From an uncultured Bacteroidales bacterium (GTDB lineage: Bacteria > Bacteroidota > Bacteroidia > Bacteroidales > Paludibacteraceae), in NCBI GenBank assembly GCA_902774185.1, contig CACYHE010000004.1, positions 1 to 64,000 of the forward strand: a stretch of DNA of 64,000 bases. The letters run 5' to 3'. Below, one piece after another: positions 1-64,000 of the stretch (positions are counted from its first letter, which is position 1; every line of letters begins with the position of its first letter). The notes under the pieces are model-generated. The model was not told the DNA's origin, searched no databases, and saw only the letters and a list, made by a program, of their open reading frames with translations. A program made the translations under genes and the position numbers.

Positions 1-45
1 AGCGACGATGGAGTTATATGGATTGGAATGGGTCCGCGACTGGTG

Positions 46-192
46 ATGCCGGATGACATCCGGCGAAATGAACATAGAGAATGTCGGATAAAATCCGACA
101 GAAATGAACGGAGAAAGAATGCTGCATTCAATGCGGCGAAATGAACAAACTATTTTCTCGGCGATTTTTCGCCGAGCACCCAACGAATGAAC
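46..192 (+). repeat. Array of four hairpins, each followed by (GA)AATGAAC
   Basis: Four inverted repeats follow one another: stems 48-55/57-64, 82-89/93-100, 121-127/131-137 (one G-T pair) and 157-164/169-176. The first three are each followed immediately by GAAATGAAC (65-73, 101-109, 138-146); the fourth is followed after 8 nt by GAATGAAC (185-192). The first three hairpins start with an ATG and are spaced 35 and 38 nt apart. Stem sequences differ while pairing is kept, which suggests selection on structure. They lie upstream of a run of small genes. Function unknown; could be a structured leader, a repeat family, or structured 3' sequence of a gene entering from the left. Confidence 0.7.
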
Positions 193-218
193 AAAAAAAA
201 TAAAAAAATTAAAGAATT

Positions 219-332
219 ATGGCAAGAGTTGAATTACCGAAAGGAATCTTAGCGATTCATGGAAGGCTGTTACGTAAAAACAACATGACCATCACGGGAC
301 CATCTTACGAGAACAGCCTATGCGAGCAATGA
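219..332 (+). CDS. small hypothetical protein, 37 aa
   Basis: An ATG preceded by an A-rich stretch opens a 37-codon frame beginning MARVELPKGILAIHGRL. The start region is basic and looks like a genuine N terminus; the end (ENSLCEQ) overlaps the start of the next gene by 13 nt, so the two may be translationally coupled. I do not recognise the family. It may be a shortened version of a longer Bacteroidales small protein, since the frame closes abruptly at the next start codon. No catalytic motif can be seen. Confidence 0.4.
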   Translation: MARVELPKGILAIHGRLLRKNNMTITGPSYENSLCEQ

Positions 333-508
333 CGAAGAGCCAATTGGCGAAGAAGGCGGGAGTAAGTACGCGTACGCTGCAGAACTGGCTGTCCGATCCG
401 TACATCCAACACCTTCTGCAACCATTGTGCTTGAATAAACAACAACACATTTTACCGCCTCGTGCGGTGCAAATAATCATCGATCATTATGCTATTGAAA
501 TTGATTAA
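320..508 (+). CDS. small helix-turn-helix protein, DUF4248-like
   Basis: A 62-residue protein with an N-terminal helix-turn-helix pattern (MTKSQLAKKAGVSTRTLQNW, residues 4-23) and a C-terminal segment (LPPRAVQIIIDHY) resembling the last helix of the DUF4248 family of small Bacteroidales proteins found near phage-like and small-protein islands. It probably binds DNA and may control its neighbours; that is inference. It overlaps the preceding mini-gene by 13 nt and the next gene by 20 nt, which suggests one transcript. An alternative start is the Met at residue 4. Confidence 0.6.
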   Translation: MRAMTKSQLAKKAGVSTRTLQNWLSDPYIQHLLQPLCLNKQQHILPPRAVQIIIDHYAIEID

Positions 509-908
509 GATTCGTGAAATGAACTCCGGTGCCCACTGCGAAGTGTGGGAGGCCAATCTGATTATGGGTGACAACTTCTTGGCGCGAGTGTTTGTGCTTA
601 ACGAACATCTGCCGTTGGAATTGATACACCGCTTGACCGTCAGTTGGCGCGGCATATGCATCCAAGGCCGTCACTGCGGTTGGCAATGGGAGAATGAAGT
701 GGTAGAGCGGATGGTGACGCACTATCTGGAGCAGATTCAAGCCTCCCGTGAAGAAATCCGTATCGAGGTGTGCAGTCCCAAACCGTACTTGCCCGGTTAT
801 CCGGAAGTGGACTATCATCCAGACGATTATCCGATTGTGCTGATAGACGATTTGGAAGAAAAAGAGAGACTGATAGATCTGTACGAAGAACCGGAAGACG
901 CAGTATAA
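489..908 (+). CDS. hypothetical protein, 139 aa
   Basis: Unrecognised, probably soluble protein; no signal peptide or membrane segment. The N-terminal half is mixed hydrophobic (residues 20-70, tryptophans at 19, 49 and 66), the C-terminal third is strongly acidic (YPEVDYHPDDYP and LIDDLEEKERLIDLYEEPED). The start overlaps the upstream helix-turn-helix gene by 20 nt; a second possible start is Met11. A hairpin terminator lies directly downstream. The pairing of a small DNA-binding protein with an acidic partner is suggestive of a regulatory pair, but nothing in the sequence proves it. Confidence 0.5.
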   Translation: MLLKLIKIREMNSGAHCEVWEANLIMGDNFLARVFVLNEHLPLELIHRLTVSWRGICIQGRHCGWQWENEVVERMVTHYLEQIQASREEIRIEVCSPKPYLPGYPEVDYHPDDYPIVLIDDLEEKERLIDLYEEPEDAV

Positions 909-916
909 TAAATTTC

Positions 917-942
917 AAAGCCGACAGTTTTCTGCCGGCTTT
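917..942 (+). terminator. hairpin between convergent genes
   Basis: AAAGCCG (917-923) pairs with CGGCTTT (936-942) and CAG with CTG around a TTTT loop, with one A-C mismatch. It ends the plus-strand small-gene run and sits between it and the minus-strand DUF3990 cassette. The arms begin with AAA and end with TTT, so it may work on both strands. Confidence 0.6.
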
Positions 943-955
943 GTTATGTGTTTTA

Positions 956-1159
956 TTATACGGTTTGATACAAGGACACCGGACCTTCATGCCAGCGTTT
1001 TGTACTTTCTTGCTCCAATTGTTTGTACATGTCGGAAGAATATACGCGGCGGATGGCTTCTATCGTACTGATATGCTCGTCTGCGCTTAACATATCTACC
1101 ACCCAACTTACTTTGAAAGGTAAGATCAGATACAGATTATTTTGTGTTATTTCGCTCAT
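956..1159 (-). CDS. hypothetical third gene of the DUF3791/DUF3990 cassette
   Basis: A 67-residue protein (MSEITQNNLYLILPFKVSWV...) whose ATGA start overlaps the stop of the DUF3990 gene by 4 nt, so it is translationally coupled. Content: hydrophobic first half, then a helical stretch (TIEAIRRVYSSDMYKQLEQE) and an ending WHEGPVSLYQTV. From memory, small proteins of this shape often follow DUF3990 genes in Bacteroidales; I cannot name a family. It could be a second antitoxin-like partner or immunity factor (inference). It is the last gene of the three-gene transcript. Confidence 0.55.
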   Translation of the reverse strand: MSEITQNNLYLILPFKVSWVVDMLSADEHISTIEAIRRVYSSDMYKQLEQESTKRWHEGPVSLYQTV

Positions 1160-1641
1160 GGTAGAATCTCCTTCGCTTTAACAAACTTCAATACTTGGAG
1201 TGCCTGTTCGGTATGGAACAGATATTGATCCACCAAATCGTAGGTGCGTAATTCTGCCAGTAGGTTCTGCTTATTCATCACACCACCTTCGTACAGCGTG
1301 AAGCAGGTATAAACGCGGTCATTAGCAACAGGTCCGTACACGACATCGTAGTTGTGAACAAAATCCTTGTTCAAGCGGTTGCTCATCACAAAATCGATCC
1401 ACTCATCAGTTGGCGAATCGAAGAAAGCACAATGAAACTGCTTGAGAGCATCCATGTTCAACTCGTACTCATTGACATAGCCTTTGTGGGCACCACTATC
1501 TTTCATGCGTTTACGCACCCAGTCTTCTGCCTGCTTAGCAGAAGTGGTGGTATAAAAGCCCGTTCCGTAATCCAAGGTACGAGTAGCCTGACGTATTTCC
1601 GGTGTCGGGACACGCTCTAAACTGCCGTGATAGACTCGCAT
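1156..1641 (-). CDS. DUF3990 protein, ADP-ribosyltransferase-like
   Basis: The 161-residue protein begins MRVYHGS, then has DYGTGFYTTT (residues 24-33) and QAEDWV, the typical DUF3990 layout. H5 in YHGS, the GTGFYT block at 26-31 and an acidic residue near YE (59-60) match the order of the H-Y-E active-site elements of PARP/diphtheria-toxin-like ADP-ribosyltransferases, the fold to which DUF3990 is thought to belong. Role proposed: NAD-dependent modifier, perhaps the toxin of a toxin-antitoxin module with its small DUF3791 neighbour. It overlaps that gene by 25 nt and the following one by 4 nt. Substrate unknown; the toxin role is inference. Confidence 0.7.
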   Translation of the reverse strand: MRVYHGSLERVPTPEIRQATRTLDYGTGFYTTTSAKQAEDWVRKRMKDSGAHKGYVNEYELNMDALKQFHCAFFDSPTDEWIDFVMSNRLNKDFVHNYDVVYGPVANDRVYTCFTLYEGGVMNKQNLLAELRTYDLVDQYLFHTEQALQVLKFVKAKEILP

Positions 1642-1847
1642 TGCTTTCTTTTATTGATAAATTCGTCAATATCCTCCATAATCCACTGCGCGCTTTGCGT
1701 GTGCAACGGTTCATAGCCTGCTTCCAGATACTCCAAGACACCATATTGGTCAAGGATACGCATAGATTGCTCCCCTGTCAAGTTGTGCCGCTGCTTGTAT
1801 TGCTCAATACAAAAAGCAAGGAATAATGATATTTCGTTACTGCGCAT
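1617..1847 (-). CDS. DUF3791 protein, putative antitoxin partner
   Basis: The 76-residue reading starts at MRSNEISLFLAFCIEQY, 25 nt downstream of a well-formed promoter -7 box; longer in-frame starts would lie inside or upstream of the promoter and are rejected. The pattern (FCIEQY...LTGEQSMRILDQYG...YLEAGYEPLHTQSAQWIMEDI) fits DUF3791, which regularly accompanies DUF3990. It has no helix-turn-helix that I can see, so promoter autoregulation is not obvious; direct inhibition of the DUF3990 enzyme is a possible role. First gene of the cassette. Confidence 0.7.
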   Translation of the reverse strand: MRSNEISLFLAFCIEQYKQRHNLTGEQSMRILDQYGVLEYLEAGYEPLHTQSAQWIMEDIDEFINKRKQCESITAV

Positions 1848-1871
1848 AAGGTGTCTTTGCAACTTTGGGCT

Positions 1872-1904
1872 GCAAAGGTACAACAAAATAATGATATTTG
1901 CAAA
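1872..1904 (-). promoter_or_regulatory. promoter of the DUF3791-DUF3990 cassette
   Basis: On the minus strand TTTG (1901-1904) is followed after 20 bp by TACCTTTGC (1872-1880), matching the Bacteroidetes consensus TTTG-N19/21-TAnnTTTG. The DUF3791 start lies 25 nt downstream. Confidence 0.8.
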
Positions 1905-2012
1905 TAATTTACACTTTTTTACATTTTTTTCTGCATTTTCGTGCAAAATCCGGAAAGAGGTGCCTTTGGCTGTTTATATTGTAGGGTAGTGAAAATTTAA
2001 AACCACACAATT

Positions 2013-2210
2013 ATGAGCAAGTTAAAGATTTTGAAGATCATTGTCAGTGTGCTGATAGCGGCGCTGACGGCCTTGGGAGCGGCAATAGGGCTGAACTCCT
2101 GCAACGTAGTAAGGACGGTGACGAACAAGTCGGAGTACTATCAACGCGGTGACACGAGCGTGATGATTCAGACGAAGACGACTGAGAGTTACGACGCAAG
2201 TAAAAAATGA
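2013..2210 (+). CDS. small membrane-anchored protein, smalltalk-like
   Basis: A 65-residue protein: a basic start, a hydrophobic segment (residues 8-29) ending in GLNSC, then a polar tail NVVRTVTNKSEYYQRG. The N-terminal half resembles the tiny Bacteroidales 'smalltalk' proteins (hydrophobic, TALGAAIG..SC). The L-N-S-C motif could be a lipobox, giving a small lipoprotein, or the segment may stay as a single membrane helix. Such peptides commonly lie in clusters with DUF4248-like proteins, as here. Function unknown. A near-miss promoter (TGCCTTTG at 1961-1968) is upstream. Confidence 0.55.
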   Translation: MSKLKILKIIVSVLIAALTALGAAIGLNSCNVVRTVTNKSEYYQRGDTSVMIQTKTTESYDASKK

Positions 2211-2229
2211 AACATTTCCGGATAGGCGT

Positions 2230-2265
2230 TGCATAGGTATTGCATAGGTGATGCATAGGTAATGC
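2230..2265 (+). repeat. 11-bp tandem repeat, three units
   Basis: TGCATAGGTAT, TGCATAGGTGA and TGCATAGGTAA follow head to tail (2230-2262) and a fourth unit begins with TGC. The unit length is about one helical turn. It lies in the 113-bp gap between two small genes. A second array of the same 11-bp period but different sequence occurs at 47267-47321. Confidence 0.8.
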
Positions 2266-2323
2266 TTACGGTCGGAAAAATGAAATATTTATTAATCAAC
2301 AAACAAGAAAGGAAAAACGAATT

Positions 2324-2716
2324 ATGGCAGTAATGAAAGTAGGCGCAGCGGGAATCGAGACGATCTCGGGTGCTATGAAGAGACCGAAGAAAATGAACGG
2401 ACACAACCACGGAAATTATCTGGTGGCAACTCACCGCACGGCGGCGACAACGAATCCGAATTGTCAGCGTGTGTACTCGTTTGACGCTGATCGTTACACC
2501 CGTACCGGCGAACCGACGTCCAAAGAGCTCAACGCTCGCACCCGTTTCTCAACTGTTCAGGCAGCGGTCAACGCTCGCGCAAAGAACCTCGCTACCTTGG
2601 CGCAAGACCAAGCAGCGTTCCTCGCGCAGAAAGACGTTGCCGGAGGTTGCAAGACCTTCAAGTCCTGGCTCTGGAAAGTCTGCGGTGATGCCTACGACGA
2701 GGCCCTCAACGGCTAA
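2324..2716 (+). CDS. hypothetical protein, 130 aa
   Basis: Unrecognised soluble protein. The start MAVMKVGAAGIETISGAMKR follows an A-rich stretch typical of Bacteroidetes translation starts. The middle contains HNHGNYLVATHRTAATTNPN and YSFDADRYTRTGEPTSKE, then a long predicted alpha-helical region rich in Ala, Arg and Gln (residues 76-107), ending in a W-containing segment (FKSWLWKVCGDAYDE). No signal peptide. It is the last gene of the small-protein island and is followed by a quasi-periodic AATGATGC tract and a strong terminator. Function cannot be inferred. Confidence 0.5.
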   Translation: MAVMKVGAAGIETISGAMKRPKKMNGHNHGNYLVATHRTAATTNPNCQRVYSFDADRYTRTGEPTSKELNARTRFSTVQAAVNARAKNLATLAQDQAAFLAQKDVAGGCKTFKSWLWKVCGDAYDEALNG

Positions 2717-2761
2717 TGGTGCTAATGATGCAAATGATGCTAATGATGAAATGGTGAATGT
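2716..2761 (+). repeat. quasi-periodic AATGATGC tract at a gene 3' end
   Basis: Immediately after the stop, units of the type AATGGTGCT, AATGATGCA, AATGATGCT, AATGATGAA and AATGGTGAATG run for about 45 bp. It belongs to the set of short dispersed tracts described in the findings. Confidence 0.6.
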
Positions 2762-2771
2762 TTAAAAAAGG

Positions 2772-2798
2772 AAAAATCGTCCAATATGGGCGATTTTT
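2772..2798 (+). terminator. rho-independent terminator
   Basis: AAAAATCG (2772-2779) pairs with CGATTTTT (2791-2798), extended inward by TCC/GGG (one T-G), giving an 11-bp stem with a 5-nt loop and a T-rich 3' side. It closes the small-gene island. Confidence 0.75.
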
Positions 2799-2824
2799 CT
2801 GTCTTTTTGCTTTTTCTTTCGACT
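2781..2824 (+). repeat. block shared with 4431-4475
   Basis: CCAATATGGGCGATTTTTCT plus GT and, after a short gap, TTTTCTTTCGACT recur at 4431-4475 with one mismatch (CCAATACGGG) in the first 22 nt. Here the block is the 3' half of the terminator; there the left arm of the hairpin is not preserved. Confidence 0.65.
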
Positions 2825-2908
2825 ATCGACTAAGATATTTGCATGCATCCTCCTTAAACTCGGTTTGCCTGCGTATCTAATTATCACCTGTATATCCGCC
2901 ATAGTACT

Positions 2909-4252
2909 TTATGGCAACTCCGGGTGATAGATGATCGGACCTTGCTGTTTGTGATGATGCAGAAACATGGTCATATAGACCGGAGCATATAGCACATATT
3001 CCTTTACCGATATGTTCTCATTACTGAGTACGATAGCGCGACGAATCCCGTACTCTGCATTCGTTAGCAGGTTATTCAGCGCTACATGACGTTGGTAATC
3101 CTTGCCGGACTTGACTTCCAACGGAATGATCTCGCTGTCTTGCTCCAACAGGAAATCCACTTCTCCTTGCTTTTTACTATTGAAATAGCGTAACTTCCAC
3201 CCGTGCGCATGCAATTCCTGGGCAACCGCATTCTCGTAGATAGCACCATTGTTGATACATACATCGCCTTGCAGAATCTGCAATTGAATACCTCCGGCAT
3301 ATTGCGAGGCGAGTAGTCCTACATCGTTCTGGAATAGTTTGAATAGATTACGTAACTCATTCAACTTAAGCGGTACACGCGGTTCTTCAACATTGTAGGT
3401 CGGTAACGCCATATCGGCATCACGAAGCCATACAAAACTGTTCTCATGACGCGAGAACTTGATGTGTTCATTCAGATTCTTGAGGATAAAGCGTTTGTTC
3501 TTAGCATTCAATTCGGACGGAATGAGTTCGAAGATGTCGTTGATATAGAGTTTGTTATCAGGATCGTATTTGGCGATATCTTTTTTATAGAGCGTCAAGA
3601 TAGCTTGCTGCTCCTGAATCACAAACTGCAGATCGTTGGTATCCACATATTTCTGTACGGCAGCCGGCATACCGCCTACGATAAGATAGAGGTTAAAGAG
3701 CCGCATCATCTTCTCATGGATATAACTATCCACCGGCTTTTGTTGCTCCCATGCTTCTTGTATGGAGCCTATCACTTCATCCGTTACGCCGATATTACGG
3801 ATGAATTCCTCAAAATCCAAAGGAAACATCTGATACTCATCCATGTATCCTACAGGTACCGAACGGATGTTTTGCAACTCGAGCCCCAATAGCGAACCGC
3901 TCAATGCGTATAGAAAACGTCCTTCGTCCACAAGCGCCTTCACCCACGTCATGATATCCGGATAATCTTGAATCTCATCGAAGAAAATCAAGGTCTTACC
4001 GGGCACCAAAGGCTTGTTCGCAAACGCCGATATACGCAACAAGAGTTCCTGCACATTCACCGCCCCACGAGGGATGTTCCGTGTCTCGGGTTGCAACACA
4101 AAATTCATCTCTACCAATTGCAATCCTGCCTGCTTTGCATAACGACGGATAGCATATGTCTTACCCGTCTGTCGAGCACCTGTAAGCAATAATGCTTTCT
4201 TCGTGGTAGCATAATGGCGTTCTATGACGCTGTCAATGTGTCGATTAAGCAT
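2909..4252 (-). CDS. AAA ATPase with DUF4143 domain
   Basis: A 447-residue protein: Walker A GARQTGKT at 25-32, Walker B LIFFDEIQ at 88-95, then the C-terminal DUF4143 part with GEVDFLLEQ and a PLEVKSG motif that is nuclease-like (D...ExK). This family is abundant and strain-variable in Bacteroidales; cellular roles are mostly unknown. The gene is monocistronic, with its own promoter and a leader carrying three 33-bp-period repeats, suggesting specific control of its expression. The downstream gap (2716-2908) holds only the terminator and shared block. Length is normal for the family. Confidence 0.9.
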   Translation of the reverse strand: MLNRHIDSVIERHYATTKKALLLTGARQTGKTYAIRRYAKQAGLQLVEMNFVLQPETRNIPRGAVNVQELLLRISAFANKPLVPGKTLIFFDEIQDYPDIMTWVKALVDEGRFLYALSGSLLGLELQNIRSVPVGYMDEYQMFPLDFEEFIRNIGVTDEVIGSIQEAWEQQKPVDSYIHEKMMRLFNLYLIVGGMPAAVQKYVDTNDLQFVIQEQQAILTLYKKDIAKYDPDNKLYINDIFELIPSELNAKNKRFILKNLNEHIKFSRHENSFVWLRDADMALPTYNVEEPRVPLKLNELRNLFKLFQNDVGLLASQYAGGIQLQILQGDVCINNGAIYENAVAQELHAHGWKLRYFNSKKQGEVDFLLEQDSEIIPLEVKSGKDYQRHVALNNLLTNAEYGIRRAIVLSNENISVKEYVLYAPVYMTMFLHHHKQQGPIIYHPELP

Positions 4253-4265
4253 ATAATAACTTTTC

Positions 4266-4346
4266 TTTGTCCGTTTTTCTAATATGTTTTAAGCGGTTTT
4301 TGTCCGTTTTTCTAATATATTTTTGGAGTATTTTGTCCGTTTTTTC
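4266..4346 (-). repeat. 33-bp-period direct repeats in the ATPase leader
   Basis: Read on the plus strand, TTTGTCCGTTTTTCTAATAT occurs at 4266-4285 and 4299-4318, and TTTGTCCGTTTTTTC at 4332-4346, giving a constant spacing of 33 bp (about three helical turns). All three copies lie between the -7 box and the start codon of the ATPase gene, so they are in the transcribed leader. They could be operators for a repressor acting downstream of the start site, or RNA elements. Confidence 0.85.
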
Positions 4347-4357
4347 AAAATTCGCTG

Positions 4358-4389
4358 CAAAAGTAGTAAAAATAATTGATATACGCAAG
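4358..4389 (-). promoter_or_regulatory. promoter of the AAA/DUF4143 gene
   Basis: On the minus strand CTTG (4386-4389) and TACTTTTG (4358-4365) with a 20-bp spacer match the Bacteroidetes promoter. It predicts a leader of about 100 nt covering the 33-bp repeats. Confidence 0.7.
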
Positions 4390-4489
4390 TGTTTTGCACT
4401 AAATCGTGATTTTTTACATCGCTTTTTGCACCAATACGGGCGATTTTTCTGTGTTTATGATATTTTCTTTCGACTTTTTTCTTTCGACT

Positions 4490-4521
4490 CTTGCGTATTT
4501 GCAAAAAAAGTGCTACCTTTG
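4490..4521 (+). promoter_or_regulatory. promoter of the AraC-family gene
   Basis: CTTG (4490-4493), 20 bp, TACCTTTG (4514-4521). Start codon about 55 nt downstream. The gap 4253-4575 holds, besides this, the ATPase promoter and repeats and the shared block at 4431. Confidence 0.75.
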
Positions 4522-4575
4522 CAGCGAAATTTGCGATATATCAGCGATTGGGCTAACACTTTTTTGACATTGCAT

Positions 4576-5460
4576 ATGGAAAAGAAGGACATTTTACAGG
4601 AAATAACGCCACTGGAAAGCCATGATTTTATGTTCGTGGCGGATCGGCATAAAGCGTATTACGATTTTCCGCTTCACCGGCATGAGTTGTTTGAACTTAA
4701 TTTTGTGGAACACGGAGCGGGTTGCGAGCGTATCGTAGGGGACAATGTGGAGTTGATCGCCGATTATGACCTGGTGTTGATCACCTCTCCGAACCTCGAG
4801 CACATGTGGGGGCAAGGGGAGTGCAAAAGCGAAGACATTCACGAAGTGACGATTCAGTTCTTCATTGATTTCCATAAAGACAAGATCTTTGATACCAATC
4901 CGATGCAGTCTGTCAAGAAGATGTTCTGTCGAGCAGAAAGAGGTCTATCGTTCCCTCTGTCTGCTATCATGACGGTTTATCCGCGCCTCATGAAACTATC
5001 GCAGATCAAAGAAGGCTTTTATGCCATGATGGAACTCTTTCAGATACTGTATGAACTCTCCAAATTTGACGATGCCCGCGAATTGTCTTCTTCCTCTTTT
5101 GCACGGGTGCAGACCAATACGGAGAGCAGGCGTGTGGCGAAGGTGAAGGACTATATCACCGCCCATTATATCGAGGAGATACGGTTGGAACAGGTGAGCG
5201 GGATGGTCAGTATGTCGCCTACCGCTTTCTCGCGGTTCTTTAAGTTACGTACCGGCAAGACGCTCGCGGAGTATATCGTAGATATCCGTTTGGGGCATGC
5301 GGCGCGTATGTTAGTGGATACCAACGAACCCGTCTCGCAGATCGGATTCTCCTGCGGCTTTAATACGCTCACCAATTTCAACCGCCTTTTCAAGAAGCGG
5401 AAGGGGTGTTCGCCCACCGAATTTCGTGAAAAATATGCCAAGACAAAGGTAATAGTGTAG
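4576..5460 (+). CDS. AraC-family regulator of the mannan locus
   Basis: A 294-residue protein read from MEKKDILQEIT; upstream in-frame ATGs are rejected because they precede the promoter. N-terminal cupin-like sensing domain (PLHRHELFELNFVEHG, about residues 35-50) and C-terminal AraC/XylS double helix-turn-helix (about 190-290; LEQVSGMVSMSPTAFSRFFK and IGFSCGFNTLTNFNRLFKK). It stands 73 bp before the GH26 gene, same strand, so it most likely senses a mannan-derived sugar and activates the locus (inference). The -7 box of the GH26 gene lacks a good -33 partner, as expected of an activator-dependent promoter. Confidence 0.88.
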   Translation: MEKKDILQEITPLESHDFMFVADRHKAYYDFPLHRHELFELNFVEHGAGCERIVGDNVELIADYDLVLITSPNLEHMWGQGECKSEDIHEVTIQFFIDFHKDKIFDTNPMQSVKKMFCRAERGLSFPLSAIMTVYPRLMKLSQIKEGFYAMMELFQILYELSKFDDARELSSSSFARVQTNTESRRVAKVKDYITAHYIEEIRLEQVSGMVSMSPTAFSRFFKLRTGKTLAEYIVDIRLGHAARMLVDTNEPVSQIGFSCGFNTLTNFNRLFKKRKGCSPTEFREKYAKTKVIV

Positions 5461-5501
5461 CATCTGCTAAAAAAGTGTCAGTATATATCGAAAAATAGCA
5501 G

Positions 5502-5509
5502 TAATTTTG
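5502..5509 (+). promoter_or_regulatory. -7 box of the mannan locus, no clear -33
   Basis: TAATTTTG lies 25 nt before the GH26 start. At the usual 19-21 bp upstream no TTG is present, which is consistent with an activator-dependent promoter. Confidence 0.5.
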
Positions 5510-5533
5510 CAGCGTATTTTGCAAAGTACTACT

Positions 5534-6634
5534 ATGAGACACAAAATTCTTATTTTATCGCTTCTGTTCGCTTGCGTGAGTTGCAAGGCGCAGAATGTGC
5601 CTGAACCCGACCCGCTGCCCGTTTCCTATACTTTGTGCAACGCTCAAGCTACTGTAGAGACTCAGCGGCTTTGGGGCGTGTTATGCTCCGAGTACGGCAA
5701 ACGTGCGATGAGTGGCGTGGTGGCGAATGTGGACTGGAACACGCGCGAAACGGAGAACGTCTATCAGTGGACAGGCAAATACCCTGCGCTCAATGTGTTC
5801 GACTTCATCAATATCCATGCCTCCAAGGATGTGAACAAGCAAGGTTGGCTCGATTATAGCGATCTCACTCCTGTCACGGATTGGTACAATGCAGGCGGTG
5901 TGGTGGGCTGTATGTGGCACTGGCAAGTACCTGCCAACAACGGCACGAACTATACCTGTTCGCCGGGCACCGAACCCGGACAGACGAGTTTTGACCCTTC
6001 CAAAATCAACGACCCCTCTTCCGATGAATACAAACGTATGGTCAAAGACATCGACCAAGTGGCGGGCTATCTGAAGAAGATGCAGAAACGCGGTATTCCG
6101 GTTATTTGGCGTCCGCTGCACGAAGCTTCCGGTAACACGACGGAGTTCGCAGGCGGGGGTGCATGGTTCTGGTGGGGTGCCAAGGGATCGGAAGCGTACA
6201 AAGCCCTTTGGCGGTTTATGTACGACCGCATGGTCAACTATCATAAACTGAATAACCTTATCTGGGTGTGGAACTCGCAGATAGGCGACTGGGACTGGTA
6301 CCCCGGAGACGATGTGGTTGATGTGGTTGGACGCGACAGCTACTACGCATTGCAGTACCCGCTTGCAAAGGAATACAACGAACTGAAATCGCACTACCCG
6401 AACAAGCTCATCTGCCTTGCCGAATGCGGTAATGGCGATGAGGTGGATATGTCGCTGTGGACGAAGATTTGGAATGAAGGCAGCCGATGGAGTTGGTTCA
6501 TGACATGGTATGACTACAATTACAATAACGGCACGTCCGACGAACATCAGTTTGCCGGTGAAGCATGGTGGCGCGATGCCTTCAACAGCGGAACAGTCAT
6601 TGACCGCGAAGAGATGAAACGTTTGCTAAAGTGA
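5534..6634 (+). CDS. GH26 beta-mannanase, lipoprotein
   Basis: The 366-residue reading from MRHKILILSL has a signal peptide with lipobox (V-S-C, Cys17), so it is likely an outer-membrane lipoprotein. GH26 catalytic glutamates can be placed: acid/base E197 in WRPLHEASG and nucleophile E297 in LAECGN; the WFWWG block (211-215) is also typical. It should cleave internal beta-1,4-mannosidic bonds of mannan, glucomannan or galactomannan at the cell surface. First enzyme gene after the AraC regulator. An in-frame upstream start exists 27 nt earlier but overlaps the -7 box and lacks a sensible signal peptide. Confidence 0.92.
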   Translation: MRHKILILSLLFACVSCKAQNVPEPDPLPVSYTLCNAQATVETQRLWGVLCSEYGKRAMSGVVANVDWNTRETENVYQWTGKYPALNVFDFINIHASKDVNKQGWLDYSDLTPVTDWYNAGGVVGCMWHWQVPANNGTNYTCSPGTEPGQTSFDPSKINDPSSDEYKRMVKDIDQVAGYLKKMQKRGIPVIWRPLHEASGNTTEFAGGGAWFWWGAKGSEAYKALWRFMYDRMVNYHKLNNLIWVWNSQIGDWDWYPGDDVVDVVGRDSYYALQYPLAKEYNELKSHYPNKLICLAECGNGDEVDMSLWTKIWNEGSRWSWFMTWYDYNYNNGTSDEHQFAGEAWWRDAFNSGTVIDREEMKRLLK

Positions 6635-6655
6635 AAAATGAAAAGTGAAAAATGA
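6632..6655 (+). repeat. GTGAAAAATGAAAA tract at gene junction
   Basis: AAGTGAAAAATG then AAAAGTGAAAAATG fill the junction between the GH26 stop and the next start codon, which is itself part of the tract. Member of the dispersed short-tract set. Confidence 0.6.
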
Positions 6656-7809
6656 AAGGCATCAGATACATAGCATTATCGGTCTGTACTCTGTATTCTG
6701 TACTCTGTACTCCGTCGTTCGCTGTTGAGCGGACGATCCTCATCGGTCCGAAGACGATAGGCAAGGCATGGCGCGATAACATCGTCTTGGAGCCGCGCCA
6801 TTTCTTAAATGCCAAAGCCGGCGATATTCTTACTGTCTATAACGACAAAGCTAAAGGGATTGCGCAGGGAGCTTTTCAAAACCCCTCCAACTGGCAAGGA
6901 GTGGCACCCGAATACGGCTATTTCGGTATTGCCGGACCATTCCGCATGACGCTGACAGATGATATATTAAGGATTGCGCGCGAACATGGTATCGCAGTAG
7001 GTGGACACGACTACCGCATCCTGCGTGTGACGCTGACCGATGCGGCGGATTTTTCAGAGACCGTCGTATGGAAAGGTGCACCGGTGAAGATGAAAAACGA
7101 CTGGAGTACCAGTGCAGAGATTGCCGGACGATGCTTTGAGCAACTCAATATAGGGGACGGCTTGCGGCTGCATATCAGTCATGTGGAAGAAGGAGCTGCC
7201 TGCAAACTGATGGACTTCACATGGAACGCACTCGATCCCTCCGTCGATGGAGTACCGGTTGGAGGAGACAACTACACATGGTCGGTTTGGTCACGTGCTC
7301 CGCTTCTCAAACTGCAACTGGCGGGCTATGGTACGCAGACCGCCATGCGCATCGGTGGCAAGGGTTACCGGCTGGATAGCATCGGCATCGTCAAACAGAT
7401 AGGCGAAGTAAGCGAAGACCTGACGAACGCCCAACGGGCACCACGCGAATATGTGCTCCAACCCGGAGAACTATTTCATGGGGAGAAATACTTTGCCCCC
7501 GACTGGAGTGGAAACCTCTCTGTCAATGCCGCACCTTTCCAAGAGTGTACACAGAACGATGTGCTCATCATCTCTTATCGTTTGGACGATGCCGCGGTCG
7601 CAGCCGGAACGAAGGCGCAACTATCCATCCGCGATGCCCGTTGGCAGGAGATAACCGGTGCTCCCGACCCCGTATGGTATCCCTTGGATGGCACCGATGT
7701 GGTCTATATGTTCGACCCCGTTGCATTGGATAAGGTCAAGACCCGGGGACTCATCCTCACAGGCGTGGGCTTTACGTTAACCAAAATAGAGCTCTTGCGA
7801 GCCGAATGA
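6652..7809 (+). CDS. secreted protein of three repeated beta-rich modules
   Basis: 385 residues with a signal peptide (to about residue 24, SFA-VE) and no lipobox. Three modules of about 115 residues follow, each opening with a W-G or similar turn and closing with the pattern G-L-x-hydrophobic-G-x-G/D-Y/F-x-L-x-x-I: GIAVGGHDYRILRVTL, MRIGGKGYRLDSIGI and LILTGVGFTLTKIEL. The same module occurs in the two genes after susD. Likely glycan-binding rather than catalytic (no glycosidase motif seen), helping to hold mannan at the surface. The signal-peptide region is partly made of a CTGTACT tract (6678-6714). Confidence 0.65.
   Translation: MKGIRYIALSVCTLYSVLCTPSFAVERTILIGPKTIGKAWRDNIVLEPRHFLNAKAGDILTVYNDKAKGIAQGAFQNPSNWQGVAPEYGYFGIAGPFRMTLTDDILRIAREHGIAVGGHDYRILRVTLTDAADFSETVVWKGAPVKMKNDWSTSAEIAGRCFEQLNIGDGLRLHISHVEEGAACKLMDFTWNALDPSVDGVPVGGDNYTWSVWSRAPLLKLQLAGYGTQTAMRIGGKGYRLDSIGIVKQIGEVSEDLTNAQRAPREYVLQPGELFHGEKYFAPDWSGNLSVNAAPFQECTQNDVLIISYRLDDAAVAAGTKAQLSIRDARWQEITGAPDPVWYPLDGTDVVYMFDPVALDKVKTRGLILTGVGFTLTKIELLRAE
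6678..6714 (+). repeat. CTGTACT/CTGTATT tract inside a signal-peptide coding region
   Basis: CTGTACT, CTGTATT, CTGTACT, CTGTACT run in tandem (7-bp period). The first 17 nt, ATCGGTCTGTACTCTGT, recur exactly at 44768-44784 inside apbE. Confidence 0.8.
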
Positions 7810-7838
7810 ATGAGTGAATGAATGAAAGAATGAATGAT
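7804..7838 (+). repeat. GAAT tetranucleotide repeat at the susC start
   Basis: Nine GAAT-like units (GAAT GAAT GAGT GAAT GAAT GAAA GAAT GAAT GATA) span the stop of the preceding gene and the start region of susC, creating seven closely spaced ATGs (7806, 7810, 7818, 7822, 7830, 7834, 7839) in two frames. Confidence 0.8.
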
Positions 7839-10800
7839 ATGATAAAACGTTTATTCCTTATTAGTAGCATGTGCCTGTGCGCGCTCACATACGCGAACGC
7901 ACAAACGACTATCACCGGTCGCGTGATGGATGGCGCAGCGAACGAATCGGCTATCGGTGCTTCCGTACTGGTAGTGGGCACAACGGTCGGTACAATTACC
8001 GACTTTGACGGTAACTTCACACTCGAAGTGCCGGAAGGTAAGTTTATCCTCCAAGTGTCCATGGTGGGCTTCAAGACCCAAGTGATCAATATCCGCGGCA
8101 AAGCGCGCGTGGATGTGACGCTGCAGGAAGATACGCAGTTGATGGACGAAGTGGTGGTGGTCGGCTACGGCGTGATGAAGAAACGTGACCTGAGTGGTTC
8201 GGTGAGCCAGATCAAGTCCGAAGACTTGTTGGCTGGAGGAGGCACGGATGCGGCGCATAGTCTGAGCGGCAAGATAGCCGGTGTGGATGTCAAGGAGTCG
8301 GACGGCGCTCCGGGAAGCGGTGTGAGCATCACCGTTCGTGGTGCCAACTCCTTCACTACCTCTTCCCAACCCCTTTACATCGTCGATGGTATCCCCTTCG
8401 GTACAGACCCCAACGGGGTGCCTGCTTCCGGTGCTAACGAGGGACAGAACCAATCGCAAAACCCGCTCTCCATGCTCAACCCCAATGACATCGAGAAGAT
8501 AGAGGTGCTCAAAGATGCCTCCGCGACCGCTATCTACGGTTCGCGTGGTGCCAATGGTGTGGTTATCATTACTACCAAGAAAGGACAGGAAGGCAAACCC
8601 AAGGTAGAGCTGTCCATCAGAGGCGGAATCCAACAGATAGCCCGTAAGGTACAGATGCTCGATGCCTACCATTATGCGCTTTATCAGAACGAATCGGCTG
8701 CGAACAGCCGCACCTACGAAGGAGGAACGCAGCGCGACCCCTACCGGGGAGAATGGGACTACCCCTATATCGGTTCCGGTTATGTCTATACGCAAGGTAC
8801 CTACAATCCCTCGCCTGAAGACTTTCTCAATCCGGGCTTGCGCACCGACAAGTACGGCAATGTGGATGAGGTGGCAGGTACCGATTGGCAAGATCAGATA
8901 TACCGACTCGGTTGGTCGCAGGAGTATAACGCATCCGTCAGCGGAGGAACGGACAAGGGGTATTATGCCTTCTCCGGCAACTATACCGACCAGACCGGTA
9001 TCATCAAGAATACCGGTTTTCAACGCTACTCCCTTTCGCTCAACACGGCTTGGCATATTACCAAATGGCTTGAGATAGGTACCTCGCAGCATTTCTCCCA
9101 TGCCAAGACCAATTTCCAACGCACCAACTCCGAGAACACAGGTATCATCCGTTCGTCGCTTATCTTCCCGCCTACCTACGGGGTACATCAGCAGACGGAG
9201 CAGTTGGATGAGCTGAACTGGCTCGCAGCCAACCCCGTCAATTATATCAACGGAGCCAAGGACGAACTCAAGCAGATCTCGTGGTTCTCGTCCTCATTCG
9301 TCGAGTTCACCATCCAGCCATGGCTCAAACTGCGCCAGAACCTCGGTCTCGGTTATAATGACGGACATCGCGGTACCTACTACGACCGCCATACGCAGGA
9401 AGGTAAATCGCCCGCCAACGGCAAAGCAGGCAAGGCTTCTAATATATGGAAAAGCCTCACGTCAGAGACCCTTCTCACGTTCGATCATCAGTTCAATGAG
9501 AACCATAGCATCAATGCGGTAGTCGGTGTGACCTTCGAACGGGGAGAGGGTAGCAGCGAGAGTATGACCGCCACCAATTTCCCCAATGACCTGACCAAGG
9601 ATGCCGACATGTCTCTTGCGCTTGACAAAGCCGTTCTGCGAAGCAGTCATACGGTGCAATCGCTCGAGTCCTATCTGGCGCGTGTCAACTACACCCTCAT
9701 GGGGCGGTACCTCTTTACCGCCTCGGCGCGTGTGGACGGTTCGTCGTCTTTCGCGACAAACCATAAATGGGCACCTTTCTTCTCCGGCGCTTTCGCATGG
9801 CGTATGATCGATGAAAGTTGGATGCAGAACCAAGACGTGCTCTCCAACTGGAAATGGCGTGTTTCCTACGGCCAGACCGGTAACCAGGCCATCGGGGCAT
9901 ACCGCACCCTTACGGTGCTTGAAGCGGCTAACTACCCGTACAACGGCACACTTGAGTCCGGCGAAGCGATGATAGACTGGCGCGGACCGACCAACCCCGA
10001 CCTCAAATGGGAGACTACCGACCAAGCCGATGCCGGTTTGGATATAGGTTTCCTCAACAACCGCATCAACCTTACTTTCGATTATTATTACAAACGTACG
10101 CGTGACCTGTTGCAGAATGTCACTATCCCCTCTTCGTCCGGATTTAGCCAGATGATGGTCAATAGCGGTAATGTCACCAACCAAGGATTTGAATTTACCT
10201 TGGGCGCGGAAGTGATCGACCTCAAAGACTGGAAATGGCATATAGATGCCAATATCTCCCTTAACCGTAACCGCATCGGCGGGCTCAAAGGCGACCAGTA
10301 TGCTACGGCTCTCTGGTCTAAAGCCGATCAGGTCTTCCTGCAACGCAATGGTTGCCCTATCGGTACGCTATATGGTTATAAGGAAGAAGGCATCGACCCC
10401 GCTACCGGTGAGATCATCTACGCCGACCTCACCGGAGACGGTACTATCACCGAAGCCGACCGGACGATTATCGGCAACACGAACCCCGACTTCACCGGTT
10501 CGCTCACCTCGCGCCTCTCATGGAAAGGACTCTCCCTTTCCTTCATGTTACAAGGTTCCTATGGCAACGACATCTTCAACTATAACCTCACCGACATCAC
10601 TATGTCCAACATCGGAAACATCACGCAGGAGGCATATGACCACCGCTGGACGGCAGAGAATCCGAATGGCGCTTTGTGGCCGAAAGCTACTGCCGGCTAC
10701 AACCGCACATGGCTTGTCTCCGACCGCTATGTAGAAGACGGTTCGTTCCTCAAAATCAAATATATCACCCTTGCATACGAGTGGTACAAGCCTGCCAAAT

Positions 10801-10976
10801 GGATAGAGAAGATTCATGTGGACTTCACGGTCAATAACGTATGGACCTTCACCAAGTACTCGTGGTTCGAACCCGATGTGAACGCCGGTGGTACCAATGC
10901 CTCCTGCCCGGGTGTGGATAGTTATTCGTATCCTTCCGCCCGCTCCTATGCCCTCACCCTCAACTTCACCTTCTAA
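7818..10976 (+). CDS. susC: SusC-like TonB-dependent transporter
   Basis: About 1,045-1,052 residues. Signal peptide (MIKRLFLISSMCLCALTYANA), a carboxypeptidase-D-like regulatory domain (TITGRVMD... about 30-110), a TonB-box region (MDEVVVVGYG), plug domain (to about 250; IEKIEVLKDASATAIYGSRG) and a 22-strand barrel ending in LTLNFTF. It imports mannan oligosaccharides across the outer membrane with its SusD partner, 6 nt downstream. The true start is uncertain: Met at 7818, 7830 or 7839 are all in frame inside a GAAT repeat; 7839 gives the most compact signal peptide. Confidence 0.93.
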   Translation: MNERMNDMIKRLFLISSMCLCALTYANAQTTITGRVMDGAANESAIGASVLVVGTTVGTITDFDGNFTLEVPEGKFILQVSMVGFKTQVINIRGKARVDVTLQEDTQLMDEVVVVGYGVMKKRDLSGSVSQIKSEDLLAGGGTDAAHSLSGKIAGVDVKESDGAPGSGVSITVRGANSFTTSSQPLYIVDGIPFGTDPNGVPASGANEGQNQSQNPLSMLNPNDIEKIEVLKDASATAIYGSRGANGVVIITTKKGQEGKPKVELSIRGGIQQIARKVQMLDAYHYALYQNESAANSRTYEGGTQRDPYRGEWDYPYIGSGYVYTQGTYNPSPEDFLNPGLRTDKYGNVDEVAGTDWQDQIYRLGWSQEYNASVSGGTDKGYYAFSGNYTDQTGIIKNTGFQRYSLSLNTAWHITKWLEIGTSQHFSHAKTNFQRTNSENTGIIRSSLIFPPTYGVHQQTEQLDELNWLAANPVNYINGAKDELKQISWFSSSFVEFTIQPWLKLRQNLGLGYNDGHRGTYYDRHTQEGKSPANGKAGKASNIWKSLTSETLLTFDHQFNENHSINAVVGVTFERGEGSSESMTATNFPNDLTKDADMSLALDKAVLRSSHTVQSLESYLARVNYTLMGRYLFTASARVDGSSSFATNHKWAPFFSGAFAWRMIDESWMQNQDVLSNWKWRVSYGQTGNQAIGAYRTLTVLEAANYPYNGTLESGEAMIDWRGPTNPDLKWETTDQADAGLDIGFLNNRINLTFDYYYKRTRDLLQNVTIPSSSGFSQMMVNSGNVTNQGFEFTLGAEVIDLKDWKWHIDANISLNRNRIGGLKGDQYATALWSKADQVFLQRNGCPIGTLYGYKEEGIDPATGEIIYADLTGDGTITEADRTIIGNTNPDFTGSLTSRLSWKGLSLSFMLQGSYGNDIFNYNLTDITMSNIGNITQEAYDHRWTAENPNGALWPKATAGYNRTWLVSDRYVEDGSFLKIKYITLAYEWYKPAKWIEKIHVDFTVNNVWTFTKYSWFEPDVNAGGTNASCPGVDSYSYPSARSYALTLNFTF

Positions 10977-10982
10977 ATACGC

Positions 10983-12785
10983 ATGACTATGAGAAAGAAA
11001 TTTTCAATTTTCCATTTCCAATTTTCAATTCTCATCGTCTTGGCGATGAGTGCCACTTCCTGCTCTTGGATCCAGGAAGACCCCAAGGATCTCGTCACTG
11101 ACACTACGCTCGGCGACAGCGACGAGGCGTGTGCGCAATGGGTGACAGGCGTCTATTCCAAGTGGATATACGACATGTTCTGCTGGGGCTATTTCCCGCG
11201 TATGCTGGAGTTCGATGCCGACTATATCTCCGGACCGGACTGGCTCTTCGGTACCTTTGGTGCAGGGAATTTCCAAGGCGAACCGGACCTTACCGATGCC
11301 CTCTGGAAAGGGTGCTACGGACTCATCGGACGAGCCAACAATGCCGAACTGCATATCCGCGAAATGAAGAATATATCCGATGCTACCAAGAACAACGCTA
11401 TCGGTGAACTCAAGTTCCATAAAGCTTTTGCCTATTTCCTCTTGGTGCGTGCATACGGAGAGGTACCTATCCAAAATGAACCATACGGCAAAGCAGATCG
11501 TATGAACGAAGTGAATAAAGAAATGGTAAATGAACGGAGTAATCCTCGTCAAGAGGTTACGAAGGTTTATGACTACGTCATCGCACAACTGGAAGACGCA
11601 TCGCGTCTGCTTTATAAGAACACCGACCCCGCTTACCGTCCCGGACATGTCTCTGCCGGTTCGGCTGCCGGATTGCTGGCAAAGGTCTATGCTACGGAAG
11701 CTGCCTGCGCTATGCCCGCCGGGACGGAAATCATCGTCCGTACGGGTGCTCCTTATACCACTGAGAGCGGCAACAAACGCTATGCACCTTTGCAAACACG
11801 CTCGTTCTACAAACGCACCGTGCCCGGTTATGAATCCCTCGACCCGCAGCAACTCTGGCAGCAGGCTGCCGACTGGGCGGAAGCCGTACTCGATGGCACC
11901 TACGGCAGTTACGAACTGCTGCCCTATGACCAACTGTGGCTGAAAACTAACTGCAATGCGTCCGAGTTCCTCTTTTCCGTCAACACCGTCTCAGGCGATG
12001 CTACCTATAAGACTTCCGTCCACACCCAGTACGAGGGCTATCTCACGGCTCCTAACTCCGACTTCATCCAGTCCGGCGGATGGACAGGTTGTACGCGCCA
12101 TTGGTACGACCTCTTCGACCATGACGACTACCGTATCACGAAAGGCGTACGCCATCGCTGGCGTAACTATACCCAACGGGAATCCAACTCCGGTTTCTAC
12201 TATCCCTACGATGATGAATATACCATCATGGCTACAGGCCGGAATCTTAACGGCGATTGGGTGAAAGATCCCGTGGCTCCGTTCCATGACGGTGTCAATT
12301 ACTACTACTCCGCCGATGCGCAGTGCCTCGCGTTCACTACCAAGTACGAGGATGTCACCGACCCCTCCATCGACCAAGCGGACGCCAACTGGCCATTCCT
12401 ACGTCTGGCAGATGTCATCCTTATCTATGCCGAGGCACTCAACGAACTCGACAAACCCGGAGATGCACTTGTTCAACTCAACAAGGTGCGCGAACGTTCC
12501 AATGCACAGCGCGCATCTATGGGAGGAAGCAAGGCGCTGTCCTCCAAAGAAAAACGTCGTTCGGCTATCCTCGAAGAGCGTGCCAAAGAGTTTGCCTGCG
12601 AAGCAGACCGCCGTTGGGACCTCATCCGTTGGGGAATATACCTTGATGCGATGAACGCACTCGGCGGATCCGATGACTCCGGCGTCAACAAAAACCGCAC
12701 TGAGCGAAACCTCCTCTTCCCGCTCCCGCAGCAGGAGATAAACACCAATGCCGCTATTAACGGCAATAACCCCGGCTGGCAATAA
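10983..12785 (+). CDS. susD: SusD/RagB family glycan-binding lipoprotein
   Basis: 600 residues with lipobox MSATSC after the signal peptide, then the SusD helical fold: N-terminal DPKDLVTDTTLGD, TPR-like helices (KFHKAFAYFLLVRAYGEVP) and a C-terminal end VRERSNAQ...RRWDLIRWGIYL with LLFPLPQQEI. It caps the SusC barrel at the cell surface and binds mannan oligosaccharides. The start Met may be the one at residue 3 (MRKKF). The signal-peptide coding region contains a CAATTTTC-type tract (FSIFHFQFSI), one of the dispersed tracts. Confidence 0.93.
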   Translation: MTMRKKFSIFHFQFSILIVLAMSATSCSWIQEDPKDLVTDTTLGDSDEACAQWVTGVYSKWIYDMFCWGYFPRMLEFDADYISGPDWLFGTFGAGNFQGEPDLTDALWKGCYGLIGRANNAELHIREMKNISDATKNNAIGELKFHKAFAYFLLVRAYGEVPIQNEPYGKADRMNEVNKEMVNERSNPRQEVTKVYDYVIAQLEDASRLLYKNTDPAYRPGHVSAGSAAGLLAKVYATEAACAMPAGTEIIVRTGAPYTTESGNKRYAPLQTRSFYKRTVPGYESLDPQQLWQQAADWAEAVLDGTYGSYELLPYDQLWLKTNCNASEFLFSVNTVSGDATYKTSVHTQYEGYLTAPNSDFIQSGGWTGCTRHWYDLFDHDDYRITKGVRHRWRNYTQRESNSGFYYPYDDEYTIMATGRNLNGDWVKDPVAPFHDGVNYYYSADAQCLAFTTKYEDVTDPSIDQADANWPFLRLADVILIYAEALNELDKPGDALVQLNKVRERSNAQRASMGGSKALSSKEKRRSAILEERAKEFACEADRRWDLIRWGIYLDAMNALGGSDDSGVNKNRTERNLLFPLPQQEINTNAAINGNNPGWQ

Positions 12786-12921
12786 TATTTCTGTTTTATT
12801 TTGACATCTTTGGGCTTTTTGTTCGGTCATTATGGACCCCATAACTCCCTTACAATAAAACCCAAATATGTTCAAAATAAATTCAGAAAAAAAGGATAAA
12901 ACAATTAAAAAATATATCATC

Positions 12922-13833
12922 ATGAAAAAAATCTTCACTTTTGCATTCGCCCTTACGGCAATGCTTGCGCTCAACGCAAAAGAAACAATCGTTTGGACAG
13001 GTAACGAGCCTATCTCGTGGAACACCGAGGTCTATCAAGGTACCCAGTTCGAGACACCAGCTAACACCTTCTCTTCCCTCAAAGCAGGATATATCATCAA
13101 GGTGTCTGTTGTGGCGATGATCGATGAACCCCAGTATGTCATGACCTACAAAGCCGGAGAAGGCTGGTCATGGACAGACCTCTCCACAACGGTAGCAGAC
13201 GGTGTCATGTCCTACACCGTCGAGTCCGACCAGATCGGTACGGAGATAGCAGATCGTAACCTCATCTTCCGCGGTCAAGGCTATAACATCACGCAGATCG
13301 TTGTCGATGATCTCAAAGGGGATGATCCCGAACCCCAACCGCAACCCGGTGGTGAGTACGTTGACCAAACCGTTTGGAGTGGGGACGTAGCTATCTCGTG
13401 GAATCCTGAGGAATATCCTGGCGAGCAATTGGATACCTACAATGTAAGGCAAGACATGCTTGCTAGTCTCGCCAAAGATGACAGCATAAAGATCTACTAC
13501 GCTGAGGCTATCGAAGGCGCACAGTTCGCCCTTACCTACAAAGCTGGTGAATCGTGGTCATGGACGGACCTCGCTATCTCGCAGCACAATGGATTCTATG
13601 CCTACCAAGTGGAATCTGATGCTATCGCACAGGACATAGCTGACCACGGTCTCGTCATCCGCGGACAAGGTTATCACGCTACCTCAATCGTCATCGGCAA
13701 ACCCAAGAGCACAACCGGCTTTGAAAGTGTTCAGTGTTCAGCTTTCAGTGGTCAGAAGATCCTCCGCAAAGGTCAAGTGCTGATCGTACGTGACGGCAAG
13801 GTTTACAATATGCTCGGACAAGAAATCAAATAA
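12922..13833 (+). CDS. secreted two-module protein with compact C-terminal motif
   Basis: 303 residues read from MKKIFTFAFALTAML; the A-rich leader upstream is not coding. Signal peptide without lipobox, then two repeats of about 112 residues (20-133 and about 152-263) that align well: WTGNEPISWN/WSGDVAISWN, YKAGEGWSWTDL/YKAGESWSWTDL and RGQGYNITQIV/RGQGYHATSIV. A Pro-rich linker (PEPQPQPGG) joins them. The last 25 residues (KILRKGQVLIVRDGKVYN...) form a motif shared with two other secreted proteins here. It sits where susE/F-type surface glycan-binding proteins usually lie, so mannan binding is the likely role; the C-terminal motif may replace a lipid anchor. Confidence 0.65.
   Translation: MKKIFTFAFALTAMLALNAKETIVWTGNEPISWNTEVYQGTQFETPANTFSSLKAGYIIKVSVVAMIDEPQYVMTYKAGEGWSWTDLSTTVADGVMSYTVESDQIGTEIADRNLIFRGQGYNITQIVVDDLKGDDPEPQPQPGGEYVDQTVWSGDVAISWNPEEYPGEQLDTYNVRQDMLASLAKDDSIKIYYAEAIEGAQFALTYKAGESWSWTDLAISQHNGFYAYQVESDAIAQDIADHGLVIRGQGYHATSIVIGKPKSTTGFESVQCSAFSGQKILRKGQVLIVRDGKVYNMLGQEIK
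13756..13833 (+). other. compact C-terminal sorting-like motif
   Basis: Codes the last 25 residues, K-I-L-R-x-G-Q-x-x-I-x-R-x-G-x-x-Y-N-x-x-G-Q-x-x-K. Also at 15508-15585 and, slightly diverged, 59742-59816. It is preceded by a variable linker. Confidence 0.6.
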
Positions 13834-13854
13834 AAACTTATAAATACTATTATT

Positions 13855-15585
13855 ATGAAAAAAATCTTTCTATTTTTAAGTGCCGCATTAGTCTCGCTGG
13901 CAATGCAGGCAACTTTGGTAACGCATGAAATTAACCTATCAGAGATTTCATCTCAAGGTAGTGCCACATGGGAAAATTCTACTATTACTGCAGGAGCATG
14001 GCAAGGTGTGCAAAAATGGTTTGGAGATGCAGAGTACGCCTTTGATGCTTCTGAATACGAAGCCTTAGTATTGGAATTGGAAGAAACCAGTTCCGTAGGA
14101 GTAAACTATGTGATTAACTATGCAGATGGTACAGCAAACAATGATGTTACTATCTCGGCAGGTGAAACCAGTGCGCAGTTAGTTCTGAAAAGTAGCAAGA
14201 TTCAGAAAATTGTTATCCAACTAACAGATGATGGTTCTGCTAAAATAAGCAAATTGTACTTCAAAGGAGTAGCCGGAAAAGTATCGGAAGAGGCTGTGAC
14301 TTTTGACCAGTACGACAACGAAGGTGCTTTAGGTAATTGGAATAACAGCCTTCAAACATGGAGCGGACGCTTTGGTTCTTTAGGGCTTCAGGTGGACGAT
14401 AAACTGGTGATTAAATACACGCTCAGTGGAAGTGATGATCAGTTCCGTATTCTGGCATGTGCTGATGTAGATAACGTATTTGATTTTGCTTCATCAAATG
14501 GATCGTGTATAAATCCGGAAGCCGGCACTACATCCATCGCTTTCCCGTTAAATAGTGCGGATTTGGCGCGCTTAACGTCTAAAGGTCTCAAAATTGACGG
14601 TAAGAACATGACCATAACCGGTATTAGTGTATTGAAACACGCCGTGTTGTGGTCTGGGGAACAAGTTGTTGAAAATTGGTCTGGTCATAAAGAAGTAACT
14701 GCTAATGTAGCAGTAGGCAATATCATCTGTGTGCGTATTTCTGCTATCGGTTCTGATAATAGCCCACGCGTAAGTCTCTATTGTGGTTGGAATGACGAAG
14801 ATGCTCTCGCAGATGGTGAATATTATTTCCAAGGCGGTGATGAAGCGCCAATGGATCTGGAATTCCCTGTAACCTATAAAATGGAGCAACAACTTCGCGG
14901 CAAGAATCTTCTGGTACGTGGAGTCAACTACACCATGACCGACATCTATGTGAAAGAAGGTACACCGGTTAACACCGTGGCTGCTTACCTCAATGTGTCG
15001 GCTGCAGGTATGGCAACCTATGTTCTGCCGTTCAATGTGCCGAGTTTGCCGGATGGTGTGGAGGCATACGAGTTGACCAATAGCGGCGATGCGACCATTT
15101 GGGCGAATCCGGTTGATGCACTGGAAGCAGACAAACCGGTACTGATCGTGGCTGCTGCAGGTGAGTATGAGTTTGTGAGCGAAGAGGATGCTTCCGATGA
15201 TATCTCCGGCAAAACCGGTACGTACACCAACGGTGCTCTCATCGGTACGTATGTGGGTATCAACCCGATACCGGCTTCCGCAGGGGCAGTCAATAATTAC
15301 GTTCTCCAGAACGGTACAAACGGAGTCGGATTCTATCAGGTAAAAGAAGCAGCGTGTCGTATTGCTCCGTACCGTGCTTACCTGAGTTGCGGATATGACG
15401 CAAGCAGCGTTTCATCTTCTGCTCCGAAGATGCGTATCGTCTTCCATAAAGATGCACCGACAGGCGTGGAGAATGGTGGAGTTCTTAATGGTGCGAATGG
15501 TGTACAGAAGATCCTCCGTAACGGTCAACTCTTCATCCTCCGTAACGGCGTAGAGTATAATGTCAATGGTCAGATGACCAAATAA
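13855..15585 (+). CDS. secreted multi-module protein with compact C-terminal motif
   Basis: 576 residues, signal peptide (to about MQA-TL), no lipobox. Four regions: an N-terminal carbohydrate-binding-like sandwich (about 20-140), two modules of the repeated type found in the neighbours (about 143-262, ending GLKIDGKNMTITGISV; about 263-365, starting LWSGEQVVENWSG, ending LLVRGVNYTMTDIYV), then a domain common in secreted Bacteroidales proteins (about 370-545; YVLQNGTNGVGFYQV), and the C-terminal motif ILRNGQLFILRNGVEYN. Probably a surface mannan-binding protein. The first half is visibly more A+T-rich than susD and than its own 3' part, so it may be a composite of different origin. Confidence 0.65.
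   Translation: MKKIFLFLSAALVSLAMQATLVTHEINLSEISSQGSATWENSTITAGAWQGVQKWFGDAEYAFDASEYEALVLELEETSSVGVNYVINYADGTANNDVTISAGETSAQLVLKSSKIQKIVIQLTDDGSAKISKLYFKGVAGKVSEEAVTFDQYDNEGALGNWNNSLQTWSGRFGSLGLQVDDKLVIKYTLSGSDDQFRILACADVDNVFDFASSNGSCINPEAGTTSIAFPLNSADLARLTSKGLKIDGKNMTITGISVLKHAVLWSGEQVVENWSGHKEVTANVAVGNIICVRISAIGSDNSPRVSLYCGWNDEDALADGEYYFQGGDEAPMDLEFPVTYKMEQQLRGKNLLVRGVNYTMTDIYVKEGTPVNTVAAYLNVSAAGMATYVLPFNVPSLPDGVEAYELTNSGDATIWANPVDALEADKPVLIVAAAGEYEFVSEEDASDDISGKTGTYTNGALIGTYVGINPIPASAGAVNNYVLQNGTNGVGFYQVKEAACRIAPYRAYLSCGYDASSVSSSAPKMRIVFHKDAPTGVENGGVLNGANGVQKILRNGQLFILRNGVEYNVNGQMTK
15508..15585 (+). other. compact C-terminal sorting-like motif
   Basis: Last 25 residues of the multi-module protein, KILRNGQLFILRNGVEYN plus NGQ-type ending; nearly the same as at 13756-13833. 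The linker before it (ENGGVLNGANGVQ) is encoded by an AATGGTG-type tract. Confidence 0.6.
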
Positions 15586-15593
15586 ATGAACAT

Positions 15594-15770
15594 ATGGTAA
15601 ATGATAAAATGGTAAATATGAAAATGTATAGCAAACCTCAAACAGAAACCACTCCGATTAAAGTGGTTAATACCTTGTGTAGTTCACAAACCGTAGGTTT
15701 TGGTGAAGGTGAAGGTTCGGGCGAAGGTCTCGCACCGAAACGTCAAGCCGGAGATTCGCAATTATTCTAA
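15594..15770 (+). CDS. small hypothetical protein, up to 58 aa
   Basis: An open frame of 58 codons; the Mets at codons 6, 9 and 11 are alternative starts, the last giving MYSKPQTETTPIKVVNTLCS. The C-terminal half is Gly/Glu-rich (GFGEGEGSGEG) and ends APKRQAGDSQLF. It ends 2 nt before the alpha-galactosidase start. Short Y-x-x-P proteins with acidic Gly-rich tails are common beside Bacteroidales secreted-protein genes, but I cannot name the family. The 5' part is made of the tract ATGGTAAATG. Expression is unproven. Confidence 0.4.
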   Translation: MVNDKMVNMKMYSKPQTETTPIKVVNTLCSSQTVGFGEGEGSGEGLAPKRQAGDSQLF

Positions 15771-15772
15771 TT

Positions 15773-17851
15773 ATGCGGCGGTTTGGAATATGTATCCTTG
15801 CCCTATGTACCTGCCTGATGGTGGGTACATCGGTGCGGGCTATCGAGATGTTACCCACCTTTGGTGACATCGACCACATTCATCTTCCTGCCCTCATTGT
15901 GCAGCATGCCGATGGGGATCAGAGTTTGCAACTCAAAGCGCAGGATACCACTTATATCGACAACGCACAATACAAAGAAACGGTTATCGCTACCAAAGAT
16001 ATGGTGCATCCTTTCTATGTGACTATTCATGTGCGTCAATGGAAGGACGTCGCCATCACCGAGACCTGGTACGAGATCTCGCACACGGAGAAGAAACCGG
16101 TTCGCCTGCAACGTTTCGACAGCGGTTATCTGCCCTTGGAGAACGGGGATTTGTACCTCGTTCACCTGCATGGAAACTGGGCAGGGGAAGCCGTACCGAC
16201 GGTGGAACGTCTCACACGGGGCGTGAAGAGTATTCGCAATTCAGACGGGGCGCGTAATGCCCATCTGGATGCCCCCGAAGTGATGATCTCATTGGACGGT
16301 ATGCCGCAAGAGAACAGCGGACGGGTGTTTGGTGCTGCGCTCTGCTGGAGCGGTAACTTCGAGATCCGTGTGGCGGCTACTGACGAGAAAGGATTCCATT
16401 TCTATGCCGGTATCGACCCCATGGCTTCGGAGTATATCTTGTCTCCCAAGCAGGTCTTCACTACACCGCACCTGGCTTATACCTATTCGAACGAAGGTAT
16501 GGGTGGGGTCAGTCGTGCGTTCCATCGTTGGGCACGTACCTGCGGTATGCTGCATAACGGCAATACGACCCGGTCGATTCTGCTTAATTCATGGGAAGGT
16601 ATCTATTTCGATATCACTGAAGAGCGTATCATCGCCATGATGAACGATATCGCTGCTTTCGGTGGCGAACTGTTCGTGATGGATGACGGTTGGTTCGGCG
16701 GTAAGTACCAGCGCAACTCCGACGATGCCGCTCTGGGTGACTGGATCGTGGATACCCGTAAGTTACCGAACGGTTTGGAAGCCCTTACCCAAGCTGCCAA
16801 GGATCGACATATCCAATTCGGTATTTGGATCGAACCCGAAGCGATCAACACCCGTTCGGAACTCTTTGAGAAACATCCCGAGTGGGCATTGCAGGAACGG
16901 GGTCGTGAACTCAAACTCGGTCGTGGAGGTACCCAACTCGTGCTCGATATGACCAATCCCAAGGTGCAGGATTTTGTCTTTGAATTGGTAGATGACCTGC
17001 TTACCAAGCATCCGGAGATCGCTTATATCAAATGGGACGCGAACGCCTCGATACAGAACGTCGGTTCGACCTACCTGCCTCGTGACAAGCAGTCGAACCT
17101 CTATATCGACTACCATCTGGGACTTATCAAGACGCTGGAACGTATCCGTGCCAAGTACCCGAATGTGGTCATTCAGAACTGCGCCTCGGGTGGGGGACGG
17201 GCGAACTACGGACTGATGCCCTATTTCGATGAGTTCTGGGTTAGCGATAACAACGATGCTTTGCAACGTGTCTATATCCAATGGGGAACGTCGTATTTCT
17301 TCCCTTCCAATTCCATGGCGCAACATATCGGTGGGTCTCCGTATCTGATGACCGGTCGTACGACGCCTATCAAGTTCCGTTGCGACGTAGCGATGTCCGG
17401 CAGGTTAGGAATGGAGCTACAACCGGCTCACATGACCGACACCGAACGGGCACAATGTACGACGGCCTTCAAGGACTATAAGGAATTGAGGGAATTGATC
17501 CAATTGGGTAACCTCTATCGGTTGGTATCGCCCTATGAGCCCGTGCCGGTAGTAGAACAGCAACAGGTAGCATCCCTCATGTATGTGAACGATGCAAAAG
17601 ATCATGCAGTGCTCTTCGCGTATGGACTGAGTTCTTTCATGAAGCAGAGCAGCCGTCGTATCCGTCTTGCCGGACTGGATCCTGAACGTACCTATACGCT
17701 TACTGAACGCAATGTGCGTCAAGGAGAGCAGCCCTGTGCATTGGACGGTCAGTCCTTCACCGGTGCGTACCTCATGTCCGTTGGTCTCGACATCCCCCTC
17801 TCCACGGAATATAACATCGATTACCCCTCCCGCATCTTTGAGTTAAAATGA
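15773..17851 (+). CDS. GH36 alpha-galactosidase
   Basis: 692 residues with signal peptide (MRRFGICILALCTC...VRA), so periplasmic or exported. N-terminal beta-sandwich (about 30-280), then the TIM barrel with MDDGWFGG, GIWIEPE, the nucleophile Asp in IKWDANA, CASGGGRANYG and the acid/base Asp in FWVSDNND, all GH36 hallmarks. It removes alpha-1,6-galactose branches from galactomannan oligosaccharides so the mannan backbone can be processed. Its stop overlaps the next gene by 4 nt (ATGA), the first link in a chain of four such overlaps. Confidence 0.93.
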   Translation: MRRFGICILALCTCLMVGTSVRAIEMLPTFGDIDHIHLPALIVQHADGDQSLQLKAQDTTYIDNAQYKETVIATKDMVHPFYVTIHVRQWKDVAITETWYEISHTEKKPVRLQRFDSGYLPLENGDLYLVHLHGNWAGEAVPTVERLTRGVKSIRNSDGARNAHLDAPEVMISLDGMPQENSGRVFGAALCWSGNFEIRVAATDEKGFHFYAGIDPMASEYILSPKQVFTTPHLAYTYSNEGMGGVSRAFHRWARTCGMLHNGNTTRSILLNSWEGIYFDITEERIIAMMNDIAAFGGELFVMDDGWFGGKYQRNSDDAALGDWIVDTRKLPNGLEALTQAAKDRHIQFGIWIEPEAINTRSELFEKHPEWALQERGRELKLGRGGTQLVLDMTNPKVQDFVFELVDDLLTKHPEIAYIKWDANASIQNVGSTYLPRDKQSNLYIDYHLGLIKTLERIRAKYPNVVIQNCASGGGRANYGLMPYFDEFWVSDNNDALQRVYIQWGTSYFFPSNSMAQHIGGSPYLMTGRTTPIKFRCDVAMSGRLGMELQPAHMTDTERAQCTTAFKDYKELRELIQLGNLYRLVSPYEPVPVVEQQQVASLMYVNDAKDHAVLFAYGLSSFMKQSSRRIRLAGLDPERTYTLTERNVRQGEQPCALDGQSFTGAYLMSVGLDIPLSTEYNIDYPSRIFELK

Positions 17852-18885
17852 GAACTTTCCTTTGTACTTTGTTTTTGGTCCCTTTGTCCCTTTTGGTTTC
17901 TTGTTCCCGACAAGAAACAAGGGTCCTTTTCGGTCACCAGGACGATGTGGTCTATGGCTCCGACTGGCAACGGCTGGCTGATAGCGCTTATGCGGACACC
18001 CGTTCCTGCATCTATGATGTGACCGGTCAATGGCCTGACCTCATCGGTTTTGACCTCGGCGGTATTGAACTGTGCCACGCCCGTAACCTCGACTCCGTGC
18101 CTTTCTCACGTATGTTGGAGGAGTGTCGGCGGCAGTTTGAACGAGGCGGCAAAGTAACCCTCTCGTGGCACGCCCGTAATCCCTTGACCGGTGGTAACTC
18201 ATGGGACACAACGCCTTGCCTTGCGCAGATCATCGACCCCGACACGGATGTCCATGACACCATGCAGGTGTGGATAGAACGCGCTGCGGCTTTCATTGCG
18301 CAGGTAGCAGCTCTGCAGACACAGCCCGAACAACTCATCGTCCGCCTTTGGCATGAGCATTCCGGCAACTGGTTCTGGTGGGGAAGGGAAGCCGGCTCGG
18401 CTCAGGACTATATCGCCCTCTGGCACTGGACACGTAACTACATGAATATATTGGGTATCAATGCACTATATGCTTATAGCCCGGACAAACTGACCCTCTA
18501 TCCCGATGATGCAGAAGGCGCTTACCGCGAAACACTGGAGTGGTATCCCGGAGATGAGTATGTCGATATCATCGGAACCGACTGCTACCATTTCGGTGGT
18601 GCAGAAGGAATAAACGACTACCTCGCCCGTGCCCATCGTCAACTTGATGCCGCGGCGCGTTTGGCTGCCGAGCGTCACAAAAAACTGGCATTCACCGAAA
18701 CCGGCAATGAAGCTATCCGTTGCCCCAATTGGTACACACAAGTGCTATTACCTTTATGCCGCGAGTATCCGCTCATGTATGTGCATGTATGGCGGAACGC
18801 ATGGGATATCCCGCAGCACTTCTTCATTCCTGACTCACAACATACGGAAGCACAAGACTTTATCCAATTCCTTCACAAATTATGA
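17848..18885 (+). CDS. second GH26 beta-mannanase/mannobiohydrolase, lipoprotein
   Basis: 345 residues, signal peptide with lipobox LVSC (Cys19). Catalytic glutamates: E170 in RLWHEHSGNWFWWG and E284 in AFTETGNE. It differs from the first GH26 gene and carries WYPGDEYVDIIGTD, as in exo-acting or mannobiose-releasing enzymes; that it is a mannobiohydrolase is inferred from its neighbours, since the next two gene products act on mannobiose. Probably anchored in the periplasm or outer membrane. Translationally coupled on both sides by 4-nt overlaps. Confidence 0.88.
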   Translation: MRTFLCTLFLVPLSLLVSCSRQETRVLFGHQDDVVYGSDWQRLADSAYADTRSCIYDVTGQWPDLIGFDLGGIELCHARNLDSVPFSRMLEECRRQFERGGKVTLSWHARNPLTGGNSWDTTPCLAQIIDPDTDVHDTMQVWIERAAAFIAQVAALQTQPEQLIVRLWHEHSGNWFWWGREAGSAQDYIALWHWTRNYMNILGINALYAYSPDKLTLYPDDAEGAYRETLEWYPGDEYVDIIGTDCYHFGGAEGINDYLARAHRQLDAAARLAAERHKKLAFTETGNEAIRCPNWYTQVLLPLCREYPLMYVHVWRNAWDIPQHFFIPDSQHTEAQDFIQFLHKL

Positions 18886-20045
18886 CATACAACGATAAAA
18901 TAGCCGCGCTTCGAGAAGCGCATGAGGCATTCTTGAACCATAAGAACGAACCTCTGGAGTACGGGAACGGTATCTATACCAAGTACAAATATCCGATTTT
19001 GACCGCTGAGCATACGCCGCTTGAGTGGCGGTATGACTTCAATGAGCAGGACAACCCTTATCTGATGCAGCGCATCATGATGAATGCCGTGCTCAATGCC
19101 GGTGCTATCAAGTTCAACGGCAAATATACGGTGGTGGCGCGTGTCGAAGGTGCGGACCGCAAGTCTTTCTTCGCTGTAGCACAATCCGACAACGGTATCG
19201 ACGGTTGGCGTTTCTGGGACGAACCTATCACCATGCCCGATGGGAATAACGCTCCGGCAACCAACGTCTATGACATGCGTCTGACCCGACACGAAGACGG
19301 TTTTATCTATGGTATCTTTTGCGTGGAGCGTCACGATGATACCAAACCTTTTGATACCTCTGCGGCTACCGCTGCGGCCGGTATCGCACGTACCAAGGAT
19401 CTTGTGCATTGGGAGCGGCTGGATGACCTCAAATCGCTTTGTCAGCAACGGAATGTGGTCCTTCATCCGGAGTTTGTGGATGGTAAGTATGCCTTATACA
19501 CCAGACCGCAAGACGGTTTTATTGAGACCGGTAAAGGCGGTGGTATCGGTTGGACGCTTACCGAAGATATCTGCCATGCCGAGGTGCGCAACGAGCGTAT
19601 CATCTTCGGTCGTAACTACCATACGATCTACGAGGTGAAGAACGGTGAAGGACCGGCTCCGATCAAGACAGAAAAGGGTTGGTTGCATCTGGCGCATGGT
19701 GTACGTAACACGGCCGATGGTCTGCGTTATGTCCTTTATATGTACATGACCGCTTTGGATGACCCGACCCGCATCATTGCCAAACCCGGAGGATGGTTTC
19801 TTATTCCCGAAGGATACGAGTATATCGGTGATGTGATGAACGTTGCTTTTGCGAATGGTTGGATAGCCGATGAGGATGGCAAAATATTCATCTACTATGC
19901 ATCGGCAGATACCCGTTTGCATGTTGCCACTACCACCATTGACCAACTTTTAGATTACTGTCTCCATACGCCCGAAGACGGTTTGAGTACCGGTGCCTCC
20001 GTGGAGACCATCAAAAGACTGGTAGCAAAGAATAAAGCGCAATGA
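18882..20045 (+). CDS. GH130 4-O-beta-D-mannosyl-D-glucose phosphorylase
   Basis: 387 residues, no signal peptide, hence cytoplasmic. The five-blade propeller family GH130 is recognised from GNGIYTKYKYPILTAEHTPL, VVARVEGADRKSFFAVAQSD and VYDMRLTRHEDGF, which hold the phosphate- and sugar-binding residues and the catalytic Asp region. It phosphorolyses mannosyl-glucose to mannose 1-phosphate and glucose. The partner 2-epimerase is encoded next, overlapping by 4 nt, the same pairing known from Bacteroides fragilis mannan metabolism. Confidence 0.92.
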   Translation: MTYNDKIAALREAHEAFLNHKNEPLEYGNGIYTKYKYPILTAEHTPLEWRYDFNEQDNPYLMQRIMMNAVLNAGAIKFNGKYTVVARVEGADRKSFFAVAQSDNGIDGWRFWDEPITMPDGNNAPATNVYDMRLTRHEDGFIYGIFCVERHDDTKPFDTSAATAAAGIARTKDLVHWERLDDLKSLCQQRNVVLHPEFVDGKYALYTRPQDGFIETGKGGGIGWTLTEDICHAEVRNERIIFGRNYHTIYEVKNGEGPAPIKTEKGWLHLAHGVRNTADGLRYVLYMYMTALDDPTRIIAKPGGWFLIPEGYEYIGDVMNVAFANGWIADEDGKIFIYYASADTRLHVATTTIDQLLDYCLHTPEDGLSTGASVETIKRLVAKNKAQ

Positions 20046-21199
20046 GTCCTGCAGAATTGAAAGCATCGGCACAGCAGATGCTGGAAGAAAACATACTGGC
20101 TTATTGGTTGAAGCTGCGTGACGATAAGCGTGGAGGGTTCTATGGTCAGGTCACCGGTGATGAGATACTCGTTCCCGAAGCACCTCGTGGAGCGATTCTC
20201 AACGCCCGTATCTTGTGGACGTTCTCGTCCGCTTATCGCATTCTGCATAAGCCCGAATACCTACAAGCCGCACAGGAAGCGAAACGCTATATCGAGACGT
20301 ATTTCATCGACCGTGAGAACAGGGGTGCGTATTGGTCGGTAACGGCAGATGGTGCGCCGCTGGATACGCATAAACATTTCTACGCCCAGGCCTTCATGCT
20401 TTATGCCTTCAGTGAGTATATACGTGCCACCGATGACCAGACGGCTTTGCCTATAGCGGATGCTTTCTTCCGCGTACTGGAGACCTATGGTCGGGATCGT
20501 GTCTATGGCGGTTATATAGAAGCCGCTTCACGTGACTGGCAAGCCCTTTCCGATATGCGGCTCAGTGACAAAGATGAGAACACCGTCAAGTCGCAGAATA
20601 CGAACCTTCATGTGCTGGAGGCGTACACCAATTACTATCGCGTAGCACCGACACCCGAAGTAAGCGAAGCCTTACTTTCGCTCATCGACACGTTTCAACA
20701 CGCTATCATGCTTCCTTCCGGTCACCTCGGACTCTTTTTTGACGAACAATGGAACGCCACGAACGATCATTATAGTGCCGGCCATGACATCGAGTGCTCA
20801 TGGTTACTCAAAGAAGCGGCAGATGTGTTGGGTATCGACTGCAATAAGACCGTTCTGCTCCTTGCTCAAGCAGCGCAGGAAGGACTGTACGAAGACGGTT
20901 CTATCGGTGAGAAAACCTGGTGGGAAGAGGCAGAAAACGTTGTCGGATTTGTCAACCTATGTCAGATGACGGACAATCGTCGAAAGTCAAAAGACGAAAG
21001 TCGAAAGCAGGCGTATTGGGACATCGCGATAAGGACGTATCGCTACATCCTGAATGTGTTGCTGGATCGTGAACACGGCGAATGGTTCTGGTCTGTTCTG
21101 CCCGATGGGACGCCGAATCGCAAAGAGGATAAAGCCGGTTTTTGGAAATGTCCCTACCACAACTCCCGTATGTGTTATGAAATTTTAGAGCGATTATGA
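20042..21199 (+). CDS. cellobiose/mannobiose 2-epimerase
   Basis: 385 residues, cytoplasmic, (alpha/alpha)6 barrel of the N-acylglucosamine 2-epimerase family. Features: RGGFYGQVTGD, LNARILWTFSSAYR, HKHFYAQAFMLYAFSEY, the catalytic-His segment GHDIECSWLL and CPYHNSRMCYE near the C terminus. Expected reaction: beta-1,4-mannobiose to 4-O-beta-mannosyl-glucose, feeding the GH130 enzyme encoded just upstream. The loop NRRKSKDESRKQ (coded by 20976-21010) is built from a dispersed DNA tract also present in an acyltransferase gene at 32463-32489. 4-nt overlaps at both ends. Confidence 0.92.
   Translation: MSPAELKASAQQMLEENILAYWLKLRDDKRGGFYGQVTGDEILVPEAPRGAILNARILWTFSSAYRILHKPEYLQAAQEAKRYIETYFIDRENRGAYWSVTADGAPLDTHKHFYAQAFMLYAFSEYIRATDDQTALPIADAFFRVLETYGRDRVYGGYIEAASRDWQALSDMRLSDKDENTVKSQNTNLHVLEAYTNYYRVAPTPEVSEALLSLIDTFQHAIMLPSGHLGLFFDEQWNATNDHYSAGHDIECSWLLKEAADVLGIDCNKTVLLLAQAAQEGLYEDGSIGEKTWWEEAENVVGFVNLCQMTDNRRKSKDESRKQAYWDIAIRTYRYILNVLLDREHGEWFWSVLPDGTPNRKEDKAGFWKCPYHNSRMCYEILERL
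20981..21007 (+). repeat. CGAAAGTC tract inside the epimerase gene
   Basis: 27 nt, units CGAAAGTC, AAAAGA, CGAAAGT, CGAAAG. The reverse complement occurs at 32463-32489 with a single mismatch; both are read in frame as RKSKDESRK. Confidence 0.85.
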
Positions 21200-22170
21200 A
21201 ACCATACAAGTTCCAACCCTACCTCCGCACCATGATCTGGGGCGGATACCAAATCGCCCCGTTCAAGGGCATCTTTACGGCGCAACCGAATATCGGAGAG
21301 TCTTGGGAGATCAGTTCTGTACCCGGTCACGAATCCGTAGCCGTTGAACGCGGTATTATCGGTGATGTGGACCTTGGTCTTAACCTCACCCAACTCATTG
21401 ATAAGTACAAAGGTCTATTGGTCGGTGACCGCGTTTATAAGAAGTTCGGAAATAAGTTCCCGCTGCTTGTCAAGTTCATCGACTCCCGCCAAGACCTTTC
21501 CGTACAAGTGCATCCGGATGATAAGTTGGCGCAGAAACGGCACGGTTGTATGGGCAAAACGGAGATGTGGTACGTGCTCAAAGCGGATGTAGGATCGAAG
21601 ATTTATTCCGGTCTCAACCGGTCTATCACGCCGGAAGAATACGAACAGTTGGCAACAGCTCCGGCTATCAACGGTCATTCTCCCATGCAGGATGTCATCG
21701 CTACGCACGAGGCGCATCAAGGGGATTTGTATTTCTTGCCGGCAGGTCGTCTCCATGCCATCGGAGCGGGTAACTTCCTTGTGGAGATCCAAGAGTCTTC
21801 GGATGTCACGTATCGCGTTTATGACTTCGGTCGCGTCGATGCGCAAGGCAAACCGCGAGAGTTACATATAGATCAAGCGAAGGAAGCGATCGACTACCAA
21901 GTCTGGCCGGAGTACCGTACTTCCTACGATTCCACCAAACCCAATTCCGAACTTATCCACTGTCCCTATTTCACAGTGAATAGAGTTGTGGTACAGGTGG
22001 CTGCAGAAGTGGATCTGCATACGGATTCTTTCGTAGTCGTTGTCTGTCTTTGGGGAGAAGCGAATATCAACGGTATCCGTGTCAAGCAAGGCGAGACGCT
22101 TCTTGTTCCCGCTTCCGAAAATGTGCTTTACATCTTCGGCAATGCTACTTTCCTGACCGCTACGATGTAG
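21196..22170 (+). CDS. manA: mannose-6-phosphate isomerase, class I
   Basis: 324 residues. Zinc-ligand motifs SVQVHPDD and GKTEMWYVL, then the AGRLHAIGAGNFLVEIQ segment and RVYDFGR typical of type I phosphomannose isomerases; short (no insert domain) as in many Bacteroidetes. It turns mannose 6-phosphate into fructose 6-phosphate, completing entry of mannan sugar into glycolysis (mannose 1-phosphate from GH130 needs a phosphomannomutase encoded elsewhere). Last gene of the coupled run; ends 6 nt before a convergent gene. Confidence 0.93.
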   Translation: MKPYKFQPYLRTMIWGGYQIAPFKGIFTAQPNIGESWEISSVPGHESVAVERGIIGDVDLGLNLTQLIDKYKGLLVGDRVYKKFGNKFPLLVKFIDSRQDLSVQVHPDDKLAQKRHGCMGKTEMWYVLKADVGSKIYSGLNRSITPEEYEQLATAPAINGHSPMQDVIATHEAHQGDLYFLPAGRLHAIGAGNFLVEIQESSDVTYRVYDFGRVDAQGKPRELHIDQAKEAIDYQVWPEYRTSYDSTKPNSELIHCPYFTVNRVVVQVAAEVDLHTDSFVVVVCLWGEANINGIRVKQGETLLVPASENVLYIFGNATFLTATM

Positions 22171-22176
22171 CCTTTT

Positions 22177-24009
22177 TTACAACTCTATCGCGGCACATTT
22201 GTACGCGAGATACGATTTCTCTTCGTCGTTGAGCAACGGAGAGATTTCTTTATACACACGCACGTGGTAAGCGTTGAGCCAGTCGATTTCGTCTTCGGTC
22301 ATCAGACTCATCTCGATCAGCGAAGTGTCATAGAAGCAGAGCGTCAGGGTTTCGAAAGTGAGCCACTCATCTTCGGTGGTGGTAGCCTTGGTCTGTTTTG
22401 CCGGAATGACGGTGATCAGGTTCTCCGTACGAATACCCCATTTATCGGTGCGGTAGATACCGGGTTCATCAGAGATGATGTGGCCTACTTCGAGTGCGGT
22501 AGGGTTATTGTCGGTGCGCACGTTCTGCGGTCCTTCGTGGCAACCCAAGAAATGGCCGACGCCATGCCCCGTTCCGTGACCATAGGTGATACCTGCTTCC
22601 CACATGTATTGTTTGGCGAGGGCGTCAAGTTGGTTACCTCTTGTGCCGCGCGGGAAACGTGCCCGTTGAAGGGCGATATGTCCTTTAAGGACATAGGTGT
22701 AGTCCAGTTTAGCCTGTTGCGGAATACGTCCTCCGAGCCAAACGGTACGGGTGATATCGGTGGTACCATCGAGGTACTGACCACCCGAATCCAACAGGAG
22801 CATGCCTTCCGGTTTGACTACTGCACAATTCTCAGGCGTAGCCGCATAATGGACGATTGCTCCGTTTCCTTGATAACCGGCGATGGTACCGAAGGACTCA
22901 TCGGTGAAGTTCTCACCCATCGCCCGGAACTCATGCAGTTTGTCCGCAAGGGTACACTCCGTTTGGGTTTTACCGTCCGCAAAAGCATCCTCTTCAAGCC
23001 ATTTGAAGAAACGGGTGAGAGCGACGGCGTCTTGCCGCATGGCGATACGTTCGCCTTCCAGTTCAACGGCATTCTTCTTGGCTTTGTCAATGAGAATCGG
23101 GGACTTGGTATTGATCTTCAGACATCCTTCCGGAATGGCTTCATACAACGCCTCATTCACCCGTGCACCGTCGTATAAGATGGCACCGCTGAGACCCTTG
23201 ATGTAGTCAAAGACTGCCTCGTAGGGTTGAATGTCTATATTGTTGAAATCCAAGTAGTTCTGCGCCGGAGCGTCCACTTTGTTTGCATCTACGAACAGGG
23301 TGCATTTATCGGCTTCCAGCACGACGTAGGAGATAACCACCGGGTTATACTCCACATCTTTTCCCCGGATGTTGAGTAACCAAGCGATTTCGTCCAAAGC
23401 GCTGACGATAAGCGCATACTTTCCACTTTCCACTTTCCACTTTCCACTAATCAAAGCACGCATTCTTGCGAGCTTTGATTCAACCGTCTCACCGGCAAAG
23501 TCAGCAGAGTAGGGATATAGTTTGTCTTGCGGGATAGCGGGACGACCTTCGGTCCAAATCGGCTTGATTAAATTGAAAGATGAAAGTTGAAAATTGAAAG
23601 ACTCCAATTTCTCTTTCCATTCCTGATAGTCGTTGACGGAAAACATTTCCGGATTAACGCCCACAACAAACCTTTCTCCTTTCACTTTTAATTTTTCACC
23701 TTCTTCACAAAGCCAATCGATAATCTTGGGACAATCGACATCCGATTCCCGCATGAGTTCGATGGTGGAATCTTTGAGTTCGATTCCTGCCTGCAGGTAA
23801 TAACGACTGTCGGTCCACAGCAGGGCACGGTCCAAGGTGATGACCATCGTGCCGGACTCGCCGTTGAAGCCCGAGATCCACTGCATTTCAAACCAATGCG
23901 AAGCCATATATTCACTGGCGTGAGGGTCATTGCCGGGTACTACATACGCCGCCAATCCTGCTTCACGCATCTCCTGCCGCAATGCGGCCAAACGCTCTAC
24001 TACTTTCAT
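22177..24009 (-). CDS. pepP: Xaa-Pro aminopeptidase (M24B)
   Basis: 610 residues, the long three-domain form. Two N-terminal creatinase-like domains (1-about 310) and a C-terminal pita-bread domain with metal ligands: LLDSGGQYLDGTTDIT (two Asp), GTGHGVGHFLGCHEGP (His), SDEPGIY and RTENLI (Glu). Cytoplasmic, removes N-terminal residues before proline. The N-terminal part contains three tract-derived segments (GEKLKVKGERF; ESFNFQLSSFNLI; SGKWKVESGKYA). Own promoter, divergent from yycJ. Confidence 0.9.
   Translation of the reverse strand: MKVVERLAALRQEMREAGLAAYVVPGNDPHASEYMASHWFEMQWISGFNGESGTMVITLDRALLWTDSRYYLQAGIELKDSTIELMRESDVDCPKIIDWLCEEGEKLKVKGERFVVGVNPEMFSVNDYQEWKEKLESFNFQLSSFNLIKPIWTEGRPAIPQDKLYPYSADFAGETVESKLARMRALISGKWKVESGKYALIVSALDEIAWLLNIRGKDVEYNPVVISYVVLEADKCTLFVDANKVDAPAQNYLDFNNIDIQPYEAVFDYIKGLSGAILYDGARVNEALYEAIPEGCLKINTKSPILIDKAKKNAVELEGERIAMRQDAVALTRFFKWLEEDAFADGKTQTECTLADKLHEFRAMGENFTDESFGTIAGYQGNGAIVHYAATPENCAVVKPEGMLLLDSGGQYLDGTTDITRTVWLGGRIPQQAKLDYTYVLKGHIALQRARFPRGTRGNQLDALAKQYMWEAGITYGHGTGHGVGHFLGCHEGPQNVRTDNNPTALEVGHIISDEPGIYRTDKWGIRTENLITVIPAKQTKATTTEDEWLTFETLTLCFYDTSLIEMSLMTEDEIDWLNAYHVRVYKEISPLLNDEEKSYLAYKCAAIEL
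23419..23448 (-). repeat. CTTTCCA tract inside the aminopeptidase gene
   Basis: CTTTCCA repeated four times (7-bp period; TGGAAAG on the coding strand), read as SGKWKVESGK in a linker between conserved blocks. Similar tracts lie at 23568-23607 and 23673-23700 in the same gene. Confidence 0.8.
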
Positions 24010-24029
24010 AAAAATCGAATTTTACGCTG

Positions 24030-24061
24030 CAAAGGTAATACATTTTTTTGAAATCTGCAAG
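24030..24061 (-). promoter_or_regulatory. promoter of the aminopeptidase gene
   Basis: Minus-strand CTTG (24058-24061), 20 bp, TACCTTTG (24030-24037). It faces away from the yycJ promoter; the two -33 elements are 6 bp apart. Confidence 0.75.
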
Positions 24062-24066
24062 AAAAA

Positions 24067-24098
24067 TTTGCATATGTGCAATTTTTTTTGTACCTTTG
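24067..24098 (+). promoter_or_regulatory. promoter of the yycJ-like gene
   Basis: TTTG (24067-24070), 20 bp, TACCTTTG (24091-24098). Start codon only 18 nt after the -7 box, so the leader is very short. Confidence 0.8.
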
Positions 24099-24115
24099 CG
24101 CGATTTTTTGATACA

Positions 24116-24946
24116 ATGGACGAAAACGGGCTCATATTTAGATGTTTTGCCAGCGGTAGTAGCGGTAACTGCTATTACTTAGGTACGCGTCGTCGTGGAA
24201 TACTCATCGACGCGGGCATCTCTGCGCGTCAGATACAGAAGTGTCTGCGTGAGATGGGGCTTGATTTTCCACAGATCATGGGTGTCTTGGTGACGCACGA
24301 TCATGCGGATCATATTCGTGCGGTGGGTACGCTTGGTGAGCGCGTTCATCTGCCTATCTACACTACGGCGGAGATCCATGAGGGTATTGATCGCAACTAC
24401 GGTGTGCGGGAGAAATTACGTACCAGTCGCCGTTATTTTGAACGGGGAGTAGAGTGGGAGTTGTTCGGCATGCGAATCAATACCTTCCATATCGAGCATG
24501 ACTCGACCGACTGCCTTGGGTACTGCATCGACTATCGGGATCAGCGTTTTGTGCTGATGACCGACTGCGGTTCGGTGAATGGGCAGATGGAGGAATATAT
24601 CCGTACGGCGAACCATCTGGTGATAGAGGCGAACCACGATGAACATATGCTCCTCAATGGTCCGTACCCGACGTATCTCAAAGAGCGTATTTTGAGCCCG
24701 AGAGGACATCAGTCCAACGATGTGTGCGGAGAGTTACTGGAGCGGAACTGGCATCCGGATCTGCGTAATGTGTGGCTCTGTCACCTATCGTTGGAGAACA
24801 ACGACCCGGAGGTGGCGTATAACACGGTCGCTTCGTATCTGGAAGAAATAGATATCATCCCCGGACAGGAGATTTTCCTGAAGGCACTGGAGCGAACAAC
24901 ACCGAGTCCCGTGTACGAACTCAATGATAAAATCATTGAGGTTTGA
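24116..24946 (+). CDS. yycJ: YycJ-like MBL-fold metallo-hydrolase
   Basis: 276 residues from MDENGLIFRCFASGSSGNCYY; longer in-frame starts would run through the promoter. Metallo-beta-lactamase motif THDHADH (about 60-66), SGSSGN near the start and a later MTDCGS and NHDEHML typify the YycJ/WalJ exonuclease-like group. Predicted cytoplasmic phosphodiesterase; DNA-end processing is the role proposed for relatives. Its stop lies in a TTTGAAAG tract followed 30 nt later by the GT2 gene, likely one operon. Confidence 0.85.
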   Translation: MDENGLIFRCFASGSSGNCYYLGTRRRGILIDAGISARQIQKCLREMGLDFPQIMGVLVTHDHADHIRAVGTLGERVHLPIYTTAEIHEGIDRNYGVREKLRTSRRYFERGVEWELFGMRINTFHIEHDSTDCLGYCIDYRDQRFVLMTDCGSVNGQMEEYIRTANHLVIEANHDEHMLLNGPYPTYLKERILSPRGHQSNDVCGELLERNWHPDLRNVWLCHLSLENNDPEVAYNTVASYLEEIDIIPGQEIFLKALERTTPSPVYELNDKIIEV

Positions 24947-24968
24947 AAGTTTGAAAGTTTGAAAGTTT
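24942..24968 (+). repeat. TTTGAAAG tract at gene junction
   Basis: TTTGAAAG is repeated three times plus TTT, including the stop codon of the yycJ-like gene. A second tract of a different family (GTTGAGAG/GGAGAGTTTAGA, 25711-25740) fills the next junction. Confidence 0.75.
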
Positions 24969-24975
24969 AAGATAT

Positions 24976-25710
24976 ATGGAAAGACTTGTTATCATTCCTA
25001 CGTATAACGAGAAAGAGAATATCGAAGCCATCATCACGGCGGTGATGGAGTTACCTTTGGGGTTCAATGTGCTGGTCATCGATGACGGTTCGCCCGACGG
25101 AACGGCTGCTATCGTGAAGAGCCTCATGGCCGGTAAATTTAAAGGACGTTTGCATCTGGTAGAGCGTTCCGGTAAACTGGGACTCGGCACCGCTTATATC
25201 ACCGGTTTCAAATGGGCAATCGAGCACAAAGCCGATTATATCTTCGAGATGGATGCGGATTTCAGTCATAACCCGCAGGACCTGCTTAAATTGTACGACG
25301 CTTGTGCCAACCAAGGCGCAGACCTGGCTATCGGTAGCCGATATATCACCGGAGTGAACGTGGTTAACTGGCCGATGGGACGCGTGCTGATGAGTTATTT
25401 TGCTTCCAAATATGTACGCACGGTGTTGGGTGTGAAGATCAAAGATACCACAGCCGGCTTCGTTTGCTACAAACGCCATCTGTTGGAGACCATCGAACTC
25501 GATAAGATTCGCTTCAAAGGTTACGCTTTCCAGATAGAGATGAAGTACACGGCATATAAATGCGGAGCGAAGATCATCGAGGTACCGATTGTCTTCGTGA
25601 ACCGTGTACTAGGCACGTCCAAGATGAGCGGCGGTATCTTCTCCGAAGCGTTGTTAGGCGTGATCCGTCTGAAAATTAGTAGCTGGTTCAGAAAATATCC
25701 GAAGATATAG
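24976..25710 (+). CDS. polyprenol-phosphate mannosyl/glycosyltransferase (DPM1-like GT2)
   Basis: 244 residues, GT2 fold: VIIPTYNEKENIE at the start, VIDDGSPDGT (nucleotide binding), MDADFSHNP (metal-binding DxD) and RYITGVNVVNWP. There is no C-terminal membrane domain, so it is a soluble DPM1-type enzyme transferring mannose (or another sugar) from GDP to a polyprenol phosphate at the membrane. It may support glycosylation of envelope polymers or proteins; the acceptor is not shown by the sequence. Confidence 0.88.
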   Translation: MERLVIIPTYNEKENIEAIITAVMELPLGFNVLVIDDGSPDGTAAIVKSLMAGKFKGRLHLVERSGKLGLGTAYITGFKWAIEHKADYIFEMDADFSHNPQDLLKLYDACANQGADLAIGSRYITGVNVVNWPMGRVLMSYFASKYVRTVLGVKIKDTTAGFVCYKRHLLETIELDKIRFKGYAFQIEMKYTAYKCGAKIIEVPIVFVNRVLGTSKMSGGIFSEALLGVIRLKISSWFRKYPKI

Positions 25711-25766
25711 TTGAGAGTGGAGAGTTTAGAGTTGAGAGAAGTTCAAAAGTTTTAAGTGGAAAGAAA

Positions 25767-27554
25767 ATGAGTTTAGAACAAAATATTTTTATTTTGGCGA
25801 AATCGGCAGTGAAGGCGTTGTATAACGTGGAAGCCGAAGACAGCCAGATACAAATCCAAAAGACTCGTCCTGAGTTTGAGGGAAACATCACCATCGTGGT
25901 CTTCCCCTTCGTCAAACTGGCCCGCAAAGCTCCGGCACAAGTAGCATCAGAAATGGGTGAATGGTTAATGGTGAATGGTGAGGGGTTGATTGCCAAATAC
26001 AACGCGGTACAAGGCTTCCTGAACCTCGTTATCGACGATGCTTTCTGGGTAAAACAACTCGAAGCCATCGATGCAGAGGCTAACTATGGTCAGCAGCCGA
26101 ATCGTGACAAGCTCATGATGGTGGAATATAGTTCGCCGAACACCAACAAGCCTTTGCACTTGGGTCACGTACGTAATAACCTGCTCGGTTATTCGATTGC
26201 GAAGATCCAGGAGGCGAACGGATGGAAGGTGGTCAAGACCAACATCGTCAACGATCGCGGTATCCACATCTGCAAATCGATGTTGGCATGGTTGAAGTTC
26301 GGTAATGGCGAGACACCGGAGACCAGCGGAAAGAAAGGTGACCACCTCATCGGTGATTACTACGTTCGTTTTGACAAAGAGTACAAAGCGCAGATAGCGG
26401 AACTCATGGCGAAGGGACTTGATGAAGAGACCGCGAAGAAGGAAGCGCCGCTGATGCTTGAAGCACAGGAGATGCTCCGCAAATGGGAAGCGAACGATCC
26501 GGAGATCCGTGCCCTTTGGGCGAAGATGAACGAGTGGGTCTATGCCGGATTTGACGAGACCTACCAACGTATGGGTGTGTCGTTCGATAAGATCTACTAC
26601 GAGTCCAATACCTACCTTGAGGGCAAGTCCGAAGTGGAGAAAGGTCTGGCTGCCGGTCAGTTCTACCGCCGTGAAGACGGTTCGGTTTGGGCAGACCTTA
26701 CCAAAGACGGACTCGACGAGAAACTGTTGCTGCGTTCCGATGGTACATCGGTTTATATGACCCAGGATATCGGAACCGCCAAACTGCGTTTCCAAGATTT
26801 CCCCATTGACAAGATGGTCTATGTGGTCGGCAACGAACAGGAGTACCATTTCAAAGTGCTGTCTATCTTATTGGACCGTCTCGGATTCCCCTTCGGTAAG
26901 GAACTCGTTCATTTCTCATACGGAATGGTCGAACTGCCGAACGGAAAGATGAAGAGTCGTGAAGGAACAGTAGTCGATGCCGATGACCTGATGGATAAGA
27001 TGGTGGAAGATGCCAAGGAGATATCCAAAGACAAGGTAAACACGCTGCAAGGTATTACTGAAGACGAGGCCGACGAAATCGCTCGTAAGGTAGGCTTAGG
27101 AGCGTTGAAATACTTCATCTTGAAGGTCGATCCGCGTAAAAATATGCTCTTCAACCCGGCTGAGTCTATCGATTTCAATGGTAACACCGGTCCGTTCATC
27201 CAATATACCTTTGCGCGTATCCAGTCGGTGCTCCGCAAGGCGGAGTCCTTAGAGTCCTTAAAGACTTTAGAGACCTTAAGGTCTTTAGATTCCAAAGAGT
27301 TGGCCCTCATCCAGCGCTTGTGCGAGTATCCTGCAGTGGTGCGTAATGCGGGCGATAATTTCTCACCGGCGGTGATCTGTAACTACGCGTACGACCTGGC
27401 ATGCGACTTCAACTCGTTCTACCATGATCTGAGTATCTTGAACGAACCCGATGCCGCCAAACGTGCGTTACGACTTCTGTTAGCGAAGAACGTAGCGAAA
27501 GTGCTGCAGTCGGCAATGAGTCTTTTAGGAATCGAGATGCCGGAACGGATGTAA
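25767..27554 (+). CDS. argS: arginyl-tRNA synthetase
   Basis: 595 residues. N-terminal additional domain (to about 110), HIGH motif as PLHLGHVRNN, KMSK-type motif as NGKMKSREGT, then the anticodon-binding DALR domain ending GIEMPERM. Charges tRNA-Arg. Two variable places are occupied by short DNA tracts kept in frame: EWLMVNGEGLIAKYNA (25953-25984) and ESLESLKTLETLRSLDS (27243-27292). Everything catalytic looks intact. A bidirectional terminator separates it from clpB. Confidence 0.96.
   Translation: MSLEQNIFILAKSAVKALYNVEAEDSQIQIQKTRPEFEGNITIVVFPFVKLARKAPAQVASEMGEWLMVNGEGLIAKYNAVQGFLNLVIDDAFWVKQLEAIDAEANYGQQPNRDKLMMVEYSSPNTNKPLHLGHVRNNLLGYSIAKIQEANGWKVVKTNIVNDRGIHICKSMLAWLKFGNGETPETSGKKGDHLIGDYYVRFDKEYKAQIAELMAKGLDEETAKKEAPLMLEAQEMLRKWEANDPEIRALWAKMNEWVYAGFDETYQRMGVSFDKIYYESNTYLEGKSEVEKGLAAGQFYRREDGSVWADLTKDGLDEKLLLRSDGTSVYMTQDIGTAKLRFQDFPIDKMVYVVGNEQEYHFKVLSILLDRLGFPFGKELVHFSYGMVELPNGKMKSREGTVVDADDLMDKMVEDAKEISKDKVNTLQGITEDEADEIARKVGLGALKYFILKVDPRKNMLFNPAESIDFNGNTGPFIQYTFARIQSVLRKAESLESLKTLETLRSLDSKELALIQRLCEYPAVVRNAGDNFSPAVICNYAYDLACDFNSFYHDLSILNEPDAAKRALRLLLAKNVAKVLQSAMSLLGIEMPERM
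25953..25984 (+). repeat. ATGGTGA tract inside argS
   Basis: ATGGGTGA, ATGGTTA, ATGGTGA, ATGGTGA units (7-8 bp) read as GEWLMVNGEG in the N-terminal domain. Confidence 0.65.
27243..27292 (+). repeat. GAGTCCTTA/GACCTTA tract inside argS
   Basis: GAGTCCTTA twice, then AAGACTTTA, GAGACCTTA, AGGTCTTTA, a 9-bp-period tract read as leucine- and serine-rich repeats of three residues in the linker before the DALR domain. Confidence 0.8.
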
Positions 27555-27555
27555 C

Positions 27556-27588
27556 AAAAAAAAGAGCGCCAACGCGCTCCTTTTTTTT
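27556..27588. terminator. bidirectional terminator between argS and clpB
   Basis: GAGCGC (27564-27569) pairs with GCGCTC (27574-27579), flanked by eight A on the left and eight T on the right, so it works on both strands. It touches the clpB stop codon. Confidence 0.9.
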
Positions 27589-29653
27589 AGTTCCGGAATT
27601 GCAGTTCTCCGTCTTTGAGTTCCACAATAACGGGTTTAGACGAATCAACTTTACCGCCGATGATCTGCTTGGACAGTTCATTGAGGACGAGTCGTTGCAA
27701 TGCCCGCTTGACAGGTCGTGCACCGAACTGCGGATCGTATCCTTCTTTGGCGATATAGCGTATCGCATCGTCCGTCACACGCAGGTCGATACCTTGATCC
27801 TCCAGCATCTTATGGATGCGGTTTACTTGCAAACCGACTACTGCTTTGATATCGTCTTCCGTTAACTCGGTAAAATGAATGATTTCATCGATACGGTTGA
27901 TGAACTCGGGACGAACGGATGCCCTTAATTGCTCTTCCGTGAGATTGGAGGTCATGATGATCAAGGTGTTCTTGAAGTTAACGACACGACCTTTGTTATC
28001 CGTCAGACGACCGTCATCGAGCACCTGCAGCAGGACGTTGAACACATCCGGATGGGCTTTTTCTATCTCATCGAAGAGGACGACAGAGTAGGGTTTGCGT
28101 CGGATGGCTTCGGTCAATTGACCACCCTCATCGTATCCTACGTATCCCGGAGGGGCACCGATAAGTCGAGTGGCACTGAACTTCTCCTGGTACTCACTCA
28201 TATCGATACGGGTCATCATATTTTCGTCGTCGAACAGATAATCTGCCAAGGCTTTTGCCAACTCGGTCTTACCGACACCCGTGGTGCCTAAGAAGATGAA
28301 ACTGCCGATAGGTCGTTTGGGATCCTGGAGTCCTGCACGGCTTCGACGGATCGCGTCACTGACAGCTTCGATAGCCTGGTTCTGACCGATGACACGTTTG
28401 TGCAATTCTTCCTCCAGATGGAGTAACTTGTCCCGCTCCGATTGCATCATCTTTGCTACCGGAATACCGGTCCAACGGGCTACTACTTCTGCGATATCGT
28501 CTTCATCGACTTCCTCTTTGATCAATGTCTCGTCACTGATAGCGTGCAGGGAGTCTTGGGCAGACTTGATATTCGTCTCGGCTGCAGGAATCTGACTATA
28601 CCGTATCTCCGCCACCTTACCGTAGTCGCCTTCGCGTTCCGCCACTTCGGCTTGGTGCTTGAGGGTCTCGATACGCGCTTTCTCATTCTGGATAGTGGCT
28701 ACGTAGCCTTTCTCTTTATTCCAGCGATTATTTAACTCTTCACTCTTAGCTTTTAGCTCTGAAAGTTGTTGCTCAATAACTTTCAGTTTTGCATCGTCTT
28801 TGTCTCGTTTGATCGCTTCTCGTTCGATCTCCAATTGTTTGATCTGACGGTCGAGCGTATCGATCTCTTCTGGCTTACTGTCCACTTCAAGACGCAGTTT
28901 GGCTGCGGATTCATCAATGAGATCGATGGCTTTATCCGGAAGGAACCGATCGGTGATGTACCGAGCGCTCAAGGTGACAGCCGCAATGATTGCATCATCT
29001 TTGATACGCACCTTGTGGTGAGTCTCATAGCGTTCTTTCAAACCACGCAGGATAGAAATCGTGGCAGCTTCATCCGGTTCATCGACCATGACTTTTTGGA
29101 AACGCCGCTCCAGTGCCTTGTCGGTTTCGAAGTATTTCTGATATTCGTCCAGTGTAGTGGCACCGATGGCACGCAGGTCACCTCTTGCCAATGCCGGTTT
29201 TAATATGTTAGCGGCATCCATGGCACCGCTTGATTTACCGGCACCAACCAGCGTATGGATCTCGTCGATAAAGAGGATTATCTCGCCGGATGCAGCTACT
29301 ACTTCGTTCACAACCCCTTTGAGTCGCTCTTCGAACTCGCCTTGGTACTTGGCACCCGCGATAAGGGCTCCCATATCGAGGGAGTAGATTTGTTTCTTCT
29401 TCAGGTTCTCCGGTACGTCACCACGCACGATACGATGGGCGAGACCTTCGGCGATCGCCGTCTTACCTACACCCGGTTCGCCAATGAGAATCGGGTTGTT
29501 CTTGGTACGCCGACTCAAGATCTGCAGGACACGACGTATCTCATCATCTCTACCGATGACGGGATCTAACTTGCCCTCCCGAGCACGCTCGCAGAGGTTA
29601 ATAGCAAACTTCTGTAAGTTTTCGTTGGAATTGTTTTGATTCGTTGCATTCAT
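27587..29653 (-). CDS. clpB: ClpB-type AAA+ disaggregase lacking the N domain
   Basis: 688 residues against about 860 for full ClpB. It starts [20 protein letters not shown] and goes straight into NBD1 (Walker A GEPGVGKT), then the coiled-coil M domain (about 235-345) and NBD2 (Walker [29 protein letters not shown]). The roughly 140-residue N-terminal Clp_N repeat domain is absent and NBD2 is shorter after IIMTSNL. The M domain identifies it as a disaggregase, not ClpA/C. An N-domainless ClpB would still disaggregate with DnaK but with altered substrate choice (family knowledge). No upstream in-frame extension could restore the N domain. Confidence 0.88.
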
Positions 29654-29715
29654 AGTTATGTGTGTTTTAGTTAATCATTCTAACCAAACTCACACAAACT
29701 ATGTTCCAAAGGCAC

Positions 29716-31050
29716 TTAGACTGCCAAAATGGCAGATTCTTTTATCCACTCTAACAGTTCCGCCATCGAATGGAAGATACGGTCGGCCTTTTCGGCAGCC
29801 AGTTCTTCATCGGGAAGAGGACCCGTATTGACAGCGCAGCAGAAGAGTCCGGCGGCTTTGGCAGCCCGTACACCCAGCGGAGCATTCTCTACCACCATAC
29901 ATTCTTCTTTCTTGAAACCGCTTCGCTCCCATGCTTTGAGGTAAGGTTCGGGATCGGGTTTGCCGTGTTTGACATCAAAAGAAGTGATGATAGCTGTGAA
30001 CGCATTATCGAACACATCGTTCAGTGCATTGAAGAGGTCGGGTTGACCGGAACCCGTAACCACCCAACATTGGATATCGTTGGCGCGTAGATACTTCAGT
30101 ACTTTGTCCACATCAGGAATAATTCCCGGGAAACCACCGGTCATTTGAGTAAAGCGAGAGGACTTGTCTTTGTAGATAGCGGCCACCAGTTCAGGGCTGG
30201 CTTCGACACCGAAGATCCGTTGGTGCAGTTCCTGAATGACACCGGTACTGGTTCGTCCTTCATTACGGTAACACTCCATCTCCGTGTAGGGAAGACCATG
30301 TTTGGTCATCGCCCATGCCCAGGATGCGGCATGATACGGCATTGAGTTATAGAGAACGCCATCCTGGTCAAAAAAGACGGCTTTTATTTTTGGATTATTC
30401 ATCTTGGGCCGTTCTCCGAAAATACGACTTCCTATCCGAACCATATTACTTCCGCATTCGATAGCAATCGGATAGTCATCGCTCATGCCCATGGAGAGAA
30501 TCGGATTATTCAGAATATTCAGATTTTTCAGACAACGCTTTGCTTCCTGAAAACACCTTCTGATCTCCCCCTCGTCTTCCGTATTGGTAGCCATGGTCAT
30601 CAGACCACAAACACGGATATTGGATAAATTGGAAATCTGAAATTTGAGATTTGAAATTTCCGAAGGGGTAAACCCTGTTTTCGTTTCCTCTTTGGCAACA
30701 TGCACTTCCAGTAATACATCCTGTACGATGCCTAATTTGGCTGCCTCGTTGTTGATAGTACGCAGTAAGTGTTCGGAATCGACGGATTGAATGAGGTAGG
30801 GACGCAGTTTGAGGATGTCCCGCACTTTATTCGTTTGCAGATGACCGATAAAATGCCAATGGATATCGTTCGGCAGTTGAGTCACTTTCTGTTTCAATTC
30901 CTGCACACGGCTCTCTCCGAAATGTCGTTCTCCCGCTTCATAGGCTGCACGGATGGCTTCGACGGGTTGGTACTTACTCACGCACACGAGCGTGACGCCT
31001 GCAGGTATCTGTGCGCGCACGTTCCTTATTTGTTCTGCGATTCCTTCCAT
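29716..31050 (-). CDS. fusion: YggS PLP-binding protein + HAD phosphatase
   Basis: 444 residues in one frame. Residues 1 to about 215 are YggS/PROSC (VCVSKYQPVEAI with the PLP lysine, GESRVQE, WHFIGHLQTNK, GLMTM, SMGMSDDYPIAIECGSNMVRIGSRIFGER). From about 217, MNNPKIKAVFFDQDGVLYNS opens a complete HAD subfamily IA/beta-phosphoglucomutase-like phosphatase (DxDGVL, VVTGSGQ, KHGKPDPEPY, ENAPLGVRAAKAAG). YggS keeps pyridoxal phosphate in balance, so a PLP-phosphatase role for the HAD part is tempting but unproven. The YggS part carries two tract-derived segments. Overlaps the next gene by 25 nt. Confidence 0.88.
   Translation of the reverse strand: MEGIAEQIRNVRAQIPAGVTLVCVSKYQPVEAIRAAYEAGERHFGESRVQELKQKVTQLPNDIHWHFIGHLQTNKVRDILKLRPYLIQSVDSEHLLRTINNEAAKLGIVQDVLLEVHVAKEETKTGFTPSEISNLKFQISNLSNIRVCGLMTMATNTEDEGEIRRCFQEAKRCLKNLNILNNPILSMGMSDDYPIAIECGSNMVRIGSRIFGERPKMNNPKIKAVFFDQDGVLYNSMPYHAASWAWAMTKHGLPYTEMECYRNEGRTSTGVIQELHQRIFGVEASPELVAAIYKDKSSRFTQMTGGFPGIIPDVDKVLKYLRANDIQCWVVTGSGQPDLFNALNDVFDNAFTAIITSFDVKHGKPDPEPYLKAWERSGFKKEECMVVENAPLGVRAAKAAGLFCCAVNTGPLPDEELAAEKADRIFHSMAELLEWIKESAILAV
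30501..30520 (-). repeat. 20-mer shared exactly with nadD
   Basis: TCGGATTATTCAGAATATTC occurs here in the YggS part and at 53974-53993 in nadD, read on the coding strands as NILNNP in both. A further tract (30628-30662, SEISNLKFQISNLSN) lies in the same gene. Confidence 0.85.
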
Positions 31051-31958
31051 TGGATATAGGGCGTGATATAACGGTCTTTCTTTTCCGGATATACAGTATC
31101 TATGGCTACCATGATACCGGTCTCATAGACATTCGCCAACTCGTCGTTGACGGCGTTTCCGAAGAATAGCAAGTCGTTCGTCAGGTTGAGATAGGCTGAG
31201 AACATAGGCGGGATGACCGTTCCTTGTTCCCGTACGGCACGTTGGAGAATGTGATAGTTCTCCTGTTTGTCTTCTCCTGTAAAAGGATCAGCGGTTAGCG
31301 GGTTAGAGAGGAACGGTTTATAGGGTTCGAACAGTCCTTCTTCTCCTTTATGATAACGGTTGAGGTAGGCATAAATCAACTCTCTTGCCGTCGTGTTGTA
31401 GTCCGGATAGATAGTTACTTTACCAATCATCCAGCGTAACTCCGGATGGTTATACAGCACCGCTCCGATGCCGTCCCATATATTATCCAAAGCGAAGAGC
31501 GCTTTGACACCCATCTCCCGTTGTTGGTACATCGGTTGTACGAATGCTCGCCCGAACTCGATGGTATGGGGTAGATAATCCCGAATGAACCGCTCGGAGT
31601 AATGGAAGAGGTGGGCTGAGGTGATGAAGGGTTGTCCGTCCCGTATCTCAGCCTCAGAACAGCATAGGTAGCGATATCCGCCTACTATCTGTCGGTGCTC
31701 CGGATCCCACACGATGAGTTGATGGTATGGTTTCTCCATTGTGTCCATCTCGTCGATGTCCATCTCATTACCGGTAGCACCTCCTCCGTCACGATAACTA
31801 ATCTCACGAAGACGTGCTATCTCCCGCATCACGTTCGGACATTCGAGTGCAGTGATGTCATAAATCAGGTTATCCGCTTTGTTCGAAGGGCGTAACAGAT
31901 GGCCTTCCAATTCACGAACCAGCAGTTCGGTTTCAACAGGAGGAATAATCGGTTTCAT
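31026..31958 (-). CDS. glsB: GNAT-type N-acyltransferase, GlsB/OlsB-like
   Basis: 310 residues; the region ISYRDGGGATGNEMDIDEMD followed by HQLIVWDPEHRQIVGGYRY and SERFIRDYLPHTIEFGRAFVQ is typical of the long GNAT family of ornithine/glycine N-acyltransferases. In Bacteroides such a protein (GlsB) acylates glycine from acyl-ACP, the first step of glycine-lipid synthesis. The next gene upstream encodes a PlsC-type O-acyltransferase (GlsA-like) with no gap, supporting a two-step lipid pathway in the membrane. Overlaps the YggS-HAD gene by 25 nt. Confidence 0.85.
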   Translation of the reverse strand: MKPIIPPVETELLVRELEGHLLRPSNKADNLIYDITALECPNVMREIARLREISYRDGGGATGNEMDIDEMDTMEKPYHQLIVWDPEHRQIVGGYRYLCCSEAEIRDGQPFITSAHLFHYSERFIRDYLPHTIEFGRAFVQPMYQQREMGVKALFALDNIWDGIGAVLYNHPELRWMIGKVTIYPDYNTTARELIYAYLNRYHKGEEGLFEPYKPFLSNPLTADPFTGEDKQENYHILQRAVREQGTVIPPMFSAYLNLTNDLLFFGNAVNDELANVYETGIMVAIDTVYPEKKDRYITPYIQWKESQNK

Positions 31959-32798
31959 TTATGATTGATAATTGTATATATGTGTTTTAACGATTTGTGC
32001 CCACTCTTTAGGTGTATGCGAGTTATCAAAAGCGGTGTAGGGGATAGGTGGCAACACGTGCACTTTAAAGTGCTTGCCATGCGCGCCGTACATCTCGTCC
32101 ACCAAGTATAACATTTCGATGTTCAGTTTGATATGGAGCAGTTTACGGATATACGCCAAGGCGTAGAAGAACCGACTGTTACGTCCTTCAAAATAGATAG
32201 GCACCACATCACGTTGGTATTCTTTGGCACGCTGCACAAAGTTTTTCTGCCACTCCAGATCACGTATCTGCCATTTGCCGTCGATGCGTTGTAAACGACT
32301 GCAAGCACCGGCAGGAAAGGTCATTACGTCCACATTCGATTCCCACATGCGTTGCTGTTCCGCTGCCTGCTCTTTGCTTAACCGTCCCACTTTATTGACC
32401 GGTGCCCAAAGTCCGGCTAATGGTTCCATATTCATCAGCAGGTCATTAACGATGACCTTTAACTTTCGACTTTCGTCTTTCGACTTTCGACTCTCATGGA
32501 TTATCTGTGCGATGATCATGCCGTCGAGTCCGCCTAAGGGGTGGTTAGAGACGAAGATAACCGGTCTGTCACCGGTAGGAATGTTTTCCGTTCCGTCGAT
32601 AGAGGCGGAGCAACCCAATTCTTCGCTAACCGTCAGGCGAATGAACTCATAGTCACGTGCCTCCGGATGACGACGCAGGAAGGCGTTCATCTGTTTGACA
32701 TGCGTGATGCGCTCCAGATACCGAATCAGGCAGTTCGGTACATGCGCCTTAGGCGCTTTGCTTTTCAAGATCGCCCGTATGTCAAACTGAATCGGCAT
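31959..32798 (-). CDS. glsA: PlsC-type O-acyltransferase, GlsA/OlsA-like
   Basis: 279 residues. Acyltransferase motif NHPLGGLDG (the HX4D box), then FPAGACSR and VPIYFEGRNSRFFY as in lysophosphatidate-type enzymes. Abuts glsB, so probably the second, O-acylation step of glycine-lipid formation. The loop IHESRKSKDESRKLKVIV between the HX4D box and the next block is coded by a dispersed tract nearly identical to one in the epimerase gene. It overlaps the DUF4494 gene by one base. Confidence 0.85.
   Translation of the reverse strand: MPIQFDIRAILKSKAPKAHVPNCLIRYLERITHVKQMNAFLRRHPEARDYEFIRLTVSEELGCSASIDGTENIPTGDRPVIFVSNHPLGGLDGMIIAQIIHESRKSKDESRKLKVIVNDLLMNMEPLAGLWAPVNKVGRLSKEQAAEQQRMWESNVDVMTFPAGACSRLQRIDGKWQIRDLEWQKNFVQRAKEYQRDVVPIYFEGRNSRFFYALAYIRKLLHIKLNIEMLYLVDEMYGAHGKHFKVHVLPPIPYTAFDNSHTPKEWAQIVKTHIYNYQS
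32463..32489 (-). repeat. CGAAAGTC tract inside the glsA-like gene
   Basis: Reverse complement of 20981-21007 with one mismatch; read in frame as RKSKDESRK. Adjacent bases extend the periodicity on both sides. Confidence 0.85.
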
Positions 32799-33214
32799 TA
32801 CTGAACGGCGTGTAAGATATCTACGATCGGAGTCTTGGCGATGGAGATGAGTTCGCAGTCATAGGACTTAAGGGCCTGCTTGAGGGCAAAGACCGCATCA
32901 TCCAGCATGTTGGCTTGCACCAACATCGATACGTTCTTACGGGTCTCTTTCTCTCCGTCAATAGTGATCATCTCTACGCGTGCTTTATACCAGTACGCAC
33001 CGTCTTTATTCGGGAAGACCTCAAAATACTGACTACGTTTGCAGTTCTGAACTTCGCATTCGCCGAAGATGAACGGTTTGATCTCGTCCATCAAGCAATT
33101 CTCTGCGTCGGCAAAACTGACGGCACCGTCAATGAGGTAGATCTCTTTCACCTTACCCGGGTTGTCTTCACCTGTCTGACGGTCATAATGTACTTTAATC
33201 TCGTGAAAAATCAT
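32798..33214 (-). CDS. DUF4494 protein
   Basis: 138 residues, soluble, matches the Bacteroidetes DUF4494 family (FHEIKVHYDRQTGEDNPGKV, YLIDGAVSFADAE, KARVEMITIDGEKETRKNV). Function unknown. It leads the tightly packed DUF4494-glsA-glsB-yggS run, a neighbourhood seen in other Bacteroidetes to my knowledge. The 33-bp gap upstream is filled by an ATTTACTATTTACC-type tract. Confidence 0.85.
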   Translation of the reverse strand: MIFHEIKVHYDRQTGEDNPGKVKEIYLIDGAVSFADAENCLMDEIKPFIFGECEVQNCKRSQYFEVFPNKDGAYWYKARVEMITIDGEKETRKNVSMLVQANMLDDAVFALKQALKSYDCELISIAKTPIVDILHAVQ

Positions 33215-33215
33215 A

Positions 33216-33247
33216 TTATTTACTATTTACCATTTACTATGTACCAT
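33216..33247. repeat. TTTACTA/TTTACCA tract filling a gene junction
   Basis: Units ATTTACT, ATTTACC, ATTTACT, ATGTACC, ATTTAAT with 7-bp period occupy the whole gap between the DUF4494 gene and the phosphatase-like gene. Confidence 0.65.
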
Positions 33248-34711
33248 TTAATCAAATATCAAATTGATGATGTCTGTTGCATCCAGCGTACCTTGGGGCA
33301 TGGTGCGGAGCGTACCGCTCCAGAAGAGGACGGGTGCTACAGGGTTTTCGTCCACCACATGGTCCAAGGCTTGTTTCTCATTGAGCATCAACTGCCAACC
33401 GGGTTGCAGCATGAAGACCACATCGCCGGTATGTTTCTTACACAACCCGTTGCGCAGCATCGGGTAATGAACCGCTTCGTAGTTCGGCATAGCGACTTGT
33501 ACCCCTTCAAAATCCATTAGGAAATCAGCGACCTGTCGTTGCATCGTCTCCAAGTTCAGACCTTTCTGTTCGATCAGGGAGCGGTTGAGATAGATCGACT
33601 GTCCGTACGCGCCATCTACCCATCGTTCGTGCCCGTACAGCGCCATCAAATAGGTTCCGGTTAGTGCGGACGCTCGGTCGATATTAAACTGCTGAACCGG
33701 CAGATGGAGCTCATTGAGTACCTGCGGGTCGGTACCTAAGACGGGTCGGCCTACCACTAAGATCTGGTAGTTCATTTTACCTATCCGGCGGTCGAGTTGT
33801 TCCATCAGGTAACCTAAGTCTTGGTTGAGACGGATGTACATATCTTCCTGTTCCGCCGAGGTGATCCGGTCGGACGTCGCTTTCGGACTAAGGGTGTTGA
33901 GGTGCAGCATCAACATGTCCGGCGTCTTGTCGGTTCCCATTTTCTCTGCCTGTTGAATTGCCAATGCCAGTTCGATAACCAGCGTGTTGGCTTCCGGTGC
34001 ATAGGGAAGTACCTCTTTCACTTCGTACGCAAAACCTTTCTTGCGTTCCTGCGCCGTAGGGGTCATATAGGTGGGGATGTCCAGCCGCGGTGTCCATTGA
34101 CGAGCCGCCAGAGTAGGGGTCCGTCCGCTCTTGTTCTGCTCGAAAGCAGCGGAAGGTAATCCTTCGGTGTAGGCAGCGGTAGCTACCCATTCTTGGCTCT
34201 TACTGTCTAACCAACAGCAGGCATTGGCGGCATGACCGGCTAAGAGCACGGTTGTCTCCGCATGTAACCCGATAGCGTAGATCTTCGCCTCCGGATAAAG
34301 GATACGCATACGGTCCGTCATCGTTTGGGCAAGGAGCGCTTTTGGGGACAGATGCAGGTCCGTTCCGATACCGTGAGCCGTTTCGTCCGCCAACATCGGA
34401 TAGACTTTACGTTCCCGTCGCATGAAATAACGGTCCATGGTGTAACCATGCCGATCCGGGGTCGTACCGGTGACAAGGGTCGCCGTGGTCTCGTTACCTC
34501 CATAGACAAGATGGGGGAAGGCTACACTGGTCTGAAAAGCTTCTTCGCTTAAGGTACGTAAACCGCCCGGTAACCAGTACAGACGCAGCGTGGAGAGGTT
34601 TTCCGTCGTCAAACCGTCCACTACTGCCACTACCGTCAGACGGGGTGCTGCTTGCAGGCTGAGCGCACATAAACAAGCGATTAACGTATAATATAAACAA
34701 GTCTTGCGCAT
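33248..34711 (-). CDS. secreted alkaline-phosphatase-superfamily protein, probably degenerate
   Basis: 487 residues from MRKTCLYYTLIACLC, a signal peptide; the longer in-frame start lies inside the upstream gene. Fold recognition: VVAVVDGL (first metal Asp), NETTATLVTGTTPDRHG (nucleophile-Thr region) and a later ILVVGRPVLGTDP. In PafA-type enzymes the last block is ADHG and an upstream DxxxH also binds metal; here MLHLNTLSPKATSDR and VVGRP lack these Asp/His residues. It may therefore be a non-catalytic binding protein. Overlaps DUF4105 gene by 31 nt. Confidence 0.7.
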   Translation of the reverse strand: MRKTCLYYTLIACLCALSLQAAPRLTVVAVVDGLTTENLSTLRLYWLPGGLRTLSEEAFQTSVAFPHLVYGGNETTATLVTGTTPDRHGYTMDRYFMRRERKVYPMLADETAHGIGTDLHLSPKALLAQTMTDRMRILYPEAKIYAIGLHAETTVLLAGHAANACCWLDSKSQEWVATAAYTEGLPSAAFEQNKSGRTPTLAARQWTPRLDIPTYMTPTAQERKKGFAYEVKEVLPYAPEANTLVIELALAIQQAEKMGTDKTPDMLMLHLNTLSPKATSDRITSAEQEDMYIRLNQDLGYLMEQLDRRIGKMNYQILVVGRPVLGTDPQVLNELHLPVQQFNIDRASALTGTYLMALYGHERWVDGAYGQSIYLNRSLIEQKGLNLETMQRQVADFLMDFEGVQVAMPNYEAVHYPMLRNGLCKKHTGDVVFMLQPGWQLMLNEKQALDHVVDENPVAPVLFWSGTLRTMPQGTLDATDIINLIFD

Positions 34712-35682
34712 AGATGTATTGCAGGAATAATCAATAGTCTCCAACCGAAGCCAACTAAAGGATGGCTTGAGAAGAATGTAAGGAATGTAACAATAACGAG
34801 CAACCCAACATAAAGAATAGCCGGCACGATCTCTACCCATTTGGAGCGTTTACCCCGACTGCGGTCGTAGAGACTCACCCAAGCGACAAACAGGAAATAG
34901 AGTGCAAGCCCGAAGTACCAGGTCTTATACCAAGGAACGGGTTGTATCTCAAAAGAGGCTATCTGTTCGCTGCTTACCAGCGTTCCGTTTGCCGTGCGGG
35001 CTTGACTGAAGTAGAACATCAACTCTTCCGGTAAGAACAACCGTTTTTCGCCATGCATCGGTTTATCGGCTTTGGGACCGAAGACCAAGTTGATGCCGAA
35101 GTCTGCCCATGATCCTTTTGGCGTATAGCGCTGGATGAAACGACGGTATGACATCCCTTCTGCCCCTTGGTAGTCCGACCGGATCCCATTCTCGTTGTCG
35201 ATACTGAAGATACGTTTGATCATGTTGTACGGACGAGTAGCGCAGTTGTCAAACACGAAGTTATACAGGTACTGCCGGTTCTCCGGTTGGTAATTTGTAA
35301 CGAGGGCTTCGTATAATTCATTTCGTTGCTCCGGGGTGAGGTTAAGGACCTGTTCATAAACAGGGCGGTTTGTCTGCTCATATTCGTGCATAAACCACCA
35401 ATAGGGCGTCACACCTAACTCGTACCATGTTTCTCCTTTGATGAATTTCCAGTAGAAATGGTCTGTGTTAAAATTGAAGATGCCGTAGTTGAACACCAGG
35501 TCCATCTCCAGTTCGGGATCGCATACCCGTATGCCTGTATGACCAAAATGTTCGTATAAAGCTTCCCCCGGAGCGCAGGTGAGCAGTGACACACGTGCCT
35601 GGTCGCTCAGCGTTCGAGCGAAAGAGACTGCACTAACCAGCAGGCAGATGAGTAATCCAAATATATGTTTTTTATATCCCAT
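34681..35682 (-). CDS. DUF4105 membrane protein
   Basis: 333 residues. Signal peptide (to about SFA-RT), then the DUF4105 domain (LLTCAPGEALYEHFGHTGIRV, FNYGIFNF, FIKGETWYELGV, YLYNFVFDNCATRP) with a Cys/His pair resembling NlpC-like peptidase sites, and three C-terminal membrane helices (about 255-330). Role unknown, probably envelope. Overlaps its upstream and downstream genes (11 and 31 nt), so it forms a unit with the PAP2 and phosphatase-fold genes. Confidence 0.85.
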   Translation of the reverse strand: MGYKKHIFGLLICLLVSAVSFARTLSDQARVSLLTCAPGEALYEHFGHTGIRVCDPELEMDLVFNYGIFNFNTDHFYWKFIKGETWYELGVTPYWWFMHEYEQTNRPVYEQVLNLTPEQRNELYEALVTNYQPENRQYLYNFVFDNCATRPYNMIKRIFSIDNENGIRSDYQGAEGMSYRRFIQRYTPKGSWADFGINLVFGPKADKPMHGEKRLFLPEELMFYFSQARTANGTLVSSEQIASFEIQPVPWYKTWYFGLALYFLFVAWVSLYDRSRGKRSKWVEIVPAILYVGLLVIVTFLTFFSSHPLVGFGWRLLIIPAIHLCARLVYIIR

Positions 35683-36310
35683 AACAAATGAAATAATAAG
35701 GAATAAATGTAGAAATAAGTCCCAGTAACCAACCGGCGCATACCTGTGCGCCTGTATGGGCGTTGACGTATAAGCGCGCGTACATCACGACCAAGGCGAC
35801 ACCGATCCATGTGCAGATAGTTACCCAAGTAGGGATGCCGCCTATCCCTAAGCAATAACTCATCAAGCCGCCAAACAAACCGCCTATGCCGGTCATATGG
35901 GCACTGATCTTCCACCACCTGTTGATGATAGCCACCAAACCGATGGCGATGGTGGCGCCTACGGTAACCATTCCGATGTAAGGGGGCACCTTCAGTACCG
36001 ATACCATCAGATACGACCAGAAAGCAAACCCCAAGGCGGTATATACATACGGCATCGTACGTTCACGGGGGTTATCGATTTGCAGGTTCGTCACTTTTCC
36101 CCTTGCCATGCGAATACAGATGGCACCTAAGGGAACGAGACAGGTCAAGGACAGCGTTGTGAACAAAGTGACGATGACCCAGATGGCAGGTAAAGGACGA
36201 ACATGTACGGAATACGCACGGCAGAAGAGAATCATGCCGTAGGTAGGAATAAACAGCGGATAGAAGATTATGCTGATATTCTTCGCTACTATGTCCAAGG
36301 TCTTGCTCAT
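35672..36310 (-). CDS. PAP2-like membrane phosphatase
   Basis: 212 residues with about six membrane helices. The active-site-like C-terminal part is KISAHMTGIGGLFGG and ARLYVNAHTGAQVCAGW, with the two His and Arg of type-2 phosphatidic acid phosphatases. Could dephosphorylate a lipid phosphate or undecaprenyl diphosphate in the inner membrane; family membership is weaker than for standard PAP2 because the first KxxxxxxRP motif is replaced by IDNPRERTMP. Overlaps rpoN by 4 nt. Confidence 0.75.
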   Translation of the reverse strand: MSKTLDIVAKNISIIFYPLFIPTYGMILFCRAYSVHVRPLPAIWVIVTLFTTLSLTCLVPLGAICIRMARGKVTNLQIDNPRERTMPYVYTALGFAFWSYLMVSVLKVPPYIGMVTVGATIAIGLVAIINRWWKISAHMTGIGGLFGGLMSYCLGIGGIPTWVTICTWIGVALVVMYARLYVNAHTGAQVCAGWLLGLISTFIPYYFICYGI

Positions 36311-37809
36311 AGGGTCTTGCGCATGCGGGCAACGGGGATACCTAACTGATCCCTGTATTTGGCTACTGTTCGCCGGGCAATAGGGTAACCGTTCTCGCCT
36401 AAGACGGTGACTAACTGCTCGTCTGTAAGCGGGTTCTGTTTGTCTTCGGCAGTTATCTGTTCCTGTAGAATCTTCTTGATCTCCCGTGTCGATACCTCAT
36501 CGCCTTCTGCATTCGTCATACTCTCCGAGAAGAAATACTTCAAAGGATAGATACCGAAACGTGTCTGTACATACTTACTGTTGCTTACCCGTGAGATGGT
36601 GGACACGTCGTATCCGGTGCGGTCGGCGATGTCTTGCAGCACCATCGGTTTGAGACTGGTCTCTTCACCGTCCAGGAAGAAGTCATACTGGTATTTCAAA
36701 ATCGCCGTCATCGTCTTCATCAGCGTCTCGTTGCGTTGCTTGATGGCATCGATGAAGAAACGGGCGGCGTCTAATTTCTGGCGGATGAACTGAGTAGCTT
36801 GACGGGTCTCTGCATTCTTCGGCATCTTGGAGTAGTCCTCCAGCATCTCGCTGTATTCCCGGCTGACGTGCAGTTCGGGTATGTCGCCCGTGTTCAGCAC
36901 CACGAATAACTCGTCATCCCGCTCTTCGATGCTGAAGTCAGGGATGATGGTCTCCCGCTGGGACTCATAGACCGAACCGGTGAACGCATTGGCGGGTTTC
37001 TGATTCAGATGTACGATCTCCTGCACGGCGGCCTGAAAATCCTCTTCGGAACACCCGATACGTTGGATGATCTTATCAAAATGATGCTTGGAGAAAGCTT
37101 CAAAATGCTCTTGGAGAATCGTATGCGCCAAAGCGATGGACGGTGTCTGCGGTTCTTTGCGCTCCAACTGAGTCAACAAACACTCCTGCAGGTTAGCCGA
37201 CGCGATACCGGGCGGGTCGAACTCCTTGATCTGCCGTACGATATCCGTCATCTCTTCGTCGGTGACGGAGATCTGCTCTTGGAACATCAGATCATCCACC
37301 AACTGCTCGATGCTGCGACGTAAGTAACCGTCATCGTCGATATTGCCCAAAACCCATTTGGCGATATGCCGTTGGGGCTTTGTCATATGGGTCAGATAGA
37401 CTTGTGATTTGAGTTCTTCTATGAGACTGCTTCCTCCTATGATCGGTACTTCCCGACGGTCTTCGTCCACCGGGTTATACGCTTGTTGCAGCATGTAACT
37501 CGGCGTCTCATCATCCGATACGTACTGCTCGTAGTTGAAGTCTTCGTTCTGCAGCGGATCCCGTTGCCGGTCGTCGTTGTAACCGTCTTCCGGCATGTAG
37601 GCGTCATCGAACTCCTCTAATCCGTTCATCCCTTCATCCGTCAACCCTTCTTCCCGACCTTCTTCCAACGCAGGGTTCTCTTGCAGTTCTTCATTGATAC
37701 GCTGCCCCAACTCGATAGAGGGGATCTCGAGCATACGAATGACCTGTATCTGCGTTGGCGATAACTTGGTGGTCTGTGTCAGGTTTTGTTGAAGTCCGAC
37801 TTTTTGCAT
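36307..37809 (-). CDS. rpoN: RNA polymerase sigma-54 factor
   Basis: 500 residues. Region I Gln-rich N terminus (QKVGLQQNLTQTTKLSPTQI), acidic region II (EEGREEGLTDEG...DDAYMPEDG), core-binding and HTH region III, and the RpoN box ARRTVAKYRDQL at the C terminus. It directs transcription from -24/-12 promoters with AAA+ activators. The downstream PAP2 gene overlaps by 4 nt, so the envelope genes are probably co-expressed with it. Confidence 0.96.
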   Translation of the reverse strand: MQKVGLQQNLTQTTKLSPTQIQVIRMLEIPSIELGQRINEELQENPALEEGREEGLTDEGMNGLEEFDDAYMPEDGYNDDRQRDPLQNEDFNYEQYVSDDETPSYMLQQAYNPVDEDRREVPIIGGSSLIEELKSQVYLTHMTKPQRHIAKWVLGNIDDDGYLRRSIEQLVDDLMFQEQISVTDEEMTDIVRQIKEFDPPGIASANLQECLLTQLERKEPQTPSIALAHTILQEHFEAFSKHHFDKIIQRIGCSEEDFQAAVQEIVHLNQKPANAFTGSVYESQRETIIPDFSIEERDDELFVVLNTGDIPELHVSREYSEMLEDYSKMPKNAETRQATQFIRQKLDAARFFIDAIKQRNETLMKTMTAILKYQYDFFLDGEETSLKPMVLQDIADRTGYDVSTISRVSNSKYVQTRFGIYPLKYFFSESMTNAEGDEVSTREIKKILQEQITAEDKQNPLTDEQLVTVLGENGYPIARRTVAKYRDQLGIPVARMRKTL

Positions 37810-37814
37810 AATGA

Positions 37815-38939
37815 TTATACCAGTTCTAATACGCTGGATGTGATAAATTGGAGTTGTTCATCATCCAACTCCGTGTGCATCGGTAAGGACAGCACGCAGG
37901 CGGCAAGACGTTCCGCTACCGGGAAATCGCCGTCTTTGTACCTCGGATCGAGGTAGGCTTTCTGTTGGTGCAGCGGAACGGGATAGTAGATCATAGCGGG
38001 TATGCCGCGTGCCGCCAGCCCTTCGCGTAAAGCATCTCGGTCCGCACCCACTACACGCAGGGTGTATTGATGGAAGACATGCGTCGAGTGGGCTTGCCGA
38101 CCCGGTACCAGCAGTTTGTCGTTATCTTTGAACGCTTGGTCGTAGTAGGAAGCAGCACGTTGACGGGCAGCTATGTACTCGTTCAGATGCGGTAACTTGG
38201 CATCCAGCACGGCGGCTTGGATACTGTCGAGGCGACTGTTCACACCGATCATGGCGTGATGGTAACGAACGACCATGCCGTGGTTGGCGATGGCTCGCAT
38301 CTTAGCCGCCAATTCATCATCGTTGGTGAAGATGGCACCGCCGTCTCCGTAGCAACCTAAGTTCTTGGAGGGGAAGAAAGAGGTACAACCGATATGTCCG
38401 ATGGTGCCTGCCTGTTTGGTGGTGCCGTCCGCAAAGGTGTATTGTGCACCGATTGCTTGACAAGCATCTTCCACGACATACAGATGATGCTCCTTCGCCA
38501 ATGCCATGATAGCTTCCATATTGGCGCATTGCCCGAACAGATGGACGGGTACGATGGCTTTGGTGCGAGGGGTGATGGCACGGCGTACGGACTCGATATC
38601 CATGTTCATCGTCTCCCATTCGACATCTACCACCACCGGTGTCAGACCTAACAAAGCCACCACTTCGGCGGTGGCGATGAAGGTGAAAGTGGGGGTGATG
38701 ACCTCGTCTCCGGGTTGGAGACCCAGCCCCATTAAGGCTATTTGTAGCGCATCGGTGCCGTTACCCACGTTGATCACATGCTTGGCTCCGGTATAGGCCT
38801 CTAAGTGTGCCTGAAAATCCGTAACTTTCTGCCCCTTCACAAACGATGCGGAGTCGATCACTTGTTGAATGCCCGCATCGATGTCCTGCTTGATCCGCTG
38901 ATACTGCGCCTGCAGGTCAACCATTTGAATTTTTCTCAT
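37815..38939 (-). CDS. DegT/DnrJ/EryC1/StrS-type aminotransferase
   Basis: 374 residues from MRKIQMVDLQAQY, an ATGA start overlapping the YbbR stop by 4 nt; a longer frame has no support. PLP fold type I: GNGTDALQIALMGLGL, VITPTFTFIATAE, VEDACQAIGA, and the PLP lysine in FFPSKNLGCYGDGG. Likely makes an amino sugar nucleotide (for lipopolysaccharide or surface polysaccharide). Lies 5 nt before rpoN. Confidence 0.92.
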   Translation of the reverse strand: MRKIQMVDLQAQYQRIKQDIDAGIQQVIDSASFVKGQKVTDFQAHLEAYTGAKHVINVGNGTDALQIALMGLGLQPGDEVITPTFTFIATAEVVALLGLTPVVVDVEWETMNMDIESVRRAITPRTKAIVPVHLFGQCANMEAIMALAKEHHLYVVEDACQAIGAQYTFADGTTKQAGTIGHIGCTSFFPSKNLGCYGDGGAIFTNDDELAAKMRAIANHGMVVRYHHAMIGVNSRLDSIQAAVLDAKLPHLNEYIAARQRAASYYDQAFKDNDKLLVPGRQAHSTHVFHQYTLRVVGADRDALREGLAARGIPAMIYYPVPLHQQKAYLDPRYKDGDFPVAERLAACVLSLPMHTELDDEQLQFITSSVLELV

Positions 38940-39874
38940 TGCTCCAATAAATATTCCACCGTTCCCGGATACACCCACGCAGAGGTGATATAGGGGTTGG
39001 TGAACGATAGGTCCACATCCAGTTTGTCGGTTCGTTCCGGCGAATAGGTACACTGTGCTTTGATGTCGGTCGCTTTCACTTGTGCGAAATGCGTCATGCC
39101 CATGCGGACACTGACCTCCACTTCTTGCGGAAAGAGATGAATACGGTACCCCTCGGGTACGTTGCTCACCTCGATAGGCAGCACAAATTTCTTTTCCGTA
39201 AACTGCTCCGGCACGATAAAGACAGAGACGCTGTCCTGCTCGAACCGGATCCCTTTGACAGGCGCCAAGGCGATACGCATCATGACGGTATCGCAGATGT
39301 CCGTCAGTTCCGTATGCTCGGTATAGACGGTTTCGATGGCACGTAAACTATTCTCCGAACCGTAGATACGTATCTGCGTCTTGTCCAGACGGGGTTCGCG
39401 TACCAACTGATACCCGTTCGCCAGATGTACATCGCCGTCAAAAACAAGCGAAACGGACTTCTCCTGCTCCGTGAAATAGGAACAGCTGATCTCTTCCGGC
39501 GTGGCTTCAATCAGTTTGCTGGTACCTTGCAGAATACCGCTGATACTGCGTCTGAGGGCATCGGAAGGAATATGAATGGTACCTTTGTCGCCGTGGATAT
39601 AGGACCGAAGGTCAATAGTGAGCGAGAGGGGATCCCGGTGGTAACTGTTCAAGCGTGCCCCGGCATCGCGTACCTCTATCATCACCTTGTCCGGCAGTCC
39701 TTCTTCTCCCAAGCCTATAGTACCGGTTTTACCCGTGTATTGGATATATACCGGCACCCGTGTGTTACGCACCGACTGCATCGCATGGCCGTACCACATG
39801 AGCGAGGCGAGGAAGAGGAATAGCAGGAACATGAAGATGTTCGCTCCGCCTATATGACCGAATAACTTGCGCAT
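38936..39874 (-). CDS. YbbR-like domain protein
   Basis: 312 residues: one N-terminal membrane helix (FMFLLFLFLASLMWYGHAM) and an extracytoplasmic part with YbbR-type repeats (RVPVYIQYTG, FVLPIEVSNVPEGYRI). Relatives (CdaR) regulate diadenylate cyclase, but no cyclase gene is nearby. It lies 3 nt after yajC in a yajC-ybbR-degT run. Role in envelope signalling is only presumed. Confidence 0.85.
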   Translation of the reverse strand: MRKLFGHIGGANIFMFLLFLFLASLMWYGHAMQSVRNTRVPVYIQYTGKTGTIGLGEEGLPDKVMIEVRDAGARLNSYHRDPLSLTIDLRSYIHGDKGTIHIPSDALRRSISGILQGTSKLIEATPEEISCSYFTEQEKSVSLVFDGDVHLANGYQLVREPRLDKTQIRIYGSENSLRAIETVYTEHTELTDICDTVMMRIALAPVKGIRFEQDSVSVFIVPEQFTEKKFVLPIEVSNVPEGYRIHLFPQEVEVSVRMGMTHFAQVKATDIKAQCTYSPERTDKLDVDLSFTNPYITSAWVYPGTVEYLLEQ

Positions 39875-39877
39875 TGA

Positions 39878-40249
39878 TTATTTCTTGTCAGCAGCTACTT
39901 CTGCATCCGAAGCGTCAGCGTAAACGCTCTCTTTACTTACTTTGATGGTTACATCCTTGGCTACCGTGATGATGAAGGCACGCTCTTGTACCTCTTTGAT
40001 CTCACCGAAGATACCGCCTGCGGTAACGACTTTGTCTCCTTTCTTCATTGATTCGCGTTGTTTCTGCAGCTCTTTCTGCTTCTTGCTTTGCGGACGAATC
40101 ATGAAGAAATAGAAGACTACGAAGATCAGGATCATCATGATCCAGAACCCCCAACCGCTTCCTTGCTGGCCTGTCTTCTCTGCACCTTCGGTTACTACTT
40201 GAGCTACTTCAGCTCCACCTTCTGCTTGTAATAAAATAAGATCTAACAT
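39878..40249 (-). CDS. yajC: preprotein translocase subunit YajC
   Basis: 123 residues: a polar N-terminal extension (about 35 residues), one membrane helix (FWIMMILIFVVFYFFMIRPQ) and the YajC core SKKQKELQKQRESMKKGDKV, VTAGGIFGEI. Accessory part of the Sec translocon. Located between nusB and ybbR, a usual Bacteroidetes order. Confidence 0.94.
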   Translation of the reverse strand: MLDLILLQAEGGAEVAQVVTEGAEKTGQQGSGWGFWIMMILIFVVFYFFMIRPQSKKQKELQKQRESMKKGDKVVTAGGIFGEIKEVQERAFIITVAKDVTIKVSKESVYADASDAEVAADKK

Positions 40250-40269
40250 AATGTATAATTTTTAAATGT

Positions 40270-41217
40270 TTATTTCATTGCTTTAAAGAATGATCCGTCG
40301 TTGCGCATGTCGCGCAGGATCTCTGTCAAGATACCGTTGATGAACATGTAACTCTTGTCGCCCGAATACTCTTTGGCCAACTCGATATATTCGTTCATGG
40401 AAACGGTGATGGCGATTTCGTCGAAATGGAGGATCTCCGCCAAGGCGACCTCTACGATGACACGGTCCATGTAAGCGATACGGTCGGCGTCCCAGCCCTT
40501 GAGGTGCGTGTTGATCAACTGTTCGAATTGCTCGTGTCCCTCCAAGGCTTTGTCCAACAGGTTCATGGCGAATTGCTCTTCCTCCAGATTGTCGAACATC
40601 TCCAACAGCGGTGTCTCCGGCGTACTGTCTTCACGGAAGCGCTTGATGGTCTTGATCACATAACTGATGACGATATCGGCATCAACGGTCCAGTTCGACT
40701 TGTCCAATACTACTTCCATCTCGTCTAGGGCATCCTCCAACGCGGGGTTGGATGCCAACAGATGTTGGTAAATCTGCCGCCAGATGCGTTTGTCATCCTC
40801 GTAACTGCAAGAGGGGGCATCCATATAAGCGCGGTAGAAATCGCTCTCTATCAACTGGCGATACACCTCGCTGACCGCCGACATGCCGCAGTCCCACTCA
40901 AGGTGTTGCTCGGCGATACGGGCACGCAATGCGCGGTTATCGAAGATTTGTTGCGCCCACCGGTTCTGCACAAACCGTTTGTTCGGGGTCCAGTCCGCAT
41001 GGGTGGCACGCGCACGCGCCGCTTGGTCCTCCAACTGTTGTTGCGCATACGCCGTCAGCACATTGGCAAAATCCAATAACACGAAATACAAGTCATACGT
41101 GTCCGCAAAACTCTTCCTCAACTCCCGACGCGCCGTTCCGGCCATCTTGTCTCCATCTTTGTAGAACGCAAAGAGGGTCTGTAACACCCGCGTTCTGACC
41201 ATTGTCCTGTTGATCAT
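40270..41217 (-). CDS. nusB: NusB-family antitermination protein, long form
   Basis: 315 residues from MINRTMVRTRVLQTLF (alternative Met six codons on); an upstream in-frame ATG is too close to the promoter. The C-terminal about 130 residues carry the NusB helical fold (LLDKALEGHEQF, RIAYMDRVIVEVALAEILHF, NEYIELAKEYSGDKSYMFINGIL). The long N-terminal extension is typical of Bacteroidetes NusB. Acts in rRNA transcription antitermination with NusE. Confidence 0.9.
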   Translation of the reverse strand: MINRTMVRTRVLQTLFAFYKDGDKMAGTARRELRKSFADTYDLYFVLLDFANVLTAYAQQQLEDQAARARATHADWTPNKRFVQNRWAQQIFDNRALRARIAEQHLEWDCGMSAVSEVYRQLIESDFYRAYMDAPSCSYEDDKRIWRQIYQHLLASNPALEDALDEMEVVLDKSNWTVDADIVISYVIKTIKRFREDSTPETPLLEMFDNLEEEQFAMNLLDKALEGHEQFEQLINTHLKGWDADRIAYMDRVIVEVALAEILHFDEIAITVSMNEYIELAKEYSGDKSYMFINGILTEILRDMRNDGSFFKAMK

Positions 41218-41278
41218 TATTCCTATTAAATAAATGTTCGCATGTGTACGCGCAAACGCGCGCAATCAAAAAATCGCG

Positions 41279-41310
41279 CAAAGATAGTAAAAAAAATGCA
41301 TTTATGCAAA
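41279..41310 (-). promoter_or_regulatory. promoter of nusB operon
   Basis: Minus strand: TTTG (41307-41310), 20 bp, TATCTTTG (41279-41286). Divergent from the DUF3276 promoter 26 bp away. Confidence 0.8.
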
Positions 41311-41336
41311 AAAATATGAAAAAAACATCGTATTTA

Positions 41337-41368
41337 TTTGTGTGTTTCGAAAATTTTTACTAATTTTG
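41337..41368 (+). promoter_or_regulatory. promoter of the DUF3276 gene
   Basis: TTTG (41337-41340), 20 bp, TAATTTTG (41361-41368); start codon 28 nt downstream. Confidence 0.8.
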
Positions 41369-41396
41369 CACCGAATTTCTAAAAAAAATAGGAAAA

Positions 41397-41774
41397 ATGG
41401 AGAAGAATCAAGAAGAAAGACGTGAGCAAGAAATCGTTTACAGTCGCTCGGTTAAGGCAGGAAAGCGCATCTATTATTTGGATGTCCGCAAGGCTCGCAA
41501 TGAGGATTTGTACCTCTGTATCACAGAGAGCAAACGCCGTCAGGGCGAAGAGGGTGAAGCTCCGTCATTTGAGAAGCACAAAGTATTCCTCTACAAGGAG
41601 GATTTTGCTCACTTTACCGAAGGTTTGGAAGATGTCATCGCGTATGTAAAGAGTCAGTTAGGTGACATCGAAGCACGTCCGGAATGGGTTCCGGAGGAGA
41701 AGGAAGAAGAATCTGCCGCAGAAGAAGGTGGTGAACCTAAGAAAAAAAGGCTGTTAGGATTTCTTCGGAAATAA
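41397..41774 (+). CDS. DUF3276 PUR-alpha-like protein
   Basis: 125 residues. IVYSRSVKAGKRIYYLDVRKARNEDLYLCITESKR and HKVFLYKEDFAHFTEGLEDVI (approximately residues 11-80) fit DUF3276, the Bacteroidetes/spirochaete relative of PUR-alpha single-strand nucleic-acid-binding proteins. Acidic then basic tail ([23 protein letters not shown]). Likely binds DNA or RNA. Its 3' end overlaps the convergent coaBC gene by 38 nt. Confidence 0.88.
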   Translation: MEKNQEERREQEIVYSRSVKAGKRIYYLDVRKARNEDLYLCITESKRRQGEEGEAPSFEKHKVFLYKEDFAHFTEGLEDVIAYVKSQLGDIEARPEWVPEEKEEESAAEEGGEPKKKRLLGFLRK

Positions 41775-42957
41775 GCGCTTTGGATTGGAGGGGTAGGGTG
41801 GTCTGTGTACCATCGGCTTGCAGGATAGTAACGATGTTGGTATCCGTGCCGAAACCTGCGCCCTTATCGCGAAGCGAATTCAAGATGATAGCATCTAAGT
41901 TTTTGCGCTTCAGTTTACGGAGCGCATTTTCTTTTTCATGCTCTGTTTCTAAGGCAAAACCAATGAGTTTCTGGTTATTGCGTTTACTTTCGCCTAATGT
42001 CTTGGCAATGTCCTTTGTCTCTTTGAGAGAAAGATAGATAGCAGTTGGCTGAATATGGAAATCTTCCTTTTTGATTTTGTTCTCCGCCTCTTGTTCAGGG
42101 GTGAAGTCAGCCACCGCAGCGCATAAGATCGCGCCGTCCATCTTGGGCCACTCGGCGATGCAGGTTTCATACATCGCTTGGGCGGAGAGGGCATCGATAC
42201 GCCGGATGGTACCGAAGGGGTTATATAGCGGTGCGGAGACGGCGCCGCATACAAGGGTCACTTGTGCCCCTCTTCGAGCGCAGGCGTGCGCCAAGGCGAT
42301 GCCCATCTTACCGGTGGAGTAGTTGGAGATGAAGCGCACAGGGTCGATTTTCTCCTGCGTACCGCCTGCCGTAATCAGGATCTGTTTGCCTGCCATCGTC
42401 TTAGGTGTCAAGGCATATTCGAGCGCTTCCTGCAGGGTCTCAATCTCGGGCATGCGTCCTTTGCCGCAGGTACCGCAGGCAAGCGGACCTTCTTCGGGGG
42501 CCAACACGCTGATGTTCTGCCAAGTGCGGATCGTTGCCAAGGCATTCTGCACGGCGGGGTTCTCCCACATCTTATCGTTCATGGCAGGCGCTACGACGAT
42601 AGGTTTGCGGGCGATGCAGGAACAGATAGTGGTGGTAAGGGCATCATCGGCGATGCCGGTTGCCATCTTACAAAGCACATTCGCCGTGGTGGGTGCCACA
42701 ATCATTGCGTCTGCCCATTCGGGTAGGGAAATGTGCTCGGTGGCATGGGCGTTGATGGACGCAAACACATCGGAATAAACGCTGCTACCCGAAAGGGTTT
42801 GCAGCGTCAATTCGGTTACAAACTGCAGGGCATTTCGCGTCGTGGCTACCTTCACTTCTGCGCCCGCCTTGACGAGCGAACGAATCAGTTCCGGTATCTT
42901 GTACGCCGCTATCCCTCCGCTTATTCCGACAACGATGTGTTTACCTTGGAGCGACAT
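41737..42957 (-). CDS. coaBC: bifunctional CoaBC
   Basis: 406 residues. N-terminal flavoprotein decarboxylase CoaC ([20 protein letters not shown], active His in the HATEHISL region, [22 protein letters not shown]) and C-terminal ligase CoaB ([41 protein letters not shown]). It converts phosphopantothenate and cysteine to phosphopantetheine in CoA synthesis. Overlaps the omega-subunit gene by one base. Confidence 0.95.
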
Positions 42958-43289
42958 TATTTGAGCGCTTCGTCGCGGTTACCGGTACGATAAACGAGGT
43001 CACCGTCGATGAACTCTTGAGTAGCCATCAGCGTCGGTTTGGGCAGACGCTCGTACTGACGGCTGATCTCAATCTGTTCGCGGTTCTCGAAGGTCTCTTC
43101 GAGGTTATCCTGCGGGATGGAGAAGTCTTGCAGTTTGGCATCCAGCTCACGTTTCATACCTACGCTGATCTGGTTGGCACGTTTTGCGATGATAGCTACG
43201 GTCTCATAGACGTTACCTACCGGTTCGGTTAATTGATTGATGTCGCGCGTCACCGTGTTCTTCGGTGCTTTCGAATTTTTGTAATCCAT
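42957..43289 (-). CDS. rpoZ: RNA polymerase omega subunit (RPB6-like, Bacteroidetes type)
   Basis: 110 residues; [29 protein letters not shown] is the omega/RPB6 signature, with extra C-terminal tail. In Bacteroidetes this gene lies between bamD and coaBC, as here. Helps assemble RNA polymerase. Confidence 0.88.
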
Positions 43290-43297
43290 AATAAATA

Positions 43298-44104
43298 TTA
43301 TTCTTTCGTTATTTTCTTAATTTGTACGAACATACGTTCGGCTTCTTTGCGATGTTTGGATTCGGGGTACTCGGTAACAAAGTTATAATACTCGTCCTGG
43401 GTTTCTCGTGCCCGCTCCAGTTTCAACTCTTCAATTGAGTTCTGCATCTGTTGGTATTTGGCAAGGAAGATATACCAACTGAAATCTTCCTGGTACTTGT
43501 TACTCGGGTATTTCTTAAGGGCATTTTTCGCCACGATTTCACAACTCAAATAGTTGTTGCCCAAGTAACTGCCCAAGTTATAGTACAGTTCGGCACTCTT
43601 CAAGTCTTTTAGCGCCAATTTGTCGTACAGTTCATTCATCTCGTTGTACGCTTGTGCGGCGTAGGGGCTCTCCGGGTACAATTCCACGAAGACGGTAAAT
43701 GCATCGATAGCTTTCTTCGTGATCTCCTGGTCCAGCCGGGCATCGGGAGAGTCCAGATACTGACAGTGCCCTACCTGGAAATAGGCTTCCGGTGCATATT
43801 TACCCTTTGGGTAATTACGGGTGTAGGCTTGGTAATAACTGGTGGCGGACTCATATTGTTTCTGCCCCATGTAGCAGCGTGCCAGATAAGCAAGCACGTC
43901 TTCGGAACGCTCTGTTCCTTTGTAATACGTCGTCACGTCATCCAGCAAGGTCTGCGCTTTGACATATTGCTTTTGATTAAAATACTGCAAAGCCGCCTGA
44001 TATTTCTCCTCAGGGTCCCGTGATTTCAATAGTTTCTGATAGTCCCCACAACTTGTAAAGAAGACCATCATCGTCAGCAATATGAAATAGATTTTTTTGC
44101 GCAT
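43298..44104 (-). CDS. bamD: outer-membrane assembly lipoprotein BamD
   Basis: 268 residues, lipobox FFTSC then five TPR-like repeats (KYQAALQYFNQKQYVKAQTL, EDVLAYLARCYMGQKQYESA, APEAYFQVGHCQY). Part of the BAM complex that folds outer-membrane barrels. First gene of the bamD-rpoZ-coaBC operon with its own promoter. Confidence 0.93.
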   Translation of the reverse strand: MRKKIYFILLTMMVFFTSCGDYQKLLKSRDPEEKYQAALQYFNQKQYVKAQTLLDDVTTYYKGTERSEDVLAYLARCYMGQKQYESATSYYQAYTRNYPKGKYAPEAYFQVGHCQYLDSPDARLDQEITKKAIDAFTVFVELYPESPYAAQAYNEMNELYDKLALKDLKSAELYYNLGSYLGNNYLSCEIVAKNALKKYPSNKYQEDFSWYIFLAKYQQMQNSIEELKLERARETQDEYYNFVTEYPESKHRKEAERMFVQIKKITKE

Positions 44105-44121
44105 TTTGCCAAATTAGCCTG

Positions 44122-44153
44122 CAAAGGTACTGCTTTTTTGCGATATATGCAAG
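44122..44153 (-). promoter_or_regulatory. promoter of bamD-rpoZ-coaBC
   Basis: Minus strand: CTTG (44150-44153), 20 bp, TACCTTTG (44122-44129); the bamD start lies 18 nt downstream. Confidence 0.75.
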
Positions 44154-44161
44154 TATTTTTT

Positions 44162-45193
44162 TTATTTTTTAATAAAATCCGCCCAATTTGGGGATGTAAG
44201 GACGGTCAAACTGTCATTTTCTGCCACGATCAGATAGCATGCTGCATCGCCTGCCCGTTCGATCATATCGAGTGCATCCTCGGTACCAAGAACCATACAG
44301 GCGGTAGCCATGGCGTCGGCACGCATGCAGGTGGACGAGGCGATGGTGGCACTGAGCACGGAGTGTTGCACGGGGTAACCGGTTCGAGGGTCGATGGTGT
44401 GACTGCGGCGAACGTCTCCGTCGTAATAAAAATTACGGTAGTTACCGCTGGTAGCCATGCATATGTCCGTCACTTCGAGGATCTCCTGCATTGTGTCCGA
44501 AGCCCCTTCGTTATTCAGGTTCGGACGAACCAGACCGATATGCCAGGCGTCCCCTTGACTGTTCACACCCTGCGCCACGACCTCACCGCCTATCTCTACG
44601 AGATAATTCGTACAACCGTTTGCCTGCAGTACGGAGGCTATCTTATCGCAAGCCTGTCCTTTGGCTACCGCTCCGCCGTCTAACTGCACACGGGGGTCGG
44701 ACTTGATGATCCGATGGTCTTCCAGCCGCACTTTCTCAAAACCTACGAACGCTCGAAGGGAATCTATATCGGTCTGTACTCTGTCAGCGCAGCGGTCTGT
44801 ATTCTGTGTTCTTCCGAACCCCCAGTAGTTGACGAGCGGAGCCACGGTGATGTCGAAGGCACCGTTGGAGAGGGCATATATCCGTTCCGCTTCGCTGTAC
44901 ATCGTTTCGAAATCGGTATCAGTGACGGTGTCCCGGTTAGCATTGATAGCAGAGAGGGTAGAGTGCGGGTTGAACATGCTCAGGCTGTTGTCGAACGCTT
45001 TCAGTGCCTCTTGGATGTCTTTCTCCAAGTCCTTGCTCGCTTCATATCGGATGTTATAGACGGTACCGAAGATGAAACCGTGATTATGGTAATACGTCAT
45101 CTCCGGCTTCGGGTTCCACACCCAAAGCAACAAAGCCGCAACACCTACTCCTATCAGTGCGCTGATGGTCTTTTTGTTATTTGCCCGAATCAT
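44162..45193 (-). CDS. apbE: FAD:protein FMN transferase ApbE
   Basis: 343 residues: N-terminal membrane anchor (ISALIGVGVAALLLWVW), then ApbE domain with GFIFGTVYNIRYEA, FDNSLSMFNPHSTLS, LDGGAVAKGQACDKI, ATSGNYRNFY and SHTIDPRTGYPV. It attaches FMN to target proteins outside the cytoplasm (for example Nqr/Rnf subunits). The loop QNTDRCADRVQTDID is coded by a tract also found in folC and, in part, at 6678. Overlaps the next gene by one base. Confidence 0.93.
   Translation of the reverse strand: MIRANNKKTISALIGVGVAALLLWVWNPKPEMTYYHNHGFIFGTVYNIRYEASKDLEKDIQEALKAFDNSLSMFNPHSTLSAINANRDTVTDTDFETMYSEAERIYALSNGAFDITVAPLVNYWGFGRTQNTDRCADRVQTDIDSLRAFVGFEKVRLEDHRIIKSDPRVQLDGGAVAKGQACDKIASVLQANGCTNYLVEIGGEVVAQGVNSQGDAWHIGLVRPNLNNEGASDTMQEILEVTDICMATSGNYRNFYYDGDVRRSHTIDPRTGYPVQHSVLSATIASSTCMRADAMATACMVLGTEDALDMIERAGDAACYLIVAENDSLTVLTSPNWADFIKK
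44768..44809 (-). repeat. GGTCTGTACTCTGT tract inside apbE
   Basis: The first 17 nt equal 6678-6694 exactly. TGTCAGCGCAGCGGTC (44783-44798) occurs as reverse complement at 52703-52718 in folC. Read in frame as QNTDRCADRVQT. Confidence 0.85.
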
Positions 45194-46017
45194 CAGAACC
45201 AGATGCCGATACCGAGGGCTGCATTCAGTTTTTGTAGATACAGTTTGTCTTCTCCGGCTTTGCCGATGAAGGCATTCTGTGCGTTGACTCCGTCGGGGTT
45301 AAGCGAACCCTGTGCGTACAGATCAACGGTGCAAACCTCCGTTTCCCACTCTTTATTGAGTTTGAGACTGATGTTGGTTACCGCAAATTTCTCATTGCCG
45401 TACAGGTCACTTGCCCAGGGCGACATGCCGAGTTGGGCACCGAGTGTGATACCTTGGTCCTCGAAGGTGTATTCGTAACCCAGTTCGAGGTAACTGCTCC
45501 ATGCCCGTTTTTCGGAACCGTCCTCCTGCTCATTCATATCCGCACCGGCAACCATGGTGTACCAGTTGATATAGGCATTCTGGTTGTACAGGTAGTCGAA
45601 GTTATATCCGACCCACACTTCGGAAGTAGCGGAACTGAAGTCGTCGCAGTAGTAATACTCGTTAAAACCGATGCTGGCACCGTAGGCCTTGCACGAGAGC
45701 ATAAAGTCCACTTCGGGCATGAACATGGTGTAACCCGTTCCATCGCCTTTGTCCGCTTTCCATTGCCAGTCGGACGCACCGACGCTTGCCCACAGACCGC
45801 CCCGGAACTCGATAGCACCGTCCAGCGCGTCGAAACCGACCAAGGCTTCGGGTTGGAAGGACAGACCGCCGTTGTACTGACCACGCCAGAGATAAGCGCT
45901 TACGAAGTCAGCACCTGCTTCGTATTGAAACTCTACTGCCTTTGCGCTTTCTTCTTCCTGCGCAAAACTCATCACCGCTACCATCATAGCGGCTACTAAA
46001 ACTAATACCTTTTTCAT
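45193..46017 (-). CDS. outer-membrane beta-barrel protein
   Basis: 274 residues: signal peptide (MKKVLVLVAAMMVAVMSFA-QE), then a barrel-like alternation starting with FVSAYLWRGQYNGGLSFQPE and ending in NAALGIGIWF with terminal Phe. The S/A-YLWRG motif is typical of TorF-type putative porins. A paralogue lies immediately upstream. Substrate unknown. Confidence 0.75.
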   Translation of the reverse strand: MKKVLVLVAAMMVAVMSFAQEEESAKAVEFQYEAGADFVSAYLWRGQYNGGLSFQPEALVGFDALDGAIEFRGGLWASVGASDWQWKADKGDGTGYTMFMPEVDFMLSCKAYGASIGFNEYYYCDDFSSATSEVWVGYNFDYLYNQNAYINWYTMVAGADMNEQEDGSEKRAWSSYLELGYEYTFEDQGITLGAQLGMSPWASDLYGNEKFAVTNISLKLNKEWETEVCTVDLYAQGSLNPDGVNAQNAFIGKAGEDKLYLQKLNAALGIGIWF

Positions 46018-46018
46018 T

Positions 46019-46777
46019 TTATCTTAAATAAACTCCTAATGTTGCATTCAAATGGATTACGTTGAGTTTGGCCATCGGGTTGACGCATAACTGCGCCTGT
46101 GCCATCATCCCGCATCGTTCTGCAATGTTCCAGTTTTTGCAAATACTGAACTCGATGTTCTGCAGCGCGGCCCCGTTGGGGTTATAGCAGCCCTTCCAAG
46201 GGGTTATACCAATCGTTCCGTAGAGACTCCATCCGTCCTGCAGGGGTTGGCTATAACGGATTTCCGCATAACTCGAATAGGCACGAACAAGTTCGCCTGC
46301 GGCATTGAGATACGCGTCCGAGGCGGCTACTCGAGTGGCCCATGCCAGCGTCAGACGTGTCTTGGGGATGGTATAGCGGACGTTCATCTCCAAGCGGTTT
46401 CCTTTGTCGATATAGTTACCTCCGTCAAAGAAACCGCAGTTGAAGTTGTGGATATAGAGCAGGAATACATCCAGTCCCCAACGGTTAAAACCGAGTGTAA
46501 AATCGACCTCCGGTTGGAAGGCGTGGAACGCGATGTCCGAGGCTCCGATATTCCACCACATGTCCGCATACACACCGTAGTACCCTACATTCGCACTGGC
46601 TTGAATATTCGGTCCTCCGGCATACAAGCCGCGCCATAAATAGGCAGCCTGCACCCTTGCCTGTGCGTTATACGTGAGCTCTCCTGCGCGCGCGATGTTA
46701 ACAAAAGGTAGCGCTCCGATGCAAAGCACCAGAGCGATTACTTTTTTACCGATAACCGATAACCGAAAACCGTTCAC
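46019..46777 (-). CDS. outer-membrane beta-barrel protein, paralogue of neighbour
   Basis: 252 residues with signal peptide (to about ARA-GE) and barrel pattern including VQAAYLWRGLYAGGPNIQAS, WWNIGASDIAFHAFQPEVDFTLGF, ending LNATLGVYLR. Clearly related to the next gene (YLWRG, GASD, PEVDF blocks, SPW/TPW near the end). Gene pair then apbE form a tight run. The first codons (MNGFRLSVIGKK) are coded by an ACCGATA tract (46749-46779), so the true start may be a later Met or Val. Confidence 0.7.
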   Translation of the reverse strand: MNGFRLSVIGKKVIALVLCIGALPFVNIARAGELTYNAQARVQAAYLWRGLYAGGPNIQASANVGYYGVYADMWWNIGASDIAFHAFQPEVDFTLGFNRWGLDVFLLYIHNFNCGFFDGGNYIDKGNRLEMNVRYTIPKTRLTLAWATRVAASDAYLNAAGELVRAYSSYAEIRYSQPLQDGWSLYGTIGITPWKGCYNPNGAALQNIEFSICKNWNIAERCGMMAQAQLCVNPMAKLNVIHLNATLGVYLR

Positions 46778-46779
46778 CG
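46749..46779. repeat. CCGATAA/CCGAAAA tract at a start codon
   Basis: ACCGATA, ACCGATA, ACCGAAA, ACCGTTC, ACCG units (7 bp) cover the start region of the barrel gene. Confidence 0.65.
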
Positions 46780-46783
46780 TTTA

Positions 46784-47023
46784 TCAAAGTGCATTTTGCA
46801 CTTCCCACGCACGACGGAGAGCAACCTCCAGGATACGTGTGTTGCTGAAATCTACGATACCGCCATCGAAGCCCGGCTCCAAGTGATAATCCGCTGTACC
46901 TTCTCCGTTGAAGTAAGCACGAACCTCATCTCCGGTGAGACCTAACTCAGCTGCGATGGCGTCCATGCTGCCATGGGGAAGACTGTCTTTTACGGCACGA
47001 AGGCGATTAAATGTTGTACGCAT
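46784..47023 (-). CDS. small putative DNA-binding protein
   Basis: 79 residues. FNRLRAVKDSLPHGSMDAIA and AELGLTGDEVRAYFNGEG suggest a helix-turn-helix, followed by GIVDFSNTRILEVALRRAWE, a common end of Bacteroidales small regulators. Own strong promoter. Target unknown; could act on its own promoter region, which also holds an 11-bp repeat array. Confidence 0.6.
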   Translation of the reverse strand: MRTTFNRLRAVKDSLPHGSMDAIAAELGLTGDEVRAYFNGEGTADYHLEPGFDGGIVDFSNTRILEVALRRAWEVQNAL

Positions 47024-47073
47024 AGTTTCTTATGTTTTAATATATTTGTAATGTTATTTTTCAAAATCCGCTG

Positions 47074-47105
47074 CAAAGGTACAAAAAAAAATGCACATGA
47101 GCAAA
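47074..47105 (-). promoter_or_regulatory. promoter of the small regulator gene
   Basis: Minus strand: TTTG (47102-47105), 20 bp, TACCTTTG (47074-47081). Confidence 0.8.
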
Positions 47106-47266
47106 TTTATTTTATTTTTTTTTGAGTTTTTCTCGATTTATTTGCGTATATTTGCATGTTTTTGCAATTTGCACGAAATTCTGAACAGGTAATAATTAGG
47201 TAAAAAGTAGGGAATAATATGCTAATAAGAACGTGTGAGAATTTTTCGTCAGAAATTCACCATCTT

Positions 47267-47321
47267 ACGTAGTTGATACGTAGTTGATACGTGATTGATA
47301 CGTGATTGATACGTAATCGAC
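47267..47321 (+). repeat. 11-bp tandem repeat, five units
   Basis: ACGTAGTTGAT twice, ACGTGATTGAT twice, ACGTAATCGAC once, then a decayed unit. It lies in the 403-bp divergent gap (47024-47426) between the two promoters, about 50-105 bp upstream of the FGE-caspase -33 box. The rest of the gap is A+T-rich and shows no gene. Confidence 0.9.
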
Positions 47322-47372
47322 CCGTCGAAGTTGCGGAAAATATTCGTAATTTGCATCTTTTGCATTAAAAAA

Positions 47373-47404
47373 TTTGCATATATGCAAAAAAAGTGCTACC
47401 TTTG
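47373..47404 (+). promoter_or_regulatory. promoter of the FGE-caspase gene
   Basis: TTTG (47373-47376), 20 bp, TACCTTTG (47397-47404); start codon 22 nt downstream. Confidence 0.8.
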
Positions 47405-47426
47405 CGCCGCAAAATCAGTATAACAC

Positions 47427-49076
47427 ATGAAAAAAGTCTTTTTTATTTGGATGATAGCCGTTTGGGCGGTAGGGATGCAGGCGAAAGAGTGGGTGTTCTC
47501 CGTGAACGGCGTACCATTCACGATGGTAGAGGTGCCGGGTGGCGTATTCAGGATGGGATGCAGCGGTCCGGAAGGGGAGTGTGACCCGAGTGCGATGCCG
47601 GCACACGAGGTGCAGTTGAGCGATTTCTGTATCGGTCAAACGGAGGTGACACAGGGTCTGTGGCAGGCGGTGATGGGTACACCCCTCGCCAAGCAACGCG
47701 ATACGAACAACAAGAAAGGCAAGTTGTACGGCGAAGGTGCGAACTACCCGATGTATTATATCAGTTGGAACGACTGTCAGTCCTTCATCGATAAGTTGAA
47801 CGAAGTGCTGGCACCGCAGTTGGGTAACCTGCGTTTCTGTCTGCCGACGGAGGCCCAATGGGAGTATGCTGCGCAAGGCGGAGAGACGTCCTCCAAACCC
47901 CGTTTCAGCGGAAATAACATCATCAGTTCGGTGGCGTGGTACAAGTCGAACAGTGGCGGGAAGACGCATCCGGTAGCCGGTAAGGCAGCTAATGCGCTCG
48001 GTATCTACGATATGACGGGTAACGTCCGGGAATGGTGTCACGATTACGGAGGAGATTATTCAACGGAACCGCAGACAGATCCGGTAGGAGCACCCGCTGG
48101 TCTCTTGCGTATCGTGCGCGGCGGAGCGTATAACAACAGTGAGCTTTTCTGTCCCATCGTTAACCGTGGTTACGACCGTCCGAAGAAGGGTTCGGACAAT
48201 ACCGGTATGCGTCTTGCCTTAAGTGACGTACCCAAAGACATGCCGGCAGTGGAACGTACCGAACTGAAACCGGTGACACCGATAGTGGAGGCGACGAAAT
48301 CGGCTGTGGATCTCAATATCCCGGAGACGAAGGTGGAGAATACGAATACCTTCGTGCTCATCTTCGCCAACGAAGACTATCAGAACGTGGCGCCGGTAGC
48401 GTACGCCAAGAATGACGGAGCTGTCTTCAAGCAGTATTGTGTACGAACCTTAGGCATTCCGGAGAACCATATTCAGCATATCGAGAACGCGACCTATAAT
48501 AACATGCGCATGCAAATGGAGTGGCTCAAAGACGTATGCAGCGTGGTGGAGGATGCCCGGTTGATCATCTATTATTCGGGTCACGGTTTTCCGGATGAGT
48601 CCACCAGATCCGCTTACCTTTTGCCTATAGACGGCGATGGACGGTATGTGTCTTCCGCTTATAGTCTGGAGGAGTTCTACCGTAGTTTAGGTGCACTCAA
48701 CGCGCAGTCGGTAACGGTCTTCCTGGATGCTTGCTTCTCCGGATCCGTACGTAACGGCGACATGCTATACCAGGCACATGGTGTGGCGTTGAAACCCAAA
48801 CCGGGTGTCCCGCAAGGAAAGACGGTTGTTTTCTCTGCAGCGCAAGCCGATGAGACAGCCGGATTTATGGCGAGTGAGCAGCACGGTATGTTCACCTATT
48901 TCCTGTTGAAGAAACTACAGGAGACCCAAGGTGAGGTAACTTTGCAGGAATTGGCGGACTATATCGTCAAAAATGTGCAACGCGAATCGCTGATAATGTC
49001 GAGAAAAAAACAAACACCTTGCGTCATCCCGTCCGGTACGATGGGAGAGACGTGGAAAACGATAACCTTGCGATAA
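47427..49076 (+). CDS. secreted FGE-like + caspase-like protease fusion
   Basis: 549 residues. Signal peptide (MKKVFFIWMIAVWAVGMQA), FGE-sulfatase-like domain (about 30-265; MVEVPGGVFRMG, LPTEAQWEYAAQGG, GIYDMTGNVREWC, RIVRGGAYNN) and a C-terminal caspase/C14 domain (about 305-545) with catalytic His386 in IYYSGHGF and Cys436 in LDACFSGS. The FGE part lacks the first Cys of the catalytic pair (ELFCPIVNRG), so it is probably a binding domain. A periplasmic or exported protease with unknown target. Ends 1 nt before mnmE. Confidence 0.85.
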   Translation: MKKVFFIWMIAVWAVGMQAKEWVFSVNGVPFTMVEVPGGVFRMGCSGPEGECDPSAMPAHEVQLSDFCIGQTEVTQGLWQAVMGTPLAKQRDTNNKKGKLYGEGANYPMYYISWNDCQSFIDKLNEVLAPQLGNLRFCLPTEAQWEYAAQGGETSSKPRFSGNNIISSVAWYKSNSGGKTHPVAGKAANALGIYDMTGNVREWCHDYGGDYSTEPQTDPVGAPAGLLRIVRGGAYNNSELFCPIVNRGYDRPKKGSDNTGMRLALSDVPKDMPAVERTELKPVTPIVEATKSAVDLNIPETKVENTNTFVLIFANEDYQNVAPVAYAKNDGAVFKQYCVRTLGIPENHIQHIENATYNNMRMQMEWLKDVCSVVEDARLIIYYSGHGFPDESTRSAYLLPIDGDGRYVSSAYSLEEFYRSLGALNAQSVTVFLDACFSGSVRNGDMLYQAHGVALKPKPGVPQGKTVVFSAAQADETAGFMASEQHGMFTYFLLKKLQETQGEVTLQELADYIVKNVQRESLIMSRKKQTPCVIPSGTMGETWKTITLR

Positions 49077-49077
49077 G

Positions 49078-50436
49078 ATGCAGACGATCTGTGCAATATC
49101 GACCCCTTACGGCGTAGGCGGCATCGCCGTTATCCGTGTGAGCGGAGACGATGCCATCGCTATCGTGGACCGGCTGTTTGTCGGGCGTGTGCCTTTGCGT
49201 GAAGCCAAAGCGAACACGGTTCATTTTGGAAGAATACAGACCGATTTATATGGATCTCAGGTAGAAGTATTGGACGAGGTGCTTTGTTCGGTGTTTCGGG
49301 CACCGCATTCGTTCACTGGTGAGGACACAGTGGAGATAGCGTGTCACGGCAGTATTTATATCCAGCAGGAGTTGGTACGTTGGTTGATAGATGCCGGTTG
49401 TCGGGCAGCCGAACCCGGAGATTTCACCCGCAGAGCGTTCCTGAACGGGAAGATGGATCTGACGCAAGCGGAATCGGTGGCGGACCTTATAGCGGCGCAG
49501 AGTAAGGCGGAGAAAGACTTGGCGCTGAGTCAACTGCGCGGGTCGGTGTCGAATGAGCTGGCAAGTTTGCGGGAACGGTTACTGCATTTCACATCGCTCG
49601 TCGAACTGGAACTGGACTTCGCCGACCATGAAGAGTTGGAATTTGCGGACCGAGTGGAATTGACTGCTTTGGCAGACGAGATAGAGAAGAAGTTAGCGGC
49701 TTTGATCGCTTCATTTCGAACCGGAAATGCCATCCGAAACGGTATCCCTGTAGCGATAGTAGGCGCACCGAACGTAGGCAAATCGACCTTGCTGAACGCG
49801 TTGTTAGGCGAGCAACGCGCCATCGTGAGTGACATACAAGGGACGACGCGCGACACGATAGAGGACACGCTGATCATTGACGGCATCCTCTTCCGACTCA
49901 TCGACACGGCTGGTCTGCGCGAGACCAACGACACGATAGAGAATATGGGTATTGAGCGAAGCCGCAAAGCCATCGAACGGGCACAGATCGTTGTGCATGT
50001 AAAGGAGCCTAACCCCGACCCTTCCCCGAAAGGAAGGGAGTTGATAGAGATTAAAGAAACAGTAATCGAGGTTGTTAATAAGTGCGATCTTATAAAGGGT
50101 GTCTCCCCTCAGGGAGAAACCAACGGAAGTAGGCCGCTTCTTATCTCAGCCAAGAACAACGATATTGAGCCGTTGAAGCAGGAGTTGGTTCGTATCGCCA
50201 AAGCCTCGATGAGCACGAGTGTAGTCATGCTGAGTAACGCGCGCCATTACGAAGCCGTTGTTAGGGCACATAGCGCCATCGAACGGGTGCAGGAGGGTTT
50301 GGTTGCCGGACTGAGCGGGGAACTGCTCTCGCTTGATCTGCAAGACTGTCTGAACGCCTTAGGCGAAGTAACCGGACAGATCACCAACCAAGAAGTATTA
50401 GCAAATATATTCAGTAAATTCTGTATAGGAAAATGA
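49078..50436 (+). CDS. mnmE: tRNA modification GTPase MnmE
   Basis: 452 residues. N-terminal folate-binding domain (TICAISTPYGVGGIAVIRVSG), helical domain, and G domain with GAPNVGKSTLLN (G1), DTAGLRE (G3), NKCD (G4), C-terminal CIGK. With MnmG modifies wobble uridines of tRNA. Between G3 and G4, and just after G4, two short palindromic DNA elements are read in frame (EPNPDPSPKGREL and GVSPQGETNGS), shortening or replacing the usual loops. Followed by yicC with a 4-nt overlap. Confidence 0.95.
   Translation: MQTICAISTPYGVGGIAVIRVSGDDAIAIVDRLFVGRVPLREAKANTVHFGRIQTDLYGSQVEVLDEVLCSVFRAPHSFTGEDTVEIACHGSIYIQQELVRWLIDAGCRAAEPGDFTRRAFLNGKMDLTQAESVADLIAAQSKAEKDLALSQLRGSVSNELASLRERLLHFTSLVELELDFADHEELEFADRVELTALADEIEKKLAALIASFRTGNAIRNGIPVAIVGAPNVGKSTLLNALLGEQRAIVSDIQGTTRDTIEDTLIIDGILFRLIDTAGLRETNDTIENMGIERSRKAIERAQIVVHVKEPNPDPSPKGRELIEIKETVIEVVNKCDLIKGVSPQGETNGSRPLLISAKNNDIEPLKQELVRIAKASMSTSVVMLSNARHYEAVVRAHSAIERVQEGLVAGLSGELLSLDLQDCLNALGEVTGQITNQEVLANIFSKFCIGK
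50019..50038 (+). repeat. palindromic element in mnmE G domain
   Basis: CCCTTCC (50019-50025) and GGAAGGG (50032-50038) around a 6-nt loop, read as DPSPKGR. A second inverted repeat, TCTCCC (50102-50107)/GGGAGA (50112-50117), is read as VSPQGET. Confidence 0.75.
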
Positions 50437-51335
50437 TTTTATCAATGACCGGCTACGGGAAAGCCGAAACAAATGTAAGAGGAAAGAAACTGATGTGCGA
50501 GATTCGTTCGCTGAACTCCAAATCGATGGACCTGTCGGTTCGTCTGGCTCCGCAAGTGCGGGCACGTGAACTCGATATCCGTACCATCGTGTCCCAACGC
50601 TTGGAACGGGGGAAAGTGGATCTATTATTGATGAATGATGGAATGAGCGAGACTTCGTCTCTCAATGATGTATCCCCCATTAACTGGGGTGCGGTGAGGA
50701 CGTATGCGGAGCAGTACAAGGCGCAGATGGGCGTATCGGAGGTTCCTTCGGAAGTGATGGCAGCCATCATGCGTTTCCCCGATGTGATCAAACAACAGGA
50801 AGATAACTCCGATTTGACGGAGGAAGAGTGGGGTGCGGTGCAAGCTTTGTTGAATAAAGCTATCGATGCGTTCATCGCTTTCCGTACGCAGGAAGGCGCG
50901 GCGCTACAAGCGATGTTCAACGAGAAACTGGACGGTATTGCGGACCTGTTGTCACAAGTGGAACCCTTCGAGAAAGGACGTGTGGCGAAGATCAAAGAGC
51001 GTCTGGAGGCAAATCTGGCTCAATTATCGGCGCAGACACAGGCAGAAATCGACCGTAACCGTCTGGAGCAGGAGATGATCTACTATCTGGAGAAACTGGA
51101 CATCACCGAAGAGAAAGTGCGTCTCACAAATCATATCAAGTACTTCCGGGAAGTAATGGCGAATGGCGAACGGACGAAAGGCGAAGGAAAACAACTTGGA
51201 TTCATTGCGCAGGAGATGGGACGCGAGATCAATACGCTTGGCTCCAAATCGAACCAAAGCGAGATGCAGATCATCGTTGTCAAAATGAAAGATATATTAG
51301 AACAAATTAAGGAACAAGTACTGAACGTATTATGA
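50433..51335 (+). CDS. yicC: YicC-family RNase-like protein
   Basis: 300 residues: MILSMTGYGKAE start, EIRSLNSKSMDLSVRL, and the C-terminal DUF1732 part (GFIAQEMGREINTLGSKS). YicC proteins are endoribonucleases/adaptors for RNA turnover. The segment FREVMANGERTKGEGKQL contains an AATGGCGAATGGCGAA tract (51155-51187). Overlaps mnmE and gmk by 4 nt each. Confidence 0.92.
   Translation: MILSMTGYGKAETNVRGKKLMCEIRSLNSKSMDLSVRLAPQVRARELDIRTIVSQRLERGKVDLLLMNDGMSETSSLNDVSPINWGAVRTYAEQYKAQMGVSEVPSEVMAAIMRFPDVIKQQEDNSDLTEEEWGAVQALLNKAIDAFIAFRTQEGAALQAMFNEKLDGIADLLSQVEPFEKGRVAKIKERLEANLAQLSAQTQAEIDRNRLEQEMIYYLEKLDITEEKVRLTNHIKYFREVMANGERTKGEGKQLGFIAQEMGREINTLGSKSNQSEMQIIVVKMKDILEQIKEQVLNVL
51155..51187 (+). 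repeat. AATGGCG tract inside yicC
   Basis: AATGGCGAATGGCG (51155-51168) then ACGGACGAAAGGCGAAGG. The same 14-mer occurs at 53914-53927 at the prmA/nadD overlap. Confidence 0.75.
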
Positions 51336-51892
51336 TTTATATATTTTGTGCGCCTTCGGGTAGCGGTAAATCGACGATGGTGAAGCATCTGCTGACGATG
51401 CATCCGGATCTGTTTGAGTTGTCGGTATCATGTACGACCCGTGCACCGCGTGGACAGGAAGTACACGGTAAAGAGTATTATTTCATTACCGTGGAAGAGT
51501 TCCAAAAACACATTGAGAATGAGGACTTTATTGAGTTTGAGCAGGTGTATGAAGGTCTCTACTACGGTACGCTCAAAGAAGAAATTGACCGTATCGAAGC
51601 AGCCGGCAGGCAAGTGTTGTTTGATGTCGATGTTAAAGGCGGACTTAAACTGAAGAAGATCTTGGGTGATAAAGCGACCTCTATTTTCATCTGTCCTCCG
51701 TCGATAGAAGAACTTCGTCGTAGGTTGGAAGGACGCGGTGATACGAGTCCCGAGATGATTGAGAAACGTCTGGCGAAAGCTTCCATTGAAATGGAATATA
51801 TGAAGCATTTCGACCGCGTGGTGGTTAACGATGACCTCACGCATGCGTTTGAGCAGTTAGACGAGATTATTGATGAAGGGATGAATGGCTGA
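51332..51892 (+). CDS. gmk: guanylate kinase
   Basis: 186 residues: P-loop APSGSGKSTMV, SCTTRAPRGQEVHGKEYYF (GMP binding), LFDVDVKGGLKLKK, ending HAFEQLDEIIDEGMNG. Phosphorylates GMP to GDP. Part of mnmE-yicC-gmk-folC-prmA run; an ATGGCTGAACGGGTGAACGGGTGA tract lies between it and folC. Confidence 0.96.
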   Translation: MIYIFCAPSGSGKSTMVKHLLTMHPDLFELSVSCTTRAPRGQEVHGKEYYFITVEEFQKHIENEDFIEFEQVYEGLYYGTLKEEIDRIEAAGRQVLFDVDVKGGLKLKKILGDKATSIFICPPSIEELRRRLEGRGDTSPEMIEKRLAKASIEMEYMKHFDRVVVNDDLTHAFEQLDEIIDEGMNG

Positions 51893-51908
51893 ACGGGTGA
51901 ACGGGTGA

Positions 51909-53183
51909 ATGAATTTTAGCGAAGCGGTCACATATCTGTATAACTCCCGTCCGCCTTTCCATCAAGTAGGGGCATCGGCGTATAAACCCGGTTTGGAGAA
52001 TACGTTGCGTCTAATGGCGCATGTGGGTAACCCGCATGCATCCTTGCGTGCGATTCACGTAGCCGGAACGAACGGAAAGGGTTCCACCTCGCATCTGATT
52101 GCTTCGGTGCTACAAGCGGCAGGGTTTAAAGTGGGGCTTTTCACGAGTCCGCATCTGGTTAGTCTGACCGAACGCATTCGTATCAACGGTACGCCTATTC
52201 CCGAAGAGACCGTGGCGGCTTTTGTGACGGAGAACAAGGCTTTTCTAGAAGAACTGCAACCTTCGTTCTTTGAGACTATGACCGCTTTGGGGTTCTGGTA
52301 TTTCGTACAAGAGAAGGTAGATATAGCGGTGGTGGAAGTAGGTCTTGGCGGTCGTTTAGACAGCACGAACGTATTGACGCCTATCCTCTCCGTGATCACC
52401 AATATCGGTTTGGACCATACGGAGTTCTTAGGAAACACCTTAGCTGAGATAGCAGGAGAGAAAGCCGGTATCATCAAAGCGCATGTGCCGGTGGTCATCG
52501 GAGAAAGTAACCCGGAAACGGATCCCGTCTTTGAACAATGTGCGCAAGCCTGCGAAGTACCGATCTGGTTTGCGGACCAATGCGAATACCTGCGCCGTAC
52601 CCGCCTGCGTTTTGCGCCCGAATGCGAGTTGCAGGGCATCTATCAGGAACATAATCTGCAGACAGCGTTTGTAGCATTAAGAGCTTTGGGAGCACAGAAC
52701 ACTGACCGCTGCGCTGACAAAGCACAGACCATTTCAAATAGCCAAATAGCCGAAGGCTTCGCGCATGTGGCTTCGATGACGGGATTACGGGGACGATGGG
52801 AGACGCTAAGTAAGAAGCCGTTGGTCATTTGCGATACGGGACATAATAGTCATGGAATCCGATACGTAGCGGAGCAAATATATGCCTTGCCTAACCCGCA
52901 TGTGTGGATCGTTTTCGGTATGGTGAACGACAAAGATACGGACGTTGTCATGCAGTTATTGCCGCAGGGAGATCGGTTTCATTATATTTTTACACGACCC
53001 GATACGCAACGTGCCCGAACGGCAGAAGAGATGTTGGAATTATGGGGAAAGGATGGTTTGGCCATCGAAGATCCTAAGGATGCCATCGATTATGCCTTGC
53101 AGCAGGTAGCACCGGAGGATGCGATTTTTATTGGAGGAAGTAATTATTTGGTAGGTTATGCGATATCACGTTTTACACATTAA
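51909..53183 (+). CDS. folC: dihydrofolate/folylpolyglutamate synthase
   Basis: 424 residues. Mur-ligase fold: VAGTNGKGSTSHL (P-loop), PHLVSLTERIRING, VGLGGRLDSTNV, NIGLDHTEFLG, ICDTGHNSHG and ends VGYAISRFTH. Adds glutamate to folates. The loop GAQNTDRCADKAQTISN is made of a tract shared with apbE. Overlaps prmA by 26 nt. Confidence 0.94.
   Translation: MNFSEAVTYLYNSRPPFHQVGASAYKPGLENTLRLMAHVGNPHASLRAIHVAGTNGKGSTSHLIASVLQAAGFKVGLFTSPHLVSLTERIRINGTPIPEETVAAFVTENKAFLEELQPSFFETMTALGFWYFVQEKVDIAVVEVGLGGRLDSTNVLTPILSVITNIGLDHTEFLGNTLAEIAGEKAGIIKAHVPVVIGESNPETDPVFEQCAQACEVPIWFADQCEYLRRTRLRFAPECELQGIYQEHNLQTAFVALRALGAQNTDRCADKAQTISNSQIAEGFAHVASMTGLRGRWETLSKKPLVICDTGHNSHGIRYVAEQIYALPNPHVWIVFGMVNDKDTDVVMQLLPQGDRFHYIFTRPDTQRARTAEEMLELWGKDGLAIEDPKDAIDYALQQVAPEDAIFIGGSNYLVGYAISRFTH
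52691..52728 (+). repeat. tract in folC shared with apbE
   Basis: GACCGCTGCGCTGACA (52703-52718) matches apbE exactly in reverse complement, and the flanks (CACAGAA...CACAGACC) match approximately. Both are read as QNTDRCAD. Confidence 0.85.
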
Positions 53184-53949
53184 GACTTCTTTTGAGGAAG
53201 AGTGGCAACAAGATGTTTTTGACCAGATGTTGGTCGAATACGGTATTGATACGATCGTTGCCAAAGGGGATCCTTTTAACGGGTATAAGTCCAAGTATTA
53301 TCTGCCGTCCGAACAATGGGAGTTACACCAAAAGGACATAGAAGCCTATGTTGATCGGAAAGGAGCTCGCTTGCTTCGCGTGGAAGCCTGTCCGGACAGG
53401 AATTGGAACGCCAAATGGGAGGAAGAGCATCCGGTGCATGAGTTAGCTTTAGGCATTACGATCGTGCCGCATTGTGCTTTTGGCGCAGGCTATCATCAGA
53501 CGACCTCTATGATGACGGAGGCTTTGCAGCAAGCGGACTTGAAAGGAAAGACGGTGCTGGATCACGGTACCGGAACCGGCGTGCTGGCGATCTTTGCCAA
53601 GCGTTTAGGTGCCGCACAAGTTGTAGCGGTAGATATCGACGAGAAGAGTGTGGAGAATGCCAAAGAGAATGCGGCTTTGAACCATGAGGACATCGAAGTG
53701 CTGCACACATCAGCATTCCACTTTTCACCTTCCACCTTCCACCTTATACTTGCCAATATTCACCGTAATATATTAATGGAACACATGCGTGCGTACGCGC
53801 AGAGTTTGAAACCGAACGGCGAGTTATGGATGAGCGGATTCTTCGAATTCGATTGCAAGATGCTGCAAAACGCTGCCCAAAAAGAAGGACTGCAAGTTAT
53901 AGACGTCCTTGAGAATGGCGAATGGCGGTTGATGAGATGTCGAAAGTAG
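53158..53949 (+). CDS. prmA: ribosomal protein L11 methyltransferase
   Basis: 263 residues: N-terminal ferredoxin-like part and SAM domain with LDHGTGTGVLAIFAKRLGA, VVAVDIDEKSVENA, LILANIHRNIL. Methylates L11. Contains a tract HFSPSTFHL (53717-53745), and its last residues (ENGEWRLMRCRK) come from an AATGGCG tract overlapping nadD on the other strand by 53 nt. Confidence 0.93.
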   Translation: MRYHVLHIKTSFEEEWQQDVFDQMLVEYGIDTIVAKGDPFNGYKSKYYLPSEQWELHQKDIEAYVDRKGARLLRVEACPDRNWNAKWEEEHPVHELALGITIVPHCAFGAGYHQTTSMMTEALQQADLKGKTVLDHGTGTGVLAIFAKRLGAAQVVAVDIDEKSVENAKENAALNHEDIEVLHTSAFHFSPSTFHLILANIHRNILMEHMRAYAQSLKPNGELWMSGFFEFDCKMLQNAAQKEGLQVIDVLENGEWRLMRCRK

Positions 53950-54403
53950 GAGCTTCTCTAAGGAAAACGATATTCGGATTATTCAGAATATTCGGATTAA
54001 TCTGATTTCTGGGATACACAAAGATCCGGTAGTTAGCTAAGATATACTCATACTCCTTCCATTGATCGAAAATGGCGAGGTTATCTTCCCCGATGACGAG
54101 CGTGAACTCGTGCTCGGGGAATTTTTTTTGCAGTTCGCGTAAGGTATTCGCGGTGTAGGACGGACGAGGTAGGGAGAACTCAAAATCACTGGCTAACACA
54201 TGCGGGATATCTTGGATTGCTTCTTGTACTGCCGCCAAGCGTTCCTCTTCGGGTGCTAAGAGACCTGCAGGTTTGAGCGGGTTATTAGGACTAACCAACA
54301 ACCATAACTCATCGAGGTCCGTGTTCTCAATGACCCATTTGGCTAATCCCACATGCCCGAAATGCACCGGATTAAAACTGCCCCCATAGATACCGATTTT
54401 CAT
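53897..54403 (-). CDS. nadD: nicotinate-nucleotide adenylyltransferase, short C terminus
   Basis: 168 residues. IGIYGGSFNPVHFGHVGLA (GxFxPxHxGH), LWLLVSPNNPLK, FTLVIGEDNL and FDISSTAIR (SSTxIR) are present, so the ATP/NaMN site is intact. After SSTAIR only HSQGRL follows; other NadD proteins continue for about 20-30 residues with a helix (xxGxxxxxLxPxxVxxYI). The end coincides with an AATGGCG tract. The segment NQINPNILNNPNIVFL is coded by the 20-mer shared with yggS. Probably functional but this needs testing. Confidence 0.85.
   Translation of the reverse strand: MKIGIYGGSFNPVHFGHVGLAKWVIENTDLDELWLLVSPNNPLKPAGLLAPEEERLAAVQEAIQDIPHVLASDFEFSLPRPSYTANTLRELQKKFPEHEFTLVIGEDNLAIFDQWKEYEYILANYRIFVYPRNQINPNILNNPNIVFLREAPTFDISSTAIRHSQGRL
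53974..53993 (-). repeat. 20-mer shared exactly with the yggS part
   Basis: TCGGATTATTCAGAATATTC, identical to 30501-30520, read as NILNNP within nadD. Confidence 0.85.
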
Positions 54404-54436
54404 CGATTTGAAATTTGTAATTGGTAATTTGTGATT

Positions 54437-57400
54437 TCAGTTTTTCTCTACCACTTTGAAATCCAGTAACCCTTCTGCCCGTTTCATGCAGAGCCATTTA
54501 TAGAAACGCGGAGTGACACGAATCGGTAAGGATCGGCTGGTGAGGGCTACGTGTTGCCGGTTGAGCGGGTTGAAGACGGTGATATGCAGTCGTTCCTGCC
54601 CCGGGTTCGCTTGGATGATGTCTTTGAGTTCATCGATCAGTTCCGGTGTGACGGCATCGATCGCCAAGCGCAGGTTGATTCCTTCCGTGCGTTTGTCTTG
54701 AGACTCGTTGAGCATCTCGACTTGTTGTACCACAAATTCAAACTCCGCCTCCTCGTCTTTGGCTTCCCGGAACCATTTCTGTCCGGCACCTTTCTGTTGC
54801 ACGACACCGGAGACAAGGACGTACAGGTCTTTGAGCAGAAGATGTCCGAACCGGTTGTAGGTATTACCGAACAGAGCGAACTCATAGCTGCCGGTATAGT
54901 CTTCGATGACATAACGGCCGTAGGGGTTGCCTTTCTGACTGATACGTTGCTCTGCCGAAGTGATCAGACCACCGATGAGGCAAGGTTGGTTCTTATGCGC
55001 AGTCAGGAACTCGGACGGGATGAGCGGTTTCTCTTCCATCGTGTCAGCGTTCTCTGCGATGTCAACACGAATCCGTTTCTCGGCTTCGGCTCGCTCTTCG
55101 GGTTTGCGCCAACGTTCGAAAAGACTTAACTCATTGGCGCTTACCGAACAGAGTTCACGAATCTCAAACTCATACTCATCCAGCGGGTGAGCGGAGAGGT
55201 AGATACCGATAAGGTCTTTCTCTTTATTAAGTCGCTCGATCGTATCCCATCTCGGTACCTGCGGCAGGTCCGGATGTTTCACTTCGATAGCAAGATCAAG
55301 ATCCCCAAAAAGGGAGAGGGCGTTGTTCTCTTTGTCTGCTTGCCATTTCTGCCCGTAGTTCATCAGCAGATCCAGTCCGGAGGCACCGTTGTCATCAACG
55401 CCGAAGAACTGCTCCCGATAGATATCGTCGAAGCACTCGAAGGCACCAGCTTGGGCAAGATTCTCAATGGTCTTACGGTTACAGGACTGTAAGCTCACCC
55501 GCTCCAGGAAATCGAAGATACCGGTGTACTTACCGTTCTTCTCCCGTTCCCGAATGATGGCGTCTGCCGCTCCTTCACCAACCCCCTTGATACCGCCTAA
55601 ACCGAACCGGATATCGCCTTTGCTGTTGACGGTGAAATTAAGTTCCGATTCATTGATATCGGGTTCTAACACACTGAGACCTAAGGCTTTGCATTCGTCC
55701 ATCAGTTTGGTTACCTCTTTGATATCATCCTTGTGGATAGTAAGGTTAGCCGCCATGAACTCTGCCGGATAATGTGCTTTGAGGTAACCCGTCTGGTACG
55801 CCACCCAGGAGTAACAAGCGGCATGCGATTTATTGAAGGCGTAAGAAGCAAATTTCTCCCAGTCTTTCCAAATCTTCTCGAGCGTATTGGGATTGTGACC
55901 GTTCGCCTTACCGCCTTCCATGAACTTGTCCTTGAGCGAAGCCAGTACAGCCATCTGTTTCTTACCCATCGCCTTACGAAGCTTATCGCTCTCGCCTCGG
56001 GTGAAGTTCGCCAGCAGACGACTGAGCAGCATGACTTGCTCTTGATACACTGTCACACCATAGGTGTCCTTTAGGTATTTCTCCATGACGGGGATATCAT
56101 AGGTGACGGGCTTAAGTCCCTGCTTACGGTCGATGAACTCCGGGATATAATCCATTGGTCCGGGGCGGTAGAGGGCGTTCATGGCGATGAGGTCCCCGAT
56201 GACGGTCGGTTTGAGTTGGCGAAGGTATTTCTGCATACCGGCAGACTCGAACTGGAACACAGCCACGGTGCGTCCGTCCTGGAAGAGTTTGTAGGTCAAC
56301 TCATCGTCAATAGGAATATGGTTGATGTCGATGTCGATACCGCGTGCTTTCTTGACGTTACGCAGACACTCTTTGATGATGGTAAGTGTGATGAGCCCCA
56401 GGAAGTCCATCTTGATCAGTCCGACCGATTCAACTACGTGTCCGTCATACTCGGTAACGAGCACGCGTTTCTTACTTGCCTTATCTTCCACAGAGGAGAG
56501 GGGTGCGAAATTCGTCAGGTCATCGGCTCCGATGATCACACCGCAGGCATGAACGCCCACTTGCCGGATCGTTCCTTCGAGCCTTGCTGCATACTCCAGC
56601 ATCGAACGCGTGTTGGGATCCCCTTCTTCATACTCATGTTTGAGTTCGCTAATGTACTTATAGCAGTTCTTGAGGTTGACTTTCGGTTTTTTCGCCCCTT
56701 GCGGTAAGTCTTTGAGCACGCTATCCGGAAAATCACGGTCTGGGATGTAACCCTTTAGTTCATTGACGAAGGACAGCGGTACTTGTTGTACACGTCCTAC
56801 ATCCGCCAGAGCAGACTTGGTTGCCATCTTACCATAGGTGACGATATGTGCCACATGGGTCTCTCCGTACTTACGGCTCACATAGTCCAGCACTTTGCCT
56901 CGTCCGCAGTCCTCGAAGTCGGTATCGATATCGGGTAGGGAGATACGGTCGGGGTTGAGGAAACGCTCAAACAGGAGGTCGTACTCCAAGGGGTCGAGGT
57001 CGGTTATCTTAAGGCAGTACGCAACAACGGAACCGGCTGCCGAACCACGTCCCGGACCTACGGAAACGTCTAACTCTTCGCGTGCCGCACGAATGAAATC
57101 CATCACGATAAGGAAGTAACCCGGAAAACCCATTGAGATGATGGTGTTGAGTTCGAACTCAATCCGTTCTTTGAGTTCTTCATCGGTGTCGAGTCGTTCC
57201 TGTCCGTACCGTTCCAGCGCACCTTGCATAGTCAAATAACGCAGGTACGCACTCTCGAAAGCCAGACGGTCAGGATAGTCTTCTTCCTTACCGAACGAAG
57301 CCGGAATGTCGAACTTCGGCATGATAGGTCCGTGGTCGATGTCATAGACTTCGACTTTGTCCACTATTTCCTGCGTGTTCTCCAGTGCTTCGGGGATATC

Positions 57401-58246
57401 GCTGAAGATAGCCGCCATCTCTTCGGGTGTCTTCAACCACTCCTGCTTGGTATAATGCATGCGGTTGATGTCATTGACAAAGTGGTTGGTACTCAAGCAG
57501 ATCAGCCGGTCATGGGCTTCCGCGTCCTCTTCATTCACGAAATGCGAGTCATTGGTAGCGATGATCTTCACACCGTATTTGCGGGCTAACTCAATAAGAA
57601 CCGGATTCACCTGTTTCTGCCGTTCGTACACCTCTTGGTCCCCACCGGGTTTCTGCGTCTCATGACGTTGCAGTTCGATGTAGTAATCGTCTCCGAAGAG
57701 GTTCTTGAACCATTGTACGGTCTCTTCCGCTTCCTGAAAATCACCTCCCTTAGCGATGCCTTCCAGTATTTTCTGCGGAAGTTCGCCACCTAAGCAGGCA
57801 GAGCAACAGATGATGCCCTCGTGCCATTTCTCCAACAGCTCTTTGTCGATACGTGCCGTATGGTAGAATGCATCTGTCATGAACCCGGCAGAGACCAGCC
57901 GGCACAGGTTATGATAGCCGGTCATGTTTTTTGCCAACAGGATCAAGTGCCAACCGGAACGGTCGATGGAGTAGGTACGTCCTTCTCCGTTGACCGCTTT
58001 GTCATCCGTCATCGAGTGTCGTCCCCGACGGGCACAATATGCCTCCACGCCGACGATGGGTTTGAATGGTGCATCCAGTTTCTTACAATAATCCAGTAAG
58101 TCCTTGATACCGTACATGTTACCATGATCCGTCAGCGCCACGGCCGGCATGCCTGTCGCGATACATTTATCCACGATCTCTTCCACTTTGGACAATCCGT
58201 CCAAGAGGGAATAATGGCTGTGTACATGAAGATGCGTAAAACTCAT
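54437..58246 (-). CDS. dnaE: DNA polymerase III alpha subunit
   Basis: 1269 residues. N-terminal PHP domain (THLHVHSHYSLLDG), polymerase active site with GPGRGSAAGS and PDIDTDFED, helix-hairpin-helix region (FGLGGIKGVGEGAADAI) and C-terminal OB fold (LIGGLITSAEQRISQKGNPYG). Replicative polymerase. Somewhat long for DnaE but normal for Bacteroidetes. The 33-bp gap to nadD is an AATTTGTAATTGGTAATTTG tract. Confidence 0.97.
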   Translation of the reverse strand: MSFTHLHVHSHYSLLDGLSKVEEIVDKCIATGMPAVALTDHGNMYGIKDLLDYCKKLDAPFKPIVGVEAYCARRGRHSMTDDKAVNGEGRTYSIDRSGWHLILLAKNMTGYHNLCRLVSAGFMTDAFYHTARIDKELLEKWHEGIICCSACLGGELPQKILEGIAKGGDFQEAEETVQWFKNLFGDDYYIELQRHETQKPGGDQEVYERQKQVNPVLIELARKYGVKIIATNDSHFVNEEDAEAHDRLICLSTNHFVNDINRMHYTKQEWLKTPEEMAAIFSDIPEALENTQEIVDKVEVYDIDHGPIMPKFDIPASFGKEEDYPDRLAFESAYLRYLTMQGALERYGQERLDTDEELKERIEFELNTIISMGFPGYFLIVMDFIRAAREELDVSVGPGRGSAAGSVVAYCLKITDLDPLEYDLLFERFLNPDRISLPDIDTDFEDCGRGKVLDYVSRKYGETHVAHIVTYGKMATKSALADVGRVQQVPLSFVNELKGYIPDRDFPDSVLKDLPQGAKKPKVNLKNCYKYISELKHEYEEGDPNTRSMLEYAARLEGTIRQVGVHACGVIIGADDLTNFAPLSSVEDKASKKRVLVTEYDGHVVESVGLIKMDFLGLITLTIIKECLRNVKKARGIDIDINHIPIDDELTYKLFQDGRTVAVFQFESAGMQKYLRQLKPTVIGDLIAMNALYRPGPMDYIPEFIDRKQGLKPVTYDIPVMEKYLKDTYGVTVYQEQVMLLSRLLANFTRGESDKLRKAMGKKQMAVLASLKDKFMEGGKANGHNPNTLEKIWKDWEKFASYAFNKSHAACYSWVAYQTGYLKAHYPAEFMAANLTIHKDDIKEVTKLMDECKALGLSVLEPDINESELNFTVNSKGDIRFGLGGIKGVGEGAADAIIREREKNGKYTGIFDFLERVSLQSCNRKTIENLAQAGAFECFDDIYREQFFGVDDNGASGLDLLMNYGQKWQADKENNALSLFGDLDLAIEVKHPDLPQVPRWDTIERLNKEKDLIGIYLSAHPLDEYEFEIRELCSVSANELSLFERWRKPEERAEAEKRIRVDIAENADTMEEKPLIPSEFLTAHKNQPCLIGGLITSAEQRISQKGNPYGRYVIEDYTGSYEFALFGNTYNRFGHLLLKDLYVLVSGVVQQKGAGQKWFREAKDEEAEFEFVVQQVEMLNESQDKRTEGINLRLAIDAVTPELIDELKDIIQANPGQERLHITVFNPLNRQHVALTSRSLPIRVTPRFYKWLCMKRAEGLLDFKVVEKN

Positions 58247-58255
58247 TGTGCTGCG

Positions 58256-59734
58256 TTATTCTATTGATTCGCAAAAACCAAATGGGGAATGACTCAAGCT
58301 TTTTCGATTAGCTTTACGTGCCGGAGCACCCCATTTGCCTTGATTTTGGATGGCGGTGTTTCCTCCGAAGCGGATTTCAGCGCCGTTACGCGCGTGACCT
58401 ACTACGGACCAGCTGTCCTTCTCGATGGTAAGTGTACCGTCCGCAATCAACCATTGTGCCTCCGGCACGATATAACCCTCTTGCAGATAGGAATAACTGG
58501 TGAAGTAGAACATCGAACCATCGATGGTGATGGTCTCGTCATCGCGATAACCGGCATAAGCAGAACCCGGTTCCAAGGACAAATTAAACTCATACTCTCC
58601 GGCAGGAAGAGAGGTCTGGTCGGAAGACGTGAAGATGTTGATCGCTGAGAACGGAACGCAGGACACATTGTTGATTTTGAACGTACTGGTATTATACGCA
58701 TAGAAGGTCCACATGTTCGCATTGATGCTGGATACATATTCGTAGCCGGCATAAGCAGTGGTCATGACTTCCGATTTATGACCCGATACATCTTCCGGTC
58801 CTTCGGTAGGTCCGTATTCGGGGTAGTAATCGCTAACCGGTACGCGTGTGATACCGCCATGCAGGATGTCGTCACCGCCCGGGGTTCCTTTCACTACCGG
58901 TTTTTGTTCGGCTTGCACAACGGGTTTGAACGCTTCGCTCAAGCAAGCTACGACCATACAGTTCTCCGGAACCCATGCATTATCCAGTGTGACGCTGTAT
59001 TCGGCTGTATAGAGACTGTCTTCCACGGAGATAACATCTCCTTTGGCAGCGGTCAGGATCGCACGTACGGCATTCGCATGACGGAACTCCGACCAACCTT
59101 CGTATGTCTCATTGTAATCGGCCTGATAATCAATCATACCGGACTCTTTGACGAAGACGGTGAGCTGCAAAGCGGGAGCGTCCGCTTTGGCTACCATACC
59201 GGACACGTTCACTTTCAGTTCGCGTGAAGCGGGATCGTAGGTGTTGGTGAGGTTGATAGAAGCATAGGTGGTTGTCTCGAACTGCGATTTATCCACGGAG
59301 TACATATATCCCGGATGGAAGACAACCTTCTTACCGGCATCGCTCTTTGTCTTGTCACGGTCGATAGCTACGCTGGGCGCACCGCTTACGCTAAGTGCGC
59401 TCGTGATGGTCTTGCTGCCCGGCACAGAGAAATTATCCTGTTGATAACCATAGTGGTGCAGGATAAGGATAAAGTTGGTATCGTTTTCCAAGAACTCATG
59501 GATGCAATCCATACCGTATGGACAGTATCCGCAACCCTGACCGGTGAACTCTTCGATGAGGTGTTTCTTCGGGAAAGAGATCGTCGGTTGCTCAGGAACG
59601 GTGTCCTGCGGGTCTACGGCTGTGGTGTCTGCGGAATCCGGTTTCTCCGGTTCCGGTACGTTTTTGGGTTCACATGCTGTGAAAGTGAGTGTAGCAACGC
59701 CGATGATGGCGGCTAAAAATAGATTCTTTTTCAT
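58256..59734 (-). CDS. Omp28-related thioredoxin-like lipoprotein
   Basis: 492 residues; lipobox FTAC, Pro/Asp-rich linker (about 22-50), then a thioredoxin-fold Omp28 domain with GQGCGYCPYG (CxxC) and APSVAIDR, and a C-terminal beta domain (about 320-470) with WGAPARK near the end. Surface or periplasmic lipoprotein; Omp28 proteins of Porphyromonadaceae are poorly understood, and the CxxC suggests redox chemistry or disulfide bonding. First of the envelope thiol cluster's downstream genes. Confidence 0.8.
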   Translation of the reverse strand: MKKNLFLAAIIGVATLTFTACEPKNVPEPEKPDSADTTAVDPQDTVPEQPTISFPKKHLIEEFTGQGCGYCPYGMDCIHEFLENDTNFILILHHYGYQQDNFSVPGSKTITSALSVSGAPSVAIDRDKTKSDAGKKVVFHPGYMYSVDKSQFETTTYASINLTNTYDPASRELKVNVSGMVAKADAPALQLTVFVKESGMIDYQADYNETYEGWSEFRHANAVRAILTAAKGDVISVEDSLYTAEYSVTLDNAWVPENCMVVACLSEAFKPVVQAEQKPVVKGTPGGDDILHGGITRVPVSDYYPEYGPTEGPEDVSGHKSEVMTTAYAGYEYVSSINANMWTFYAYNTSTFKINNVSCVPFSAINIFTSSDQTSLPAGEYEFNLSLEPGSAYAGYRDDETITIDGSMFYFTSYSYLQEGYIVPEAQWLIADGTLTIEKDSWSVVGHARNGAEIRFGGNTAIQNQGKWGAPARKANRKSLSHSPFGFCESIE

Positions 59735-59741
59735 ACCTTAA

Positions 59742-59816
59742 TTATAATTTAGTTCCTAATACGTTATACTCTTGTTCTCCGCGAACGATGATTACTTGTC
59801 CGTCGCGCATGATCTT
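59742..59816 (-). other. compact C-terminal sorting-like motif, third copy
   Basis: Codes the last 24 residues; K-I-M-R-D-G-Q-x-I-I-V-R matches the pattern at 13756 and 15508, showing the motif is not limited to the mannan locus. Confidence 0.55.
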
Positions 59817-60287
59817 ATGCGTTCGGGCAGGTGTCTGTACATTTTTCACGCCTTGTCCGGCATAGACGAAATGAAGGGTAAGAGTGAGGGCCGTTTCCCC
59901 TTCTGAAAAGGTATACCGAATCGTCTCGTCCGAATCAGGTGCAGGGGTGTAATGAATGAACCAGCTGGCGAGACCGGAAGGGTAAAAAACTAAAAGCTCC
60001 GCCAGTTGTCCGTTTCCGGCTGTACATTGATCGGCACAGCAGAACTCATCGACGAGGTTTGTTGATGAACGTTCGATGGAGACCGTCAATGTCCCGTTAC
60101 ACAGTAGGTTTCCGGTTAGATCCATTCGCATGTCTTCGGTCAGCGGATCCAATTCCGCTTCGTCAATAGTTATTTCCATCCCTTCTTCGTCAATCTCTCC
60201 GTACCCGTTGACGCTGACGATAAGGGCATGTGCATTAATACTTAGCACCATAACTGCTATCATCCATAAATTTCGTTTCATATGCAT
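59742..60287 (-). CDS. small secreted protein with compact C-terminal motif
   Basis: 181 residues (or from the Met at residue 3, MKRNLWMIAVMVLSINAHA, a signal peptide). Mature part has an acidic segment, a CC/C trio (EFCCADQCTAGNG) and a beta-rich pattern; it ends KIMRDGQVIIVRGEQEYN plus VLGTKL, the motif seen in two mannan-locus proteins. Function unknown. Overlaps the Omp28-like gene upstream by 53 nt. Confidence 0.6.
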   Translation of the reverse strand: MHMKRNLWMIAVMVLSINAHALIVSVNGYGEIDEEGMEITIDEAELDPLTEDMRMDLTGNLLCNGTLTVSIERSSTNLVDEFCCADQCTAGNGQLAELLVFYPSGLASWFIHYTPAPDSDETIRYTFSEGETALTLTLHFVYAGQGVKNVQTPARTHKIMRDGQVIIVRGEQEYNVLGTKL

Positions 60288-60951
60288 TTATAATATGGTT
60301 ATCTATAGGGTCCAAATAGAGGGTAAGCAGGAATAATTGCTCCGTGTTCCAGGTATCAGAAAGCACGATGTCCTCTTTGTTATCATAGGTTGCACGCAGT
60401 ACATGACGATGGTAATAAGCGGTGTTGACGCTGCCATCCGGCATGGCTTGTGCACCAAGTATACTGTCTTCTATGATCCAATAACTGATTTTGGGATCGA
60501 TGGCGGGGATGACTGTATCCTGCATCGCATGATAGACCATCGTGGTCCATTCGGAAGGATCGTGCATGTACTCGTCCTGATGGAGCTGCATATCCACGTT
60601 CCCTTTTGGGAAAGGCGTAGAAGCCGTACCGCCCATCCATTGGTATATACTGTCCGCTTCGGGACAAGTATAGTCGTATTTGGCTGCTCCTTGCGTGAAG
60701 GGGTTGGACGCAGGATGAAGAGAGACAAGGTACAAACGTCCTGCGTACGTATGCTCCAGTGTCTGCGCCAGTTCGGATGCGGTAGGACAGTTGACGCAGC
60801 GGAAACCGGTATACTCCAGCAATACATGACGCCTACCGGTAGAGGTAGAGTCCTGCGGGGTCGGTTCTACAGGTATCAACCGATCCTCTTCCTTGATCAC
60901 TTCGCATCCGCAAAGGGCAAGTATCACCAAGCAAAGGAGTAGTTTACGCAT
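60235..60951 (-). CDS. Omp28-like thioredoxin-fold lipoprotein
   Basis: 238 residues from MRKLLLCLVILALCGC, a lipoprotein signal (LCGC). Thioredoxin-like start HVLLEYTGFRCVNCPTASEL with CxxC, then HPASNPFTQGAAKYDYTCPE. Shorter relative of the 58256 gene. The longer in-frame start overlaps the preceding gene more and spoils the signal peptide. Likely envelope redox or binding protein. Confidence 0.8.
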   Translation of the reverse strand: MRKLLLCLVILALCGCEVIKEEDRLIPVEPTPQDSTSTGRRHVLLEYTGFRCVNCPTASELAQTLEHTYAGRLYLVSLHPASNPFTQGAAKYDYTCPEADSIYQWMGGTASTPFPKGNVDMQLHQDEYMHDPSEWTTMVYHAMQDTVIPAIDPKISYWIIEDSILGAQAMPDGSVNTAYYHRHVLRATYDNKEDIVLSDTWNTEQLFLLTLYLDPIDNHIINAYETKFMDDSSYGAKY

Positions 60952-62546
60952 AATCCTTCCATTTGAGGTATATACCGGCAAACACCGCCGGAACAGTTAA
61001 ATCCTTCTTTCGTTTTGGTATAGCCTATATTAGCACGGTGGGCACCGTAGTTAAACGTCAAACCCGCTGTGTAATAATGGGCGTGGGTTGCTTCGGGTGC
61101 ATGACCGATATTATACATGTATTGACCGCTGAGGGTCCAATGATGATAGAGCGTCAGTTCATACAAGGCAAAGATCCATTGTCCGTCATAATCCGGCGAG
61201 AACAAGTACTGCAGTTCTGCCCGCATGGCGATGTTTTTATTCACCTGAAAACGTGTGTCCGCAACGCCTATACCGGAACGGATCATCCCTCCGTGTCCTT
61301 CCACTACAGACTGGTTATAACGCTGGTACATTAACATCGCGTTTAACCACCATCGCTTGGAGATACGTTTGTTCAATTCGACATTGACATCGGTATAGAA
61401 TTCTCCTTCCCCTTTGGATTCTCCGCGTACATGCGAAGCTCCGAGTTTGAGGGTGGTTCCATATTTACCGCCCATCTTACTTTTCTTCGGCGCCGAGTAA
61501 CGTATTTCGGCCTGCCATGCCCATTCGCCATCCTCATATTGCGTGGCATAAGGATGCATGGCCGCCAAGGCATATGTATGCTGTTGGGTAAATGCCGGTA
61601 AGAGATTATACCGTCCGGCAATGCCTGTACGTAATCGCTCCGAACGAAAAGCCATATTGTCTGACCGCTTCATCTGCGCCAATACAGAAAGGCCTTTCTG
61701 CGAATAGGAGATACTGAGTAATGCTGCGTTCCCATCTCGATAACTGAAACCGTTGTCCACGCAGGGATCATTGGCTTTATAGGCATACTCGGCCAGAATA
61801 TTCAGTCCTTTCCATCGGAAAGAAGCGCGTACGTCGCCGGCACCTATCCATTGGGGAAGGTTGTAACGGTACATACCGTCGGCCATAGGCACCATCACCG
61901 TATCTTCCGCTTCGTATTTGGATACGTAACTACCACCAAGAATCAGGCTGATGTCATGCTCCTGCATGGCAGGAATCCATTCGTCCAAATGAAGATTGAT
62001 ATCCGCTCCGAGTGCTGCATCGCGTGCGTAGTTCCATCCCCAAGCATGATCGTGATAGCAGGACCAATACCGTCTCTGTTTTCCTCCCAGCAGGGTAAGA
62101 TGAATGCCTTTGTAGGGTAATAAGTCCAGTTTGAGTCCCCGCAACGCCCCGTCGATGCCTAATGCCCGGTCTTCGTACAAGTTAAGGATGAGACCCGAAC
62201 CGAACTGTCCGTATACGTCACCAACGGTGATCTCTCCCCAGTTAAAGGCAGCTGCTACACTCAAATGACCGATACCGTGTCCCGCAAAATCCGTTTCGTA
62301 GCCCGGTAATGGCCATTGAGTCAATTCCAGACGCGTCGTGGCACGCAGTTCTTTGAACTGCGCGTGGTTAGAGTCATTAAGATAATGAACGCTTAGATCC
62401 AGGTACGAGTTACTATGGTACATCACCGGTTTCCAGTCTAATAGACCGTCATGCTGCACCGCACCGCTTACAAAAACGGTGTCCCCTGACCAAGCGCTAA
62501 GGCTTATCAGAATACTAACGCAAATATGTACGAACCTCTTCTTCAT
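60924..62546 (-). CDS. DUF6029 outer-membrane protein
   Basis: 540 residues with signal peptide (to about SAW-SG), barrel-like alternation, VGDVYGQFGSGLILNLYEDRAL motif typical of DUF6029 proteins found with Omp28/TlpA genes, and a terminal aromatic (YSFAW). Probably an outer-membrane barrel. Overlaps both neighbours (28 and 32 nt), indicating one transcript. Confidence 0.8.
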   Translation of the reverse strand: MKKRFVHICVSILISLSAWSGDTVFVSGAVQHDGLLDWKPVMYHSNSYLDLSVHYLNDSNHAQFKELRATTRLELTQWPLPGYETDFAGHGIGHLSVAAAFNWGEITVGDVYGQFGSGLILNLYEDRALGIDGALRGLKLDLLPYKGIHLTLLGGKQRRYWSCYHDHAWGWNYARDAALGADINLHLDEWIPAMQEHDISLILGGSYVSKYEAEDTVMVPMADGMYRYNLPQWIGAGDVRASFRWKGLNILAEYAYKANDPCVDNGFSYRDGNAALLSISYSQKGLSVLAQMKRSDNMAFRSERLRTGIAGRYNLLPAFTQQHTYALAAMHPYATQYEDGEWAWQAEIRYSAPKKSKMGGKYGTTLKLGASHVRGESKGEGEFYTDVNVELNKRISKRWWLNAMLMYQRYNQSVVEGHGGMIRSGIGVADTRFQVNKNIAMRAELQYLFSPDYDGQWIFALYELTLYHHWTLSGQYMYNIGHAPEATHAHYYTAGLTFNYGAHRANIGYTKTKEGFNCSGGVCRYIPQMEGLCVNYSFAW

Positions 62547-62985
62547 CGCCTTCCGCGTAACCTACATGCTGGTAGACGAGTTCTCCTTTACTGTCAAAAA
62601 TGAACATATGGGGGATGCTCTGTACGTTCATCGCCCGTTTGAAAGTGCCGTTAGGGTCAAGCAGCACGTTATACTCCCATCCGTTACCGTTCACAAGGGG
62701 ACTTACTTTCTGACTATCCTGTCCTTGGTCAGTAGAGACGATATACATCTCCACGCCGGTCTCTTCTTGCCAGTCGGTGTATACGTCATGGATGGCTTTC
62801 AGTTCTCGCATGCAGGGTTTGCACCAGGTGGCGAAGAACGAGATGATGACGGGTTTACCGCTTTGGGTAAGGGTGGCTACATCTACTTCGTGACCGTTCA
62901 TGTCCGTAATGGTAACAGAGGGTAATGCGGCGTGCATACTTAGTCCGCATAGAACGAATAACAGACTGAATAAAATACGTTTCAT
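62515..62985 (-). CDS. TlpA-like thiol-disulfide oxidoreductase
   Basis: 156 residues: signal peptide (FSLLFVLCGLSMHA), thioredoxin fold with FFATWCKPCMREL (CxxC), IVSTDQGQDSQKV and cis-Pro in VQSIPHMFIFD. Periplasmic reductase/oxidase; probably acts on the CxxC of the neighbouring Omp28-like lipoproteins (inference). Starts 2 nt after the regulator gene's stop. Confidence 0.9.
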   Translation of the reverse strand: MKRILFSLLFVLCGLSMHAALPSVTITDMNGHEVDVATLTQSGKPVIISFFATWCKPCMRELKAIHDVYTDWQEETGVEMYIVSTDQGQDSQKVSPLVNGNGWEYNVLLDPNGTFKRAMNVQSIPHMFIFDSKGELVYQHVGYAEGDEEEVRTYLR

Positions 62986-62986
62986 A

Positions 62987-63853
62987 TTAATCCAAATTGC
63001 TAAGGTCCACTAACTTATTGACAATCGCATAGATGGTCAAACCGGCAGTAGAGTGAATATTCAATTTTCGGGTGATGTTTTTGCGATGCGTGATGACCGT
63101 ATGGGTAGAGATACACAGAACGTCCGCTATCTCTTTGTTACTCAGTCCCCGTACCACTTGTACCAATACATCTTTCTCCCGTTCCGATAACTCTTCGTTC
63201 TCCGCTTGATGACTGACAGCGATACGCGGATGGTGCTTATCTTGCTGCATGGCAGGTCGTAAGATATCATCTTCGATGGCACAATGGTCCGCAAAATCCT
63301 GCTCCGTATGCCACAGGTCGCTCATCACACCGATGAGGGTGTAGGTCTCATTGGACGCAGGAGACGCAGGGTAGTACTTGATAATCAGATTCTTGATCTC
63401 GGTCAGTTTATCGGTGATACGTTGGTCATCGTGCTCATGTTCTTCGTACAGTCCCGCATTCTCATGCTCAATATGCGTGCGGATCTCTGCTACGAACTCA
63501 TCGTAGCACCGTACAATAAGCATTGGGATCTTCGTACCCGGTTCTGCAGGCAAGATAGTTTGCGTCAAGGCTTCCCGTAACCGTGGTAAACGAAAATCGA
63601 GGAAGTAGGCATGCGCGTTCTGCAGATAACGCTGCAGGGTGGGCAGGTCGATATCTGCAGGCAACGCCTTCTGCTTGAAGACCTTATAGTTCACAACGGC
63701 GAGAAACGTAGGCGTATGGACATCGTGTGCCATGCACACCTGCTCAATCGTCTGGTCGCCTACACCCATCGTCAGCCCGAAACGGCTGATAATCCGGATG
63801 GCGTCCTCCTCATGAGACATCAAGTCACATATCTTATCCGATGCTTTATACAT
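62987..63853 (-). CDS. hemerythrin (RIC-like) + LuxR-type regulator
   Basis: 288 residues. N-terminal ScdA_N-like region (SHEEDAIRIISRFG...TIEQVCMAHDV, about 14-55), HHE hemerythrin domain with candidate iron ligands H81, H127, H130/E131, H182, H190 and E194, then a LuxR helix-turn-helix (about 222-285; LSEREKDVLVQVVRGLSNKEIADVL). A sensor of oxygen, NO or iron-sulfur damage that regulates transcription directly would fit. It heads the TlpA/DUF6029/Omp28 transcript, so that cluster may be its target or partner. Confidence 0.85.
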   Translation of the reverse strand: MYKASDKICDLMSHEEDAIRIISRFGLTMGVGDQTIEQVCMAHDVHTPTFLAVVNYKVFKQKALPADIDLPTLQRYLQNAHAYFLDFRLPRLREALTQTILPAEPGTKIPMLIVRCYDEFVAEIRTHIEHENAGLYEEHEHDDQRITDKLTEIKNLIIKYYPASPASNETYTLIGVMSDLWHTEQDFADHCAIEDDILRPAMQQDKHHPRIAVSHQAENEELSEREKDVLVQVVRGLSNKEIADVLCISTHTVITHRKNITRKLNIHSTAGLTIYAIVNKLVDLSNLD

Positions 63854-63899
63854 AATAACGTTTAACGTTTAGCGATGAACGAATGATCGAAATCGGGTG

Positions 63900-63931
63900 C
63901 AAAATTACAAAAAAAATCCCATTTGCACAAG
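63900..63931 (-). promoter_or_regulatory. promoter of the hemerythrin-LuxR operon
   Basis: Minus strand: CTTG (63928-63931), 20 bp, TAATTTTG (63900-63907). A start codon lies 47 nt downstream. Nothing else is recognised between here and the end of the window. Confidence 0.7.
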
Positions 63932-64000
63932 TCTACAAGCCAAAAAAGATGAAAAAAAACTCAAATACCCATATTTAGGTATTGTGCATGTCGGCAAAAA

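Follow-up and report, generated by a model that had tools for sequence, protein, structure and literature searches.

Hundreds of Short Heptad Inserts Between and Within the Genes of One Genus of Gut Bacteria

The window, a 64,000-nt stretch of DNA from an uncultured bacterium of the Paludibacteraceae, carries short quasi-periodic tracts at gene junctions and inside conserved genes. What are these tracts, and how did they come to be there? They belong to hundreds of ~30-base inserts, of about four 7-base repeats each, in one genus of gut bacteria. The inserts probably go back to an accident of DNA copying, with selection acting as a filter afterwards. The origin of short new protein segments is usually hard to see because inserts decay. 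This single genus has many sequenced species, whose housekeeping-protein loops hold fresh, decayed, replaced or missing inserts, so that it is possible to trace, at the same loops, how inserts are gained, decay and are exchanged, and which unit they have. Such inserts could steadily provide proteins with new loops in nature.

Occurrence and anatomy of the tracts

An earlier note on this DNA had reported tracts at more than 20 places. This was borne out: each of the 24 coordinates that it listed was tested, and 21 carry a tandem tract at a score of at least 9. The period is 7 or its double at 15 of these sites, 8 at two, 9 at three and 4/12 at one (7804); the tract at 51155 is a weak member of the set (score 9.5). 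No tandem tract at this score was found at 44768, 52691 or 53914. The first two of these represent a different dispersed element, of the ACAGACCGCT[T/G]CGCTGACAG type, and 53914 consists of about two units only (TRF). At a score of at least 12, the window has 12 period-7 tracts against 0.0 expected from 20 dinucleotide shuffles. Periods 8, 9 and 11 were likewise above chance in this test, with 4, 2 and 2 tracts. The process is mainly a 7-bp one, though other periods occur.

The strand of a tract is given here as its G-richer strand. At gene junctions, heptad tracts have the units AAAGTGA/AAAATGA (6628..6657, +), TATTTAC (33214..33250, unstranded) and, before argS, the (AGTTGAG)4AG type (25709..25738, +); the one between nadD and dnaE has five ATTT/ATTG anchors with varying 3-nt spacers (54406..54437, +). 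Period-8 tracts occupy a stop/start junction (GTTTGAAA; 24941..24968, +) and the interval between guanylate kinase and folC (51872..51909, +), and a period-9 tract (GCTAATGAT; 2712..2748, unstranded) lies at a gene end. Other heptad tracts are near the start of ORF 6652-7809 (TCTGTAC; 6683..6715, -), near that of a SusD-like ORF (AATTTTC; 10999..11034, -) and at that of ORF 46019-46777 (ACCGATA; 46748..46781, -). Within ORFs, heptad tracts are found in ORF 12868-13833 (AGTGTTC; 13726..13748, +; missing from the earlier list), in a cellobiose 2-epimerase-like ORF (GTCGAAA; 20979..21007, +), in a GlsA-like acyltransferase ORF (AAAGTCG; 32462..32495, -), in yicC (AATGGCG, weak; 51155..51173, +) and in prmA (53716..53745, -). 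The YggS-HAD ORF, coded on the - strand, has both a heptad tract (AAATTTG; 30626..30659, +) and a period-9 tract (30501..30532, unstranded), and argS has a period-9/18 tract (27243..27293, unstranded). Thus, of the eight genes named in the earlier note, argS, pepP, yggS, yicC and prmA have tracts, whereas tracts were not borne out in apbE, in folC and, within the gene itself, in nadD.

A sample of 755 kb, or 34% of the window's genome, contains 229 period-7 tracts, together with 35 of period 8 and 24 of period 9. Periods 14 and 21 are harmonics of 7; harmonics aside, every other period gave at most 35 tracts. Tracts cover 1.2% of the bases in this sample, and short exact lag-7 runs are also in excess. 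The commonest lengths among the 229 are 30 bp (37 tracts), 32 bp (23), 31 bp (22) and 33 bp (19), and the peak at 30-34 bp corresponds to 2-4 nt plus four heptads. This four-unit mode is clear in the window's genome and is seen roughly likewise in G014 (peaks at 32 and 29), G035 (33-34) and G006 (33); G004 and G017, with 13 and 18 tracts, have numbers too small for a length peak. Each of the six genus members with long samples has heptad tracts, at 9 to 30 per 100 kb, where the G004 sample contains a 2-kb overlap that is counted twice. A contrast of gene presence and absence within the genus was given up: 20-kb samples had yielded no tract in G006 and one in G017, and larger samples of both have tracts.

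There are 79 unit families in the window's genome. A few families recur over tens of loci in one genome, AAAGTTG being the unit of 30 of the 229 tracts, and the family spectra differ from genome to genome. Within a family, the tract ends are constant despite unrelated flanks; 16 of the 229 tracts read (AGNNNNN)4AG exactly, and their flanks appear unrelated by eye. In 30-32-bp tracts, the phases of the overlap ("anchor") mismatch in 16 of 462 cells, compared with 88 of 675 in the other phases (p 8e-9), a count restricted to interior units; even so, anchor invariance is partly favoured by the way tract ends are found. In addition, 1734 distinct 20-mers recur at separate loci (two or more, over 500 bp apart). 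Of these, 355 have their centre in heptad tracts at no fewer than two loci, a number without a shuffled control.

Elsewhere in the order, the same TTGAAAR units were found in 14 of 148 other genomes, spread over many families. They are carried by 20 stretches from the distant genomes G165, G176, G097 and G180, none of which has an adjacent stem above 5. It should be mentioned that, by eye, these units often stand directly 5' of an ATG.

Coding tracts at fixed loops

In the window's genome, 103 of the 229 tracts (45%) lie in the interior of ORFs. Since 7 and 3 have no common factor, three or more clean units give the same codon cycle in every frame. A stop-free heptad is therefore open in every frame, and three units amount to exactly 21 bp. 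In all 24 in-ORF tracts with a stop triplet in the sense unit, a fully regular tract would have stopped in frame.

The earlier description of short repeats between genes and in frame within genes was confirmed, and alignment of relatives showed them at fixed sites, with unit families that differ from species to species. Five conserved proteins, pepP among them, have at one and the same loop different units in different species, or no tract. A tract is present in 23 of 57 distinct pepP sequences, confined to a few loops, and the four main loops have 13, 5, 5 and 11 unit families. The window's genome has (AGTGGAA)4+AGT on the coding strand at site 2 (23418..23448, -) and a second pepP tract, TGAAAG(A/T) (23574..23599, +). 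Close pairs show changes of length by whole units, 21 bp in L118/L120 and 35 bp in L139/L176, and also a complete change of unit at one site. Furthermore, pepP has a mosaic structure among close species: the pairs L127/L152 and L118/L120 are 94-95% identical overall, yet at tract sites whole blocks differ between the members of each pair. An active process that makes or copies short repeats, as the earlier note had proposed, is upheld as regards the making, by gain or loss of whole units (21 and 35 bp) and by unit change; between copying and fresh writing, the evidence goes both ways.

Junctions vary as well. At 24941..24968, L115 has the octad CGTTAAAN in place of the unit of the window, and L166 and L116 have no tract; the tract at 25709..25738 is missing in L115 and L166. 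At the rsmH loop, five relatives were compared, all without a heptad tract. The heptad-like stretch in argS (25956..25981, +) is old. Its residues GEWLM.NGEG are kept in three relatives (L115, L166 and L116) with partly different codons, a pattern that the earlier note had taken as the sign of ordinary protein sequence.

Flanking hairpins and the origin of the tracts

Hairpins were scanned with the G-poor strand on top, for stems of score at least 7 starting 0-2 nt from the tract. In the window's genome, such a stem is on the 3' side of 22 of the 229 tracts and on the 5' side of one, compared with 11 of 2512 random places (p 6e-17 and 4e-6). The loop is 3-5 nt in 20 of the 22, and 207 tracts have no such hairpin. 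On the favoured versus the other side, the counts were 3/41 and 0/41 in G006, 2/72 and 0/72 in G014, 1/80 and 3/80 in G035 and G004 together, 0/21 and 0/21 in G017, and 1/46 and 1/46 at 27 further loci. The one-sided signal is strong in the window's genome only; elsewhere it is weak or absent. Terminators were ruled out as the cause for the 10 of 22 hairpins located in or at ORFs. Of the 10 intergenic same-strand cases, 8 have the hairpin ahead of the G-rich tract in gene sense; because of this shared orientation, gene-end hairpins might be involved there.

Six hairpin loci were compared with relatives: one shows a clear new arm, two are partial, one is pre-existing and two decide neither way. 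The clear case is mannose-1-phosphate guanylyltransferase, where four relatives lack the arm that stands between YIQF and the tract. At pepP site 2, a partial case, the arm adjoining the tract (23449..23462, -) codes the end of MRALI, and the second arm (23467..23480, -), one mismatch from it, consists of host codons for ESKLA. L154 has TTGATT beside a decayed AGTGGAA tract, without the GCT and without that hairpin. The GCT codon position is E in 45 of 58 rows, and A is also found in L151. As L154 already has TTGATT, the GCT codon alone improves the arm match in the window's genome. The other partial case is a ttcA-like gene, with a quasi-palindrome already in relatives. The mtaB hairpin largely pre-exists in L256, and rsmH and EamA are the two undecided loci.

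The most likely origin, put forward tentatively, is that each tract is the product of one burst, in which a stalled 3' end folds back, copies its own arm and recopies a short template. The stalled DNA end would fold back on itself and copy its own upstream arm by a short extension with template switch. A 9-11-nt template is then predicted to be recopied about four times, with 2-4-nt realignment, and rejoining would seal the product into the chromosome. We infer this order of steps. The writing might be done by ordinary replication or repair polymerases, and the hairpins would have arisen in the event itself instead of having been there before as stall sites. Selection may afterwards keep inserts that hold the frame, are without in-frame stops and lie in loops or junctions. 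Surviving tracts would drift and change by whole units through slippage, and are likely to be exchanged between species by recombination. The anatomy of 2-4 nt plus four times 7, the near-invariant anchors and the one-sided hairpins of the window's genome support this model, as do the differences seen between close relatives: other units, lengths altered by whole units, and replaced blocks. The sharing of flank letters by L154 at pepP, without the hairpin, reduces confidence in it and in a broader form, a repeat-writing repair route of bacteria, which is doubtful: by telomerase-like realignment and recopying without reverse transcriptase, a folded-back 3' end would gain about four heptads, which would be sealed into chromosomes and continually supply new in-frame loops to essential proteins.

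Slippage plainly also acts, and it is a serious possibility that stepwise replication slippage of chance-seeded heptanucleotide SSRs made the tracts, coding copies being filtered for frame (three units, or 21 bp) and for loops. The indels of 21 and 35 bp and the excess of short lag-7 runs fit this well, and heptanucleotides are reported, in what PMC4679880 and PMC4692102 relate, as the most abundant class of long SSRs in most genomes. However, lengths peak at four units instead of falling off, tract ends are constant within a family, unit variation is restricted to certain phases, the hairpin is one-sided, and a few families such as AAAGTTG extend over tens of loci. Chance, low-complexity protein sequence or assembly artefact is extremely improbable. 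The argS stretch is protein-like and the genomes are nearly all MAGs, but shuffles yield no such tracts, the frame is kept, the same loops are hit in genomes from different projects, and junctions are hit too.

Some 30-mers, AGTTGAAAGTTGAAAGTTTAAAGTTGAAAG for example, recur without change at several loci, with unrelated sequence on either side, which points to copying or a shared template. Dispersed ~30-bp cassettes might have been copied from locus to locus by a mobile or gene-conversion-like process. Identical tracts including the same variant unit recur at several loci, as copying of a ready-made 30-mer would give; the family-specific extra flank letters (GAAA|GGA, CGG|TCTGTG; by eye), the repeated 20-mers centred in tracts and the genome-specific spectra also agree with this. 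Nevertheless, such cassettes seem rather unlikely. The 79 families in one genome, together with the one-sided hairpins, point to new synthesis; TTGAAAR units are scattered over many families of the order; and the window's genome (G000, 87% complete) has no match to Y1 transposase, Cas1 or reverse transcriptase. RVT_1 gave no match in G000, G014, G035, G004 or G022 and is found in 14 of 61 genus genomes, including G025 and G027; a reverse transcriptase was rejected as the writer because several tract-rich genomes are without a match. Y1_Tnp gave no match in G000, G014, G004, G006 or G017 and weak ones in G022 and G035, and a Y1/RAYT (REP/RAYT) writer was rejected on the absence from G000. Cas1 is missing in six of seven genus members searched, G000 among them, with G017 positive, and the PolX thumb domain in all 23 genomes; Cas1-type integration of ~30-bp pieces and PolX-made repeats were discarded on the lack of a match in G000. 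It is improbable that homologous recombination merely shuffles old tract alleles between species, with no present-day writing. The pepP mosaic of whole blocks and the tract and flank letters common to L154 and the window's genome at site 2 favour it. It accounts for spread, but not for origin: the 229 tracts, in 79 families, must have come from somewhere, and the junction tract at 25709 is missing in L115 and L166.

Comparison with known systems

The literature searched yielded no paper on tandem repeats in Paludibacteraceae and no in-frame heptads at fixed loops. Rickettsia palindromic elements are small inserts tolerated in conserved genes; they are palindromic, unlike the present tracts. 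These elements are mentioned in part of PMC6649704. Interstitial telomeric sequences are also short repeat tracts, sealed in at a repaired break and with empty orthologous sites, but they involve telomerase, one unit and vertebrates (excerpts of PMC2246262 and PMC7215372). DRT10, a telomerase-like reverse transcriptase, synthesizes tandem repeats of a 9-nt motif by repeat addition (PMC12632851, in part); the window's genome and several tract-rich relatives have no reverse transcriptase match. In quasipalindrome template switching, copying of one arm of an inverted repeat makes the other match, in coding sequence included. The portions of PMC7202029, PMC8604942 and PMC8794818 concerned describe no heptad tract beside the copied arm.

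Closer parallels are found among bacterial heptads. Heptanucleotides dominate long SSRs, and one proposal makes the contact length of the polymerase responsible (Mrazek et al. 2007, as covered in parts of PMC4679880 and PMC4692102). The present tracts agree in the dominance of 7-nt units, here tandem and beyond chance, and in whole-unit length variation between relatives; polymerase-linked slippage is the explanation offered in those sections. These long-SSR accounts mention neither a constant length of four units nor in-frame use at fixed loops, nor one-sided hairpins. TAACTGA repeats have a scattered distribution over Beggiatoaceae, cyanobacteria and five Bacteroidetes including Paludibacter, with two to six direct copies in the main genome, often directly before start codons (PMC4679880, in part). 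Their unit is single and fixed, related heptamers being rarely or never repeated according to that part, in contrast to the many families here.

Two Xanthomonas genomes have 186 and 183 dispersed heptad tracts, the majority with four units; certain unit positions are conserved, and most tracts have the same two genes as neighbours in both species, with variation in length and sequence. The survey sought one G-quadruplex-type unit, and its heptads, GGGAATC or GGGGA(C/T)T, were found in Xanthomonas and Nostoc. They are 89-93% intergenic and 7-11% intragenic with one unit (all from portions of PMC4692102), whereas here there are 79 families and 45% lie inside ORFs. Convergent tract pairs as in Xanthomonas were not convincing here (9 of 25 close pairs). 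Heptad repeats as such are known in bacteria; what is new is their in-frame use at fixed loops with many families. The four-unit length common to Xanthomonas and the present tracts hints that a single property of the polymerase underlies bacterial heptads, an idea open to direct testing.

Abundance and anatomy of the tracts

The genome containing the window (G000:C4:1-64000; assembly of 2.19 Mb, 35 contigs, 87% complete) has its closest pepP relatives mostly among MAGs from the ruminant gut that bear the titles Paludibacteraceae or uncultured Bacteroidales. NCBIfam names in the window include argS, folC, nadD, yicC, prmA, apbE, guanylate kinase, dnaE, and a YggS-HAD ORF. The last is a single ORF (29716-31050) combining a YggS-like PLP protein (14-214) with a HAD phosphatase (222-435), possibly a gene fusion.

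Tandem tracts were found at 21 of the 24 places listed in the earlier note, with period 7 in 15. What lies at the positions assigned there to apbE and folC is instead another dispersed element, roughly 20 bp long and imperfectly palindromic, with the pattern ACAGACCGCT(T/G)CGCTGACAG. This element is seen at 44760-44810 and 52690-52735 and at pepP site 4 of the relatives L158 and L150, and it is often fused to ACACAGA heptads. Arrays of period 11 and period 33 (TACGTAATTGA and others) are located at 47266-47317 and 4266-4344.

The window contains 12 period-7 tracts at a score of at least 12, against a mean of 0.0 in 20 dinucleotide shuffles. At score 11, 755 kb of the genome gave 229 period-7 tracts and 35, 24, 17, and 21 tracts of periods 8, 9, 10, and 11; the 174 and 64 tracts of periods 14 and 21 are harmonics of period 7. 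The density at score 12 was 27.7 per 100 kb, and 9.0 to 29.6 in five more members of the genus (86 to 395 kb each). When 148 other genomes of the order were searched for TTGAAAR, the sole unit type queried, it was present in 14, spread over many families. A long TTGAAAR array in one distant genome of the order (G094:C60:1635-1850) lies some 230 bp away from a broken match to a Y1 transposase (1162-1401).

The tract length in the window's genome peaks at 30 to 34 bp. Typical tracts, such as AG(TTGAAAG)4, ATTG(GTGATTG)4, ATTT(GTGATTT)4, and AATT(GAAAATT)4 on the G-rich strand, consist of four heptads and an overlap of 2-4 nt; the exact (AGNNNNN)4AG form accounts for 16 of the 229. The units belong to 79 families. 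Variation among the units of one tract is uneven across phases: mismatches occur in 16/462 interior cells at the overlap phases and in 88/675 at other phases. Within one family, the flanks appear unrelated except for a few letters.

Tracts in genes and their counterparts in relatives

When ORFs were called by a simple longest-ORF rule, which classes 93% as coding, 103 of the 229 tracts fell in ORF interiors, 46 no more than 75 bp from an ORF end, and 80 between ORFs. Among the interior tracts, the G-rich strand is the antisense strand in 68 and the sense strand in 32, with 3 ties. A stop triplet is present in the sense unit of 24 of the 103, and a perfectly regular version would carry an in-frame stop in all 24; the frame stays open because of an irregular unit, as an open ORF requires. 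TCTGTRY heptads at gene starts (window 6683-6715; C1:105448, 106368, and 115611) are preceded by a common GCATTATCGG-like flank, and their reading would give hydrophobic N-termini.

The same protein loops carry different units in relatives. In pepP, 23 of 57 distinct sequences have a tract, and the four main loops hold 13, 5, 5, and 11 unit families. Loop 2 is filled with AGTGGAA in the window's genome, AGTCAAG in L117, AGTCRAA in L127, L141, L145, L152, and L176, and AAATCGT in L118, L144, and L158; it is short in others (e.g., EQLAKKKADAM). Period-7 tracts of other units were also found in the loops of mannose-1-phosphate guanylyltransferase (one of four relatives, L258), MtaB (three of five, L252-L254), a TtcA-like protein (two of six, L281 and L283; L285 has an octad), and an EamA transporter (three of five, L288-L290; L291 has period 14 only). 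None of five relatives has one in the RsmH loop. The junction before argS has a heptad tract in the window's genome and none in L115 or L166; another junction has an octad tract, a different octad in L115, and none in L166 or L116.

Other inserts use these loops as well. Loops in which some species carry heptads contain, in others, GC-rich palindromic inserts of REP-like character instead: pepP site 1 in a few species (L124, L130, and L147), the rsmH loop in L248, and the guanylyltransferase loop in L259. The guanylyltransferase loop of L257 has a degenerate period-11 insert.

Tracts of close relatives differ in length by whole units: by 21 bp between L118 and L120, and by 35 bp between L139 and L176. 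The pepP genes of L118/L120 and L127/L152 are mosaics, in which tract-bearing blocks are swapped at some sites and the rest is 94-95% identical. The exchange looks like recombination between species.

Hairpins and the putative origin of the tracts

With the G-poor strand on top, a hairpin (stem score of at least 7) lies directly 3' of the tract in 22 of 229 cases and on the 5' side in one; random places gave 11 of 2512. By eye, the stems differ between loci, and the loop is 3-5 nt in 20 of the 22. Five are in ORF interiors, five at ORF ends, and 12 intergenic. Six loci were compared with relatives. In the guanylyltransferase, the hairpin arm after YIQF is missing from four relatives; the ttcA-like locus is a partial case, the mtaB hairpin is largely present already in a relative, and the rsmH and EamA loci point neither way. 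In pepP, one residue is E in 45 of 58 rows and A in the window's genome, where the A codon makes the hairpin arms match better. L154, however, lacks that hairpin although it shares the neighboring TTGATT and has the AGTGGAA tract in decayed form; the pepP case is therefore arm correction at most. Since the hairpin excess is weak or absent in other sampled genomes, either a recent burst occurred in the window's genome or the hairpin link is not general.

We favor an origin in which a fold-back template switch might come first, followed by reiterative copying that would lay down about four heptads in one event; selection, slippage, and recombination would act afterwards. Support comes from the polarity of the hairpins, the constant tract length, and the overlap phases. 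We regard this mechanism as tentative and rather more doubtful than probable, and its template, its enzyme, and the role of the hairpin as product or target are conjectural.

A dedicated writing enzyme (RT, Y1, Cas1, or PolX) was sought, and none was found in the window's genome. RVT_1 had no match in this 87% complete genome or in G014, G035, G004, and G022; nor had Y1_Tnp in G000, G014, G004, G006, and G017, Cas1 in six of seven genus members, or PolX in any of the 23 genomes searched.

Relation to known heptad repeats

Heptad repeats as a class are already known from bacteria. The open-access literature searched contained neither many-family heptads in one genome repeatedly colonizing, in frame, the same loops of conserved proteins, nor one-sided hairpins beside heptad tracts. 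In Xanthomonas (PMC4692102), certain heptad positions are conserved and the majority of the heptad repeats have four units, also the typical number in the window's genome.
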